A stretch of DNA of 64,000 bases from Ulota crispa. Lineage: Eukaryota > Streptophyta > Bryopsida > Orthotrichales > Orthotrichaceae. The stretch covers positions 14,074,817-14,138,816 of the forward strand of contig OY987249.1 of the NCBI GenBank assembly GCA_963920765.1, given 5' to 3'. A program made the position numbers and the translations under genes. Positions 1 to 64,000 of the stretch are shown here, in pieces (positions within the stretch are counted from its first letter, which is position 1; each line of letters begins with the position of its first letter). Under the pieces are notes generated by a model. It was given only the letters and a program-made list of their open reading frames with translations, had not been told where the DNA came from and searched no databases.

Positions 1-414
1 CTATGCACTCACTACTGCTCATTAGATCTGAACTCCATCTTTGACAACCTGTGTATTACACTACCAAGTCATAGCAAATCAAATTCCCTCAATTTTTGCA
101 CCTACTCTTCTTTTTCTTGAATACTACCTATTTTGTTTTATTAATGCCCTGTCATGTGCTACAACAATTTAGAAAACCTCTAAAACATTTGGCTTAATCC
201 GCTTCAACTACATGGTCTTGGGTGCAGCCCAATATCCATGGTAATAAGACCCCATTCTTAATTTGAGTACTATTTTTATTTAATTACTACAAGTGTTTAA
301 ACTCATCACTCTAAATTTTCATTTATACTTCAAATGTTTAGGATTTAGGCTCTGCGCTCATGACTTTCCCGCTCCCAGTTCACAAGCTTACCGCTCGCTG
401 CTCTCCCAGTAGCG
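1..414. other. No gene seen
   Basis: AT-rich sequence without a supportable ORF. Around 350-410 there is a run of GCTC-rich words that loosely resembles the GAGC-rich termini of the 5510-11139 element, too short and degenerate to call. Confidence 0.4.
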
Positions 415-548
415 TCATTGGATGCCTACATAGATCTTTGAATTTCCCATCTTCCATAAAAGTTTCAAAAAATCACACAAAGTAGTTTAGTTGTAAGTAC
501 ATACCCAAAACCCCATTTGTCCCTCAAGAGGACAATGTTCCTTTAGGG
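415..548 (+). mobile_element. Right-end fragment of TTAA-type family D
   Basis: The last ~130 bp match the right ends of the D copies near 20800-20915 and 25790-25911: the words 'cccatcttccataaaagtttc', 'acacaaagtagtttag' and 'tccctcaagaggacaa' recur in order and finish in CCTTTAGGG. The left part is missing and the flanking TTAA is not preserved, so this is a truncated relic. Confidence 0.6.
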
Positions 549-744
549 TATATTGTTTCTACAAATACAATGCTTTTTTTTTAAAAGGAGTCTTCTGGTC
601 ACAAAATTGTATGTTAAAAGACTATCTATTGATAATGAATTATGAGGAGCAAGATAATCAAACCTTGTAATATATTAATGACCTATTTGACTTTGTACAA
701 ACAAGGTTTATAAGTAGTAAATATATGTTAGAATCAAATCATTC

Positions 745-1016
745 ATTAACACCTTATTCATTAAAATGGGAGATTTCCACAGAATTGAGAGGTAATTGAA
801 AGGAAATTTGACAAAATGTTTTATTGCAATTTAGCTTGATTTGAGCTAAATTGCAATAAAACCTTTCAAACTTGACTTAAAATTAGAAGGTTTTATGTCA
901 ATTCAACTAAAAACTCTACTTTTAATGGAAATTGCCGATTCAAGTTGAGATCAACATGGTTATTTTGAGAAGTGCCCAATCTCCCATTTTGATGAATATG
1001 GTGTTCATTGCAATCT
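745..1016. mobile_element. MITE, family A, copy 1
   Basis: A short element bounded by inverted ends CATTAAAATGGGAGATT at the left and its near-complement AATCTCCCATTTTGATG at the right, with an internal palindrome around TTTTATTGCAATTTAGC. A second copy with the same ends and interior lies at 37815-38056. No coding capacity. I could not fix the target duplication, so the superfamily is open. Confidence 0.7.
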
Positions 1017-1210
1017 TAATTTATTAGTTTTATATAATAAATACTGCTTATTAAGAGTCTCACATCTAGCATCAAAACTTCAATAAAACGTTTGCAATCC
1101 TCCTCTTTTTGTTAATGAATGCTAATAGAAGAGGGATCTTGAAAAAAGACCCTTCACCTTCATGCACGTTTGTTCTTCAAATCACCAACTTCTCTTCATC
1201 TTTATTTTTA

Positions 1211-1534
1211 GGGAAAATTTCATAGATAGCACTAAAGTTTGCAATATTTACATGGATACTCTTGCTTTTTCAGAAATTATACAAATATCCTTTTATCATA
1301 ATTTTTAGGCATTTATTTGTTTTGCTTGTACTTTCTTCAAAACCAACTTTGAAAAAAGGAATAAACCTAAACAAAAAAGAAGCAATGTGCACAGATAGGA
1401 AGAAGGGAAGTACCATGCACAACAAAACAAACCCCTGAAAATATTGAGAATATTGGTCCCACGGTACTTGTTTAATTTCTGAAAAAACCAGGGTATCTAT
1501 GTATCTATGTAAATATTGCAAACTTAATTTTCCC
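1211..1534. mobile_element. MITE, family N, copy 1
   Basis: Inverted ends start GGGAAAATTTCATAGATAG at the left and GGGAAAATTAAGTTTGC at the right (read inward); the arms continue with GTTTGCAATATTTACAT. The whole element is homologous to 27572-27905 in intron 1 of the GDSL gene, including the internal word AAACAAAAAAGAAGCAA. A short ORF inside is a chance frame. Confidence 0.7.
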
Positions 1535-1715
1535 TTGTTTTCACATATAGCACTACGTTTACACTTACTAAATACTACATTTCATAACTCTATTTTATTC
1601 CAAGCATTTTTATTCTAAGCAAAAACCTGAAGCGTTTGACCACATGTCCTTACATCACATTCAAAAGTGTCATTTCATGCAAAGACAAAGTGATGGATAA
1701 TAATTATTCAAATTT

Positions 1716-2180
1716 TTAATGTTGTCTTCCATTCATTTTATTCCATAAATGCTTTGGAAATTTTTCCTTTCTAACTATTATTTCTATCATGAAGTTATAA
1801 GAGTATTTTATTCTTGTACATTTGAATTTTTTTTGTGTGCATAAAGTAGGTACACCCATGTTTGACCCGTTCCCAATACCGCACTTTACATTAATGAGGT
1901 GTTCTCCACACACTAGATCTTGAATCCAAAGTGGAGCATTGAATGCCACTTGCACAAGCAAATCCTACCACATGTCAATTTAGGAGTTTGTTTAGGAGGG
2001 TTGGAGTTGGGACCGTCAAGTACATGTATATGAACACATCCAAGTAGTTTCAAAGATAGTCTAGAATTGCTTTGAGGGTCCTATGAGTTGCAACTTTGCC
2101 CTTCAATAGTAAATACTACAATACTTTTTTTCACAAAAATGACTTTCCATGATACTTTGTTGAAAGGCTAATCCTACATT
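1716..2180 (-). mobile_element. Unclassified repeat, family L, copy 1
   Basis: Homologous, in reverse orientation, to 11740-13060. Shared words include GTGGAGAACACC, GTACTTGACGGTCCCAA, AGTTGCAACTCATAGG and the AAAGTCAT block near 2145. This copy lacks the family D element that splits the other copy, so it serves as the empty site. No conserved ORF. Confidence 0.6.
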
Positions 2181-2354
2181 ATTTTTTCTTGAATTTTTCA
2201 AGACCTTGTGGTACCCCAAACCCTTAAACAATTGACTATGGGTATACCTACCTTATATCTTCCAATCTCTTGCATGTGATTTTTGCTTTGAATGTATTTT
2301 CCAATGTTTTGCAAGTATCTCCTCAAGTTTTGCAAATCAAAAGAATTTATGTTT

Positions 2355-2768
2355 AGGAATTGATATATGTACCACCCCTTTGCAACTATTCTACCACACC
2401 TATTGTATATGGCCAATAGGTACAATATTAAAGTAAGTGTGGATCACGGAAAAAACATCATTATTTGAAAATACAACTTGACGTAGAAGTTGCAACTTTA
2501 TTTATTTTTTTAACACCAAATCATGCTCATAGTATGAGTTTAAAAAATCTAAATTATGCTTAGTTCAATTTAGATTTTTAATATTGACACTAAGAGCAAA
2601 ATTAGGAGTCAAAAAAAATCAAAGTTGCAACTTCTATGTCAAGTTGTATTTTCAAATTAATGATGTTTTCCCTGTGATCCACACCTACTTTAATATTGTA
2701 CCTATTGGCCATGTACAATAGATGTGGTAGAATAGTCAAAAAGAGGTGATACATATATCAATTTCCTT
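2355..2768. mobile_element. Long-hairpin MITE, family B-like, copy 0
   Basis: A ~410-bp inverted repeat with arms of about 200 bp. The outer ends read GGAATTGATATATGTACC inward from both sides; the inner arms carry AATACAACTTGAC and AAGTTGCAACTT. Flanks TTTATGTT and TTTATGTA suggest an 8-bp target duplication with one mismatch. The terminal word resembles the B elements at 30329 and 40803 but the interior differs. Confidence 0.65.
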
Positions 2769-3704
2769 TATGTATAATCACTTATAGACTTTAAATAGTC
2801 TATAAGTGCCTTGAGGCTCATGTTCTTCAACATTAGGAGGTCTCCATATCTCTTGTATTCTGCAAACAAAGTCCATAATAGTATGAATAATGCACATCCA
2901 ATTGTATAATGTATTTAAACATATTGATAGGCTTTGTTAAGAATCCTTTGAAACATTTCAACCATCAAATCCAATGTGTACACTCCAATCTATTTTAAAG
3001 AATATAGGAGGTTAAGAAATGATAGACTTTCACACAACTAAGGATTCTAAACACATCTTATATAAATATTTTTGTAATATTGCAAGCAACAACTTGACAA
3101 TATTTGATTGCAATTGTAAATTTGACTCTTAAACCTGGATCATGACGCAAAGTGCCTAAAAGTAGTTACAATCCAAAAGAAGAACTTAAGTTATCAACTC
3201 ATTTTGATTTTAAAGAACATAGTCACTACACAATAGACATAGATGTACAAAACCACAATTTTAGGATTGATATTTGTATATATATTAAGAATTTTATCAA
3301 AAATATGACAAATTGCTTATTTCAATTTTCAAGTTCACAAATCAAATGACAAGAGGCATTTTCTATTTTACAAAAGTTCATTTACACTGCCATTTGATGA
3401 ATCATAAATTGTTATTTTGGACTGCACTGAGAGAAATTGCATCCATTTTACATTGAGAGCCAAAAAAATGTCACAAACTTTGTTTGTAACATGCAGCTTT
3501 TGCACAAGTAAAGTACAATTTTCCATTTTGCCCTGAAAAGTAAATAAACTTACAACAATCAACTTATAACAAATAGAAAACTATTGAATGCAAATGAAAA
3601 ACTACTCATATGAAAGATAATCTAATGAAAGGATAGCTTATTTAATGCATCCCTAAGTATTGTTATAATCATCTTTGTCTTATTTCTATAATAGTCTTTT
3701 TTTT
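2769..3704. other. No gene seen
   Basis: AT-rich sequence. Short ORFs of 60-65 codons at 3152-3349 (+) and 3368-3562 (-) have no family signature and low-complexity composition typical of chance frames. Confidence 0.4.
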
Positions 3705-3836
3705 ATTAGTTGGGTAGTTGGGTGTATGTGCTCCAAGAAGATTAAATGGTGGTTATGATTGGTTATTTTTATTAGTTGGGTAGTTGGGTATTTGTGTTCC
3801 AAGAAAATTAAATGGTTGTTATGGTCGGGCCACGGG
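3705..3836 (+). repeat. Tandem duplication, 66-bp unit
   Basis: Two adjacent diverged copies of a 66-bp unit beginning ATTAGTTGGGTAGTTGGG (3705 and 3771) and containing TTAAATGGT(T/G)GTTATG. A GC-richer stretch follows at 3826-3910 that I do not recognise. Confidence 0.7.
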
Positions 3837-4859
3837 AGAAGGAGGTGAACTGCTTAAACTTTCTTGCATAATAGCCTTCCGCCGGAATGGCGGGTGCACA
3901 AGTCCACTAGTATTACTATAATTGGCATTGAAGTAAATGTTAAGTAATCACTTAATTTATAGCAATTGCTACAGTAGAAAGTAAATTGTTTTCATCTGCT
4001 AAATCTATATGCTCAAATGCATTTTTAATAAGGACTTAATAGAACATTTCATGTGGAGTTCATCTAGTAAAAAATTTAATGTCCATGCAATTGATCAAAA
4101 CAAAAATGGATGTCATGCACATAGATCATTCCATAGGAGCATTGCAAGAAAGCTAAAGTCAAGTCAAACACTCATATCTTTCACAAACCAAAAACTTGAT
4201 GAAGAACAAACAACAAGGTGTTTGGCAAGAGACATGAATGGTGGAACAATAGCAAATGACAGAGCTCTAGCAACAATTATGGTGTGATTATGTGTGAGTG
4301 TTGTATTTTATTCTATAATGATAAAATGTCACAATTGGGTTTGTTTGTTGTTGTAAAGTTGAAACAATTATTGAGTGGACACAAGTGCATTGTTACCCAT
4401 TTAGTGTTCCAAGCAATTGCCCAATCTTGCTTTAAGTGCCAATGCCACTTTTTATAGAAAATTTCATTTTGACTTTGAAAGTAAAGAGACCTCAAAGGAT
4501 TAACCCTTCATTGATTAAACCACAAATTTATTTAAACTTACCAAGATCCACAAAAACAAAATGAGCCATATAAAATTTTCAAAGAACAAAGCATTTTGTA
4601 GTGATTTCTCAGGCATTGTGTATTGTCTTTTAACGACCAAGTGTTTATGTGACAAACTTCTATTTTACATTGAATGATCTATTTTTGAGGTTCTTATTTG
4701 AGTGAAACTAAGATAAATACCATATGAAAATATCTCATCAATACCTAAAATTAGTTGAACTTGAAGCATGAAAACTAATGTTATGATGCATGTGATTTGC
4801 TACACAATTTTGAGCCTTTAATAATCATCCTAGCTAGTAATAATTCAAAACAAAATCTA
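3837..4859. other. No gene seen
   Basis: Includes a 92-codon ORF at 4009-4287 (+) with no recognisable domain, and an overlapping antisense ORF after it. Codon usage looks like the AT-rich background, so neither is called a gene. Confidence 0.35.
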
Positions 4860-4864
4860 AAAGC

Positions 4865-5022
4865 ATTAGTAGAAAATTGCATTAGAATTTACATTTTCAT
4901 GTAATGTAGTTTTTGTTGAGTTCCTTGTTTTCAATGCAAAATTTGTGTTGGAAACAAGGAACTCAACATAAACTACTTTACATGAAAACGTAAATTTTAA
5001 CTTGCTCTTCTACTAATGAAGG
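4865..5022. mobile_element. Hairpin MITE
   Basis: An inverted repeat of about 70-bp arms. The left arm contains GTTGAGTTCCTTGTTT; the right contains its complement AAACAAGGAACTCAAC, separated by about 25 bp. The outer arms carry ATTAGTAGAA and TTCTACTAAT. Single copy in the window. Confidence 0.65.
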
Positions 5023-5914
5023 CATTATTTTCCACTCTTATATAAATTGTATAAGTCTAATTTGAGTATCATAAATATTTTACCAATATTCAGTTATATG
5101 CTATTGGACATTGCAAGCTTGCAAGACATACTTCCTAGTTCCTACAGCAATGCTTCAACATTTAATATACTAAACTAAATGCTTCAATCTAAATGGTCTT
5201 CTATCTCTAAGAGAATTCTCTAGATTTTTGTTTGCAATAATACAAAAAAACATTTTTTTGCAAAGTGTTAGCACTTATGCAACTTTCCAAATGAGTGAAA
5301 ATGAGTAGTCAAACTTTACAATCTTGCAAAACATGTAACAAAATCATCTCAAATTTGTTTCTGTTTGTTCAATAAACTCCTATGTGCACCAAATTGGGTA
5401 GTTTGCACTTATACATACAATCATACATTTGTCTTCTACATTTGAAAAGAGAAAAAAGTGAAAGTTGCAAAGATCATTTTATGGAAATTATGGACACTAA
5501 AGGTAAAACCAACTATGCTAAGGTCTGAGCAGGGAGCAATGAGCGTTGAGCATTGAGCAGTGAGCAATGGAATTTGAGCAGTGAAAATTCCCAATTTACC
5601 AAAAACTGTACATTTTAAAGCAAGAAAAAGTGAAGTTAAGCCAAAAAATATTAATGAAAAAACTAATAAAATTGACAAATTGTTAAGTGAACTTGGAGGA
5701 AAAAAACTTTTATAAATTCATTTAATGTCCAACTAATGTTTACAAAGGCAAAAATGGTAAAAATTCTATTTTATGCACATGAAGAGAATTTTGAATTGGA
5801 TGAAAATTGAATTTCAGTCATTCATTGTCAAAAAACATTCATCCAATCATCCATCCAAATATCATCCAAAAAATGAGATTATGATATGGATTTTGGGTAC
5901 ATAATAAATAGGCG

Positions 5915-6400
5915 TGCATAAATATGAAATAAAGACAATTTCTTGCATTTTGAGGATGCTTCAAGTTACGATATATTAACATTTACAACTTCACTTGCAT
6001 ACTACAGACCCCCTTTTTGGAACCAAATAGGTATTACATAACTTGCCATGTGAATTGTCAAAAGTTATACAACTAAACATACATGCATAATTTTGACTTC
6101 TAGACCACTTCCTTGGATTTTGAAGAGGCTCCAAACTATATTGAGCTCATATTGACAAATGTATTGACACATACTAAACCCCCGCTAGGAACCAAAGAGG
6201 TATCAAAGGAGTTGCCACAAAATCTGTCAAAGACCAAACATCTAGATTAACGAGCATAAATATGATATAATAACAACCTCCTCAAACTCCAAGGAGGCTC
6301 CAACTATAGGAAATTTATGCTTACAAATTCATTAGTACAAAAAGGTACTCTCCTTCTAAATTATACCACGTCACAAAATGACAAAGCTACATTTTGTAAA
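5915..6400 (+). repeat. Tandem array, ~169-bp period
   Basis: Three diverged units start with GCATAAATATG-like words near 5915, 6084 and 6253. Each carries a GAGGCTCCAA- or GATGCTTCAAG-type block, then an ACC-rich block with GGAACCAAA(T/G)AGGTAT. The third unit is incomplete. Confidence 0.6.
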
Positions 6401-7250
6401 TGACAAATAAGCTAAACTAACAACCTTAGGAACAATACATATTAAGCCTCCTTAGAATCCAAAGAGCCTTGAGTTTACAAAACTAGTTTGTTTGACTTAA
6501 AATATGGTCAATTGATTATGCAAAATGTGCTCTTGGTATACCTTGACAAAAACAATAAGATAGAGCAATAAATGTCACTACTTATGCCACATCAAAAAAA
6601 TAGAACAATTCACACAACATATTTGATTTGTTGCAAATGACATTCTTTTTTGTACTTTTTTAATGTCCTTGATTTTATGGTCATGATTGTGTAGTCAATA
6701 CTCATTTGAAACCTAAAATGAGAAATGTAACATAGTGAAATCTATTTTTGTCTCTAATTGCAATCCAAAACAATTTAATACCATCCATAACGCTAAATCA
6801 ACCCTATATACAAATATGACCAATAAACCCATTGAAAAATAGCCTTTAGTGATCATTTTGTTAAGTTTTTGAAATTGTGCATGTACAAGGACAACTTCAA
6901 GCCATAGAAAATGTGATTCATTTAAAAAACTCTCTATAATATATTTGGCAATTCTATATAAGCGGTTTGAAACACTTAGTTGGAATTTGAGCTTGCTACT
7001 TTATGCGGCTATTACAACTCTTCTTTATCCAACAAAATGGTATATTGGAACACTACTAAATGTTAGATTAAACCTTAGACTTACCGGCCTAATTTTTCAT
7101 GAGCAAAAAAATTCACATAATAAAAGTAGCTTGGAACTTTGACATAGTTCTAACTATTGATTGCTTATGTTGTTACTTTCTACAAAACTCTAAGTTAACA
7201 ATGTCCATCTAAATCTCTCCAAATTCAATACATGCCAAAAAGAACCATAA

Positions 7251-9653
7251 TTGACTTTTATAGTACTTATTTCAAGAGAATTTTATTGTGACAATTATGA
7301 TTTTGAAAATTATATGTTGATGTAGTTTGTGTAGAATCTTGAATATTGATGGTTTCATATGCTTTTGCAACACAAATCTTTTTTACATTGGGCACGTTAA
7401 GAGCAATAATTTTTGTTGTACAAAATAGAGTAGTGGCCTTTTGGGACGTACTTGGAACTTGGGTGGGATATATGAGGGTTCAACTAATTTGTGTTTTGAA
7501 CAAAGTTTCATTTTCATTGGCTATAAAAGCACAATTTCTTTCTTATTTTTTGTTTTCTTTGTATCCAAATTCTTTTTTTTTGCTATTTACAGAGTTTGGT
7601 CTTAGTGTCGTAGGACCTCTCTCAAAACCCAAGAGGTCTACTTTTACTCGTTACGAGTTTTGTAAAGAGCCCTCTCAAAATCTAAGAGAGCTTTTTAAAT
7701 TATAATTATTATTACTATTATTTATTTATTTTTGATTTTTTCCCCTTTTTTGTTTTTGTTTTTTTTATTATGGATTTTGTTTTAGTATTTTAGGACCATT
7801 GTTGGAACTCCAAAGGCGTATTCATGGTGGTCTTGGATTCTGTAAAGGGCTCCTCGGATTCCGATGAGCATTCCAATTTTGTGTTTTAGGACCATTGTCA
7901 GAACCCAAGAGGCCTACTTGTGGTGGTTATAGATTATGTGAAGGGCTCTTTGGATTCTAAGGAGCATTCCAATTTTGTGTTTTAGGACCCTTGTCAGAAC
8001 TCGGGAGGCCTACTTATGGTGGTTATAGGTTATGCGAAGGGCTCCTAGGATTCTGAGGAGCATTCCAATTTTTTGTTTTAGGACCCTTTGCGGAACCTAG
8101 GAGGCCTATTTATGGTGGTTTTAGATTCCGTAAAGGGCTCCTCAGATTCCAAGGAGCATTCCAATTTTTTGTTTCAAGACCCTTCTCAGAATCCAAGAGG
8201 CCTACTTGTGGTGGTTGTGGATTTTGTGAAGAGCTCCTCGGAATACAAGGAGAATTTCTAAAAATAGAATTTTTTTTTACGGATTTTGATTTTTTGCCTG
8301 AGGACCCTTCTCAAAACCTAGGAGGCCTACTTGTGGTGGTTATGGATCTTGTAAAGAGCTCCTTGGAATCCAAGGAGCACTTCTAAAAATATCGTTTTTT
8401 TTCCCCTCAGAAAAAAGGTATTATTTTATTTATAGATTTCAATTTCCTGCCTCAAAACCCTTCTCAGAACCCAGGAGGCCTACTTGTGCACGTTATGGAT
8501 TTTGTATAGAAGTTACAAAATTTGTTGACTGCACAATTCATTGTAATGATTGTAGTCACTAGGCAAAAAATAGATAAATGTGACAAACGTCTCTCTAAAA
8601 AGGTCATTATAGCTAATTTCTAGCAAAAACAACTAAATTACTTATTCAAAACCCAAAATTATGTTGAGCTTTCATGAATTGTGCAATCAACAAATTTTGT
8701 GACTTCTTTACAAAATCCATAACGTGCACAAGTAGGCCTCCTGGGTTCCAAAAAGGGTCTTGAGGCAAGATATTGAAATCTGTAAATAAAATAAAACCTT
8801 TTTTTTTAAGGGGAAATAAATATATATTGCTATTTTTAGAAGTGCTCCTCATATTCCAAAGAGCTCTTTACAAGATCTATAACCACCACAAGTAAGCCTC
8901 CCGAGTTCTAACAAGGGTCCTAAAACACAAAATTGGAATGCTCCTTAGAATCCAAAGAGCCCTTCACATAATCTATAACCACCACAAGTAGGCCTCTTGG
9001 GTTCTGACAATGGTCCTAAAACACAAAATTGGAATGCTCATCGGAATCCGAGGAGCCCTTTACAGAATCCAAGACCACCATGAATACGCCTTTGGAGTTC
9101 CAACAATGGTCCTAAAATACTAAAACAAAATCCATAATAAAAAAAACAAAAACAAAAAAGGGGAAAAAATCAAAAATAAATAAATAATAGTAATAATAAT
9201 TATAATTTAAAAAGCTCTCTTAGATTTTGAGAGGGCTCTTTACAAAACTCGTAACGAGTAAAAGTAGACCTCTTGGGTTTTGAGAGAGGTCCTACGACAC
9301 TAAGACCAAACTCTGTAAATAGCAAAAAAAAGAATTTGGATACAAAGAAAACAAAAAATAAGAAAGAAATTGTGCTTTTACAGCCAATGAAAATGAAACT
9401 TTGTTCAAAACAAAAATTAGTTGAACCCTCATATATCCCACCCAAGTTCCAAGTACGTCCCAAAAGGCCACTACTCTATTTTGTACAACAAAAATTATTG
9501 CTCTTAACGCGCCCAATGTAAAAAAGATTTGTGTTGCAAAAGCATATGAAACCATCAATATTCAAGATTCTACACAAACTACATCAACATATAATTTTCA
9601 AAATCATAATTGTCACAATAAAATTCTCTTGAAATAAGTACTATAAAAGTCAA
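7251..9653. repeat. Large foldback (inverted repeat) with tandem subunits in its arms
   Basis: The left arm (7251-8542) is the near-perfect reverse complement of the right arm (8673-9653) around a ~130-bp loop. The outer ~520 bp match very closely. The inner arm is a tandem array of ~97-bp units, each with GGACC(C/A)TT..AGAACC..AGGCCTACTTGTGGTGG and a small GCTCCTCGGATTCCGAGGAGC-type hairpin. The left arm holds about seven units and the right about four, which explains the unequal arm lengths. ORFs at 7346-7705 (+) and 9200-9558 (-) are mirror images of each other and probably not genes. Structure resembles foldback transposons. Confidence 0.85.
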
Positions 9654-11070
9654 TGATATAATTAGGAGAGGCTTTGGTACCAATTGTTTTCACTTTTTTC
9701 ATTCTTAATTTTTAGATTGTCTTTGTATAAAACTTGGTTTCATTTTAAAAAAGAATCATAATGTTTTGTTTTGAGAAACACATACTAAAAACTTAGAATG
9801 AGAAGTTAGCTTCAAGAAAGTTCTCATATAAAGTTGTTATTTTATTAATTTTTAGCTTCCACATAGAAATACATTTTCAAAATGTGAATAGTGGAGCTTT
9901 AGATTTTAGCTAGCTTTAGAGGAGGGGATAGAAAGGTGAAAATTGGCCAAATAATGTGGTTTTGACAATCTTGATTAATATAGGGCCTTTTTTAACAAAC
10001 ACAAAGTAAAGGGCAATACGCAGTAGTGCATTGGCAATATATGGCATAACATCATGAATTCTTTAAGATATTTGGTTCACAGCTTTAGCTCACTTTTCAT
10101 GTAATCATATTGTGACCATGCCAAATTTCCTCTTAGGTTTTAAAAATGCCTCCAAGTGCTTGCAAAGTTTTTGTGAACTTTTATTTATTTTTACTTTTAC
10201 TAATATTTTTTAATTTCTATAATCATTCACAAGAAAAAGTAAAAAAAAATTTCATTTTTCTTATTTAATAAAAAGTGAGAAAATGCTTTAGTACTATTAA
10301 TGTGATAAATTACCAAATGAATAAAATCATAGTCAATCTTATTTTTTTAATAATTTTAAAAGGTTATTAGGATTTGAAGCTTTTCACCACAAATTGTTTC
10401 TTGATCAAATATTTGTTCGAAAGTTATTTGAGAATATTTTCAATATGTTAAAAGAAACATTATATTAACACTCAAAAGTGTTAAAGCGGCAATTCAAAGT
10501 GTACTTTAATTTTAGAATTTGAGATATAAACTTAAGTCTCTTTTTATAAGGCTTATAACATTATTTCATTGCTATCATTGTAGACTTGTATCTTTAAAAT
10601 TGGAAAGTGCTCAAAATTTCAAATTAAAAATTAAGGACTTTGAGTTTATTTGAATTGAGAGTGTAACAAAAATATAGCAATGATACATGAAAGGTTTAAT
10701 GTAAATTTGTATTTGATCTTTTTTTTTGAAGTTGTGGCCGCCAATACAAGAAATCTTGTACTTAATCTTTTTTTATTGAAAAAATAAATATCTATGAAAT
10801 TTTATATTCTCTATTTTAAAGTATGCTTTATTGATATATTTTTGTGATTTCTAAACAAGTTTGCATCATATTTGTTGTCTTTTTTTCATTTACATTCATC
10901 CATTTTAGTTTTCATTCATTCAATCTGGTTTTTCATTTGTTTGTTTCAATGGATGAATTTCAAACATCATCCATTTTTTAAATTCATATAATGATCACTT
11001 TTGTTTACTTACAATCATATGAAACTCCCTAAAATTTGATTTCCAATTTCAAATTTTCTTGAAAAGTCTG
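9654..11070. other. Non-coding interior of the F element
   Basis: Between the foldback and the right terminus the sequence is AT-rich with no ORF above 60 codons and no recognised repeat. Confidence 0.4.
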
Positions 11071-11739
11071 CCCACCGCTCAACGTTCATTGCTCAACGCT
11101 CAACGCTCATTGCTCCTTGCTCAGACTTTAGCAACACTGAGGTAAAACTCTAGAATTACTTGTTAATGTTAACAAAGTTCCCAAATTTGTCAATTATTTT
11201 TCAATAATTTAAATTTTTTGTGCAAAGAAATCAATTGCATATGACAAAGTGCATAATTTAAGGAAATAAAATTACAACCATCCTTTTCATTTCTATTTTC
11301 ATTATCATCATTTGTAGTTAAACCCTCTTTGATAATAACATCTAAACTACTAGTCCAATTTTGAGATGGCTATTAAGGAAATTTTAAGGTAGAATTGGTT
11401 ACTATTGAGGTCCTTTAACCCTTAAACAACTGAGCTACTATAATACATACTATATACGGTGCTGTATAACTAGCATTTGCTACCAAAAAAAAGTTTTAAT
11501 TTGGAATATTGATTACCTCACTAGAACATTATTAATCTATATTCTAACTTCTTTGTTGATCTCAAATGTAACAAAGGTATAGATGCACTCCAAATACAAA
11601 AAAAATACCCCGTATTGTACTGGTTGCAAAAGGTTGCTTGATTGTTCAAGGGTTAATCATCAAAACCCAACCAAAATAAGCATGGTAGATGGACGACTTT
11701 AAGCTCTTGTTAAACCATAAATAAGAGCACTTATAGGCA

Positions 11740-13060
11740 TGATTATCCATTTTCAGGTATCTTGGCCATGAAGTTATGCGGCTGGGGTGAATGGACCCCT
11801 AGTGTTAGCCTTTCAACAAGCTACCATGGAAAGTCATTTGTGTGGAAAAATTTATTGTAGAATATTTTATATTAACCCCTAAAAGACCAACTGTCCCCTC
11901 GGGGGATAGTTGGGATTTTGGGCATGTACTTACAACTAAACTACTTTGTACAATTTTTTGAAACTTTTATGGAAGATGAGGAATTCAAAAACCTACGTGG
12001 GCATCTAATTTTTTCTTCATTCCAACATTTATTGAAGAAGTTATGCATGAATTTCTGCAAAAAGGTGGAGATCGGGCAGCCAAAAACTTTTCTAAAAATA
12101 ACATTTTGTCAAATTAAAAATCTGAAATTGGTTCTTTAGATTTATACATATGTAGAGAGCTTTGAATCATTCAATTACAATTTATGATTGAAAAGTTTTA
12201 GTTTGCGGGCAAGTACGGAACTCCCATACTTCTATTCCTTTTGCCTTTGGTGGTATACTTTTTGTGCTCTTTGTGAATTTGTTTTTTGACTTTTTTTTTT
12301 TCCTTGCTGTAGTAGGCTAAGATTCCTTGGTTTTTATCATTTGGATTAGAGTTATTCACATTTCACAATTTTACATAAATCCTCCAAGTTTGCCTAGTGT
12401 ATATGCAAATTTGATGGCCTTATGGCATTGCAGGATTTTACAAAATATGATTCACACCTCCAATTCATTTGAAAATTCTCCCACACTTACCTAACTTGGT
12501 CTTCTACATGGGAAAAATAAACCTCACATTTGCGTAGAGCATTTTTTTTTATTTAGAGGCAATCAAAGGCTTCTAAAATTTTTGGGCAGCTAGGAAAAAA
12601 ACTATTTTTTTCACTTCAAAAGTCAATATCTCACTCCTCTACATCTAGAATGAGCTAAGTTTTTTTCCACAATTACCTCCCATAGTCTAGGGCAAGATCT
12701 TACGGTTGGATTTCCAAAAATAATTGTTTTTCCTACCTTTGTACTCATTCCTCCAAAAGTGGCAGTTTTAAGTAACTTTCATTGAAAAAAGGGCTTGGTC
12801 CTTTAGGGGTTAAAGGACAAAGTTGCAACTCATAGGGTCCCTATGAGCATCACTAAACTAACCTTGAAACGGCTTGGATGAATTCCTATACATGTACTTG
12901 ACGGTCCCAATCCCAATCCTCTCAAACTAGCTCCTAAGCTTACATGTGGCAGATTTTGCTTATGTAAGTGGCATTCACTGCTCCACTTTGGGTTAAATAG
13001 CGTGTGGAGAACACCCCAAATGTAGAGTGCAAAAATGGGGCCCGATTGGGAATGGGTTAT
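11740..13060 (+). mobile_element. Unclassified repeat, family L, copy 2, split by a D element
   Basis: The pieces 11740-11871 and 12814-13060 are collinear with the reverse complement of 1716-2180. The D element at 11876-12809 lies between them. Words such as TTAGCCTTTCAACAAG, GTACTTGACGGTCCCAA and GTGTGGAGAACACC match. A 63-codon ORF at 13004-13195 has no recognisable product. Confidence 0.6.
11876..12809 (+). mobile_element. TTAA-type element, family D, copy 1
   Basis: 934 bp, flanked by TTAA on both sides (11872-11875, 12810-12813). Ends read CCCCTAAAAGACCAA inward from the left and CCCCTAAAGGACCAAG from the right. The interior shares GATTTTGGGCATGTACTTAC, TGAATCATTCAA and GGTTGGATTTCC blocks with other D copies. 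It is non-coding. It sits within repeat L, whose uninterrupted copy at 1716-2180 shows the site before insertion. Confidence 0.85.
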
Positions 13061-14140
13061 CCTATCTTATCCCATCATTTTGCTCCCCAATTCACACACA
13101 ATCATATCCTATCTGTCACAACGCATTGCGCGCTCATTAAGCGGGTCAAGGAAGTGCTTCCCTACGCGTTTGTCAACAAGCAATTATTGGACTAGATCAC
13201 CTTGCTAGAAGAGAGGCACTCCTATGAGATCACTTGATTAAATTAATTTGTAAAAAGGAATTGTAACTTGTTTGAATTATGGGGCACCCTTTGAGGTGCT
13301 TAATAGAGTTGTCAAACCTTATTATTGGGTCATTGCAAGAAACACTTGTCAGTTTTGTCTCAAACAGCCTTAAACAACCTTAGTATTGGTAGTACTGTGA
13401 GCTTTGGAATAAAAATAAATTAAACAAAATAAAATATGGATAATTTGTAAAGCACTTATAGTATACTTGTGAAAATTCAAACCTAGAAAAAAAATATCTA
13501 AAAGTTTTGCACAAAAATAGAGAGACCAAAAACACTAAGAAAAAGAACACTTTGCTTTTTGCTTTTTAGAAAATAGTAAAAAATTTGAAAAAATAAACTA
13601 AAATTTGGCCATTTTTCCTAATTCAAAAGTGCTCCTTTTCCCTCAAATTCATTTTTGGGAAAAATAAATTGTATTTTGTGCACTTGCACAAAAGTAGTGC
13701 ACTTTGAGCACACGTAGAGGGTGGATATTTTACTATTGTTGAAACCTGTTTTGCAAGATTGTGTAACTTTAGTACAAGAACTTGTTTGGGAATTTTGGCC
13801 TTCAAATTTGCATTTTAGAATCAGAAATAGTACTCAAAACCCCCCAAAATGGCCAAAGTAGACACCTACTTGGAGGCTATTTAAAAATAGCAAACTAATT
13901 TTATAGATATTTAAAAAATCAATAAATATTTGTGACTATACATGTATCTTCATTTCAAACTGTAATAAGAAAAAGTTTATGACGCAATAGTTATAGCCAA
14001 AAAACCACCCGCCAAAAACCAAGGGGACAAAAAATAGTACAAGTGTTTTTTGCAATCATAATATTGTGAAAGTTATTGAGTTATGGAGTGAAGTCTCCCA
14101 AAGTTATTGGGTGAAAATAATGAAGTACTCCAAAACACCA
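13061..14140. other. No gene seen
   Basis: AT-rich intergenic sequence with runs of A and T. The ORF at 13623-13805 (-) is short and unrecognised. Confidence 0.35.
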
Positions 14141-14330
14141 TAGTTATTAATTTGGGAAAAAGTCTCTTCCAAAACAATTGTTGGGGATACCAAATTTTGC
14201 ATTTGTGAGAATATCTTGTTGATTTAAAGTGATTTTTTAGTAATTTGTTCAAACGTCATATTTGTTAATTTGAGAAAATCGCTACATTTTGGGACTTTCA
14301 AATTTTGATCTAAAAATTTTAGGAGGCCTC
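14141..14330. repeat. Family J ends (TTAATTTGGGAAAA repeats)
   Basis: Two J-type termini in the same direction: TATTAATTTGGGAAAAAG near 14145 and TTGTTAATTTGAGAAAA near 14264. Related termini bound the elements at 31635-31761, 34085-34326 and 45994-46128. Here the copy is rearranged. Confidence 0.45.
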
Positions 14331-14483
14331 CTAAAACCAAGCTCAACATTTTTTTTGTACACGTTGTCCTGATGGAGATTCTTCCATTATGTAAATACTT
14401 GTTATTTATTTATGTTTGTGTTGATTTCAATAAATCAACAGTTGAGGCAAAATGGGTGGTCGTGGTGAGGACCACGGTTTGGT

Positions 14484-14523
14484 GACAGCGCAGCGGCCAT
14501 AGATTCCAATGCGCTGCGCTGTC
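14484..14523. repeat. Perfect 12-bp-stem hairpin
   Basis: GACAGCGCAGCG (14484-14495) pairs exactly with CGCTGCGCTGTC (14512-14523) around a 16-base loop. It is GC-rich in AT-rich surroundings and sits beside the SINE-like piece. Confidence 0.7.
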
Positions 14524-14526
14524 TTG

Positions 14527-14705
14527 TCACATGCACAGCTCAGGGGGGTAGGTAGTGGGTTGGCTGGGCCAATTTCCTACCTCACTAGTTGCCAAGCCGT
14601 GAGCCGCCATCACCGCTTGACGAGTTCGATGGGATTCAAACCCGGACCGGCGGGCGGCCAGAGACGACCGCTTCTCCAGCCAACCAAGTTCACAACTTGA
14701 TAACT
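14527..14705 (-). mobile_element. SINE-like, tRNA-derived fragment
   Basis: Read on the minus strand the sequence carries a pol III B-box-like GGTTTGAATCC preceded by GGCCGCCCGCCGGTCC, with a possible degenerate A box (TGGCTGGAGAAGCGG) about 40 bp upstream. It is much richer in GC than its surroundings. This layout is that of plant tRNA-derived SINEs. It is not a tRNA gene because no cloverleaf can be drawn. The ORFs in this stretch are shadows. Confidence 0.45.
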
Positions 14706-14829
14706 GAAGATAAGCGTTTAACGCTATTATATGCTCGCAAAGGCACGTGGCCACTTTACGATGGTGTTTATTATGTAATTTAATCATTTTTATATGTTTA
14801 TCTAGATATTTTGGAAGGCTCATATATTT

Positions 14830-16510
14830 TGCCTTTGTTTGAATAAAAATACTAAAAATTTAGAAGTCAATGGGAAAGGTGTGAAAGGAAAAAGGTTTTG
14901 GCATCTATGGTGAGGTTAGGATAAAGAGGAGCATGGGCTGATGTGCCCCACCTCCCTACCTTAAATAAGGTCGAAATTATGAAAAAAAGGATTCCTTAGT
15001 TGTTGGAAGTTAGTGTATGAGTGTTGGTGAGAAGAAGGGGAAAAATCCCGAAACTTTGATGTGAGATTTTTTTTTGTATACATGATTTTGAATTGAAATT
15101 TGAGGAGATTGTTCCTTGTGTGATTACCTTTCCAAAATGAGTTTGCAAGTTTGATTTGGAGTTGTGATGTAAAAGTTATGAGTGTTTGAATTTTGGAGTC
15201 AAAAAGCCAAACTATGAAGAAAGCCTGAAACTTTGACAAGCCATAACTTATGATTTGTATATCATTTTGTAACAAGATTTGAAGAGAGTGTTTATCATAG
15301 TATTGGCTTTCTAGAAAGTCCTTAGACTTGAAGTTTGAAGCTTGGACGAGAAAGTTATGGAAGTGTGAAGGTTTAGAAGTGGCTGCCATTTTGTTAATAG
15401 AAGGCCGAGACTTTGAAGAGCTACAACTTTTGGATAGTAAGAGATTTTCTTTTCAAATTTTTAGGAGTGATAGTTTGTTGTCATAACTTTTCAAATTGTT
15501 TTTAATCATTTCATTTGGAGTTTTATTGAAGAAGTTATAGTGGGTAGAAGTTGGAGGTGTGGGTGCTCTCTAAAAAATTGAGACCCACACTTTGATTAAC
15601 TAGAGCTTTCGGACAGAATTTTGTTTTGAAGTGAAAATTTTATAAGTTGTAGCCAGTGATATCATCTTTCTAAACTAATATCACATTTTTATGGGTGATG
15701 TATAGAACAAAAGTTATAGAGGTTTATAGAGGCAATGTCTAGTTTGTAAGGAGGAAGAAGAGCCTCTACTTTGAACCCACATAACTTTTGGTCAATATCT
15801 TAGATTGAGTTGAAATTTGAAAGAATGTTAGAGGATTAGAAGAACTTTTTAAATTGCTATTATACTTAGCATTTGAATCTTTGAGCCATCTCTGGCACTA
15901 GATAGAAGGTTGCTGCTTTTCTAGGACTTGTTATTTGTGATTTTCCCCATTGTTTTTATTAAAACATGAAGACATAAAGACTTGAAGATCTTAAGATATG
16001 AAGATTTCAAAAGGAGTGTTTTGGATTTACTTTTTATGTATGAGTAAGATGTGGCTTTGTTATTCCTAGCCGGTTTTGGAGGCTCGTTTGTGAATTTATT
16101 TCCATTTTGTTTTGTAAACCTTGTTGCGGGCAATTTGGGTTAAACCAAACTTAACCCCATTTATTGTCATGGTGACAAAGTAGGATTGATCACCCACATG
16201 GTTGAGACTTGCTCTATTCTCACGATCTAGAATTTTAGCCAGCAGATTGTGAATTTGATTTTAAGATCCCGTCATACAGACGGCAGCTCGTATCTGCTGT
16301 CCCGATCTACCCGTCCCGTATCCAGTGGGCTCTTATCCCTACCTTGACCCTTATATCCTTAGAGCCAGCCACAGGATAGGTCAACGGAAGACTGAAGACT
16401 GAAGATTTGAAGAGAAGATCAAGATTAAAGACGATTTTAATCGGCAACGCACGATCGCAGCAAGACACCCTGCGTGTTCCCAAAGCGCACTCCTCTCAAC
16501 CCAACAACGT
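14830..16510. other. Unclassified repetitive-looking stretch, no gene
   Basis: Contains repeated phrases such as 'cataacttttgg' and 'gagttgaaatttgaa', and a GC-richer segment at 16260-16510. Long non-coding stretches of this style occur in terminal or leader parts of plant retroelements, but I see no gag or pol coding and no paired long repeats, so I leave it unclassified. The 142-codon ORF at 14961-15389 (-) is low-complexity and not called. Confidence 0.3.
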
Positions 16511-16514
16511 GTCC

Positions 16515-16805
16515 TCACTTGAGAGGAGGAATTTGTAAGGGAAAAAATCTTAGTGGCTCAGACTAAATCTGATATTTTCAACTTTAATTTAAGGTAACTT
16601 TTTGGGTTTTAGGTGGAGTACAAAGTGGGACACCTATTTTTCCCAAACTAACAAATATGGTGTTTTTAAGGTATTTCATCATTGATGTAAGGTCTTGAAG
16701 AAATCATCATAAAACTCATCTTAAATCACCAAAGATCTCTTAAAAACATAAAAATCCAAAAGTTCCAAAATTATGTTTTTTTCCAAATTAACAAATATTG
16801 TGTTC
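16515..16805. repeat. Dispersed repeat shared with GDSL intron 2
   Basis: The block CTTGAGAGGAGGAATTTG ... CTCAGACTAAATCTGA at 16515-16580 recurs as its reverse complement at 29520-29585. It is followed by J-like termini (CCCAAACTAACAAATATGG at 16642; CCAAATTAACAAATATTG at 16783). Confidence 0.5.
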
Positions 16806-17096
16806 CAAGGTTTGACTACGCTTATTCAGGACATTTTTTTTTGATAAATCTGTTTTTGCCTAATTCCAAAAGAGAGCAGGCAATTGGAGAATAAACGCAA
16901 GGAGCAGCCTTGATTAGTAGAATCTATCGCCAATTGGCTTTTTTTTGCCCAAAAAAAATGCAATGCCCTTATTGCCTCTCATGCCCATTGCCCCTTGCTT
17001 GGATGGATGTGGCCTTGAACTTTATCTAGTGCACATCCATGTTTTTGAGCCAAGGGGGAGTAGCTTTGCAATATTACAAACATGGATTAAAAAAAA

Positions 17097-17250
17097 TTGT
17101 TCTCTATTTTGACATTGGTAAATGATATCCTCATTTGTGGTTCTAGACTAAATGAGGGTCTCCCAACATCCAAACTCAAATTCAAAAATTTCAAACTTAA
17201 TCTCCTGATGGTAAATGTTCAAATTCTCACAATTTTAGAAATGCTAATAA
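17097..17250. mobile_element. Arm fragment of a B-type hairpin MITE
   Basis: GTGGTTCTAGACTAAAT and following words match the right arms of B elements at 30590-30670 and 41070-41150. The matching left-arm-type fragment lies at 17876-18000, on the far side of the LINE remnant, in outward-facing order. Confidence 0.45.
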
Positions 17251-17279
17251 ATAGAGCTTTCTACCCTGGTCCCACAAAT

Positions 17280-17690
17280 TCATAAATAAGGATGCATCTA
17301 AGCAAGAGTTAATAAGGGCCAAGGCAAATTGACCCCCTCATTGCCTTTAGCTTGGATGAATAAGGCTAGGAGCTCGATAACAAGAGTGGAGATGGCCCTA
17401 ATAGGAGACTTTAGGATAAGTTGTTCAAGCCCAATAGGCAAATATATGTATAGATATCAGCCGTGGGACATTCTGAGAATGTGTGTGTTATGGCAAATTT
17501 GGAACGCACGGTGCTCCAAGATGTTTTTGCAAACTCAGATTAGTAGAAAACCGGTATTAGGAACATCCTGGGTCTCAATTTTACATGCAAGAAAGGCAAT
17601 TTGGAGGACTTTCCACAATAACACTAGCAACGCAGAGAAACTAGGTGAGCTTGAATGCATTTTTACAAGGGAATGGTTGCATTGATTTTG
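17280..17690 (+). pseudogene. LINE remnant (C-terminal, downstream of zf-RVT-like region)
   Basis: The ORF 17329-17685 (118 codons) contains DILRMCVLWQIWNARCSKMF followed about 20 residues later by a helical WVSILHARKAIWRTF segment. This is the layout I know from the extreme C-terminal part of plant non-LTR (LINE) reverse-transcriptase proteins, where an 'LWxIWxAR' block follows the zinc-binding region. No reverse transcriptase motifs are present upstream, so only a 5'-truncated tail remains. A translated search would settle it. Confidence 0.45.
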
Positions 17691-17875
17691 TCTCAAAGGA
17701 GATGGCGTGTACAATTACACCCCTCCCATATTGTTCAAACACTTTCATTATTAATACAACCGTCTAAGGCGGGTCACAAGGCACATCCCCATAGGCCAAA
17801 AGGCATTTCATGGCTAGGAGCTCAATCAATTACTTTGTGAGGTTGTGGAGCCAAGGTGAAAAAGTTTTGCCTTTA

Positions 17876-18000
17876 TACATTTTAAAATTTTGGAGATCTT
17901 GAAAATTTATTACCTTGAAATTGGATTTCAAAATTTTGAATTCATGTTTGGATTTAAAGACCTTGATCTTGTCTAAAAATTTGGATGAAGATACAATTAT
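17876..18000. mobile_element. Arm fragment of a B-type hairpin MITE
   Basis: GGATTTAAAGACCTTGATCT and the following ACAATTATACAATGCC match the left arms of B copies (40905-40975). See the partner at 17097-17250. Confidence 0.45.
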
Positions 18001-18079
18001 ACAATGCCAAATTAGGCAACAAAATTTTACTTTAGCCCTTACTTGAAGAATTACCAAGCTTTTTCATCATGGCCAAAAA

Positions 18080-19330
18080 ATGTAGAGGTACAATGGATTG
18101 AGCCTCAAGGCCCCATTCATCTAGGCAACGGCCAATAAGGGGTCAATCCACCCTGATATTAGTTAAGGTAGAAGCACCCCTAGTTGTCAGTGTACCCATT
18201 GACATTGCCTACTTCTGCACCATGTGTTAGTGACTAATAAATACAAAAAAAATTGGTTATGAGTGAAAGTGATGGTTTTGGGTGATCAAATTATAGTTTT
18301 GGGTGACAAAGTGATGGTTCTTGGGCGACTTGCATGACGGTTTTGAGTGCCCCATCTCACATTTTAAGAACTCCTCAAGTTAGTATTATGAGTGTATGAC
18401 TGTGTGAGCACACTAAAGACATCTCCTACACATAACTATACGTTTTTAGTAATCTTGGATTTTGAAAAATCTTTGTGAACAAGTGCTCACAATTGGAACT
18501 TTCAAATTGATGCCAAGATTTTTAGTTTCCTCTTCTTAACCCCTCATTGCCCATGGTATTTTTGAGTATCTCAAAATTTGCTTGAAAGTGAACAAAATGC
18601 CGACTATTTGATCAATCTTATCAATTCTCTCTGAAGCGCAACTGTAGAAACTCAAAGTAGACATGTTATAGATCACATAGGAAAAGAAATCACAACAATA
18701 TCACTTGTGGATTGAAAGATTATAATGTTTGATCATGAGGGTGTTAAAATCGCAAAAGTGATTTGAAGTCTTTCATTCCTCTTTTGCATCTCAAACCTAA
18801 AACTAAGGGTACCAAAAAAATATAAGTATGTAAAGTATAACATGTATAATCCCAATCAATTTACAGCTCCTCAAAATTTATTCTACAATTTTTTAAATTG
18901 AATTTTTTATGTGATTTTTTCTTCAAGTTCTAATGTACTTGAGGCTCATTTCCAAGAGCCTTCAACACTAGAAAGTGAAGATTTGCAATGGACACCCTTG
19001 CACAAAATCTTGAATAGACAAATCACTTTAATTCATTTTCAAAATCAAATCCCTAATGCTAAAACTAGACTTCAATAAGAATTTAAAGATAATAATAATC
19101 ACTAAAAAAATCTTGAAAAAAGGCCACTTCTCTCTGAATTCTCTCTGAATAAAATTCAGATGGGCCTGATTCGGGTCCCTTGGGCAGTGAGGGTTAACTC
19201 AACCAAAAAAAATCAAAGTTCATCGACTAGTGTTCCTACTCCAAAATACTTAGTTTCACGCTTGCTGGCGTTGCTACCTTATGCTATGCAGCAACTGTAA
19301 GCGACATTGGTAAAGCATGTGTTATATCAT
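18080..19330 (+). repeat. Unclassified repeat, family O, copy 1, split by P1
   Basis: Collinear with 37100-37640: both carry repeated GTGATGGTT(A/T)TGGGTGA words, CCCATCTCAC..TTTAAGAAC, TTTGGAAAATCTTTGTGAAC-like text, and CCTACTCCAAAA followed by TTTC(C/A)ACGC. The P element at 18540-19193 interrupts this copy. Confidence 0.55.
18540..19193 (+). mobile_element. TTAA-type element, family P, copy 1
   Basis: 654 bp, flanked by TTAA (18536-18539 and 19194-19197). Inverted ends CCCCTCATTGCCCATGG and CCCTCACTGCCCAAGGG. The interior is homologous in reverse to the right half of 30268-31317 (words TTGAAAGATTATAATGTTTG, CATGAGGGTGTTAAAA, GGCTCATTTCCAAGAGCC). Non-coding. Confidence 0.75.
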
Positions 19331-19334
19331 AATC

Positions 19335-19885
19335 ATTCAAAGGCTACTTCAAAAAAACGTAAAATAAATGCTAACTAAGTAGAATTTCAATCCAAGTTAA
19401 AGTGCCCTCAAAAAAACAAGAGCATACAGAAGAAAATAAGAAGAGAGCATAAACTCCCAAAAACACTACAATTAGACCACCACAATATGAGTCTCACTTT
19501 CATCAAAATCACCACACATATATGAGCATTTTGCTTCTAATCAATCATAAAGAAAAATAAATAAAAAACAGGCATTCTATATTAAAATATCCTGAATAAT
19601 ATCGGTACAGATATCGTAGAGTCTCTTCAAGTCAATATTATCGAAGTAAATAGCATGCATAAGTAGATATTTAATAGTAGCTCTTTGTTTCAATCTCATG
19701 AGTACAATCAAAATTTGAGATCAAGCTTTGTTGATTATAAGACTTGCAAAAGCGAATATTGAATAAAACTCTTGATCTCAACCTCATGACTCATGTAAGT
19801 CTTGCCTGTAGTTGAGAAATTTGAATCAACCCCAAACTCTCACTTTTCTACAAATGAATTATCTCTCTAAGCACATATGCATTTG
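19335..19885. other. No gene seen
   Basis: AT-rich intergenic sequence with no ORF over 60 codons and no repeat I could match elsewhere in the window. Confidence 0.4.
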
Positions 19886-20198
19886 CAGTATACATTAAAT
19901 AGTGCATTATTTTAGGTTGCCCCACATTGATTTCTCAATATTTTACACTATATTAACTCTTACCAAATATTATAATAAATTTCATCAATAATTAATACAA
20001 TAAATGAATTTTAACAACAGTAAAGATTTGGCAACCACAGCAAAGCTAAACCACAACAAAGTTAAGGAAAAACAAACTATCAATACCCAAGTTGTAAATC
20101 ATGTCAAATTTTTGTATCTAAAAAGTTGCATGCACCTCCAAGTGGCCAAGCAATGAGCTATAGGGTAACTTTCCTAGGTTAGGCAACCTAATTGTGAA

Positions 20199-21160
20199 CC
20201 CCTAAAGGACCATTGTCCCCTTGGATTGACAAATGGGATTTTGGGCATGTACTCACAACTAAACCATTTTATGTGATTTTTTTAGACTTTTATGGAAGAT
20301 AAAAAATTCAAAGATGTGCATGGACATCTAACTTTTTCTTCATTCCCATATTTATTGAAGAAGTTATGCATGAGTTTTTGGAAAATAGAGGATGGCTAGT
20401 AGCCCAAAAACTTCTTTGAATATTGCGTTCTTTAAAACAAAAATCTGAAACTAGTTTTTTAGATTCACATATATGTGGAAAGTTTTGAATCATTCAATTT
20501 TGATTGATGAGTTTGATTGATGGATGAGAAGCTTTCGTTTGCTAGTAGGTATGATTTTGAGAGACTCCATGCCTACCCACAAACTGAAACTTCATAACTT
20601 TCATCTCATCAATCTAAATTGTATGATTCAAAGCTTCCCACATATATTTAAATCTAGAGAAACAATTTCAGATTTTTATTTTTTTTAAATGCAACATTCA
20701 AAGAAGTTTTTGGGCTACTTGCCCTCCCTTGTTTTCCAAAAATTCATGCATAATTGTCTTCTTCAATGAATGTTGGAATGAAGAAAAATTATATGCCCAC
20801 ATAGACTCTTTGAATTCCCCATCTTCTGTAAAAGTTTCAAAAAATCACACAAAGTAGTTTAGCTGTAAATACATGCCTAAAATCCCAACTGTTCCTTGAG
20901 GGGACAATTGATCCTTTAGCCCTTGAATGGCCCAAAAGCCCTTTGCAGCCGTATGTACGGTTGTATTTGAGCTATTCTGAGGGCTTTCCAAAAAAGAAAA
21001 TTGCACCCGCCATCATACAAGTTGATTGTGAAGTTAATACAACCCTTCAATATGTATGATTGTAACACTTAATTTCCAACTGATTCAAACTTTTGAATAT
21101 TGGTTGCGATCGCATTTGGTACCGTATCTCTACAGCCCAAGGGCCTTTTAGGGGTTAGGG
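20199..21160. mobile_element. TTAA-type element, family D, copy 2: an inverted dimer
   Basis: Starts CCCCTAAAGGACCA and ends CCTTTAGGGG, the end being split by C1. Unlike other D copies both halves are the same D left terminus facing each other: ATTTTGGGCATGTACTCAC, TGTGATTTTTTTAGACTTTT and the TGAATCATTCAA block recur as complements around a centre near 20560. The flanks are TGAA and TCAA. The related I copy at 33442 has TTAA at this place, so the original site was TTAA. Confidence 0.75.
20920..21154 (+). mobile_element. TTAA-type element, family C, copy 1
   Basis: 235 bp flanked by TTAG on both sides (20916-20919 and 21155-21158), inserted into the CCTTTAGGGG terminus of D2. Ends read CCCTTGAATGGCCC and CCCCTAAAAGGCCC. 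The interior shares GCCGTATGTACGG, CAACCCTTCAATATGTATGA and TTTGGTACCGTATCTC with copies at 36382 and 57747. Non-coding. Confidence 0.8.
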
Positions 21161-21188
21161 GTCAAGGCGACCTAAATGCATTACTTAA

Positions 21189-21418
21189 CCCCTGAGTGCC
21201 CAAAGTTATTTTGGGATTTAGGAGAAAATGGGGGGTTTAATGGCCACCACAGCTTGGAAAATTACATTCAGAAAAAGTGACCGCAAGATTTGAGAAAGAA
21301 CTACCTTCTTTGCTGATGGGGACTAGCCATGACTGTTTTCATCACACAAATTAAGAGAAAATTTGAGATAAAGTTGTGAACCCCAACAACAAGATCTTGT
21401 TGCTGGGGCGCTTAAGGG
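21189..21418. mobile_element. Small TTAA-flanked element (M)
   Basis: 230 bp between TTAA (21185-21188) and TTAA (21419-21422). Ends CCCCTGAGTGCCC and CCCTTAAGCGCCCC (inward). It interrupts the right terminus of the I copy. No ORF. Confidence 0.75.
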
Positions 21419-21499
21419 TTAATGTATGTATACAATTATAGGGTATATAATCTAAACTCTAATCTCACTACATAACAAAATACAGTGGCTATCGTTGTA

Positions 21500-21725
21500 C
21501 CTCGTGGGTAAAAGATTGCGCTGGCAGTATAGCGTGGATAATTTGCATGGTTAAAAAAACTATATGGATAAAAAGATTGCATGGATAAAAAACAAAAGAT
21601 GTAGGAAACTGCGCGGATAATTATTGCATGGGTGAAAAAATTGCGTGGATGAAAATTTTGCATGAATAAAAAACAAAAAATGTAAAAAATTGGGAAGGTA
21701 ATTATCACGTGGATAAAAAACAAAA
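21500..21725. repeat. Degenerate short tandem repeat, GC(A/G)TGGATAAAAA type
   Basis: About a dozen variants of GCATGGATAAAAA, GCGTGGATGAAAA and AATTGCGCGGATAA follow one another, some with AAACAAAAGATGTA spacers. The antisense ORF over it (21436-21723) is a product of the repetition. Confidence 0.6.
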
Positions 21726-21835
21726 ATATTTTATTGCATGGGAATTTTTTTACATAATTGGGCCTAAAATTATTTCATGTCTTATTGCATTTAGAAGTTC
21801 CTATATCTAATATATGCAAAGGATCCCATGTTGAT

Positions 21836-21968
21836 ACGGGGGCATAAGGATAGGAGGCATAAGGATAGGGGGGCACAAGTATAGGGGGCATAAGGATAAG
21901 AGGCATAGGGATAGGGGAGCATAAGGATAGGGGGCATATGGATATGGGGCTTGAGAATAGGGGGTAAT
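21836..21968 (+). repeat. Minisatellite, GGGGGCATAAGGATA type
   Basis: Eight to nine variants of a 13-17 bp unit, GGGGGCATAAGGATA / GGAGGCATAAGGATAG. A shorter related run lies at 34650-34705. The antisense Pro/Tyr-rich ORF here is an artefact of the repeat. Confidence 0.75.
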
Positions 21969-22647
21969 GTGGCATAGAGTTAATGCATCACCCTATTAAC
22001 CCATTGGTACAACAAATGTGTAAACTAGTTAGTATATAGTAACAATTCTAATTCACATATCACCTCCAAAACATTTATCCTTGTTACATTTTCTTACAAT
22101 TTTTTACATTTCATTACATTTTGTTACATTATAGAAGGATGTTTACAAAATTTTCAAAGAGCGCAAGATCTTTAAGGAATATTCTCTATTAAAAGTCACT
22201 CCTTGTGGTCTTCACCCAAACTAAGGTAGGAGGCTCTAAAAGAGTTAGGGTCCTGATTGCACTCACAGTCTAGGAAGGTTTAACATTTTCCTTCAAAAAA
22301 CTATTATTGTTATTGATGAGTAAAGTGGACTTGGCATATGCTAAGCCCACTTAACCCTTGAAGGCCCACGCCCTTTTTTCCCGTGCAAGTCACTGTTAAC
22401 TGCCACTTTGGGGGGAATGAGTAGAAAAGTAGGAAATAAAGTTTGTTTTGCAAATCCAACTGTAGGATCTTGCCTTAGACTAGAAGAGGTACTTGTAAGA
22501 AAAAATCAGGCCATTCTAGATAGAGAGGAGGGAGATATTTACATTTGAGGAGAAGGAAAAAGGTTTTTTCCTTGCTACCAGTAAATTTCAGAAGCTTTTG
22601 ACCACTCTTACATGAAAAATATTACTCTACACAAAGTTAGTGAGGTT

Positions 22648-23921
22648 CTTGGGGGGGTCACACCCCTTTATGATTGGATACCACCTACAATAATGGAGTA
22701 ATTAAATGGGGGGTATTTAGATTCTTTAAGGTAAGCTTTTCCTCCCTTTCTTTATATAAAAAGCTACTTTAGTGTATATTAAGGTACCCTATGTTTATTT
22801 CTAAATGGTTATATGACCTAATTTTTCAGACCCCAAAAGCATCATAAGAAAAACTTATGTGTATACAATGGGTTTATAGAAGATTTTGGCCCGCAAGAAA
22901 ATAGCGTAAGAATTTAACACATAGCAAGTCCCTCAAACCAAATTTTACAAAGCAGCCTTCCTAAACCCTAATTCATTCCTAAAAATTTAGATTACCCTCA
23001 ACCACATGCATACTCAAGGAATGGCAAACAACGAGCTTTGAAGCACTGAATCCTAAAATGGAGAAGAAAAGAGGAAAGGAAGAAAACCAAGTAGATGGCA
23101 ACATGTAAGTTTAAGCGTGAACCCAAGCTTTTACTATCAAGAACTGCAAAAACAACTAAGCGGGAACGCCGACGTCCACCACCATCATTGGCAGAAGAAG
23201 ATAAGAAATCCAATCCTGAACAAGACAACAAAGAAAACAAATCCAACCCTCAACGCAAACCCCACTAAGCTCATATTCTTGCGCTTGCAAGTACAATGCT
23301 TTGAGGAAAAATCTTGTAAGGAGGATGAGAAGCTTCAATTGCACAGCACCCTTGCCGCCACTTTCAACAGACTCACATAATCCGGGGAGAGACAAATTGC
23401 AAACAAAAAGAAAGCAATCTCAAATATGAGAACCCTAAGTGTTAGAAAGAGCAACGGTAAGCTTAGCATAACAACGTGTACAAAGTCCAGCATGTAAAGA
23501 ATCCAATGTGCTTACCAGTATAAACCCTATTCTCAAGATTCCACAACAATGCCAACATTTGCCAACACACCTAACACTTCTTCAATTACCCTAGAGCCTG
23601 TTGCTGAACCCTAAACCGTTACAACCTAGAACCCGGACAAGAAAAACCATTTTTCATCCATACTACTCACAAACTCTAAACCTTACACTCATCCTACTAA
23701 ACTCCTTTAGGATAATCCTACAATTCCCACCCTTATTTTTCTACAATATTCTAAAATGCAGGATTATACACCACCCTATTTTACATATAATGAAGCAAGA
23801 CATATTTTCCTAATGCTATGTTAAATCTCAAAAAGATATAAAATTTATCTCTAATGAATAAAATTGACCCTATTTTTTATCTCACGTAGTTTACTAAAAA
23901 GTGGAGAGTGACCCCTCCAAG
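22648..23921. mobile_element. Element X with 8-bp target duplication
   Basis: 1274 bp with inverted ends CTTGGGGGGGTCAC and CTTGGAGGGGTCAC, flanked by perfect GTGAGGTT (22640-22647 and 23922-23929). An 8-bp duplication fits the hAT superfamily, although the end sequence is not a classic hAT end. The interior is less AT-rich and may hold a captured gene piece (see the ORF at 23095-23268). Confidence 0.75.
23095..23268 (+). CDS. Short basic ORF inside element X, possible captured exon
   Basis: 57 codons starting MATCKFKREPK, then a basic stretch KRERRRPPPSLAEEDKKS and a polar KENKSNPQRKPH tail. The composition (Lys/Arg-rich, then Asp/Glu/Asn-rich) differs from the AT-driven chance ORFs around it and looks like a linker of a nuclear protein. 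A good splice-donor word GTAAGT lies at 23105. Other frames continue for some distance both sides. I do not recognise the family. It may be a gene fragment carried by the transposon, or chance. Confidence 0.2.
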   Translation: MATCKFKREPKLLLSRTAKTTKRERRRPPPSLAEEDKKSNPEQDNKENKSNPQRKPH

Positions 23922-23936
23922 GTGAGGTTTATTTTT

Positions 23937-25269
23937 GGGACCAACTAGGTGGACACCCTCCAATTGCTATGCGGACACCCCCCATAGTCAAATCTATTAA
24001 AATTTGAGATTAATATTATGCTGAAATATAAAATGAAATAAAAGCAATAGTTTAGCAGACACCTATGTTTACAAGTGCTCCAAACATACAACAAATCTGC
24101 CTTGTTTGTGACACGGTCAAGAGTCAACCCAATAAATGAAGGGAGCAATTGGTTTAACTCCCAACCATGTCACAAATAGGCAAATTTGTTGTGTGTTTGC
24201 AATGCTTATAGATGCAGATGTATGCTAAAGTATTGCTTTGATTTATTTCATATTTTAGTGTAAAAATTATCTCAAATTTAACCCCTAAAGGCTTTTGACT
24301 ATGTTTTCATCAAAACTACCCCAAAATCGCCATTTGTAGTGCAAGTATCAAATTTTAGATAAAAATTATTTTTGGACACATCTAATTGTAAGATCTTGTA
24401 GTACACTAGTATCCAAAGATGTGGAAAAAAAATTCAGAATTTGAATTGACAAAAAGTTGTTTTTTGCCCCTGCAAAAATTTGGGCAGCTACACTTCACAA
24501 GGTCATATTTGTATGAAAAAAGCTTCAAAATGGTTGTAATTTTTTGTGTTCATTCTTCAAGGCAAGTCAGGTAAACATTTGAAAATTTTCAAATCATTTG
24601 GAAATGTACAACATATAGGAAAAAAATAGTAAGTAAAAAAAAATAGAGAATGATACAAAATACTAAATTGTTAAGAATTTAATTATGAAAAACAAAAATT
24701 CCAATCCCAATGGTCAAAATGTTGTAATAAACAATGTACATACTTTGGCTTTATTTATTTTCCAAAATATTAAAAGTTGAGTAAAATATAGGACTTAAAA
24801 GTTTTTTTTAGAGTAGGGAATCCATAACTGCCCGCAAATAGAATCTCCTCATAACTTTCATCTCATTGATGAAAATTGAATGATTCAAAGCTTCCCAAGG
24901 AAATGTATATATATATATATATATATATATTTAAAGAACCAATTTCAATAAACAAAATTCAAAAAACGTAATTTTAAAAAAAGTTTTTTGAGCTGCCCAG
25001 GCTGCTCCCCAAACAAAGAAAACTACATATCATGAAATAACTTTTGAACCATGAAGTCACAAGTTATGAAATTTGTTGGGCCTTAAAGCTACTCCTTGGA
25101 CACATCATGTGTGAAAATTTCAAAAAAAAAAAATGAAAAATCCATTTGTAGTGAGTTGCCCAAAATTGCTATGTTGCCAAAAAACATTGTTTGGGCCTTT
25201 AGGGATTAATAGATTTGACTATGGGGGGTGTCCGCATAGCAATTAGAGGGTGTCCACCTAGTCATTCCC
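23937..25269. mobile_element. Hairpin element E, copy 1, split by D3
   Basis: Inverted ends GGGACCAACTAGGTGGACAC and GGGAATGACTAGGTGGACAC with arms containing GTTTGTGACACGGTCAAGAG and complements. Flanks TTATTTTT on both sides (23929-23936, 25270-25277), an 8-bp duplication. The intact copy at 56148-56544 shows the element without D3. Confidence 0.8.
24282..25205 (+). mobile_element. TTAA-type element, family D, copy 3
   Basis: 924 bp between TTAA (24278-24281) and TTAA (25206-25209). Ends CCCCTAAAGGC and TCCCTAAAGGCCC inward. The other E copy reads AAATTTAATAGATT across this point (56484-56497), a clean empty site with one TTAA. A (TA)n run lies at 24907-24930. Non-coding. Confidence 0.85.
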
Positions 25270-26018
25270 TTATTTTTTCCATGTAGAAGACCAAGTTAGG
25301 TATGTGTGGGAGAATTTTCAAATCAATTGGAACTATATAACACATGGAAAAAAATAGTAAATAAAAAGAAGTAAAAAATGAGTCAAATCACTAAATTGTT
25401 AAGAATTTAATTATTGAAATGAAAAATGCAAATCCCAATGGTTATGATGTTGTAATAAACAATCTGTTTCCTTAGGTTTAGTTTTCTTTCCAAAATGTTG
25501 AAAATTGTGGAAAATAATGGACTTCAAAGTTTATATTAAAGTAGAGAATCTATAACTGCTCACAAATTAAAACATCTCATAACTTTCATCTCATCAATTG
25601 AAGTTGAATGATTCAAAGCTTCCCACATATGAAAAAATCTAAAGAACTAATTTCAGATTTCTATTTTTAGAAAACACAATTTTTGAAGAAGTTTTTGGGT
25701 TGCCCGGATTCCCCTCCCTCCCTTGGGCAGCAGAAATTTTTGCATAACTTCTTTGTCAAATGTTAGAATGAAGAAAAAATTAAATACCTGCATAGGTCTT
25801 GGAATTCCCCACCTTCAATAAAAGTTCAAAAAAATCACAAAAATTAAATTAGCTATAGGTACATGCCTGAAATCCATTTGTCCCTTGGGGAGACAACTAA
25901 ACCTTTAAGAATTAACTCATCAATAACAATAATAAATTTTTGAAGAAAAATGTTAGACCTTCCTAGACTGTGAGCGCAATTAGGACCTAATGCTTTTAGA
26001 GCCTCCTACCTTACTGAG

Positions 26019-26309
26019 TTAGTGTGCAAGTTCAGCGACCCTTCCAGCGGATAACTCTGACACAACCCAAATATTGCGACACGAAGGTGAAGATTGAGTC
26101 ACGGGCAAGGCTCCGCTGACAGCAATGACGACGATGACGACGCCCGGCTCGGGACCGAGAGTGTACGTCTCTGTTGTACTCTGAAGCTCGACGTCACCTT
26201 TCGCTTTTGCAGGTGACGTCATTTTCAACACCACACTCGCTTCTACTCCTAGAAACTTGTTGCAATCTGCAGGCACATTTGTCAATAGCACTACATGTCT
26301 CCCTTGCAC
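26019..26309 (-). CDS. Unrecognised 96-codon ORF upstream of the GDSL gene
   Basis: Starts MQGRHVVLLTN and continues with VPADCNKFLGVEASVVLKM, then a Val/Ile-rich stretch VVIVVIAVSGALPV near residues 57-70. The region is distinctly GC-richer than its surroundings (several GACGACG runs), as coding or promoter sequence would be. I know no family with this pattern. It lies 900 bp from the start of the GDSL gene, head to head, so it might equally be part of its upstream region. Confidence 0.2.
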   Translation of the reverse strand: MQGRHVVLLTNVPADCNKFLGVEASVVLKMTSPAKAKGDVELQSTTETYTLGPEPGVVIVVIAVSGALPVTQSSPSCRNIWVVSELSAGRVAELAH

Positions 26310-26581
26310 TCATCCACTGCATACAGGAAATAGATTTCACTAAAGCATTGATTTCCCTTGCTTGAGCAATTTCACCTATGACCCAACGGCTCTTAGTAAC
26401 TAGGCTCAGTTTAGTTCAGACTAGGAAATGGACAAGATTCACGAACATTTCATTAGCCAGTTTGAGAGTTCTGTCCACTAGAGCTTTCACAGCACAGCAT
26501 ACAGTTGGTAGATGATAAATTGATAATATCATGTCATCATCCATTCCCGTCAAAGTTGAAGAGGAGTTCACTTATAATGTA

Positions 26582-26804
26582 GTGGACAAGATTTAGGGTC
26601 GCCTCTCAAGGTGACCCCAAATCTTGTCCTTTGTACAAAACACTCTCTCTCATTTCATGTGGGGTAAAGACAAAATCATATTAAGTGGGGACAAAACTAC
26701 ATTTTCCAATGCCTAATGCAAAACCTTCTGCTGAAAGGCCAAAATCAATGATGACATGACAATTTCCCACCAAATGAAGGTGGACAAAACACCATTTTGT
26801 CCAC
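26582..26804. repeat. Possible small MITE or hairpin pair
   Basis: GGACAAGATTTAGGGTC..GACCCCAAATCTTGTCC forms a hairpin at 26584-26629 with one bulge, and GTGGACAAAAcaccaTTTTGTCCAC forms a second at 26780-26804. GTGGACAA words at the outer edges face each other. It lies in the upstream region of the GDSL gene. Confidence 0.4.
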
Positions 26805-27203
26805 AAGGACGTCCACGGGCCTTCGTATCTAAGATCAAGTTTGGGTTTAAGAGCAAATTGAACGTTTTGATCAAGATGCAAATTCCAGTTAACTGATAGC
26901 GAAGACTAGTACCTGGTGAGGCCGCAATGGTACACTAGTAGGCTCTGGGCAATTCGACCAGTTGCACATACCTCCAACTTTATCTGATGATATGGAATGG
27001 GCCATTCCTGCAGCTTGCTTCCAATTCACAGGTTCAATCACTTCAATTCTGTCTTAGTCGGAGTGTAAAGCATGGATCAAATTTCCATAAGGGCAGCTGC
27101 TGCTGCTAGGCACAAAAACTTCAAAGAGCTAGAACATTGCTATACAGCCATAGCTCGCCCATTCACGAGCATATCAAACCTACACTGATAATTTCCTTCT
27201 GAG

Positions 27204-30200
27204 ATGTATTCTGCAATGATGTGGTCGACCAGGAGGCGGGTGGTAGTGTTCGGACTATTGATGAGCGCCATCGTCGAGTATTGTCCTGCAACAGGAGCAA
27301 CTAACGAGGCGAATTATTCCTTTCAGTGCCCACAAGCGATCTTGACATTCGGAGACTCGTATTCTGATACGGGAGAGTTGACGCAAGCGTACACTGGAGT
27401 TCCGGGCTTCGACAATTTGGAGAAGTACCCGTATGGCATCACCTACTTCGGTGGTCCTAGTGGACGAGCGAGTGACGGACGGGTCATCATCGACTTCTTG
27501 TGTTAGTGATTCATTGCAGACTTCGAATTCTTCATTTAAATCTCGCAGTTTCTTAGAGCTCTTAGATTTATGGGAAAACTTGATGGATACCCCTGAAGTT
27601 TGCAATATTTGTACAGATACCCCTGAATCTTCAGAAATTGCACAGATATCTTTGGACCATGTTTTTTGGGCATTTATTTGATGTGCTTGTTACTTCCTTC
27701 ATGACCATGACCAATGTTGAAGAAGGGAGTGCAATTAAACAAAAAAGAAGCAAATGTGTGTACAAAAAAAGACAAAGGGAAGTTGCATGCTCAACAAAAC
27801 AAACACCTGAAAATTATGGTTTAAGGGTATTTGTGTAATTTCTAAAATGACAAGGGGTATCTATACAAATATCGCAAACTTCAAAGGTATCCATCAAATT
27901 TTTCCTAGTTTTGTTGGTGACGGAAGAGTGATGGTTCAATTGATTGATACGTTGGGTGCAGGTCAAGCGTTTGGGCTGCGACTCTTGGACCCTTACTTTC
28001 TTAGTGTGGCGCCTGATTTTCGCAACGGTGTGAACTTTGCGGCATCAGGATCAAGAGCAAGGCCGGAGGACATCAGTGGGACACCATTCTATTTGGGAGT
28101 GCAGGTCAACCAGGCCATCCGTTTCTATAATCAGTCCTTACGTGCACCTCTGCATACCCTAGGTGAGAAAGCACCTCTTTAAAATCATTGTTTGTAGTTT
28201 CGCATCCTTGCACCTCTTTAATGTCACCTTTTGCAGTTTCACATCCTTAGACCTCTTTAATGTCACCTTTTGTAGTTTCACATCCTTGGTTTTGGCACCA
28301 AAACCCCCAATAACCCCTAAGCGTCGTGCTAAGAAAATTTAGCATACCTCCAATTCGCGTTTTTTTTCTTGGCAAATGAGTGTTGCGCTGTCGCCTCTCT
28401 ATTAGAGATTATATGGAGGGCCTAAAACTCATCTATAGAAATCAATCCGCAACTGGCAAATTTTTGCCAAGAAAAAAAACTCTGCCTCCAATATGGAACC
28501 TTCAGCACATTCCCTCAAGTTTTAGAAAGTTGGACAAGTATTCACACAATCCAAACCGGTCATTCTAAACCCAACTATAAACCAAATGTTTCAAGCTAGT
28601 GGGATTTCAAATCCAATTAAATCTGCAAAATCCCCACTGTTGGAAATCTCATATTTATTAATTTGGGTAGCGGTCCACAATATGGATTTTGGACTTTGAT
28701 GTGATTTTTTCCCAAAAAAATAAAATAAAAAATGGTTGATCCTATGAAATTGTGTCTAGCTATACTTGATGGAAAAAAAAACTCCCCAAATGGGAAAAAA
28801 CTCCAAAACTTATGGTCATTCAAAGTAAGTGGATCTAGTTGGCTCATTGCTTTAGAGCTACAAAAACCTTGCCCAATTGAGAGAAAAAAAAGTGATCCAT
28901 TACCATCCTTCTCCCTTATACATGGGAGTGTGGGCTTCCAACCCATCCCACCCAAAATTCCTCCATCCACAATGCAATGTACAATGCCTACATACACTCC
29001 CATAATAATCATAATATCAAAAATAGTAAATTCAAATATTTGGGTGCAAAATCTAGAGACTTCAAGGAACAACAAGCCGATTTGAAAATTTTGTTGGACT
29101 TTTAGCTCCATTTGAACTTGAGTGACAGACCAAAACTTGAGCATGCAATGCCTTTTTTATCTACTTTTACACCTCTAAAAACCCCATTTGACCATATTGG
29201 GCTCTTTGGTCCTTTAGGGGATGTACCCTGTACCTCATACCCCGTCTTCTGCAACGATACCCTTCAACCCTCTGTAGTATCACATACTTGGTCTCTCACC
29301 AAAACCTGTCACCTTACGCTGGACGATTGTTTCACATCCTCTGTTTTTTCACTGAACCTTAGTAATTTCTGTTATATCACATCCTTGATTCTCCCACAAA
29401 ATCCTAAATCCTTCTTTAAGCTTACAACGCCTTATTCGTTAAATTGGGAAAACGCGATTCACAAATTGCACTTCACCTTAAACCCAAAAGTTACCTTAAA
29501 CCGTTTATACGTCAGATTCAAAGGTATCAGATTTAGTCTGAGCCTCTAAAATTTTGTCCCTTGCAAATTCCTCCTCTCAAGTGAAGGCACAAACACCCAA
29601 AAAAACGCTGCCCAAACCTAAAGCTTGGTTTAAGGTGATTACCTTAAACTTAGTTTAGTCCCAAAATGGGTGTTTAGTCCCAAGCTAACAAATATGACGT
29701 TTTACTATCACATTTGTTGTTCTTCAAGAATAATATACACTAAATAATGCATTTAGGTTGCCTCAACAATTAGGTTAACTTACCCCAAACAATTATCTCA
29801 TGATTCACTAAATGGTCACTTGCAACAGTTGCAAACGTATACAACTCTCTAAATATTAGGACTTCACAAGGTTTACAGCCTTGATGTATGCCACTAGTTT
29901 GTTTTTTTTTGCAATGTCGCTAGTGACACCAAGTCCTTATGATTGTTAAAAAAATTGTTAAAATTTAATGTAATATCAATAAATATTTATGTAGTGTAAA
30001 ATGTTGAGGTGTTAGTGTGGGGCAACCTAAAAGCACTATTTAGTGTTGTTTAAAACCCTTTCCATGTTTGTCCTATTACATGTTATTATGTCCTAAGTTT
30101 TTTATATAAATTGGGCACAAAAACATTGAACAAAACACGAAAAAGACTCGAGCATCTTAGCCTGTGACACTTGTGATTCTGTGATTTGCTGGAGAGATTT

Positions 30201-33200
30201 CAACCAACAACATTGTACTCTCAAAAGTTTATAAAGCTTTATTTTGTCACAGGTTTAGGCGCCTTAACCCCAAAACGACGTTGAGGACAAATGTGTCCTT
30301 GACCAATTTTTGAAGTTAAATAAAGGGAATTGATATGTGCACACCGGGGTTGATATTTGCACACCCCTGGTGGGATAAATTATTGGCTTCTATCATCAAA
30401 AAGTTGTATTTGAGAATTTTGAATTTAGATTTGAACTTAGAGACTATGATTTAGACTAAAACCATAAAAAAAGTTGCAATTGAACAGCATTCAGTGAAAA
30501 AGCTTAGTTAGAGGGAAAGGTGTTACTTTTACTTTTGTTTGTAAAAAAATATAAGCTTTTTCATTGAATGTTGTTCAATTGCAATTTTTTTTGTGGTTCT
30601 AGACTAAATCATGGTCTCTAAGTTCAAATTTGAATTCAAAATTCTCAAATGCAGCTTTTTGATGGTAGAAATCAATACTTAACCCGCACGGGGGTGTGCA
30701 AAAATCAACCCCCCGGTGTGCACATATCAATACCCTAAATAAAACCTTCCCAAATTACTTTATTTGATAGTTTATATTTTTGATTTTTTTTTTGAAGTTT
30801 AGGTTTAGCTTCAACAATCTGATTTTACAAATGATTCATTATAATGATTTTGTACACAGGCTTCCATTGCAATCTTGACTTTATGTAGTGTTGAGGGCTC
30901 TTGGGAATGAGCCTAAAATACACTAGATCTTTTGAGAAAAAATCACATTAGAAATTCATTTAAAAAAATTGTAGAGTAGATTTTGAGAAGTCATAAATTG
31001 ATTGGGGTTATGCATGTTAGGCTCTTTAACCTCATGTTTTTTGGAGATCAAATTTTTAAATTTGGCATGTGAAAAGAAGATTGAAAGACTTTAAATCACT
31101 TTCACAGTTTTAACACCCTCATGATTAAACATTATAATCTTTCAATCCATAAGAGACATTGTTATGTTTTCTTTTCTAATGTCATCTCTAACATGTCTAG
31201 TTTGGTTTCATTTGGTTACAATTCAGAATGAATTGATACAACTTATCAAAATGTTGACTTTTTGTTCAAATTAGAACAAATTCCTAGAAGCTCAAGAAAT
31301 CCAGGGTCATTTTGGGGTTAAGCTAGTATAACATTAAAGAGGCTCAAGACCTCAGGTTCATTATTGTTTTGGTTGTTAACTGTGAGTTGTATTTTACATT
31401 GTGTTCAAAACTGGGGATGCAGTGCCAAATGCATCATCTTTCCGGAACTACGGTCTTTACTACATGGAAGATGGAGGCAACGATATCAATCGTGCTATTC
31501 AAGCAAATTCTAGTGCAGACCGAATCCGCAACATCATCATCCCAGAAGTCATTTCCAATTTCACCTTGGCCATTACTGTACGTTCAACTTATTATCTACT
31601 CTATAGTCTACTCTAGGTATATTTATTGCAATAATCATTAATTTGGGAAAAAATCCAGTTTTAGAACTTTTGCATTTCTGCCCTTGAAAGAGTATTGGTA
31701 AATACTGTTTCGAGAATCTAAAAACAAACTCCGAAAATTAAGATTTTCTCAAATTAATGACTACATTAGAAGAAAAACAAGGATAAACAATTGTCACAAA
31801 TTGTCACAATTAGATTACCATAATTACCTTGCAACTACATAAACAATTGCACAACAATTGTACAATTAAATTGTAATTGTGCAGTTGTAAGGCAGTTATG
31901 GAGATCTAATTGTTGTAATTTGTGACAAGCGTTTATGACATATTTTTCTTCTAGTGTTGTTTTCTTATTTGTACTCTGTGTTAGTTGCACCAATTTCAAA
32001 TGAGGTTTTAAGTAGTAGCTCAAATGGCCAAAACAATTGTTGGATATGCCTAAAATTTCAATTTAACTATGTCAAAATGTGGTATTTCACATGTTTTTAT
32101 GATTATAATAAAATCTCGTAGAATTTTTAAAAAAAATTTGTAGCATTTTGGTACAAATGGTAGGAGTACCCAAACAATCCAAAGGTGCGTTCAAATTCAT
32201 CCCTAAAAATTGTCAGTAAAGTCTTCATTAAAGTTCTCACTAAGGTCACATCACCTAGAAGTGAAAGAACTTCTCTTTTAGCCATAATCATATGTCCTCA
32301 CAAATGTTAGATTTTCTATAATAGATCAAATCTAAATAAGAAGCGTCTCAATATTTTATACAAAAGTCAAAATTTATTGGCAGATTTTTAAAACCCAACC
32401 TCCAATTTCAATGTCTTGCAACATTGAATATTTGGTAATGGCTAAAAAATGGGTGATGTTGGAGATTCTCTAAAGAGAATTTATGTGTCATTTGGGATTT
32501 GGTAAGGCTACCCCTGTTTTTGAAAACCTGCTTGTATTGGGGTTACCATACCATAATGCCACTCTTAATAAACAAACACACACCTTTTTACAACATTTCT
32601 TTTCATTTGGTTGACTAAAACCCATTATTTAAATTGTTTGGAATTATTTGATGCACAAGAAGAAAAACAAAAATAAACCATTGGTCCACAAGAACTAAAA
32701 ATGTTCACAACTACTATAATTGAGTCAATTTATAGTCATAATATAGTTGAATAGGATAATTGCAATCGTTGTGGACAAATCATTTAGGACATTTTTTTTC
32801 TTCTAGGGATACATTTTGACAAAGTTGTCTGTAACAATTGACTAAAATTGATGAGGTGATGTGATGTTGTAGCGATTGTATGATAACATTGGAGCAAGAC
32901 AGTTCTTCATCACAGGGTTTACCCCCTTTGGATGTACAGCATTTGCACTAGGACTTGGCTGGCCGGCTCTCAACCCTGAATATGGGCCCCTTGGAGACGA
33001 TGGATGTGCTCAAGGAGTGAACCAATTTATAAAAGAGTACAACCAAGCACTACTAAAGGAGCTACAAGCATTGCGGGCTCATTTGGTGGGATCTACCATT
33101 ATTTATGCGGACATTTATCCCTTAATCTATGACGTCATCACGCATCCCACTTCTTACGGTACACAAATCCAAAACCCATACATTGAATATTGCGTTTAGG

Positions 33201-33918
33201 TTGCGCCACACTAATTTTTTGACATTTTACTTACTGATATACAATAATTTATAACAATAATTTCTATAATAAATATTTTTGAAAGGCATGAATAAAGCTA
33301 TGGAAAAACAAATTAGCGGCATTCAAGATATAATATACATAAATCATGTGAAATCCTAATATTTAAAGAGTTACATGCTTCTCCAAGTGTCCAAACAATG
33401 TGTCATAAAAGAACTTTCCAATATAAGGCAACCTAATTGTTAAGGCAATCTAAAATCTAAACTCAACATTCAGTATATGTAAAACCAGATGTCATACAGA
33501 GGTGAAATTAAGATTCTCCGAACATGGGATTTTCAATTGTGAACTGTTGCTTGAGGGTTGATGAGTGATGAACAAAGCAATGACTTAGGAATTGCAAGAA
33601 ACTTAGGGACTGTTGGGTTTGCCCTTGCAGACGTTAACTTAACGTAACAATGGTTTTGTGACAGGATTTGAGGAGGCCATAGAAGCATGTTGCGGGTCAG
33701 GGGGGCCACCTTACAACTATAACGGGTCACTCCCCGGGTGTGGATACCAACAGTACCCGGTATGCCAACCCTCACGCTATGTGAACTGGGATGGTGTTCA
33801 CTTTACGGAGGCTCTCTATAAGATTGTTGCCAACGCCATTTTGAAGGGCGACGTACCGTTCGACCCTCCTGGATTCAACTTCTCCTCTCTCTGCCACCTC
33901 GACTTCTCCAAGTTTTGA
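27204..33918 (+). CDS. GDSL esterase/lipase, five exons
   Basis: Predicted secreted serine hydrolase of the plant GDSL (SGNH) family; substrate unknown. Exons 27204-27501, 27962-28162, 31423-31577, 32873-33158 and 33665-33918 join in frame (intron phases 1, 1, 0, 1), giving 397 aa, the usual size. All introns are GT-AG. An N-terminal hydrophobic stretch (about 12-24) suggests a signal peptide. Block I is FGDSYSDTG with Ser52; block II GVNFAASGS (122-130); block III GGND (184-187); block V WDGVHF with Asp356 and His359. The exon 1-2 join gives IIDFLCQAFGL, matching the family, and decided the acceptor at 27960-27961 over a closer AG at 27907. WDGVHFTEA and the PYGITYFG region recall sinapine-esterase and fucosidase-like clades. 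Every intron contains transposable elements, yet the coding sequence is intact. Confidence 0.93.
27572..27905. mobile_element. MITE, family N, copy 2, in GDSL intron 1
   Basis: Inverted ends GGGAAAACTTGATGGATAC and GGAAAAATTTGATGGATAC, with arms continuing through GAAGTTTGC(A/G)ATATTTGTA. It makes up about 330 of the 460 bp of intron 1; without it the intron would be ~125 bp. Its right edge TTTTTCCTAG makes a decoy splice acceptor 54 bp before the one used. Confidence 0.8.
28190..28292 (+). repeat. Short tandem repeat in GDSL intron 2
   Basis: Three copies of TTTCACATCCTT(G/A)GACCTCTTTAATGT-like text, unit ~39-50 bp. Related text appears again at 29270-29400 (TATCACATACTTGGTCTC, TTTCACATCCTCTG), on the far side of the Q element. 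Confidence 0.5.
28314..29220 (+). mobile_element. TTAA-like element Q in GDSL intron 2
   Basis: About 907 bp with inverted ends CCCCTAAGCGTCG and CCCCTAAAGGACCAAAG. The left flank ATAA and right flank ATGT no longer match, so the target duplication is eroded. Internally CTTGGCAAA and TTTGCCAAG bracket 28370-28475. Mutually antisense ORFs (28617-29144, 28732-29085) are chance frames. Confidence 0.5.
29520..29700. repeat. Dispersed repeat, partner of 16515-16660
   Basis: TCAGATTTAGTCTGAGCC ... CAAATTCCTCCTCTCAAG is the reverse complement of 16515-16580. It ends in the J-like word CTAACAAATATGACG. Confidence 0.5.
29732..30045. mobile_element. MITE, family I, copy 2, in GDSL intron 2
   Basis: Inverted ends ACACTAAATAATGCATTTAGG and CACTAAATAGTGCTTTTAGG, each followed by TTGCC. 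About 315 bp, no later insertions. Confidence 0.7.
30268..31317 (-). mobile_element. TTAA-type element, family P, copy 2, in GDSL intron 2
   Basis: 1050 bp including a nested B element, flanked by TTAA (30264-30267, 31318-31321). Ends CCCCAAAACGAC and CCCCAAAATGACCC. Its right half is the reverse of P1 (18540-19193). Without the insert it is ~640 bp, the same size as P1. Confidence 0.75.
30329..30729. mobile_element. Hairpin MITE, family B, copy 1, nested in P2
   Basis: A near-perfect ~400-bp hairpin. Ends GGGAATTGATATGTGCACAC and GGGTATTGATATGTGCACAC; inner arms contain AGCTTTTTCATTGAATG and complement. Flanked by TAAATAAA on both sides, an 8-bp target duplication. Short GGTGTGCA words are repeated just inside each end. 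Confidence 0.85.
31635..31761. mobile_element. Small MITE, family J, in GDSL intron 3
   Basis: Ends TCATTAATTTGGGAAAA and GTCATTAATTTGAGAAAA (inward). About 127 bp. Relatives at 34085-34326 and 45994-46128. Confidence 0.65.
31764..31957. mobile_element. CACTA-like MITE in GDSL intron 3
   Basis: Ends CATTAGAAGAAAAAC and CACTAGAAGAAAAAT inward, about 195 bp. The subterminal ACAATTGCACAACAATTG and TTGTAATTGTG words resemble those of the large CACTA element at 38647-44833, so it may be a deletion derivative. Confidence 0.6.
32650..32814. mobile_element. Second CACTA-like MITE in GDSL intron 3
   Basis: Ends CACAAGAAGAAAAAC and CCTAGAAGAAAAAAA inward, 165 bp, with ACAACTACTATAATTG inside. Degenerate relative of the 31764-31957 copy; it ends ~60 bp before exon 4. 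Confidence 0.5.
33177..33480. mobile_element. MITE, family I, copy 3, in GDSL intron 4
   Basis: Starts CATACATTGAATATTGCGTTTAGG only 18 bp after the splice donor and ends with CATATACTGAATG-type text inward. It fills about 300 of the 506 bp of intron 4. Its CCTAATTGTTAAGGC at 33432-33446 is the empty site for D2. Confidence 0.7.
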
Positions 33919-34084
33919 TTTTCGAGTGAATGAAGTAGAACTCTTGTAAAAAAATTTAGCCATTTCATTTCATGTATGACACGTTTGTGCATGAAAGGGC
34001 TACAGCTTTTGAAATGCAACACGAAAAGAGAGAGAAAAGTTACCATGTTACTAAAGTAAGTTTATGAGCAATGTCAAAAACGGG

Positions 34085-34326
34085 TTATTCATTAAATTAA
34101 AAGCTTACATAGTGGGACTTTTGAATTTTGCATTTATAAAAGTTTTTAGGTGATTTAGAGTGAATATTATGTTGATTTCTTCAAGATTTTACATCAATGA
34201 TGAATTACCTTATAGGAATTGTCAAAAAATTCACTTCAAATTACCAAAGATCCTCACAAATGAAAAACTTAGAATTCTCAAAATAAGTTTTGGGAAAGTA
34301 TTTTTCCCAATTTAATGAATAATACA
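34085..34326. mobile_element. MITE, family J
   Basis: Ends TATTCATTAAATTAAAAG and TTATTCATTAAATTGGGAAA inward, ~240 bp, just downstream of the GDSL gene. Its interior (ACATCAATGATGAATTACCTTATAG) resembles 16660-16740. Confidence 0.6.
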
Positions 34327-34493
34327 TTCAAAGTCCTACATGCTAACTAGTACATCTATATTAATAATTGAATATTGAATATTGTTCAGTCAGTTAGGGT
34401 TAGGCATGACTAGGATAGGGTCGGGCATGATTGGGAGATGGGCAGGCATGATTGGGATCGGAAAGTTATAAATGGAATAAAGTAAAATCACCT

Positions 34494-34620
34494 ATGGCTT
34501 CACTAGATGTTAACAACAGGTCATTGGCAGTTGCACTATCACTAGAAAATCACCTATGGCTTCACTAGAAGTTAACAACATGTCATTGGCAATTGCACCA
34601 TCACTGGCAGTTGCACCAAA
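34494..34620 (+). repeat. Tandem duplication, 62-bp unit
   Basis: Two copies of AAAATCACCTATGGCTTCAC ... TCATTGGCAGTTGCAC (34494 and 34556), followed by a partial third. A related minisatellite run of GGGGGCACAAGGATAGG follows at 34650-34705. Confidence 0.7.
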
Positions 34621-34705
34621 ACCTTCTCTCAGCCAAAAGAGGGCATTGGGATACGGGGGCACAAGGATAGGAAGATAGGAGGCACAGGGATAAGGGTGGG
34701 GGCAT

Positions 34706-35460
34706 AATCTCGTCGGTACGACGGATAGAATACGTTTTTTTGAGTTGCTCAATTTGATTGGCTGAGAGAGAGTGTCATGGTGCAACTTAAAGTGTCATGT
34801 TGCAACTTCCAGTGACCTGTTTGTCCTTTTATAAAAGAGAGAGGGTATTTGCATAAAGTGGAGAGAGATACATGCATAAAGTAGAGAGAGGGGAACATGC
34901 ACAATGTGGTTTACAATGAAACTTTACTTTGAATCAAGTTAGTAGCGTTTGTGAGTTAATCAATTACTCATGATTTAAATTTTTAAATTGACAAAATTTT
35001 GTAATAAGATTACCAGTGCAAAATTTTCTTATTTCAAGAACATTCCTATTGCCTCTGACCCTCTGTTGGTTTTTTTTGCATTTATCTTGCACACATGTAA
35101 ATTATAAGTGAGCCTCGGGGCTCTCTGTACCTTTCTTGCTGTGACTCCATCTTTGCAAAAAGCAAAGAAACCCCCTGTCAAAACCCAATACAAGGTAAGA
35201 GCGAAAGTAAAACTGGTAATTTTGGAGTTGAAGTTTGAGACCAGGTTGTCATTGCCACTATCCCCTGAAAAAGGCCAACCACCCGACTCAACTGACATTC
35301 ATACAGGGAAGAACTAAAATAAATGAAAAACCATACTGAGAAGGGCCAACGACCCATCTCTAGTGTCGTTGATATCCAATAAAAATAAGTAGATCACTAT
35401 TGTTGCTTGTGATCACGAGAACGGCAATCAATGTTCTGGGATACATAATACATATAAAAA
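34706..35460. other. No gene seen
   Basis: GAGAGA-rich text at 34760-34900 and an unrecognised ORF pair at 35029-35317 on opposite strands. Nothing supportable. Confidence 0.35.
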
Positions 35461-35462
35461 TA

Positions 35463-35861
35463 GGGTTTTGCTAACCGAACACCCTAGAATGCTAACAAGA
35501 CACCCCTTGTGAGCATGAAATGTGATTTTTAATGTTGAATTTTTTATTTGGATCAAAAGGTTTGTTTCATTTTTATCATTTTAAGGCTATACTCACAAAA
35601 ATAAGTTGTGTTAAAATTTGAAATTAAAAATCTAGGACTTTTGAGTTACTTAAAGCAAAAATATATTAAAAAATAGTATTGGTGCAATAATATTTCAACA
35701 CAAATTTGCATTTGTCTTGTTTTCTTTCAAGGAGGTGGTAATGCCGAGATTGAATGAATGATGGACCACTTGAATAAATCAAAATTAGCAATACATTATC
35801 TAATTTCATGCTCACAGGGGGTGTCCCGTCAGCAATTTAGGGTGTTGCTAAAGCAATTCCC
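35463..35861. mobile_element. hAT-like MITE (R)
   Basis: 399 bp, flanked by perfect TAAAAATA on both sides (35455-35462, 35862-35869). Ends GGGTTTTGCTAACC and GGGAATTGCTTTAGC, with ~60-bp arms containing GACACCCC and TGTGAGCATGAAAT. The GGGAAT end and 8-bp duplication are shared with B, E and G. Confidence 0.85.
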
Positions 35862-36044
35862 TAAAAATATGGATATAGAATACAAGTACAAAATATAGAT
35901 TAAAAGTACAAAAACAAATACATATACAAAAACATGGAGACAGCAAACAGATTTAAATTATCCCATATTCTTTGGAAGCCAAAGTGATGTCACACAAGTG
36001 ACACAACTTACTACAAGTAGAGGGTGGATGAACATCATTTCAAA

Positions 36045-36302
36045 CAGAGGTAAGCTATTTTGTGAGCGTAGAATGGTGAGCCTATGAGTGGTGAGCCAAG
36101 ATTTTGTGAGCAAGAATCAATTTTGAGCTCAAAATTAATGGAAAAACTTTAAAAACAATAATTTTTTAAGAGGTGAATGTTTATAATGTGCAATTGTAAG
36201 GTCCTATGTACACATTTATAGATGAAATTTCATATTTTGACAAAAAAAATTACGCTCATGGCTCACGGCTCATGAATCCGTGCTCACAATTTAGCATTCC
36301 CC
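36045..36302. mobile_element. hAT-like MITE (G) with GAGC-repeat termini
   Basis: 258 bp. Left end AGCTATTTTGTGAGCG followed by GGTGAGCC repeats; right end GGGGAATGCTAAATTGTGAGC inward, then GAGC words. Flanks ATTTCAAA and ATTTGAAA. The termini are built like those of the 5.6-kb F element, for which it could be a deletion derivative or cousin. Confidence 0.7.
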
Positions 36303-36381
36303 ATTTGAAACACTTGTCTCATTTTTTGAGCCAAAGATAAAGTGACACATGTACCTCCTTCAGTTCTTTGGAAAAGCTTAA

Positions 36382-36605
36382 TCTCTGAACGTCACATGGG
36401 CTTTGGAGATACGGTACCAAATACGATCGCAACCAATAGTTAGAAGTTTGAATCAGCTAGAAATTAAGTGTTACAACCTTACATATTGAAGGGTTGTATG
36501 ATGGGAGGTGCATAAAAAAATTTGGAAAGCCCTCATAACATCTCAAAGACGTCTGTATACACGGCCATACATACAACCACAAAGGGCTTTGGTGCCGTTC
36601 AGGGG
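36382..36605 (-). mobile_element. TTAA-type element, family C, copy 2
   Basis: 224 bp flanked by TTAA (36378-36381, 36606-36609). Reverse orientation of C1: TACGGTACCAAATACGATCG, TTACATATTGAAGGGTTG and the GGCCATACATACAACC block. The TTAA on its right also bounds the next element. Confidence 0.8.
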
Positions 36606-36609
36606 TTAA

Positions 36610-37049
36610 CCACTAATGGCAAAATGACATGTATACCCCATCAACTTTTCATGTACAACATTTAACCTTTACAGGACTGATGGGTGACCGTGCCTAAACC
36701 AAGGCGTAGCCCATGGGGAATTCACTGTTCAATCCCTCTACATCAGCGTGACATGTACCCATAAAGGCCAATATTCTCCCCAAAAGTGCAAAAGTCAATA
36801 GTGCCCTCACAAAAATTATAAGAAAAGCAGCAAAAGGGCAGCACAAGACATCTACGTCTCTTCACATATTGAAGTTTAAACAAATATGGGGGCATGTAAA
36901 GCAGTGATTTTTGGCATTTAGAGATTGAGCACATCTCCTTGACCACTTTGAGAAGAAAAAAACTTGAAAAAAACTTGAAAAAACTTTTTTTTCCATCCTT
37001 TGTGTGCTTCACTGAAAGGACAATTTTTTTCCTCATGGACATTTAGGGG
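36610..37049. mobile_element. TTAA-flanked element (M2) abutting C2
   Basis: 440 bp from the shared TTAA at 36606 to TTAA at 37050-37053. Ends CCACTAATGGC and CCCCTAAATGTCC inward. Contains a degenerate sub-inverted GGTGACCGTG/CACGGTC-like region. An antisense 99-codon ORF inside is Phe/Lys-rich chance sequence. Confidence 0.55.
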
Positions 37050-37099
37050 TTAAAAGGGGCAGTAAGTGAGACTATTGACTCACTATGCACTAGGTTGTC

Positions 37100-37640
37100 A
37101 TTGCCATTAAGTATATGACCCGACTCAAAACCTTGTTAGAAGGAGAACTTTTGTCCCTCTCCACGTCAGCAAATATGCCTTCCTTACATGTTCCTTCCTT
37201 AGTTTCTACTGTAACTTAAGGTAGCAGCATCCATAAGCGTTGCGTCCCCATGCCCGTCACTTGACAGTGGCATGGCTAATTAATAAAAAAACAAATGGTT
37301 GTGGGTGGCTGAGTGATGGTTATGGGTAATGAAGTGATGGTTGTGAGTGACTAGCATGAGGTTTGGAGTACCCATCTCACTATTTAAGAACCAACAAGCC
37401 TTGTTTTTAACACCTCTTACACATGGTTCCTACAATTTCATTAATTTTGAACTTTGGAAAATCTTTGTGAACAAATACTTGCAGTTGGAACCTTGAAATT
37501 GATACCAATATTTTTTATTTCCATTTCCTAGCTTACAGTAAAGTTAGTCACTTGTTTTACCTACTCCAAAACCCTTGTTTCCACGCCCGCGCCTACCTTA
37601 CACTCTTTCAGAATCCGTTTCTGTGGTTCACGGTATTGGT
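37100..37640 (+). repeat. Unclassified repeat, family O, copy 2
   Basis: Uninterrupted counterpart of 18080-19330. The 70-codon ORF at 37575-37787 partly overlaps it and has no recognisable domain. Confidence 0.5.
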
Positions 37641-37814
37641 CACTTGGTTCCTACACTTAGCTTCATAATTTGGGCCCTATGTCCCACAACTTTTCTTCAT
37701 ACAAAACCCCGCTCAATGATTGACAGCCAGGGTCCAAAAACCATTTCTTCATGGTCTACCAAGCTGCATTTTGTTTTGGCAACATAGTGCTTTTGAGCAG
37801 GTATGTGAAATTGA

Positions 37815-38056
37815 AAACCATATTCATTAAAATGGGAGATTATTATTGAATTGAGAGGTAATTGAAAGGAAATTTAAAAGGTTTCATTGTAGTTTAGCTT
37901 GAGTTGAGCTAAATTGCAATAAAATTTTTCAAAATTAACTTAAAACTAAAATGTTTTATGTTAATTCAACTGAAAACTATACATTTAATGGAAATTGCCT
38001 TGAGATCAACATGGTTATTTTGAGAAATGCCCAATCTCCCATTTTAATGGTGTTAA
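37815..38056. mobile_element. MITE, family A, copy 2
   Basis: Same ends (CATTAAAATGGGAGATT / AATCTCCCATTTTAATG) and interior as 745-1016, slightly shorter because of an internal deletion near the right arm. Confidence 0.7.
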
Positions 38057-38643
38057 TTGGGGCAGATGCAAGCTAAGGGTGACCATTTCTGGCAAAAAAA
38101 ATCCTTTTTTTAATACAAAATGGCGTATTTTTGTGTTCCCAATGAGAATTCTCCCTCTTCTCAACAAGAGTTCCAAATTCCAAAGGTTGACCACCCTAGT
38201 TTATGCCATTCTAAGACACTTAAGTAAAGAAAAAAACTAAAAAAAATGATTTAACTTAGAGAAATCAATCCCCAAAAAAATTAGTCATTCAAAAGCACAT
38301 AAAAATCCCTTTTTCCAAAATGTAAATTACATTCATTGAAACTTTATTTCAAAATGTAATCATCCCAATCCTCTAATAATAATGCCAAAAGATTGTGCCC
38401 ATATTATGAGTCTACATATCAATTCAAGAGTCCTTTTTAGCAAGAAAAAGCACTGTGACAGTTTCAGGAGCTATGTTCAAAAGTCCTTTTCTCTTATCAC
38501 ATTAGAGACATATACTTTATTTTGGTGGAAATTGGATCATCAACCAGTCTACTTTCTAAATAGGAGTCCTTTCTCTCTTAAAAACTTCATTTTTCAATGA
38601 AACTATATCCATTTGTTAAGAAAATCCTTCATTTTTACCCTTG
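38057..38643. other. No gene seen
   Basis: AT-rich sequence between the A element and the CACTA element. The 72-codon ORF at 38382-38600 is unrecognised. Confidence 0.35.
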
Positions 38644-38646
38644 TGA

Positions 38647-41600
38647 CACTAGTAGGAAATGAGGCAAAATACAACTGCACTTTTACAACTCCTTGTCAAA
38701 AACAATTGCATGGCAGCTGAAAAGAGAATTGAATAGTAAAAATGCTGACGTGGTCTCTCTCAAGTTGTATTGCATTGGTGTTTACAACTACGCAAAACTA
38801 TGATACAATTGCGTCTGACAATTTCGTCCCTCACCAACGATTTCAATGAGGATAAAAACTAGGGATGCAATCCATATTTTTCATCATAGTCGTCATGTAA
38901 TTGTGTCTCAATTTTGATTCTACTGCAATACTACTCACTAACAACTATGTTACAACTGTAATTCATTTCTTTTATTCCATTCTCTTTACTTCAATCATGT
39001 AAATGAATTTTGCAATTTCTTTTTGCCTTGGGCAGTTTTTTATGCTCGATCTGACTTTTTTGAGGTCAATGTGAATGGGTTATGTTGGGACATTGGTAAT
39101 GCAGTTGCAATGTAGTTGCTATAGCATTTCTTTGCTATTGTGCGGCAACTAAGGAACGGCTGAAGTACAACTATTTATATTTTCAATTCCCTAATTTTTA
39201 AATTCGGTTTAAGTAACTTATTTCTGACATTCTTAGATGTCATGGGCAGCAATGTCAGGTGCAATTACGCCTTTTCAAGGTTGGTGTGAATGGGTTATGT
39301 TAAAGCATTGGTGATGCAGTTGCAGTGTAGTTGTCCTAGTATTTCTACACTACTATAAGACAACTAACCAACGACTGAAGTACAATTGATTTTTTTTAAA
39401 ATTCCATTTATTTTTTAAGTTTGGCTTAAGTAACTTATTTCTGACATTCTTAGATGTCTTGGGCAGCAATGTCAAGAGCAATTACGCCTTTTCAAGGTTA
39501 GTGTGAATGGATTGTGTTAGGACATTGGTGATGCAGTTACATTGTAGTTGTTCTTGGGTTCTCCTATTCATGTTTTACTACTTAAAAACAATTTCATCAC
39601 AACGACCACTCATATTTTTAAAAATTTTCTTTATTCTTTGCTCCTCCAAAATTTTCATGCCATTATTTATTATCATAGGCAACAAGGTCAATTGCAATTA
39701 TGTCTTTTGATGTCAATGTGAATGCATTCTTTTAGAGTATTTGTATTGCAGTTGCTTTTTAGTTGTTCATGGACTATTTTTGCTATTGCACTACTATTCA
39801 AATACAACTAGACTATGAGTGCCATTTTTTTGGGAAATTTATTTTTAATTTTTTGTTCTTGTAAATTTTAATTGACATTTTTTTGCTAATCTTGGATAGC
39901 AAATTCTATTGCAATTATGTTTTTTGATGTTGGTGTAATACGTTTTGTTTTTAAGTAATTGTATTGTAATTGCATCCTAGTTGTTTTTGGATTCTATTTA
40001 TTACTATAGTATCACTCAAAAATAATTGTATCATGACTAACACTCATATTTTTGGCAATATTTTTTTAATCTTTTGTTCATGTAATTTTTTCTTGTCACA
40101 TTTTGCTGCCAAAGGCATTAATGTCCATTCCACTTATATTTTGTGTTGTTGATTTGCATTAAAGATGAATGATCAAAGTTTTAAAGTAATCGTAGTTCAA
40201 TTTAAGATTTTTAAATTCTTTTATCCAGATCATTGTTATACAACTTATACTCCTATCAACTAACAAAAATATTTAAAATATAAAATCAATTCTTTTAACA
40301 AATATTTACAAATTCATAGCTAATGAATCATTTGTTGAAAAAAATTCAAAAAAAATATTTTCCAAATGAAATTATTATTTTTTTGAAGACTTTTTTACAT
40401 GTTAATAAACCTTTTATGTTTCTTACATTTATTATGTCAATCACTTTTTTGTTTTTAAAATTTTCCATTTAAAAAAAACAATATTTAGATTTTCAACTTT
40501 TATAATTTACAAGTATGTGATGTTATTGATTAAAAACATTGTTTGCAAAGTCAAGCACCGCAAACATCATTGCATATTGCCAATAGTAATTGCTTTACAA
40601 TTGCAATCAATTTCAATACCATTCTTGTAATTGTGTTATAATTGTTTTCTAGTTGCAAATGTAAAGTGATAATCATTCAATTAATTAAACAATTTCACCA
40701 CTATTGTAATTAATTGCACTATTATTAATTGCAACTATATTCTAATTATTTACAACTGTAAATAAGTGGTAATAAACATGCAAACAAATAAACAAGGGAA
40801 TTAATATGTGCACACCCAAGGTTTGATATATGCACACTTAAAGGGGGGAGGTAAATTTTAGATATTTATCATCAACAATTAAGCTGAATTTGGAAAGTTC
40901 AAATTCAGATTTCAATTTGGAGACCTTGATTTAGTCTAGATCCACAAAGAAAGATAGAATTGAATAACGCCTAGTAGACAGGCTTAGTTAGGGGGCAAAT
41001 TATTCATTTTACCCTTATTTGTAAAAACTAAGCATTTCCACTAGGCGTTGTTCAATTGTATCATTCTTTGTGGCTCTAGGCAAAATCAAGATCTCTACGT
41101 CCAAATCTGAAATCAAATTTTCCAAATTTAGCTTGTTGATGATAAGTATTTAAAATTTAGCCTCCCTCCCCCTCCAGATGTGCATATATCAAACCCTACA
41201 TATGCACATATCAATTTCATAAACAATTGCACTATAATTAACAACAACTTAATAATATTTAAAGCTTTCAATAAAAGTTATTGATCATTAATACAAAGCC
41301 CATATAATCTTTTTATGATTACCCTAATTGATTTTAAATTAGTTTATTTCATAAAAATTAGCCTTACTAAAAACTACCTATTTCCTTTTATATTGATTAA
41401 AATTTTAGTAGATTATTAATATAGATTTTTAATTTAGAGATTAAATCTAAGTTAGTCATGATTGTGATCTAAAACTTACATAGAATTTTTTACATATTAA
41501 TAATTTTCAATAAGTATAAATTAAAACATCTCCAATAGCACTATTATTTAATTATGCATTTGTATTTGTTAAATTTATTAACGTGTATCTTCAAAAATCT

Positions 41601-44600
41601 CAATTTAGTAAATAATTGTGTTAATTGGATTTTTGTACATTAAGTTGGTAGTAAAAGAAACTTAAAAGATGGTGAGTTCACTTTAAAAAGTAAAGAAATT
41701 ATCTTGAATATTTTTTAGTTCATTGAAATTTTTAATTTCATTTCATTATTTTAGAATTATCAACCAAACAACTTCTCAAAAGCAATTGCCATTGATTTGA
41801 GTTACTTGACATTTTTGTAATTGATAAATTATTGGCTATACTTACCAAAATCAATTTTCCATATTTCCTAAATTTCAAAGTTTTCCAAAAATAGATTTTG
41901 AAGCTCTAAAAGGTTTAAAAGTACATACATGTTTTAAAAAAAACATTAAAATAAAATAAAAACAACCAATATATTATAAAGTTCATGTAATCCAAAAATA
42001 AAATCATGTATTAGTCCAAAATATTGATTGAGAGTTATGAATTATCTAAATTTTTCTTTGTTCTACTTATTTTTTGGGAAAAATTTAATAATAATCTAAT
42101 GCTTCAATTTAAAAAATTCCAATTTAGATATGTAGAAGATATGAAATGTTGTTATTAAATTTAAAATAGTCTTTGAATTTAAATGCCACTTTATTGACTA
42201 AAATTCAAATGCAATTAATGATTGTAATAAATTAAAAGACACGCAAGTATGAAACTATCACAAATTTAGTTTGCCTAATTTTAAATTGCATTTCTAAGCT
42301 TAATCATTTTAACCTTGTAATGTATTTTATAACTTACAAAAGGCTAAATTAAATTGCAATAGCAATATTAAAAGAAACAATATCACTAAAATTTCATAAT
42401 TAAAGTTTTTGAAATTTGAAATGAATTATGTTCCAAAAAATGCCAATATTACCAACAATTTTAGTTATTTTTTGAAGATAGAAGATCTAGAGTACAAAAT
42501 TTTACTTACTTCTTCCAAAATAATTCACTAGATTCAAGTATTAAATGTTAGAATTTCAAGAATCACAAACTAATTTGTTTTTTATGCTTCACAATTTGGA
42601 TTTTAAAATGTAAGTAGTTTGTTTTTGAGGTAAAAATGTGTTTTAAGCATATTTGTTATGTTAAATTTGCCAAAAACACATTTTCCTTGGAATTATAAAA
42701 GCACGCAACCCTAAAATTGGGTTGTATTTTTAGACTCAATCACTTGAAGAAAAATATGCAATACATGTCTATGCCACAACAACTATACAACAATTGCAAA
42801 ATTGTAATAAAACTATTTTGTAATTGTTTCACAGTTGTTATATAGTCATTTAGTTTTGTGCAGTCATGGCGTAGTTGTTTGTTGCTTGTTTTCTTTTAGT
42901 AAATGTGGACTCTTGATTCAAATTAGGGGTTGCAATTTGGAGGGTGGAGATGTGGCCGCCACCCTTGAACCCTAGCACCCAAGGATAAAAGGCTTGGATG
43001 GTTCCTCTCTTCCACTCATTCTTCTCACTTGTAGGGCAAAGCTATGCCAAGATTTATTGGGAATGAAAGTCCCTTCTCTTTTGTATTAGCTTGTTTCATT
43101 TGCTTGCTGTAAGTTCAAATTTGATCTTTATTTTTTGAATTATTTGGAGTTCTTTCTAATGCTAGTAGCTTTCCAATGACACCAAGCATGCTGGATTTTG
43201 AGCTTTGAGGAGTTTTTGGTGGATTTTCTAGTAGAAGGATGCCTACGACAATGGCAGTTTTGAAGCACAACTTCAAAAATTCATGTCTTGGTGAGTTCTA
43301 ACTCAAATTTTGTGCAAATTTATGTGCTAGATGTGTAGTGAAGTCTAGTTTTTGACAAAATTTGGAACCTTGAAGTTGAGCTTTTGATGAATTTCTGATT
43401 GACTCTTGAGTGCATAGTGGTTTTCAGCTCTTAAGGTGTAAGAAGGTAGTTTTCTGAAAATCATATCTCATTGTGTATATAGGATCTTGTGATGTGGCTT
43501 ATATGGTCGCTAATCCTTGCTAATCTAAGTTTCAGAAGTGGTTTTTTGCAACTTTTAGGTTCATTTTGAAGTTTTGACAAGAGTTAAGAGAAAGTAGAAT
43601 TTGAGTGCTTATATCATACTATTAGCAAGAGTTTGCAATCTATAGAAGCACAATGTGCAATTAGAGTGCAACTACAATAGGTTTTAGGATTTAGGTTGAT
43701 TCCTATTTGCAATTGATTTGCAATTAAATTTCAATGTATTGACTACCAATTTTTGCAAATAAGCTATGACCTTATCAAAATTGGTTGACAACTATATTAC
43801 AACTGGTTATCAACTCTGCTACAATTGAAGCATAACTTTGTTGCAGTGATGTTGCGTCCCTTTACAACTACATTACAACTACATTACAACAGCAATGTTG
43901 GATTTTTTCATTTGAAACTATTGGATTACAATTGAATAGCAACTGAAACTTGTTGACTGTTTATTGAGGTATGGTTGTATGGTATTGGTAGTTGAACGCA
44001 TGATTGTAATTACTTAGTGTACATTTCCCTACAAAAATTATTACAACAAAATAAATAAATAAATAACAAGTTAAAAACAACTACAAAGTAATTATTAAAA
44101 TAGTTATACATCAATATTTACAAAATTAGTGTAAATAACCACAGTACAACTACACCACAATTACACTACAACTGCATTGCAATTGTGCTACAATTATAAA
44201 ACAACTAAACTATAACTATATAATAATTACATTACAACTATATATCAACCGTATTACAATTACATTACATAATTACAATACAACTATAGTACAGCTAAAT
44301 ATTATATACACATAAACCAAAATACAACTAGACTACAACTACACAATAGTTTATTACAACTACATAAGAATTGCACTATAACTGCACTACAATTGTCATA
44401 CAATTGTGTTCGACATGCGCCATACTTTTCAAAAAAAAATCTAGGTAAATAAAAAAAAAAAAAATTGACCTTAACAAATGAAAATTTGACATATATCATA
44501 GGCTGGTCCCTCTAACAAGTATGTGTCAGAGGGAATTTATTGCAACATTGGGAACCATGCAAAAGATCTCTTGCCACAAAGGAAAATGAAGGGCAGGGGG

Positions 44601-44833
44601 GCTGAGGAAGTGAAAGTTTTGAAGGGCAAAGGATGATTTTCATGTGGATGAAATATTTGCAATCGTAAAAATGTCACTACACTAAAATAAGTCCCAAACA
44701 ACTAAGAAGTGACTCTAAGACAACTGCGTTAGTGATACAACTGCAAGGAGTTGTTTAAAAGTCATGCCATGTCCTTTACAACTCTTAAGCAGTTGTAAAT
44801 TGACAGTTGTCTTTTCCCCAAATTCTACTAGTG
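38647..44833. mobile_element. Non-autonomous CACTA (En/Spm-type) element, 6.2 kb
   Basis: Begins CACTAGTAGGAAATGAGG and ends with the inverse of CACTAGTAGAATTTGGGG, flanked by TGA on both sides (38644-38646, 44834-44836): the 3-bp duplication and CACTA terminus define the superfamily. Just inside, ACAACTGCA..ACAACTCCTTG words face each other. Both subterminal kilobases are crowded with ACAACTACA/TTGTAGTTG repeats, as transposase-binding regions of CACTA elements are. No ORF resembles a TNPD-type transposase; the centre (40200-43000) is extremely AT-rich. A GC-richer piece at 42940-43400 with GGATAAAAGG may be a relic of a promoter and first exon. Confidence 0.85.
40800..41222. mobile_element. 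Hairpin MITE, family B, copy 2, nested in the CACTA element
   Basis: Ends GGGAATTAATATGTGCACAC and GAAATTGATATGTGCATATG inward, arms ~190 bp with CACTAGGCGTTATTC-type complement near the loop. Flanked by ATAAACAA on both sides, a perfect 8-bp duplication. Confidence 0.85.
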
Positions 44834-45000
44834 TGACACACATAGTAGTCACCCTTAGCTTGCATCCTCCCATTGGAGAGTTTATGTTTTAGGTCAAAAT
44901 GTTAGTAGAAGGGGGGACAAGAAGTATATTTCATATGCACTAAATTCCATGCTATTTGAAACTATGAGTAAAACTTTATGGCCTAGTATATTGCTTTTTT

Positions 45001-45732
45001 CCAAGGGCGGACAATCCAAGCAGATTATGAAAAATCAATTTTTTTAGAAACCAAATCTTGAAAATGGTTCAAAAGATTTATGTGTATGTGGAAAGCTTTG
45101 AATCATTCCATTTTGGTCAATGAGATGAAAGTTATGAAGAATTTTGGTTTGCTAGTAATTATGGATTCTCTACTCTAAATTAAACTTTGAAGTCCTTTAT
45201 TTTACTCCATTTTCAATATTTTGAAAAGAAATAAAAAAAAGATGTAGATTGTTTATTGCAATATTACAACAATTGGGATTGGCATTTTTCATATTTTGTA
45301 ATTAAATTCTTAACAACTTAGTGTTTTGAATCATTCTCTACTTCTTTTTACTTACTATTCTTTCCCATACGTTGTACAATTCCTAATGATTTGAAACTTT
45401 CTTGACATGTACCTTACTTAAGTGCAATAAGGACTCTAGAGAAGCACCACCCACACAACTTTTTTTCCTTAAAAAATTTACTTTCTATAAGGTAACTACA
45501 TAATTTTTCACAAGACTCAAAAAACTTTTTTGAATATTCAAACCATTCTATCTTCCAATCCAAGTGGTAGAAAATTCTCAATTTTTTTCACATCTTCCAA
45601 AACTAGTCTAAGATCAAGATCCTATTGTTACATATGCATAAATAAGTTATTTTATTTTTAAATTTGGTTCGTGCACTAAGAATGACAATTTTGGAGAGTT
45701 TTTGGTGAAAACATACCTTGGTACTTTAAGGG
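45001..45732 (+). mobile_element. TTAA-type element, family D, copy 7, left-truncated
   Basis: The right part is collinear with D3 and D4 (GAAAGCTTTGAATCATTC, TCATTTTGGTC, ACTCTTTTCAATATTTTG and CCATTCTATCTTCCAATCC blocks) and ends CTTTAAGGG before TTAA (45733-45736). The CCCCTAAAGG left end is missing. Confidence 0.65.
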
Positions 45733-45993
45733 TTAAAATACGTGTATAATACTATAATACGGTCATTTTTTTATGGGCACGCCTTAACGTAAAAAAAAAC
45801 TGAGACCATGATTGTGAGTCTTGAAAGTTTAGAGAAGAGAGAGGACAAAGACAGAAATTAAAATGAAGTCGTTGAGATTTGAACATCATCCTAAAACTTC
45901 GATCATCCGTATGTGTATGTGAGAATGAGTGTGTGGTAAAAAAATCGATATCAGCTCCAATACAACAAACTGACCTTATATTATAAAAACAAT

Positions 45994-46128
45994 ATTCATG
46001 AATTTAGGAAAAGACCCAATTTTGAGAAATTTGGATTTTATTTTCATGAAATATTACATAATAAATGCGTTTGTGAGTATGTAAAAATTCCAAAAATCCC
46101 AAAATTGGGCTTTTCCAAATCAATGAAT
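45994..46128. mobile_element. Small MITE, family J
   Basis: Ends ATTCATGAATTTAGGAAAAG and ATTCATTGATTTGGAAAAG inward, with CCCAATTTTG and CAAAATTGGG inside. 135 bp. Confidence 0.65.
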
Positions 46129-46678
46129 TTTTTTGTTAATGATTATTACGTATAATTGGTGAACTTAAATCTTGGAGTTGGGTCATGACGGATCTTGTGT
46201 TGCATCACACCAACATAATAGGAGGTTTCATATATCTCAAAAAAACGATGAACAAATGGTCTTGAAAGAATTTTTGTGCACTAGTGAATACGCTATGACG
46301 ACCTCTGGGAGGTTGTCATGGTTTGTTCACAAAGTGACTTGCCCACGTTTTTCAAGGAGCTTATTCACACGAACGGTTTTGGTGCAGAATGCCATAATTG
46401 AAACCCCCTAATGAAAACTTGACCATAAAAAGAAGAAATCCAAAGCAAGGATTACATAATATTCAATAGCTTGAAGAGAGGTTGCCTTTCCCTCTCTTCA
46501 AGTATCATCCATGAACTTCATCTTGACACTCACACACAAAAAAACAAAAAAAAAAAAATTAAAATTTTTTTAAATTTTCTGACATGGCTGGCCCCCACAT
46601 TGACGTATGTGCACTAAACTAAGCCTTTCTTTCATAAACTCTCTAACAAATTCAGACAAGTATCCTCTTAGCTACTGA
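46129..46678. other. No gene seen
   Basis: Contains a 79-codon ORF at 46172-46411 (+) with no recognisable domain, and a run of A at 46538-46562. Confidence 0.35.
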
Positions 46679-46680
46679 TG

Positions 46681-46778
46681 AATGTGAAATATTCCATAGT
46701 CTTCAGTTGGAGGGAGGGCAGGCCTGCTGAATGTGAAATATTCCATAGTCTTCAGTTGGAGGGAGGGCAGGCCTGCTG
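46681..46778 (+). repeat. Perfect tandem duplication, 49-bp unit
   Basis: Two identical copies of AATGTGAAATATTCCATAGT ... GGGAGGGCAGGCCTGCTG back to back (46681 and 46730). Lack of divergence points to a recent event. Confidence 0.9.
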
Positions 46779-46968
46779 AATGCTACTGAATGTTATGTAT
46801 CTAAAAAGTGTCAGCAATGAAAAAGGAATAGGATATTCATAAGTAATTGGAAGATCGACGAATGAAGCGTTCCGGACTCATTCACACCTGCAACTACTCT
46901 GTTGTTTCCACGTTCTCATTCCACGTCATATCTTGTTGAAACTGTCTTCCAAGTATTACCACTCTTTG

Positions 46969-47168
46969 CCACGTAGGATCGTTCTCTGCCACGTAGGTTC
47001 GGGTTTTTGCCACGTAGGGTCGCAATATACCACGTAGGGTCGTTTCTGCCACGTAGGATCGCTATTTTCCACGTAGGATCGTTTTCTGCCACGTAGGATC
47101 GTTTTCTGCCACGTAGGATCGTTTTCTGCCACGTAGGATCGTTTTCTGCCACGTAGGATCATTCTCTG
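46969..47168 (+). promoter_or_regulatory. Ten-copy CCACGTAGG minisatellite in the uL18 upstream region
   Basis: CCACGTAGG recurs at 46969, 46989, 47010, 47030, 47049, 47069, 47089, 47109, 47129 and 47149, a 19-21 bp period with consensus CCACGTAGGATCGTTTTCTG. The last units are identical; outer ones drift. ACGT is the core of bZIP/bHLH-type sites, so the array could bind such factors many times over, but this is inference. It ends ~230 bp before the start codon. The antisense ORFs across it are translation of the repeat. Confidence 0.7.
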
Positions 47169-47279
47169 CCAAGTCAACACAGCCCTCACTTTTACTTACA
47201 AGCAAGAGGAACTGATACGAGAAAATGCACTGGAAGGAATTTTGCCATAGAAGCCCCTTTGTCGACTGTTCGAAGCAAA

Positions 47280-47288
47280 TTAGGGTTT
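47280..47288 (-). promoter_or_regulatory. Telo-box upstream of uL18
   Basis: TTAGGGTTT (AAACCCTAA on the minus strand) lies ~110 bp before the start codon. Telo-boxes near the transcription start are typical of plant ribosomal-protein and translation genes. Confidence 0.6.
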
Positions 47289-47396
47289 GAGCGTGGACGA
47301 GCGAGACTGAGGATTTTAGCTCGGTTCCACTTCGGCGTCGGCGAGCAAGGGAGCAAGCGAAGGGAGTGAGATCGGTGGGATTCGCCGCGGGGAAAC

Positions 47397-47726
47397 ATGG
47401 GATCCGTGTCGAGGATGACCAAGTACTTGAAACCTTACGAGCTGAAGTTGCACTTCTCCAACAAGTATGTGCGATCCATGGTGGTTCACACGCCTACCAG
47501 CCACACGGTGGTAGCGGCGACGTCGCAGGAGAAGGATTTGCGGGAGGAGCTTCCTGTTACGGGGGACGTTGCGGCGGCTGTGCACATTGCTGGAATCTTG
47601 GCTGCCAGGTTGAAAGTGAAGGACATTCCGGCAGTGACTTATGACCTCCGGAAGGGGGAGAGGTACCATGGGAAGATTAAGGCGTTCTTAGACAGCTTGC
47701 GGGAGAACGGCATCCTACTGATTTAA
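47397..47726 (+). CDS. Ribosomal protein uL18 family (L18p/L5e), probably mitochondrial
   Basis: A single-exon, 109-aa protein starting MGSVSRMTKYLKPYELK. It matches from memory the small plant L18p/L5e-family protein (Arabidopsis At5g27820 type): LKPYxLKxHFxNKYV, then TSHTVVAATSQEKDLRE, DVAAAVHIAGILAARLKVKDIPAV and the C-terminal RYHGKIKAFLDSLRENGILL. uL18 binds 5S rRNA in the large-subunit central protuberance. The bacterial-like size and absence of the long eukaryotic L5 extensions point to an organellar ribosome, most likely mitochondrial as in Arabidopsis; no clear presequence is visible. The start is the first ATG after an in-frame break and sits in a good context (aacATGG). The gene is markedly GC-richer than its flanks and has no intron. 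Confidence 0.94.
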   Translation: MGSVSRMTKYLKPYELKLHFSNKYVRSMVVHTPTSHTVVAATSQEKDLREELPVTGDVAAAVHIAGILAARLKVKDIPAVTYDLRKGERYHGKIKAFLDSLRENGILLI

Positions 47727-48215
47727 GGTTTCACGGACATTTGAATTGCGTTCTAGTAAAATCAGTAATACACTCAAGCATGTCCCCAAGTCAAATTCAT
47801 GATTGCTGATATCCAAGGCTTTGATCGTCATGACCTAACTTTTCCTTTCTTTCTCCTTTTCGCGATTCAACCACGGAAACGAGGTCCAAGTATAGGGATT
47901 GAAGTGCATCGCCTTTTCTAGGGTTTGGAGAACCAACTCAGATCATTTAGATGTAAAACCGCTGAAATCGTTGTGATTCTAAGGCCTGAAATCCCTGCAC
48001 TGTTTTTAGAGGAGACGAAATAGGAGAAAGAGGTGCATGAAGAATGCTACAAGACATCCTTGCTCATCTTTTTTCCTTGCTATTCGTTATGTATATCATG
48101 ATTGGGAAGTCTCAAGAGCTGTTGATTTTCACTCTCCGGGGCTTATTCAACCGGATGTAGTGGCAAAGATTTTTTCTTTCAGTTTCCTTGCGGATGTCAC
48201 ATGTCTTTCTGATAC
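47727..48215. other. Downstream region of uL18
   Basis: Probably holds the 3' UTR. A 60-codon ORF at 48037-48219 is not conserved with anything I recognise. Confidence 0.35.
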
Positions 48216-48218
48216 TTA

Positions 48219-48319
48219 GGGTATGTTCACACCAATATGAATGCAATCTAAAGGTGTGTCCAAATGCATCTAATGTTCCTTTGCTACTACCACTCTTAAC
48301 ATCAAGTGTGAACATACCC
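48219..48319. mobile_element. Tourist-like MITE (PIF/Harbinger type)
   Basis: 101 bp with perfect ends GGGTATGTTCACAC and flanking TTA on both sides (48216-48218, 48320-48322). The GGG start and TTA duplication are diagnostic of Tourist-like MITEs. A degenerate relative of the right half lies at 60595-60650. Confidence 0.85.
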
Positions 48320-48322
48320 TTA

Positions 48323-48957
48323 GACTCTCCACCAATGTTGCTTATTGATGGTCCTTGTTGAGTTTGAATGATTTATGCTTTGATGTAACAGGAGAAACTC
48401 ATAGTACCGAATCCGACCTTGAATGACGTAGGGTTTGTGGTGTTCCTTTGTAAGGCTCTCTCAGAGTTAAGTGACGAAGTATGGCCAAATTCTGTGTGCT
48501 TCTTATTGCCAGCAGCGATGGTTGCTGTTGATGTTAGTGATCTCGTTGAATTCTTTCATGTCGATGGTCGAGAAACTTGACCTCCTTCAAGTTCTTAGCG
48601 TTTTTAGTGAAATCGCTGAATTTTAATGCAAGAGTGGAAGTTGATGATATTTGCAGAGAGAATGCACTTCAGCTTGACTTAGTACTCCTTTTCTTGTGGT
48701 GTGTTGATAGGGACGAAGGTAAGTAGTCAAATAAGGCTAGGATTCACCAAGTTTTTTGAAATTAGGGTTCATCATAATATGATTTTCAAGTGTAGGTAAA
48801 GTACTGAACTAGGAACACCTAATTGTGATATTGGTGTAATTGGAATGTGACAACACCAAGATACTTGAATCTTTCGTTTTTAATCAAAATGAATGGAGCT
48901 TGTAGATGTGTCATGATTGAGTCAAATCTTAAGGTTTTCAGAAGAAGTGTTGTTATT
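48323..48957. other. No gene seen
   Basis: Sequence less AT-rich than usual, with TTCTTTCATGTCGATGG-like text, possibly decayed genic sequence. No ORF could be supported. Confidence 0.3.
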
Positions 48958-48961
48958 TTAA

Positions 48962-49016
48962 CCCCTAATTTCTAGTGTAAAAACCACCAAAATTTGGTGC
49001 CTCATGTATTTAGGGG
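48962..49016. mobile_element. 55-bp TTAA-bounded micro-element
   Basis: TTAA, then CCCCTAATTTC..GTATTTAGGGG, then TTAA (48958-48961, 49017-49020). Inside, ACCACCAAAATTTGGTG is a short palindrome. It is essentially two family ends with nothing between them. Confidence 0.6.
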
Positions 49017-49020
49017 TTAA

Positions 49021-50297
49021 GGTAAATGTAGCAATCACAAACTTGAAGACTAAAAGCTTCATGTACGACTTGCTTTGTTTGTGCTTGCTTTGTTTGTGCT
49101 TGTTAGAGATTATATCACACGTAAGAATCTTGAATGGCAAAAAAATTCACGTGTGGAATATTTTTGTTGTACATTTGGAATGTTTTTGTTGTATAGTTAG
49201 ATCTATTGGCCTAGCCAATAACCTAATTTTTAACAAACTTCAAATCCATACAATAAACAGTCATATAACAAAAGGTCTTCCTCAGTAAAAAAAAGTTGAA
49301 GTAAAATGACAGTGAACTTATTTCAACTTCCTTCCAGTTCATTTACACTCTAAATTCAAACATTCATGTTTTACTTGGTATTGGTGAATTTTACATACTT
49401 CATAGAAATAACAAAACTAAAGAACAGGATGGTTAACCATGTCTTAATAATCTACTAATCCTTTTCACACCAGATAACGTCTTTATATATCTTTCTTAAA
49501 TGTCATTTAAAATTGTGAGTGTAGGTTATTTTTTATGTATTTCAAGGTGTATAATTTGGAAGTTATATATATGAATTACATGCTTATAATGGTTTGGCAA
49601 ATACACCTTTATTACTATGAAAGTTCCTAATCTTTCATATTTGACAGCTACAATTTTTTTTTTCAGTGAATTGATATTAAACCATTTTACAAGTTATCCT
49701 ACAAGTTCTGGATGCTAAAAATTATCTCTCCCCTTGAAATTACAAAAAGGCACCCTAGTTAACAAAAATTGTCTAAGTGAAAATTTTGATTGGATGTGAC
49801 ATGGTCTTTTTGTTGTCGCTTTATTGAGATCTAGTGTCCACAATAAGTCAATCTAGAGAGTTACATTCAACAATTAGTAATTTATTCATACAGTCTCAAA
49901 AATTTCCAAAAACAATTTTGCTTGCATTTGTACCCATTTCCTAACAAGCCCATGCCATTAGATTCTCAAAAGACCCTCCAAATTATCACATCTGAAGTGT
50001 TACTTTGAGGTACTTCAACCTTATAGGACCTCCAGCAAAATTTAAGAACTAATGATTATGCAATTAATTAAACCCTGTCATTGAAAGCCACGTCTACAAC
50101 ATCGAACCACTCTAAAGCCGCCACGTAGCAACCTCGTTTGAGACTCCCGGATATGCCTTTCTCTTCCAAACTTTTCCTTTCCGGCCTACTTTTCTGAAGG
50201 AAATGGTTGCTTTGACGGTCCTTCCTACCGTTCCAGTGAAAAGGGATAGAGAGCTGCGCGTGTCCGCGGCGTCTTTCAATCTTTGATAGCAGCAGCC
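49021..50297. other. Intergenic, including the Z-ISO upstream region
   Basis: AT-rich until ~50050, then GC-richer. CCACGTAG at 50121-50128 and CCACGTCT at 50090-50097 resemble the core of the uL18 minisatellite. The 170-codon antisense ORF at 50068-50580 is a shadow of exon 1 and the upstream region. Confidence 0.45.
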
Positions 50298-53200
50298 ATG
50301 GCGGCTTGCACCGGCGCTGCTGCAGCCCGCGCTCTGCTCGCAGCTCATCCATCTGGTCCGCAACGGAGACCAGAGCCTTTGCAGTGCGGCGGCACCTCTG
50401 GAGTGAGTGTAACGCTTCAAAAATCTTTGCACTTCTGACTATAAATTTGAATTGATTCTCGCATTTACCGAGTCGTGTGGAATTTATAAGTCTTATGGCA
50501 TATTTTTTGCAACAGTTGGCGCAAGTATAAGTCCTTAGGATTCTGGTTTTGAAATAATGGAGATGCTTCGGTTTAAGCAACGTCTTGCAAAGAAGAAAAA
50601 GATGCCTCGGCTACAGTAGAAGCTCTAGGGTGTGCGATTGCTAAGCATCGAACTGCGATGGCATGTACGGATCTTAAGTCGAAAGACTACATAATTCCGG
50701 TCAATAATCAGGACGAATATTTGTTTGCGTGTGGAACTTATGAGTGAGGCCTTATGGCATGTTCTTTGCAACAGTTGGCACGAGCAAAAGTCCTTAGGAT
50801 TCTGGTACTGGAACAGTGGAGATGCTTCGTGTTAAGCAACGTCTTGCAAAGAATAAGGAGAGGCCTTGGCTACAGTAGAAACTCTTAGGGTGTGCGATTG
50901 CTAAGCCTCGAATTGCAACGGCGTGTAAGGATCTTAGGTTGAAAGACTACATAATTCCGGTCAATAATCAGGATGAATTCTTGTTGCTAATCCTTGTAGC
51001 GGAACGAAGGAAGCTCTTGACGATTTTCATATTTAAAGAACCTTAGAATTTGGCTTGACTATGTTTTGATTAATTTATTATCCTTGTTTCAGTAATAAGA
51101 TTCTCAGGCTATGCGCTTGTTTACCGCCTTCTGTATTGTGGACCAGCTTGCAAGGTCATCTGCTATGGCTTAGTTTCTTTTTCCGTCTAAGCATTTGGAT
51201 TTGCATAAATTTCAAATAAGAGTTATAGCCTTCAAACGCGAATTTATAAACTTGCGGAATAGAGACTTGTCGTAATGGCTATGTATTCGTGCATGGACTG
51301 GTTAATCCTCAATGGAACAAGAGGCCTAAATTTGGCTCTGTTATGTTTTTTGGACATATATCAGTGGATTGTGTATGCGATTTCTTTGCTTGATTTTTTA
51401 TTGTGAACCAAACCGTTTTTCGCTGAATTTGGTGATTTGACATTTGACTACTTCTGATTTATATTTCTACAATCCATCGTCAATTTAATTGGTCATTTTA
51501 GAATCATGAAATCTATGTCTTGTAGGGGTTAGGAAATTACTGAATACGAGAAGTCAAGAGAGCAATGCTCGATTTTGTCTTTTGTTCATGCATGAGGCGT
51601 CTTAACCATACGGTGTTAACTTTTTTATATCATGCATTTGCAGGTTGCAAAAGCTTTTTTGTTGAAACCCAGTTTTAATTTGAGAAATCAGCACAGCTGT
51701 GTCTATTCTACTAGAAGATGCAGGGCAGAGGCCCGACCCGAGGTGAGTAGGCCGACTACTCAACCTTCGGTGTCACCACCTAAAATTCCCGATTTCGTGA
51801 ATTCCGTGGTAAAAGGTCAACTGGATTCAGAGAATGGTAATGGTAATGGTAATGGAGAGCCGGCGCTCGTGGGAGAGGATGCGGCTGTTTTCGACGTGGT
51901 AGCACAAAGGACATCCTCATGGATCTACTTCACGTTGGTTCTTGGCGTTGTCCTGGCGATTCTTAATTATATATGGTTGGATCCAAACACTGGCTATGGA
52001 GGAGCTTTTATTGATGGCCTCTACTCTCTTTCCAGTAACCATGAGGTGAACTATGCTTGATTCATACAACAGCACCGTCTTTATTTTAAATTTTGTTTAA
52101 TATTCTTTCTTTTTATTCGTGTTTTCTAGTAGGAGAAGGTATTGAGGTTGCCTTGGCTAAGGACTCGAATGAGATATGATGCTTGCAGTATAAGCATTAC
52201 GTCAGGCTTTTGCAGTTCAAGTTCATGTACTCTGGAATCCGTTTATCTCTAAAAAAACGGGAATCCATGTCCTCAAGATGCTTGCATCGGAAAACTACTC
52301 GTATGTTGATGGAGGGTATTTAGAGTGCTACTAGAGTTTTATTAGCATAGCTGACCATGCATGCATTTGCATATGTATTTACAAATTTTTCTGTTGAGTG
52401 CAGGTCGTAATGTTGGCCATCCTAGCAGTGTTTGCTCTAGTTCACAGTGGCTTGGCTGGCCTGCGTGCGCAAGGCGAGAAGTTGGTGGGCGAACGAGCAT
52501 TCCGAGTCTTCTTCGCAGGAATTTCATTACCGTTGGCAGTTTCTGCTGTGGTATGCTGAGACAAGCCCATGCTCGCTTGCTTGTGTTGTGCAGAGAACGA
52601 AACTGCTTTTCCAGTTATATCTTGCAGGATATATTTTCTACCTGGACATATTTTTTTGTTCAATCCTAAGAAAGCCCGATCTCTGTGAATATGTGGGCAT
52701 TGCATTCAAGCTTCCTTAAACCCTAAACCTGGATCATCAAAGTGTAACGCGCTCTCCACATCGTGTGCTTGTATTCGTTAGGTCTATTTCATCAACCATC
52801 GATATGACGGGATTCAGCTCTGGCAAGTTCGTACAGTCCCTGGTGTTCATGAGGCGGTCTGGGTACTCTCCTTCATTTCCTTCTTGTTTCTGTATCCGTC
52901 GACTTTCAACCTTTTGGAAGTTGCTGCAGTGGACAAACCCAAAGTCCATATGTGGGAGACTGGTATCATGCGTATTACTAGACACCCTCAAGTAAGTTAC
53001 GGTCACCTCCAGTTCGTTTCTTCCAGTTTTGTTATTTGCACTGTTTTGAGCACTCGGCTTTTTTATCATGTTCCCGAATGGCTCAAATAAACTCTGAAGT
53101 GAAAGTAGAAAGCCTGACTCTGGAAGTTTATCTTTAATTATAATAACTGTCAAAAAAGACATTTTTTTCTTTCAGAAATACAGGATACTATTATTATTTC

Positions 53201-53707
53201 TCTTTCGTCCCCTCTGTTGAAGCTTTTCAATTTCTATTCGTTAACTTCTATTCATATCGAAAGATCTACTTTTGGCTATTAGGCTCTCAAACTGAACCGA
53301 AAACCCTTTACCTGAAATAAGGTTCTTATTGCCTATTGGTGAACTAAGCTGATCAAATTGGTGCATGGTAGATGGTGGGACAGTTTATCTGGTGTCTGGC
53401 GCACGCCGTCTGGATAGGGAACTCCTTCACATTGACGACATCTTTCGGGTTGCTAGCTCATCATTTATTTGGTGTTTGGCACGGAGACCAACGCCTAGCA
53501 GCCAAATACGGGGACGCCTTCGAGCAAGTGAAAGAGCGGACGAGTATCATTCCCTTTGCGGCTATTTTAGACGGACGTCAGAAGTTACCCAACGATTATT
53601 TCAAGGAGTTTCTCAGGGTACCATATTACGTAATAGTCGTGCTTACAATTGGTGCATATTTCTCACACCCTTTGATGCAGCTGGGTAGCCATATCCTCCA
53701 CTGGTAA
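50298..53707 (+). CDS. Z-ISO: 15-cis-zeta-carotene isomerase, five exons
   Basis: Chloroplast membrane hemoprotein that isomerises 9,15,9'-tri-cis-zeta-carotene at the 15-cis bond, between phytoene desaturase and zeta-carotene desaturase. Exons 50298-50402, 51644-52045, 52404-52550, 52782-52991 and 53372-53707, all phase 0 with GT-AG introns, give 399 aa. The first ~65 residues (Ala/Ser/Arg-rich) look like a transit peptide; an (NG) run at 99-106 sits in the variable linker. TM segments start near 127 and 170. The NnrU-type core has VHSGLAGLRAQGEK, VYFINHRYDGIQLW, FLYPSTFNLLEVAAVDKPK, MRITRHPQMVGQFIWCLAH and the C-terminal ISHPLMQ-type segment. His183 and His299 (with Cys296) fall where the heme ligands H150, H266 and C263 of the known enzyme lie, at a constant offset of 33. 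No damage seen. It looks like a functional single gene. Confidence 0.97.
50473..50990 (+). repeat. 259-bp tandem duplication in Z-ISO intron 1
   Basis: Two copies (about 50473-50731 and 50732-50990) share TTGCAACAGTTGGC, GTCCTTAGGATTCTGGT, AAGCAACGTCTTGCAAAG, GGGTGTGCGATTGCTAAGC and GAAAGACTACATAATTCCGG at a constant spacing of 259 bp with perhaps 10% divergence. It makes up over 40% of the intron. Confidence 0.9.
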
Positions 53708-55243
53708 TCTGAGCACCCAGCTTCAATTGTACATGTAACAAGTGAGGTAAGAAACCCATTCCTGTGGTTTTCAGCTGCTATGAATGGCTTTCTTTTGTAA
53801 AATAGGTTTTTTCTAATTTTTATTTTTGGTGGACCTTGTCCTATCCTCATTAAGATTCTAACGCACTAAAGCTTACAATACCAAAAAGAGTTATACATTG
53901 TTGAAGTCTGAAGTACTAAGGTCTCAATCATGAGCTTAGACTGTGCTTGAACCATAAGTTAAACCCTTACTGTCACTTGGAAATGAATCTAGTGTATCTC
54001 ATGGCTTACGAACCACGTATTTGAAAGTCGCTTTCGTTGTAAATGTGTGACTTTTCAACCCACGGGTCAAGGACCTCCACGGGAATGGGTTTGCCGGCTT
54101 TGCCGATTCATATGGACGAGAGTTGATGACCTTTTTCGACCTTATACAAGTTTAGTCTATTAGCTCCTTTGTTGGATACCAGACTCCACTTTTGTTGGCA
54201 GGTTGTGAATTTCTGTATTGTATCTGTAGTGACCACCTCACCAAGGGCAGATGACTTGTCAACGTGACAGCTACTTGTACCAACGCTTCCTGGAAGAGAG
54301 CAGCATTGTCAAGAGGTTGGTCATTCTCTATTCTTGCATCTTTTGGTGGATTGTGATCCGCTAGAAACACGAATCAGAATAAAATCGAATCAATAATAAA
54401 GTGACGCTTTTTGAATACTTATGTTAATGCATCGAAGCAGGTTGCGCTGTGAAAGGTTTCAACCCACCAAACATTGATTCTGTGAGAAAATTCTAGGTTT
54501 TTCATGAATGTGACTTTGTTATGGCGTTAGTACTTTTACTTTTGCAGCATACTATACAGTATGTACACAGTATTTGCAGAGAAGGGGATGTCAAAGAGTA
54601 CTTGTTCTAAATCGACACTTCTCTGTGATAAGAAGAGTCTACCCTGGGGCTGAGTTCTTGTGACGTTTAGTACATGGTCCTTAGGAGATAATACTTAGAT
54701 AGATACTTTTAGTGTGGTTATACATGAAAATGCTTGTGAAATTACCCATGTAGATTGCTCAGATGTACTATATAGGTCGTTTTAATAAATAGCGGGGAGT
54801 AAAATGAAATTCAGGAACTAACCCTTGTTATAGGGATCATCAATAACTGGTCTCACACGCCACTTAGTAGGCTACCTTTGAGCATGTCTCGTGTCTCGTC
54901 CACATGGTAAGAGCTGGTGAACTATTGTTCTCGCCAATCATTAAGCACTCCCTTTATTTTCATTCTTAATTGCTATATTAGAATTTCGTATAACCTATTC
55001 AATCAGTTTTCCCCCGTTTCATCCGTTGGGGTTTTTACTGATGGCTTTGCTAGCATTGTATGGGAAAGAGGCTAGGGGCCTCCAAAGGGCTGCCTTAATG
55101 TGGATTGATGAACTTTGAGTACATTAATGAAGGCCTTTTTGTTGAGACAATGTGATCATATTGATTTGTTTTATTTGTGGGCCTTATGCCTTTAAATTTC
55201 CAACCAATGTGGTGGCATTTAGACAACTTGACAACGTAGATAT
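53708..55243. other. Downstream of Z-ISO, no gene seen
   Basis: Contains the likely 3' UTR. The antisense ORFs at 53626-53850 and 54152-54370 show no recognisable domain. Confidence 0.4.
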
Positions 55244-55245
55244 TA

Positions 55246-55663
55246 CTCCCTCTGTCCCTCTGAAAACGTCCAAATCAGATACATTTCTTGTACCACTAAA
55301 AAGCTCCCTTTTGCTAATTTCAATTGTTGAGTAAGAGTTTGTCATGTTCAATGATCTCATGGGACAAGTTAAGTGATGAGACAACATTCCTCTCCTAGCA
55401 AGCTTGGCCTTGCCCATATGAGTTACCATGGTTGCTACTAATCTTTGAATCATCAATAATGAGGAGCTACCGCATGTACAAATATGGTACTTTTTGCATG
55501 GAATTTAGGTGCCCAAATGGTAATAGCAAAGCTGGAGATTTTGCATACATTTGGTAGATGGTATATTGATTCTAGAATGCATGTGTCATTAGCACAAAGA
55601 CTAAAAACATAGTTAATCCTTTGCAAAGAACTTTTTTGGACATTTTAAGAGGGATAGAGGGAG
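55246..55663. mobile_element. Stowaway-like MITE (Tc1/mariner)
   Basis: 418 bp with ends CTCCCTCTGTCCCTCT and CTCCCTCTATCCCTCT inward and TA on both sides (55244-55245, 55664-55665). CTCCCTCYGTCCC is the canonical plant Stowaway terminus. ORFs overlapping it are chance frames. Confidence 0.9.
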
Positions 55664-55665
55664 TA

Positions 55666-56139
55666 CATTTTACCAAGTGCTGCTTAACCTTTAAACGTCA
55701 GGCTAGTCACCGCAACCAATCTAGCTACAATTATTTCTATAGCATTCTAGTGATTTTAGAGGTTTCATTAGTGTGGCAATTGCCTAGCTATAGCAAAAGT
55801 CAACAGTACATGTTCACCTTTTGAAAATTGCAAGTAGGGCAACATGGGATCTAACATTGTGCCAGTGACTCTTCTCACAATATGGGTTATCTAAAAATAT
55901 GAGTATATTTGGTGAGGTTGTTTTTTACGTTCCATGGTGGATCATGTGTTTATCATCACTCTTAAAAAAAATCAAGTGAGAAACTACTTTTTTGTGTCTT
56001 CTGGATTGTTTTTTCCTAGCCAAAAGATGAAAAAACTTCTGCCTCAACGTTTAAGGGTTTACAAAGGTACTACTTTGTATGGATTGGCTGAAAATTGGAG
56101 GTATCTTGAAAACCTAGTACCGGTAGTTGAGATGTGCAT
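55666..56139. other. No gene seen
   Basis: A 73-codon ORF at 55934-56155 (+) is unrecognised and runs into the E element. Confidence 0.35.
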
Positions 56140-56147
56140 AAAGAAAA

Positions 56148-56544
56148 GGGAATGACTAGGGAGACACCCCCAGTTGCTAGGGAGACACCTCCTATTGCCT
56201 AACCTATTAAATTTGAGATTATTATTACATAGAAATATGAATTGAAGTTCAAACAATTTTTTAGTGCACATCTGCACCTGCAAGCTTTGCAAACATACAA
56301 CAAATATGTCTCATTTGTGACATGGTCAAGAGTTGAATTTACAAATGAAAAAATCAACTAGTTAACTCTTGACTATGTCACAAATGAGACATAGTTGTTA
56401 TATGTTTGCAACGCTTGCAAATACAGATGTGAACTAAAATATTGTTTTGATTTTATTTCATATTTCGATGTAATAATAATCACAAATTTAATAGATTGGA
56501 CTATAAGGGGTGTCTCCCTTTGGGGAGTTTCCCTAGCCCTCCCC
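56148..56544. mobile_element. Hairpin element E, copy 2, intact
   Basis: 397 bp flanked by perfect AAAGAAAA (56140-56147, 56545-56552). Ends GGGAATGACTAGGGAGACAC and GGGGAGGGCTAGGG inward, arms with CTCATTTGTGACATGGTCAA and complement. The arms include a doubled GGGAGACACC block. It supplies the empty site for D3. Confidence 0.85.
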
Positions 56545-56552
56545 AAAGAAAA

Positions 56553-57742
56553 AGGGGGCTCCCGGGAAAGATGGAGGTAGGCTATGCCTTTACTAACAAA
56601 AATTCACCTCCCGGCTGCTTCTAGTGTGCGGCTACAATTCCAATGGACAATTTTGACTTTTGATTTTTGAAATTTTGGTCTTTTACACTTTTACAAAGAA
56701 CCGAAAAAGATGTCATCAAAAAAAGAAAGTAGCTTTTATTGTTTGTCATGCATACAATGAACCCCCCAAGAACATCAAATAAAGTTAGAGCAGGCCTCTA
56801 TCAAGAATGCACACCATTCCCATGAACAAGTTGTAAGAAAAATGTACTTTTTCTTTTCTGTAAATTTCCAAGAGCTGTGGGTCAATTTTTTCAGTTGGTA
56901 GACGTGGCATTGACCGCACACTATATGCACATCAACTTTGCATTATGAATGCAAAAAAATGTTGTTCACATTGCAAGGTACGTGGTTGCGTTCTTTTGCA
57001 TTTTAACCCAATTCCTTCGTGTTTACATACTCAAGTGCCTTGAAATTGACCTCTCTCACTCAAATGATTAGAAGTTGACCTCTCTCAATAAAACGATTAG
57101 AAATTGATGTCTCTCAATAAAATAATTAGTGGATCAAACTTTTGAAAATTTTCAATAATTTAACTGTAAGGTTTATTTTTTCACTTACTTATGTACACTC
57201 TCTCAAAATTTCAGATTTTGTAAGGGCATACTGCATTGGATCGTAACATTCAACAAGGTCAAAAAAAAATTTGAAACTTGTCCAGTGTGTCAATATATTT
57301 TTGGTCATCCAAAATGATGTCTTCCACTTCATGGATTCTGGTGCAATTTGAATTTCTTGTGAACATGAAATTTGGCATATGCCTCATAAATTGCATGATC
57401 ACCCAATGCTCAAAACATAATGGTATTTTTTAGAAAGAGGGAATTATTTTGTTGGAATTGTCATTACACTAAGGAAATTTCATAAAAGAGACTCTCATAG
57501 AAATAAATTTCAATTACAAAATTTATATGGTGTAAACCTTCATGTGGAGTACTTGCTAAAATGAAATAAAAAGTAAATAAAAAGTAAAATGAAAATTATT
57601 GCCTAATCAAGAAGAGTTGATTTCAAATTTGGCTCATGGACTGAGTCATTGTAAAGTGCATTTGAACAATTTGTGAGCGATACCCTCCCTTTATTCTTTT
57701 GTCTGTATTAATTTTATTTTTTAAGCATGCATGGGTTGACAC
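56553..57742. other. No gene seen; short tandem repeat at 57049-57130
   Basis: GA-rich text, then a three-copy ~33-bp tandem repeat of TTGACCTCTCTCAATAAAA..GATTAGAA (57049-57130). No ORF above 60 codons. Confidence 0.45.
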
Positions 57743-57746
57743 CTAA

Positions 57747-57970
57747 CTCTTGAACATACTGAAAGCCCTTTGCGGCCGTATGTACAGCTATATATACAGA
57801 CGTATTTGAGCTGCTCTGAGGGCATTTCAAAAAAAATTATGCACCTACCATCATACAACCCTTCAATATGTATGATTGTAACACTTAATTTCTAACTGAT
57901 TCAAACTTCTGAATAGTGGTTGCAACCATATTTGGTACCGTATCTCCAGAGCCCAAGGGCCCTTCAAGGG
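57747..57970 (+). mobile_element. TTAA-type element, family C, copy 3
   Basis: 224 bp flanked by CTAA on both sides (57743-57746, 57971-57974). The interior follows C1 closely (CAACCCTTCAATATGTATGA, ACACTTAATTTCTAACTG, TTTGGTACCGTATCTCCAGA). The duplicated CTAA is the complement of the TTAG at C1. Confidence 0.8.
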
Positions 57971-58139
57971 CTAAATCACATATGATACCATATCTCACTC
58001 AAAAATCATTCAATTCCACATTTTTTTGGAAGAAATCCAAACTTTTTAATATGAGCACATGCATTCTTTTTCATAATCTCATCTCAAATACTTACACAAT
58101 AAATGCTTGCCTAAATATTTGAAAAGCCCAAAGTGGGCT

Positions 58140-58200
58140 TCTTGGTCCTTTAGGAACTAACCCCTAAAGGACCAAAGTCCTTATAATGGAATAAGATGGG
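58140..58200. repeat. Abutting family ends sharing CTAA
   Basis: TTGGTCCTTTAGGAA, CTAA, CCCCTAAAGGACCAA: a right end and a left end face outward around one 4-bp target word, like two elements inserted at the same site, or the join of a pair. What they belong to is not resolved. Confidence 0.5.
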
Positions 58201-58320
58201 CTTTGGGCAAGCTTATAAAACTGAAATTTTTGGTCTATGTTTTTGGATTTTTTTTAGGTAGGGATTTGTAATAAAGTATGAGGATATATAATTTTTATCA
58301 AAATCAAATTTGTAATTTAA

Positions 58321-59216
58321 CCCCTAAAGGACCACTTGTCTCTATGAGGGACAAATGGGATTTTGGGCAGGGTCATGCTTATACAATTTATGTTTGAATT
58401 CTTATTTTTTTTCTCCAAAGGTAGAGTTTTGCAAGAGCTACGGGGGAGAACATTTTTATTGAATTCCAATTTACAATTCAAAGTTATAAGGGTAAACATG
58501 TGAATTTTAGTTCAAGGGGCAGCTTGGGCATGCCATTTTTTGTTGACTTCTCCCAAAGGGAACCAATGAAGGAATGCCCCTCAATGGAATTTATCCAAAG
58601 CAATAGTGTACTAAATAAATACATTATTGTATTTGATAAATACATTAACCTTTGAGTTGCAATAGCTACTAGAGATTTAGCTTTATTTCCAATTTTCTTT
58701 CTTGAGATTGTCAATGAAGCTAAACTCTTCCAATATACCGCTTGAATTTTTATATTCTTTAATGCCTTTTTAGAAAACTCGGTTGGCAAAAAACCTCAAT
58801 GTAATTTGAATTCAAGCACATGTTTACAATACAGGGCCATGGAGGGTGTGTTCCATGTCTTGGACTCTTGGTTGATCACAAAAACTTAAAAAAAGATATG
58901 CCTAACATGATTTAGAGCATGTTAGATAAATCTCTTAAGCACCTATAGTGCAAAAATTGTTCACCACATGTGGTCAAAGGTACTTGAAAATTTTGGGCAA
59001 GGGTAAAAAAACTTTATGTACTACCTTTAAATGATCATATCTCTTGATCCGTATGGTCAATCTTCACAAAGTTTTCATGGTGTGTTCTTGAATGAGTCTA
59101 CTATAAGGTCCTAAGGTTAGATTTGATCTTTTTCTGAAAAAGATTGTTTTTGGGATCAAATCAAAATTACGGTTTTGAGTGTTTTTTGAGAAAACATGTG
59201 CTTGGTCTTTTAGGGG
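58321..59216 (+). mobile_element. TTAA-type element, family D, copy 5
   Basis: 896 bp between TTAA (58317-58320) and TTAA (59217-59220). Ends CCCCTAAAGGACCA and CCCCTAAAAGACCAAG inward. The interior is more diverged from other D copies, with its own ORF-free text. The left part keeps GGGATTTTGGGCA. Confidence 0.8.
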
Positions 59217-59673
59217 TTAAAAGTTATAAGAGACTTTGAAGAAATTGTTGATCAAGGGACACATAGGGCTTGCCAATTGCCCTTGACTTTTCCCAACAAT
59301 AACCATTGAAGGCACCCTTCATTGAAGCTTGTCCAAAGCAATAGTGTATTAGATAAACACATTCTTATATTACATATATACATTAGCTTTTGAATTGCAG
59401 TAGTTTATAGAAATTTGGTTTTTATTCATTTTTTTGTTCAACTTCCACCAAGAAGTTTTAGAAAATTTTGAAAAGGAACTTGATTGGAGGGCATTTGGTG
59501 TTTTATATCTTGAGTATCATTTGTTACTTCAACTTACGACAAAAAATTCTACAAGATCCTAGAAAAAGGAACACTCATGAAAATCCTCCCACTTAATAAT
59601 ATAGATATGTTGAAATTTTGATTTGTATGACGCCAAGTTAGATGACCCCAATTTTAATGGCCTAGAATCTTAA

Positions 59674-60578
59674 CCCCTAAAGGCCAAAGCCCTTTTTTCT
59701 ATGAAAGTCACTAAAAATTGCTTTGAGGGGAATGAGTAGAAAAGTAGGAAATAAAGTTTGTTTTGCAAATCCAACCGTAGGATCTTGCCTTAGACTAGAA
59801 GAGGTACTTGTGGGAAAAAAATCAAGTCATTCTAGATGGAGAGGAAGGAGATATTTAGATCTGAAGTGAAAAAAAAGTTTTTTTCCGTGATGTCCAAAAC
59901 ATTTTAGAAGCCTTTGACCACTCTCACATGAAAAAATTGCTCTACACAAAGTTGAGGTTTATTTTTTCCATGTAGAAGACCAAGTTAGGTATGTGTGGGA
60001 GAAATTTCAAATCAATTGGAACTATACAACACATGGGAAAAAAATAGTAAGTAAAAAGAAGTAGAGAATGAGTCAAATCACTAGATTGCTAAGAGTTTAA
60101 TTATTGAAATGAAAAATGCAAATCTCAACGGTCATAATGTTGTAATAAACAATCTACTTCCTCAAGTTTAGTTTTTTTTCCAATATATTGAAAATTGTAG
60201 AAAATAAAAGACTTCAAAGCTTATTTTAGAGTTGAGGATCCGTAACTGCCCTCAAACTAAAACATCTCATAACTTTCATCTCATTGACTGAAATTGAATG
60301 ATTCAAAGCTTCTCATGAATAAAAAAAATCTAAAGAACCAATTTAATATTCATTTTTAAAAGAAATTTTTGAGCTGCCCGGATTGCCCTCCTTCCCTTGG
60401 GTTGCAGAAGATCTTGCATAACTTCTTCGTCAAATGTAGAAGAAAAAAATAGATGCTTTCGTAATTCTTGGGATTCCCTACCTTAAATAAAAATTTCAAA
60501 AAATCACACAAAGCAGTCTAACTATAGGTACATGCCCAAAATCCATTTGTCCCCGAGGACAGTTGGGCCTTTTAAGGG
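59674..60578 (+). mobile_element. TTAA-type element, family D, copy 6, intact
   Basis: 905 bp between TTAA (59670-59673) and TTAA (60579-60582). Ends CCCCTAAAGGCC and CCCTTAAAAGGCCC inward. Collinear along its full length with the disrupted D4, for which it is the template. Confidence 0.85.
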
Positions 60579-60582
60579 TTAA

Positions 60583-62250
60583 GGGTAATGTGACCTTCAC
60601 AATCTTGCTGTATATCACCATTCTTAACATCCAATGTGAGCATAGTTTAACATATAAATTTTTTTAATGCATAAATGTATTGTCAGATTGGGGCAAACTT
60701 GGTCCTGCATAAAACAAAAAACCACGTCAAAGGCATGTGCAGTGATGGCAGGATTCCAAAGTCCAGTACATGGCACATCACATCTCCAGCCCCTTTAGCT
60801 TCTTCATGTCATAAGCTTCTATCCAGTACCACAACATTTTTGTCCTCAACCAGTGTTCACAAATGTGGTTAATTTTAGCAACATTTTATTGCTACCAATC
60901 ATGGAATTACTAAAGCGACACCCTATGTATTGAGATTTATGCATTGATATAAATAATGAAAATTTTTGCTAATGAACAACCGTAAGATCTAAATATATTG
61001 CCTACATGGTCAAATTCAAGCCGCTCTAGAAAAGTGTTACATTCAAACTTGAGTTTTATGGGGAATGATACAATGTTGAAGGTGCACCTTCAAAATAGAG
61101 GTACTCATGCTTACATTGCTCCTAACGTCAAGTTCAAGCACCCCTATGGCCCTATACACAATTACACATCACATCCCACGTCTCATAGAAATCTGAAAGT
61201 TTCATTGGTGTAAAGCCAAAAAGTTGGGATTCGACACTTCACATTTAATTCTAACCCCATGTCTTAGTTGCATATATGGCATTGCTTTTTGGGAGTTTTG
61301 ACACCAAAGAAGGTGAAATTTTTCTTAGGGTTTGGGTTGAATATATTGCTTATCCAACTTTGAGCCCAAGTCCCACCCACACTTTTGCATGAAATGTTCA
61401 TGACTTTTTTTAATAATCCTTCTTGTCTTGATAACCCAATGAAATTGGGATCTAGTTTTGAGGTAGAATTTGTGAAATGGACGTGAGACACAATGAAGCA
61501 ACAAAAAATTTCTTGGCAAAAATTTGCCTAAATCTTATTTCAAATTTTGATTGGCAACCATAACACTAAAAAAATTTGAGTGAGAAAATGATTGAGGTTG
61601 CCAAATCCCTCCTCAAGTAAGCACTAGGTTTACCCAATTTTAAACAAAAACTACTAATAGACTTATGGATGAATGTGAGCACATTTTTAATTCTATCCTA
61701 TTCTATCCAAATTTTACTTACCCACTTGCATCTTGTGGTGCGTGTAGCTTTACTAGCAAAAATACAAAAAAAAACCCTGGTATGAAGCGCCTCTAAATCA
61801 CATTGTGTATAGAACCTTCAAATTGGTGAATTCAAGACAGTGCAATCCCAATCACAAATAATGATAAAGAAGCTCTTTATCAAAAGTTTGCACAAATCAG
61901 TAAATTCCATGCAAGTTTAAAGATGTGCCTTCGATCCTAAGCTTACTACATTTGACAGCATTTCAAGTAAGCTTACTGGCCATGATCTCTAAAATTTTTG
62001 ATGAACTCAAAATGCACGTTTGGTGAGCCACTCCATGTTGGAATCTAGCTCATGATAAAAGCCATTAGACAAATCAAACAAGAATCTTGTTGTTATTCCG
62101 CTTTATGGATAAATTTGTTTGCAGAATGATACGTCCTTGACTTTAAAAAGCTCAACATTTTAATACTTTTTTGAATTTACTATACATGAACTTCTTTTTG
62201 CCATTGTGGCCCACCTAATAGTATGTAAATAGGGTTTGTTTTTCAAAATG
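60583..62250. other. No gene seen
   Basis: A degenerate Tourist-like half at 60595-60650 (CCATTCTTAACATCCAATGTG). ORFs at 60675-60872, 60998-61213 and two antisense ones at 61264-61519 are short and unrecognised. Confidence 0.4.
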
Positions 62251-62261
62251 TATAAGGGCTA

Positions 62262-62585
62262 AGTGCGTGAGTATAAACCTAACTGCATGAGTATAAACTT
62301 AATTGCGTGAGTATAAACCAAAGTGCGTGAGTATAAACTCTAGTGCATGAGATTAAACCTTAGTGCATGAGTCTAAACCCTAGTGCATGAGTCTAACCCC
62401 TAGTGCATGAATCTAAACCCTAGTGCATGAGTCTAAACTCTAGTGCATGAGTCTAAATCCTAATGCATGAGTCTAAATCCTAGTGCATGAGTCTAAACCC
62501 TAGTGCGTGAGTCTAAGCCCTAGTGCATGAGTGTAAACCCTAGTGCATGAGTGTAGACCCTAGTGCATGAACCTAAACCCTAGTG
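62262..62585 (+). repeat. Minisatellite, 20-bp CCCTAGTGCATGAGTCTAAA unit
   Basis: About 16 copies. The first four read AGTGCGTGAGTATAAACC-like and drift into the regular CCCTAGTGCATGAGTCTAAA form. AAACCCTA, the plant telomere repeat, is generated at each unit join, probably by coincidence. Confidence 0.9.
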
Positions 62586-62666
62586 CAAAATACAAAAAGT
62601 TGGTGTTAAATTGTATGTTGAAAACATCAATTTGTTGCAATGACGTGGTAAATAAATAAGCTAATC

Positions 62667-62789
62667 CCTTCTTTTCTTTTCTTTTTCTTTTTCTTTTTCT
62701 TTTTTCTTTTTCTTTTTCTTTTTCTTTTTCTTTTTCTTTCTTTCTTTCTTTTTTTGTTTTTTTTGTTTTTTTGTTTTTTGTTTTTTTTC
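62667..62789 (+). repeat. Polypyrimidine microsatellite (TTTTTC/TTTC/GTTTTTT)n
   Basis: A pure pyrimidine tract of TTTTTC and TTTC repeats for ~85 bp, then GTTTTTT repeats. The Lys/Arg-rich antisense ORF across it is an artefact. Confidence 0.9.
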
Positions 62790-63054
62790 CTCAAGAAAAG
62801 AACTACAAGAATTTCATTGAGGCACCAATTTTTTTGGCCACTATTGCGTGAAAACCTTATCTTACCATATTCACAAAATAAAATCCCAAAATAAATTCTT
62901 TCAAAATTCAATCAAATAATGAAGTGTTCCTCTTTCAATTTTCTACGTGCTTGTAGCTAGATAAATAATATCATTTAACTGAAATAATGATGCCTCGTAA
63001 CATTTGTGAGAAAGCTTAGTCTTTGTCATGTTTTGACCATCACAATAAATAAAA

Positions 63055-63429
63055 GGGGAAATTACAAATAGGGGCACAAAAATGAAAAATATTATAAATA
63101 GGTGCATAGTTTCAAAATAATTACAAATAGGGGCGCAATTTCAAAATTATTTGTGAGTTTTTGTAAAAAACTGGTTTGGAAATTGGTTGATTTAGATATA
63201 TTACATCAGATGTTAGCTAATTTCCAAAAAAATTAAAGGCCTCTCCAAATCAAACCTAAATAAATAGATTTTAGCAAAGGGGGTGGCAATTTTTAGTAAG
63301 ACCTTTAAATTTTTTGGAATTTAGTTAACATTTGATGTAATATATCTAAATCAACCAATGTCCAAACCAAAAAAAATTACAAAAACTTACAAGTAATTTT
63401 GAAATTGCGCCCCTATTTGTAATTTTCCC
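63055..63429. mobile_element. MULE-like MITE with perfect 9-bp target duplication
   Basis: 375 bp flanked by TAAATAAAA on both sides (63046-63054, 63430-63438). Ends GGGGAAATTACAAATAGGGG and GGGAAAATTACAAATAGGGG inward. A 9-bp duplication with GGGAAAATTAC ends fits Mutator-like elements. The left terminus is reiterated three times (ATTACAAATAGGGGCACAA, ATTATAAATAGGTGCATAG, ATTACAAATAGGGGCGCAA). Confidence 0.9.
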
Positions 63430-63439
63430 TAAATAAAAT

Positions 63440-64000
63440 ATATTAACTTACTCTGTACTATATTTTAGAGACAACGCTCTATACTGTACTATCCACCCAT
63501 GATGAATTTCAAAAAACCTTAAACGTTATTGAAATCATCGTCGATTTGTTAAGTTGATTTTATCGAGTTGCAAAAATTCATTTGTATTACAAAATGTGCT
63601 CCAAAAGTTCTCAAAATAACGCGCATTATGAGAATTCATATGAAAAATATGGTTCCAAAACTCATGGTGTGAAGGACCTTGTTTTTCATGATGTTGTATG
63701 TATAACACTCAAACTGCAATTGTAACGCATTTCTTAATTCTAGGTTCCCTAAGATCCCCAAAACTGAATAGAAACTAAATTTAGTAAGCTTTCTTTATTT
63801 ATCAGTGGTCAAGTTTGATTGGTCATATTTTGAGACCTAAAAGGCTTGGATACTAAGAATGAAAATAATGATGTAGGCAATTTGTATTAGAAGTTGTTTT
63901 TACTTTAAAATTCAATGAAGCTTCCAAAAGTCACCCAAGTGATTTGAGGTTTACATGTACAGTTAGGGCCGCTTCACTGCCGCTTTACTGTAGGAGTCAA
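63440..64000. other. No gene seen
   Basis: AT-rich to the window end with no repeat or ORF that I can support. Confidence 0.4.

Follow-up and report, generated by a model that had tools for sequence, protein, structure and literature searches.

Probable non-autonomous piggyBac elements of a moss genome and their transposase-bearing relatives

piggyBac is a workhorse animal transposon in genome engineering, and its kind is known mainly from animals. Kolobok, another large superfamily that duplicates TTAA, encodes a transposase different from that of piggyBac, and Sola3 elements use TTAA as well. The piggyBac superfamily, including T. ni piggyBac, piggyBat and the animal PB clades, is resembled by the elements described here in TTAA duplication, 5'-CCC inverted ends and a DDE_Tnp_1_7 transposase of the DDD type; animal PB end motifs include CCCTC, CCCTT and CCCAT, according to the accessible part of the source (PMC10813416). 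In plants, 'PiggyBac' MITEs are given as one of seven angiosperm MITE superfamilies in the portion available of PMC10004981; like the present elements they are short and assigned to piggyBac, but they were grouped by TIR/TSD similarity, whereas in the moss transposases and shared ends occur in the same genome. Otherwise, piggyBac in plants receives passing mention only in the literature examined, some of it available in excerpt, and the literature searched, subscription papers excepted, contained no description of native piggyBac from a moss.

The window, that is, the whole stretch of 64,000 nucleotides analysed here, had been described from its letters as plant DNA holding about 15 elements with CCCCTAAAGG-type inverted ends between TTAA words. 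The plant assignment was right and is narrowed to a moss by a LEAFY exon that agrees with PDB 4bhk, which we take to be from Physcomitrella, at 104 of 106 positions. As for the elements, all eight clear cases are directly flanked by TTAA at both ends and carry CCCCTAAAGG-like inverted ends, one of them degenerate (36382 begins TCTCTGAACG); the figure of about 15 is loose, other elements being decayed, such as those at 20199-20919 and 57747-57970. The elements are as follows.

11876..12809, + strand: non-autonomous D element of 934 bp, flanked by TTAA (11872-11875, 12810-12813); termini CCCCTAAAAGACCAA / CCCCTAAAGGACCAA
18540..19193, + strand: C element, 654 bp; TTAA on both flanks; termini CCCCTCATTGCCC / CCCTCACTGCCC
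20199..20919, + strand: decayed D-like element with inverted arms; TGAA on the left flank
21189..21418, + strand: 230-bp element; TTAA at either side; termini CCCCTGAGTGCCC / CCCTTAAGCGCCC
24282..25205, + strand: 924-bp element; TTAA on both flanks; single-TTAA empty sites in paralogous repeats
30268..31317, - strand: second C-family element, TTAA on both flanks; shares 75% identity with 18540-19193 over 547 aligned bp; a fold-back element is nested at ~30330-30730
36382..36605, + strand: P element, 224 bp; TTAA on both flanks; four further copies in fetched loci, likewise TTAA-flanked
57747..57970, - strand: decayed P-family copy; TTAG at either end
58321..59216, + strand: 896-bp element; TTAA on both flanks
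59674..60578, - strand: D-like element, 905 bp; TTAA on both flanks; 83% identical to D over 352 bp

A script pairing of 20199-21154 probably merges the decayed D-like element with a stretch at 21037-21139 that partly matches the P family. Elsewhere in the genome, D has at least 39 long matches at 91-96% identity (40 of 8,599 candidates scored), and its copies differ from the D consensus by ~3%.

The association with TTAA, whose absence genome-wide had been named as fatal to the original reading, extends well beyond the window. Among near-full-length D copies, found by similarity search and inspected in fetched sequence, 24 of 28 have TTAA on both flanks and the remaining four are one base off on one side; in the first 2.97 Mb of C1, a sample chosen independently of D, 62 of the 72 '+' CCCCTAAAGGACC sites among the matches listed follow TTAA. 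Exact CCCCTAAAGG sites follow TTAA in 61 of 70 cases in a 295 kb sample, which was gathered around D copies and includes that of the window two times over, and all four TTAA positions next to the ends are conserved there at 91-96%. Moreover, the joined flanks of the element at 24282-25205 align to five of five listed paralogous sites with a single TTAA. Among the alignments listed for 11876-12809, one of six empty sites is exactly TTAA and five are off by one or two bases; paralogous sites of some other elements, among those listed, are mostly non-TTAA (TTGA, TGGA), and those of the 18540 element read CTAA/CTAG. One of the five listed empty sites of 24282-25205 has an extra T.

The preliminary description saw no transposase in the window and expected one elsewhere in the genome, and both are borne out. 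Pfam found none in 85 frames of 75 aa or longer from the window, and Rfam at gathering thresholds gave nothing in the window; genome-wide there are at least 120 matches to PF13843, the best at E 1.3e-73 (116 of 528 candidates scored), and none in 14 control genomes. Stops are present in 110 of the 120 matches, and present-day transposase activity is therefore unproven. The transposase at locus L029 matches the PDB chains 6x67, presumably T. ni piggyBac, at 4e-20 and 9c0f, piggyBat, at 6e-17. Across eight aligned transposases, which share 29-67% pairwise identity, what we take to be the triad aspartates are conserved in 8/8, 8/8 and 7/8 sequences for the first, second and third D, respectively, the one exception having N at the third.

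Four of the eight fetched transposase loci are 5.0-5.7 kb elements bounded by TTAA with 5'-CCC inverted ends:

L031, 967-5985: transposase-bearing element, TTAA and 5'-CCC inverted ends
L033, 871-6608: transposase-bearing element, TTAA and 5'-CCC inverted ends
L034, 900-5993: transposase-bearing element, TTAA and 5'-CCC inverted ends, borders from its own locus
L038, 999-6220: transposase-bearing element, TTAA and 5'-CCC inverted ends, borders from its own locus

A pair of ends is unestablished at the other four (L029, L030, which is incomplete, L032 and L035). Two more copies of L031, at 90% and 88%, align from TTAA to TTAA. The termini of L033 are CCCCTAAATGCCTAA, close to CCCCTAAAGGACCAA of D. 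With 40 of 6,734 candidates scored, its left end has at least 37 matches, 36 of 37 beginning within five bases of its TTAA border, and its right end at least 29, of which 28 of 29 finish within one base of its TTAA border. From 36 of the 37 left-end matches, at least 29 short elements of 905-1064 bp with both L033 ends could be paired, and three additional L033-type left ends lie at other transposase-bearing loci. Judged by sequence, these short elements are the kind of non-autonomous derivative found in the window, and L033 is the decisive case. The search that had been proposed for transposase genes with such ends found the same kind of ends at L031, L033, L034 and L038, and yielded no D-, C- or P-ended transposase element; ends common to a transposase element and short elements are established for the L033 family only.

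We regard it as very probable that the window elements belong to the piggyBac superfamily as non-autonomous members in a moss genome, moved in trans by the DDD transposase of larger elements. Larger piggyBac elements outside the window encode a transposase of this type, and internally deleted or coding-free elements would retain the ends that it recognises; by cut-and-paste, an element would be excised at TTAA and reinserted at another TTAA, which is thereby duplicated. A hairpin intermediate, footprint-free excision and action in trans would follow by analogy with the known piggyBac mechanism. The observations themselves are the inverted ends and flanking TTAA, empty sites of some elements with a single TTAA, transposases in like-ended elements and the L033 derivatives. 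The superfamily is a known one; its host is unexpected and its copy number very high.

It is very improbable that D, C and P were made by TTAA-preferring Tc1/mariner-like or PIF/Harbinger-like elements, with a 2- or 3-bp TA/TAA duplication, or by Sola3-type elements, piggyBac accounting for the other families only. Flanks by themselves do not separate a TA duplication within an obligatory TTAA target from a TTAA duplication, since both yield the same sequence, and the D transposase was not found. On the other side, a 3-bp duplication would be asymmetric, as all four TTAA positions beside the ends are conserved to the extent given above, and L033, with its piggyBac transposase, has ends near those of D. 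An autonomous D partner is absent among the candidates L032 and L037. L032 was proposed for the likeness of its right end to D and to 58321-59216, whose right 595 bp are 73% identical to a stretch ending at L032:6533; it was dropped as proof because a genome search found this right end to be a separate high-copy repeat, and its transposase part has one long relative with 40 of 3,178 candidates scored. L037 (C1:459882-464964; 5,083 bp), with a perfect D-type end pair, is without a detectable transposase, its interior being occupied by an unrelated repeat, copies of which end within L037.

A Kolobok origin is still less credible. Kolobok shares TTAA duplication and is known from a chlorophyte and rhodophytes, but its termini are 5'-RR...YY-3' in the accessible part of PMC9587614, unlike the 5'-CC...GG-3' here, which contradicts this origin; moreover, the transposases within CC-ended elements are DDE_Tnp_1_7. 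The early preference for piggyBac over Kolobok is accordingly upheld by these termini, by the PF13843 matches and by TTAA with CCC-type ends at four of eight loci. Chance pairing of inverted ends and TTAA, which is common since window GC is 34.5%, is refuted, with practically no probability left to it, by the counts of TTAACCCCTAAAGG (15,411 exact genome-wide, 1 for the reversed pattern) and TTAACCCC (53,617 vs 9,944 for the control) and by five shuffles of the window with 28-44 CCCCTAAAGG-like places, 0-1 after TTAA, where the window has 55 places at up to two mismatches, 16 of them directly after TTAA.

The piggyBac reading explains a large dispersed repeat class in the moss genome, and the transposase-bearing elements with thousands of derivatives extend native piggyBac into land plants on sequence evidence. 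They also make the moss a natural system for studying the entry, spread and silencing of piggyBac in plants. It is also fairly plausible, with distinctly less assurance, that the native piggyBac population of mosses is large, old and diversified, with several deeply diverged transposase lineages, tens of thousands of non-autonomous copies, an accessory domain (upstream, conserved in most sampled lineages and absent from Pfam) and recent activity, the last because D copies lie so close to their consensus. If so, piggyBac would have strongly shaped the genome of a land plant, and it would supply transposases native to plants that are TTAA-specific and possibly footprint-free.

Unlike known piggyBac, these elements have a moss host, a conserved upstream block of ~70 aa in five of eight transposase loci, and end copies that far outnumber transposase matches in the genome. 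The upstream block gave nothing above the Pfam cut-off in the four loci scanned. For the C-terminal Cys-rich block, Pfam returned no piggyBac zinc model and sub-threshold other zinc domains in L030 and L034, and a Cys-rich motif pattern search found none in L038; by eye, a C-terminal Cys/His block is seen in L030, L031, L032, L033 and L034 and is decayed in L029 and L035. The L033 end TTAACCCCTAAATGCC occurs 4,241 times, and its control 0 times.

The eight elements taken as clear cases in the preliminary description are flanked by TTAA on both sides, and their inner ends, read directly, are inverted CCCCTAAAGG-like words, the left end of the 36382 element being degenerate. With up to two mismatches, CCCCTAAAGG occurs at 55 places in the window, 16 of them after TTAA; in five shuffles of the window the same test gave 28–44 places, with 0–1 after TTAA. 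At least four sequence families had been proposed, and this is upheld by the following types.

Types of TTAA-bounded elements in the window (positions on the forward strand)
11876, 59674 and 20199 (decayed): D and D-like elements
58321-59216: 58321 type
24282-25205: 24282 type
18540 and 30268: C pair, 75% identity over 547 aligned bp
21189: 230-bp type
36382: P, with seven matches in the loci searched, five having TTAA on both sides

The D consensus contains no open stretch longer than 61 aa, and D copies diverge from it by 1.6–4.3%, with one copy at 6.4% (32 rows, representing 28 distinct copies).

Flanking tetramers, which the preliminary description had proposed to tabulate, show a clear TTAA bias. 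TTAA precedes 61 of 70 exact end-word sites in fetched sequence, a sample drawn mainly from loci picked around D copies and including the window D twice, and 62 of the 72 sites listed in the first 2.97 Mb of contig C1, a sample free of D-copy bias. Moreover, similarity searching of the fetched sequence recovered 28 near-full-length D copies: 24 lie between two TTAA words, and in the other four one of the two words differs by one base. Joined element flanks were also compared with unoccupied paralogous repeats. Among the empty sites listed, a single TTAA is present in 5/5 for 24282-25205 (one with an extra T) and exactly TTAA in 1/6 for 11876-12809, the others being 1–2 bases off. Many listed empty sites of other elements are not TTAA (TTGA for the D copy in locus L012; TGGA or TTGA for that in L016; CTAA/CTAG for 18540; TCAA for 58321), which is expected if the occupied copy chanced to have TTAA, and falls short of proof.

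The source of mobility had been placed outside the window, and piggyBac transposase genes are indeed found in the same genome: PF13843, the Pfam piggyBac transposase model DDE_Tnp_1_7, has at least 120 matches there (best E 1.3e-73; 116 of 528 candidates scored), and none in 14 control genomes. For the window itself, a Pfam scan of the 85 frames that reach 75 aa or more reported no transposase. Stops lie inside 110 of the 120 matches. Eight transposase loci were fetched from the 120, and their aligned stretches are 29–67% identical. As for the D-D-D catalytic triad, the D of T-x-DE and that of DN are kept in 8/8 and the D of GVD in 7/8. The L029 protein matches PDB chains 9c0f (piggyBat) and 6x67 ('Transposase'), the latter of which we take to be T. 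ni piggyBac. A C-terminal Cys/His block is seen by eye in L030, L031, L032, L033 and L034 (the L034 block and DDE domain being in different frames), is decayed in L029 and L035, and is not found by motif pattern in L038; Pfam returned no piggyBac zinc model for it, only sub-threshold zinc domains in L030 and L034.

A conserved block around RYLFxRxIAKLLGW precedes the DDE domain in five of the eight loci.

Upstream block
L029:494-709
L030:5268-5477
L031:1648-1950
L034:1582-1851
L038:5362-5628

These match one another with tblastn E values of 4e-4 to 2e-10; no match was obtained in L032, L033 or L035, and Pfam gave nothing above cut-off in the four loci scanned (all but L038). The block may be an N-terminal exon or domain, or an accessory protein or domain, of moss piggyBacs.

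Four of the eight transposase loci sit within inverted CCC-type ends with TTAA outside.

Transposase-bearing elements
L031 967-5985: two further full-length copies, similar from TTAA to TTAA within a base
L033 871-6608
L034 900-5993: borders from its own ends and TTAA
L038 999-6220: borders likewise from its own ends and TTAA

No end pair was established for L029, L032, L035 or L030, the last from an incomplete stretch. L033 is the decisive case. With 40 of 6,734 candidates scored, its left end has at least 37 matches besides the query. Of these, 36 begin no more than 5 bases from the left TTAA border, and the other begins 16 bases beyond it. The right end has at least 29 matches; 28 stop no more than 1 base from the border on that side, and the other overshoots it by 8 bases. 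When 36 of the 37 left matches were put through pairing, every one of the 29 right ends found a left partner, giving short elements of 905–1064 bp, TTAAs included; therefore elements built like those of the window share the ends of a piggyBac-transposase element. Eight left ends are unpaired, three of them at other transposase-bearing loci. TTAACCCCTAAATGCC, the L033 end with its TTAA, occurs 4,241 times (control 0). A transposase-bearing element that shares the ends of short elements is seen for the L033 family; none was found for D. Of the two candidate partners, L032 was rejected, its D-like end being a separate repeat, and L037 carries ends of D type, but no transposase was detected in it. 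L037:133-5215 combines perfect D-type ends and TTAA with ~3 kb of unrelated repeat, other copies of which stop within it (e.g. C10:2945670-2948621, 87%).

TTAA is also the target of Kolobok, the alternative the preliminary description had ranked below piggyBac. Kolobok ends are described as 5'-RR (PMC9587614), and CCC-type ends with TTAA are described for animal piggyBacs (PMC10813416); the moss elements are therefore filed as piggyBac members, a preference also upheld by the PF13843 genes inside such elements. The sequences show directly that insertions lie between TTAA words, that empty sites of some elements hold TTAA once, and that transposase-bearing and short elements have ends in common. 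Beyond this, the established piggyBac mechanism suggests that a DDD transposase would bind and cut the element ends, that the element would reinsert into another TTAA, and that the enzyme could act in trans on short elements. No native moss piggyBac is reported in the literature searched for piggyBac; a review includes PiggyBac in its list of angiosperm MITE superfamilies, which are grouped by TIR/TSD (PMC10004981), and according to PMC5505980 the animal piggyBac system had not yet been tried in P. patens. What is unexpected is the host, together with the scale and the presence of several divergent lineages.

The genome comprises 275 Mb in 157 contigs, ten of them large (41 to 16 Mb), with contig C11 at least 5.7 Mb. 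Genome-wide, TTAACCCCTAAAGG occurs 7,719 + 7,692 times (reversed control 1), CCCCTAAAGGACC 9,597 times (control 3) and TTAACCCC 53,617 times (control 9,944). The TTAACCCC excess of ~43,700 ends suggests elements on the order of 20,000, a figure that leaves out ends starting CCCT or TCCC.

Window Pfam matches comprise NnrU, ribosomal L18 and GDSL-lipase. NnrU is matched by two window frames, and a plastid-protein-like frame lies at 51620-52057; the 51620-53704 region may hold a zeta-carotene isomerase gene. LEAFY is represented in the genome by one gene in two pieces, whose long exon agrees with PDB 4bhk, presumably the Physcomitrella protein, at 104 of 106 aligned positions (244.7 bits), the other four matched LEAFY sequences scoring 109–174 bits.

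A fold-back repeat with ends GGGAATTGATATGTGCACA is nested in TTAA elements (window 30330-30730; L033:1881-2285), and its flanks resemble 8-bp duplications, TAAATAAA for the window copy and AAAATATA for the L033 copy; on this basis it may be a hAT-type MITE. A 2.4-kb inverted repeat at 7247-9657, with arms of 334 nt (99%) and 516 nt (95%) complementary, holds 96-bp tandem units; no target duplication is apparent in the flanks inspected, and it could be a hairpin/siRNA source or a fold-back element. In addition, two 20-bp minisatellites are present at 46967-47171 and 62262-62587, with units TGCCACGTAGGATCGTTTTC and AGTGCATGAGTCTAAACCTT.
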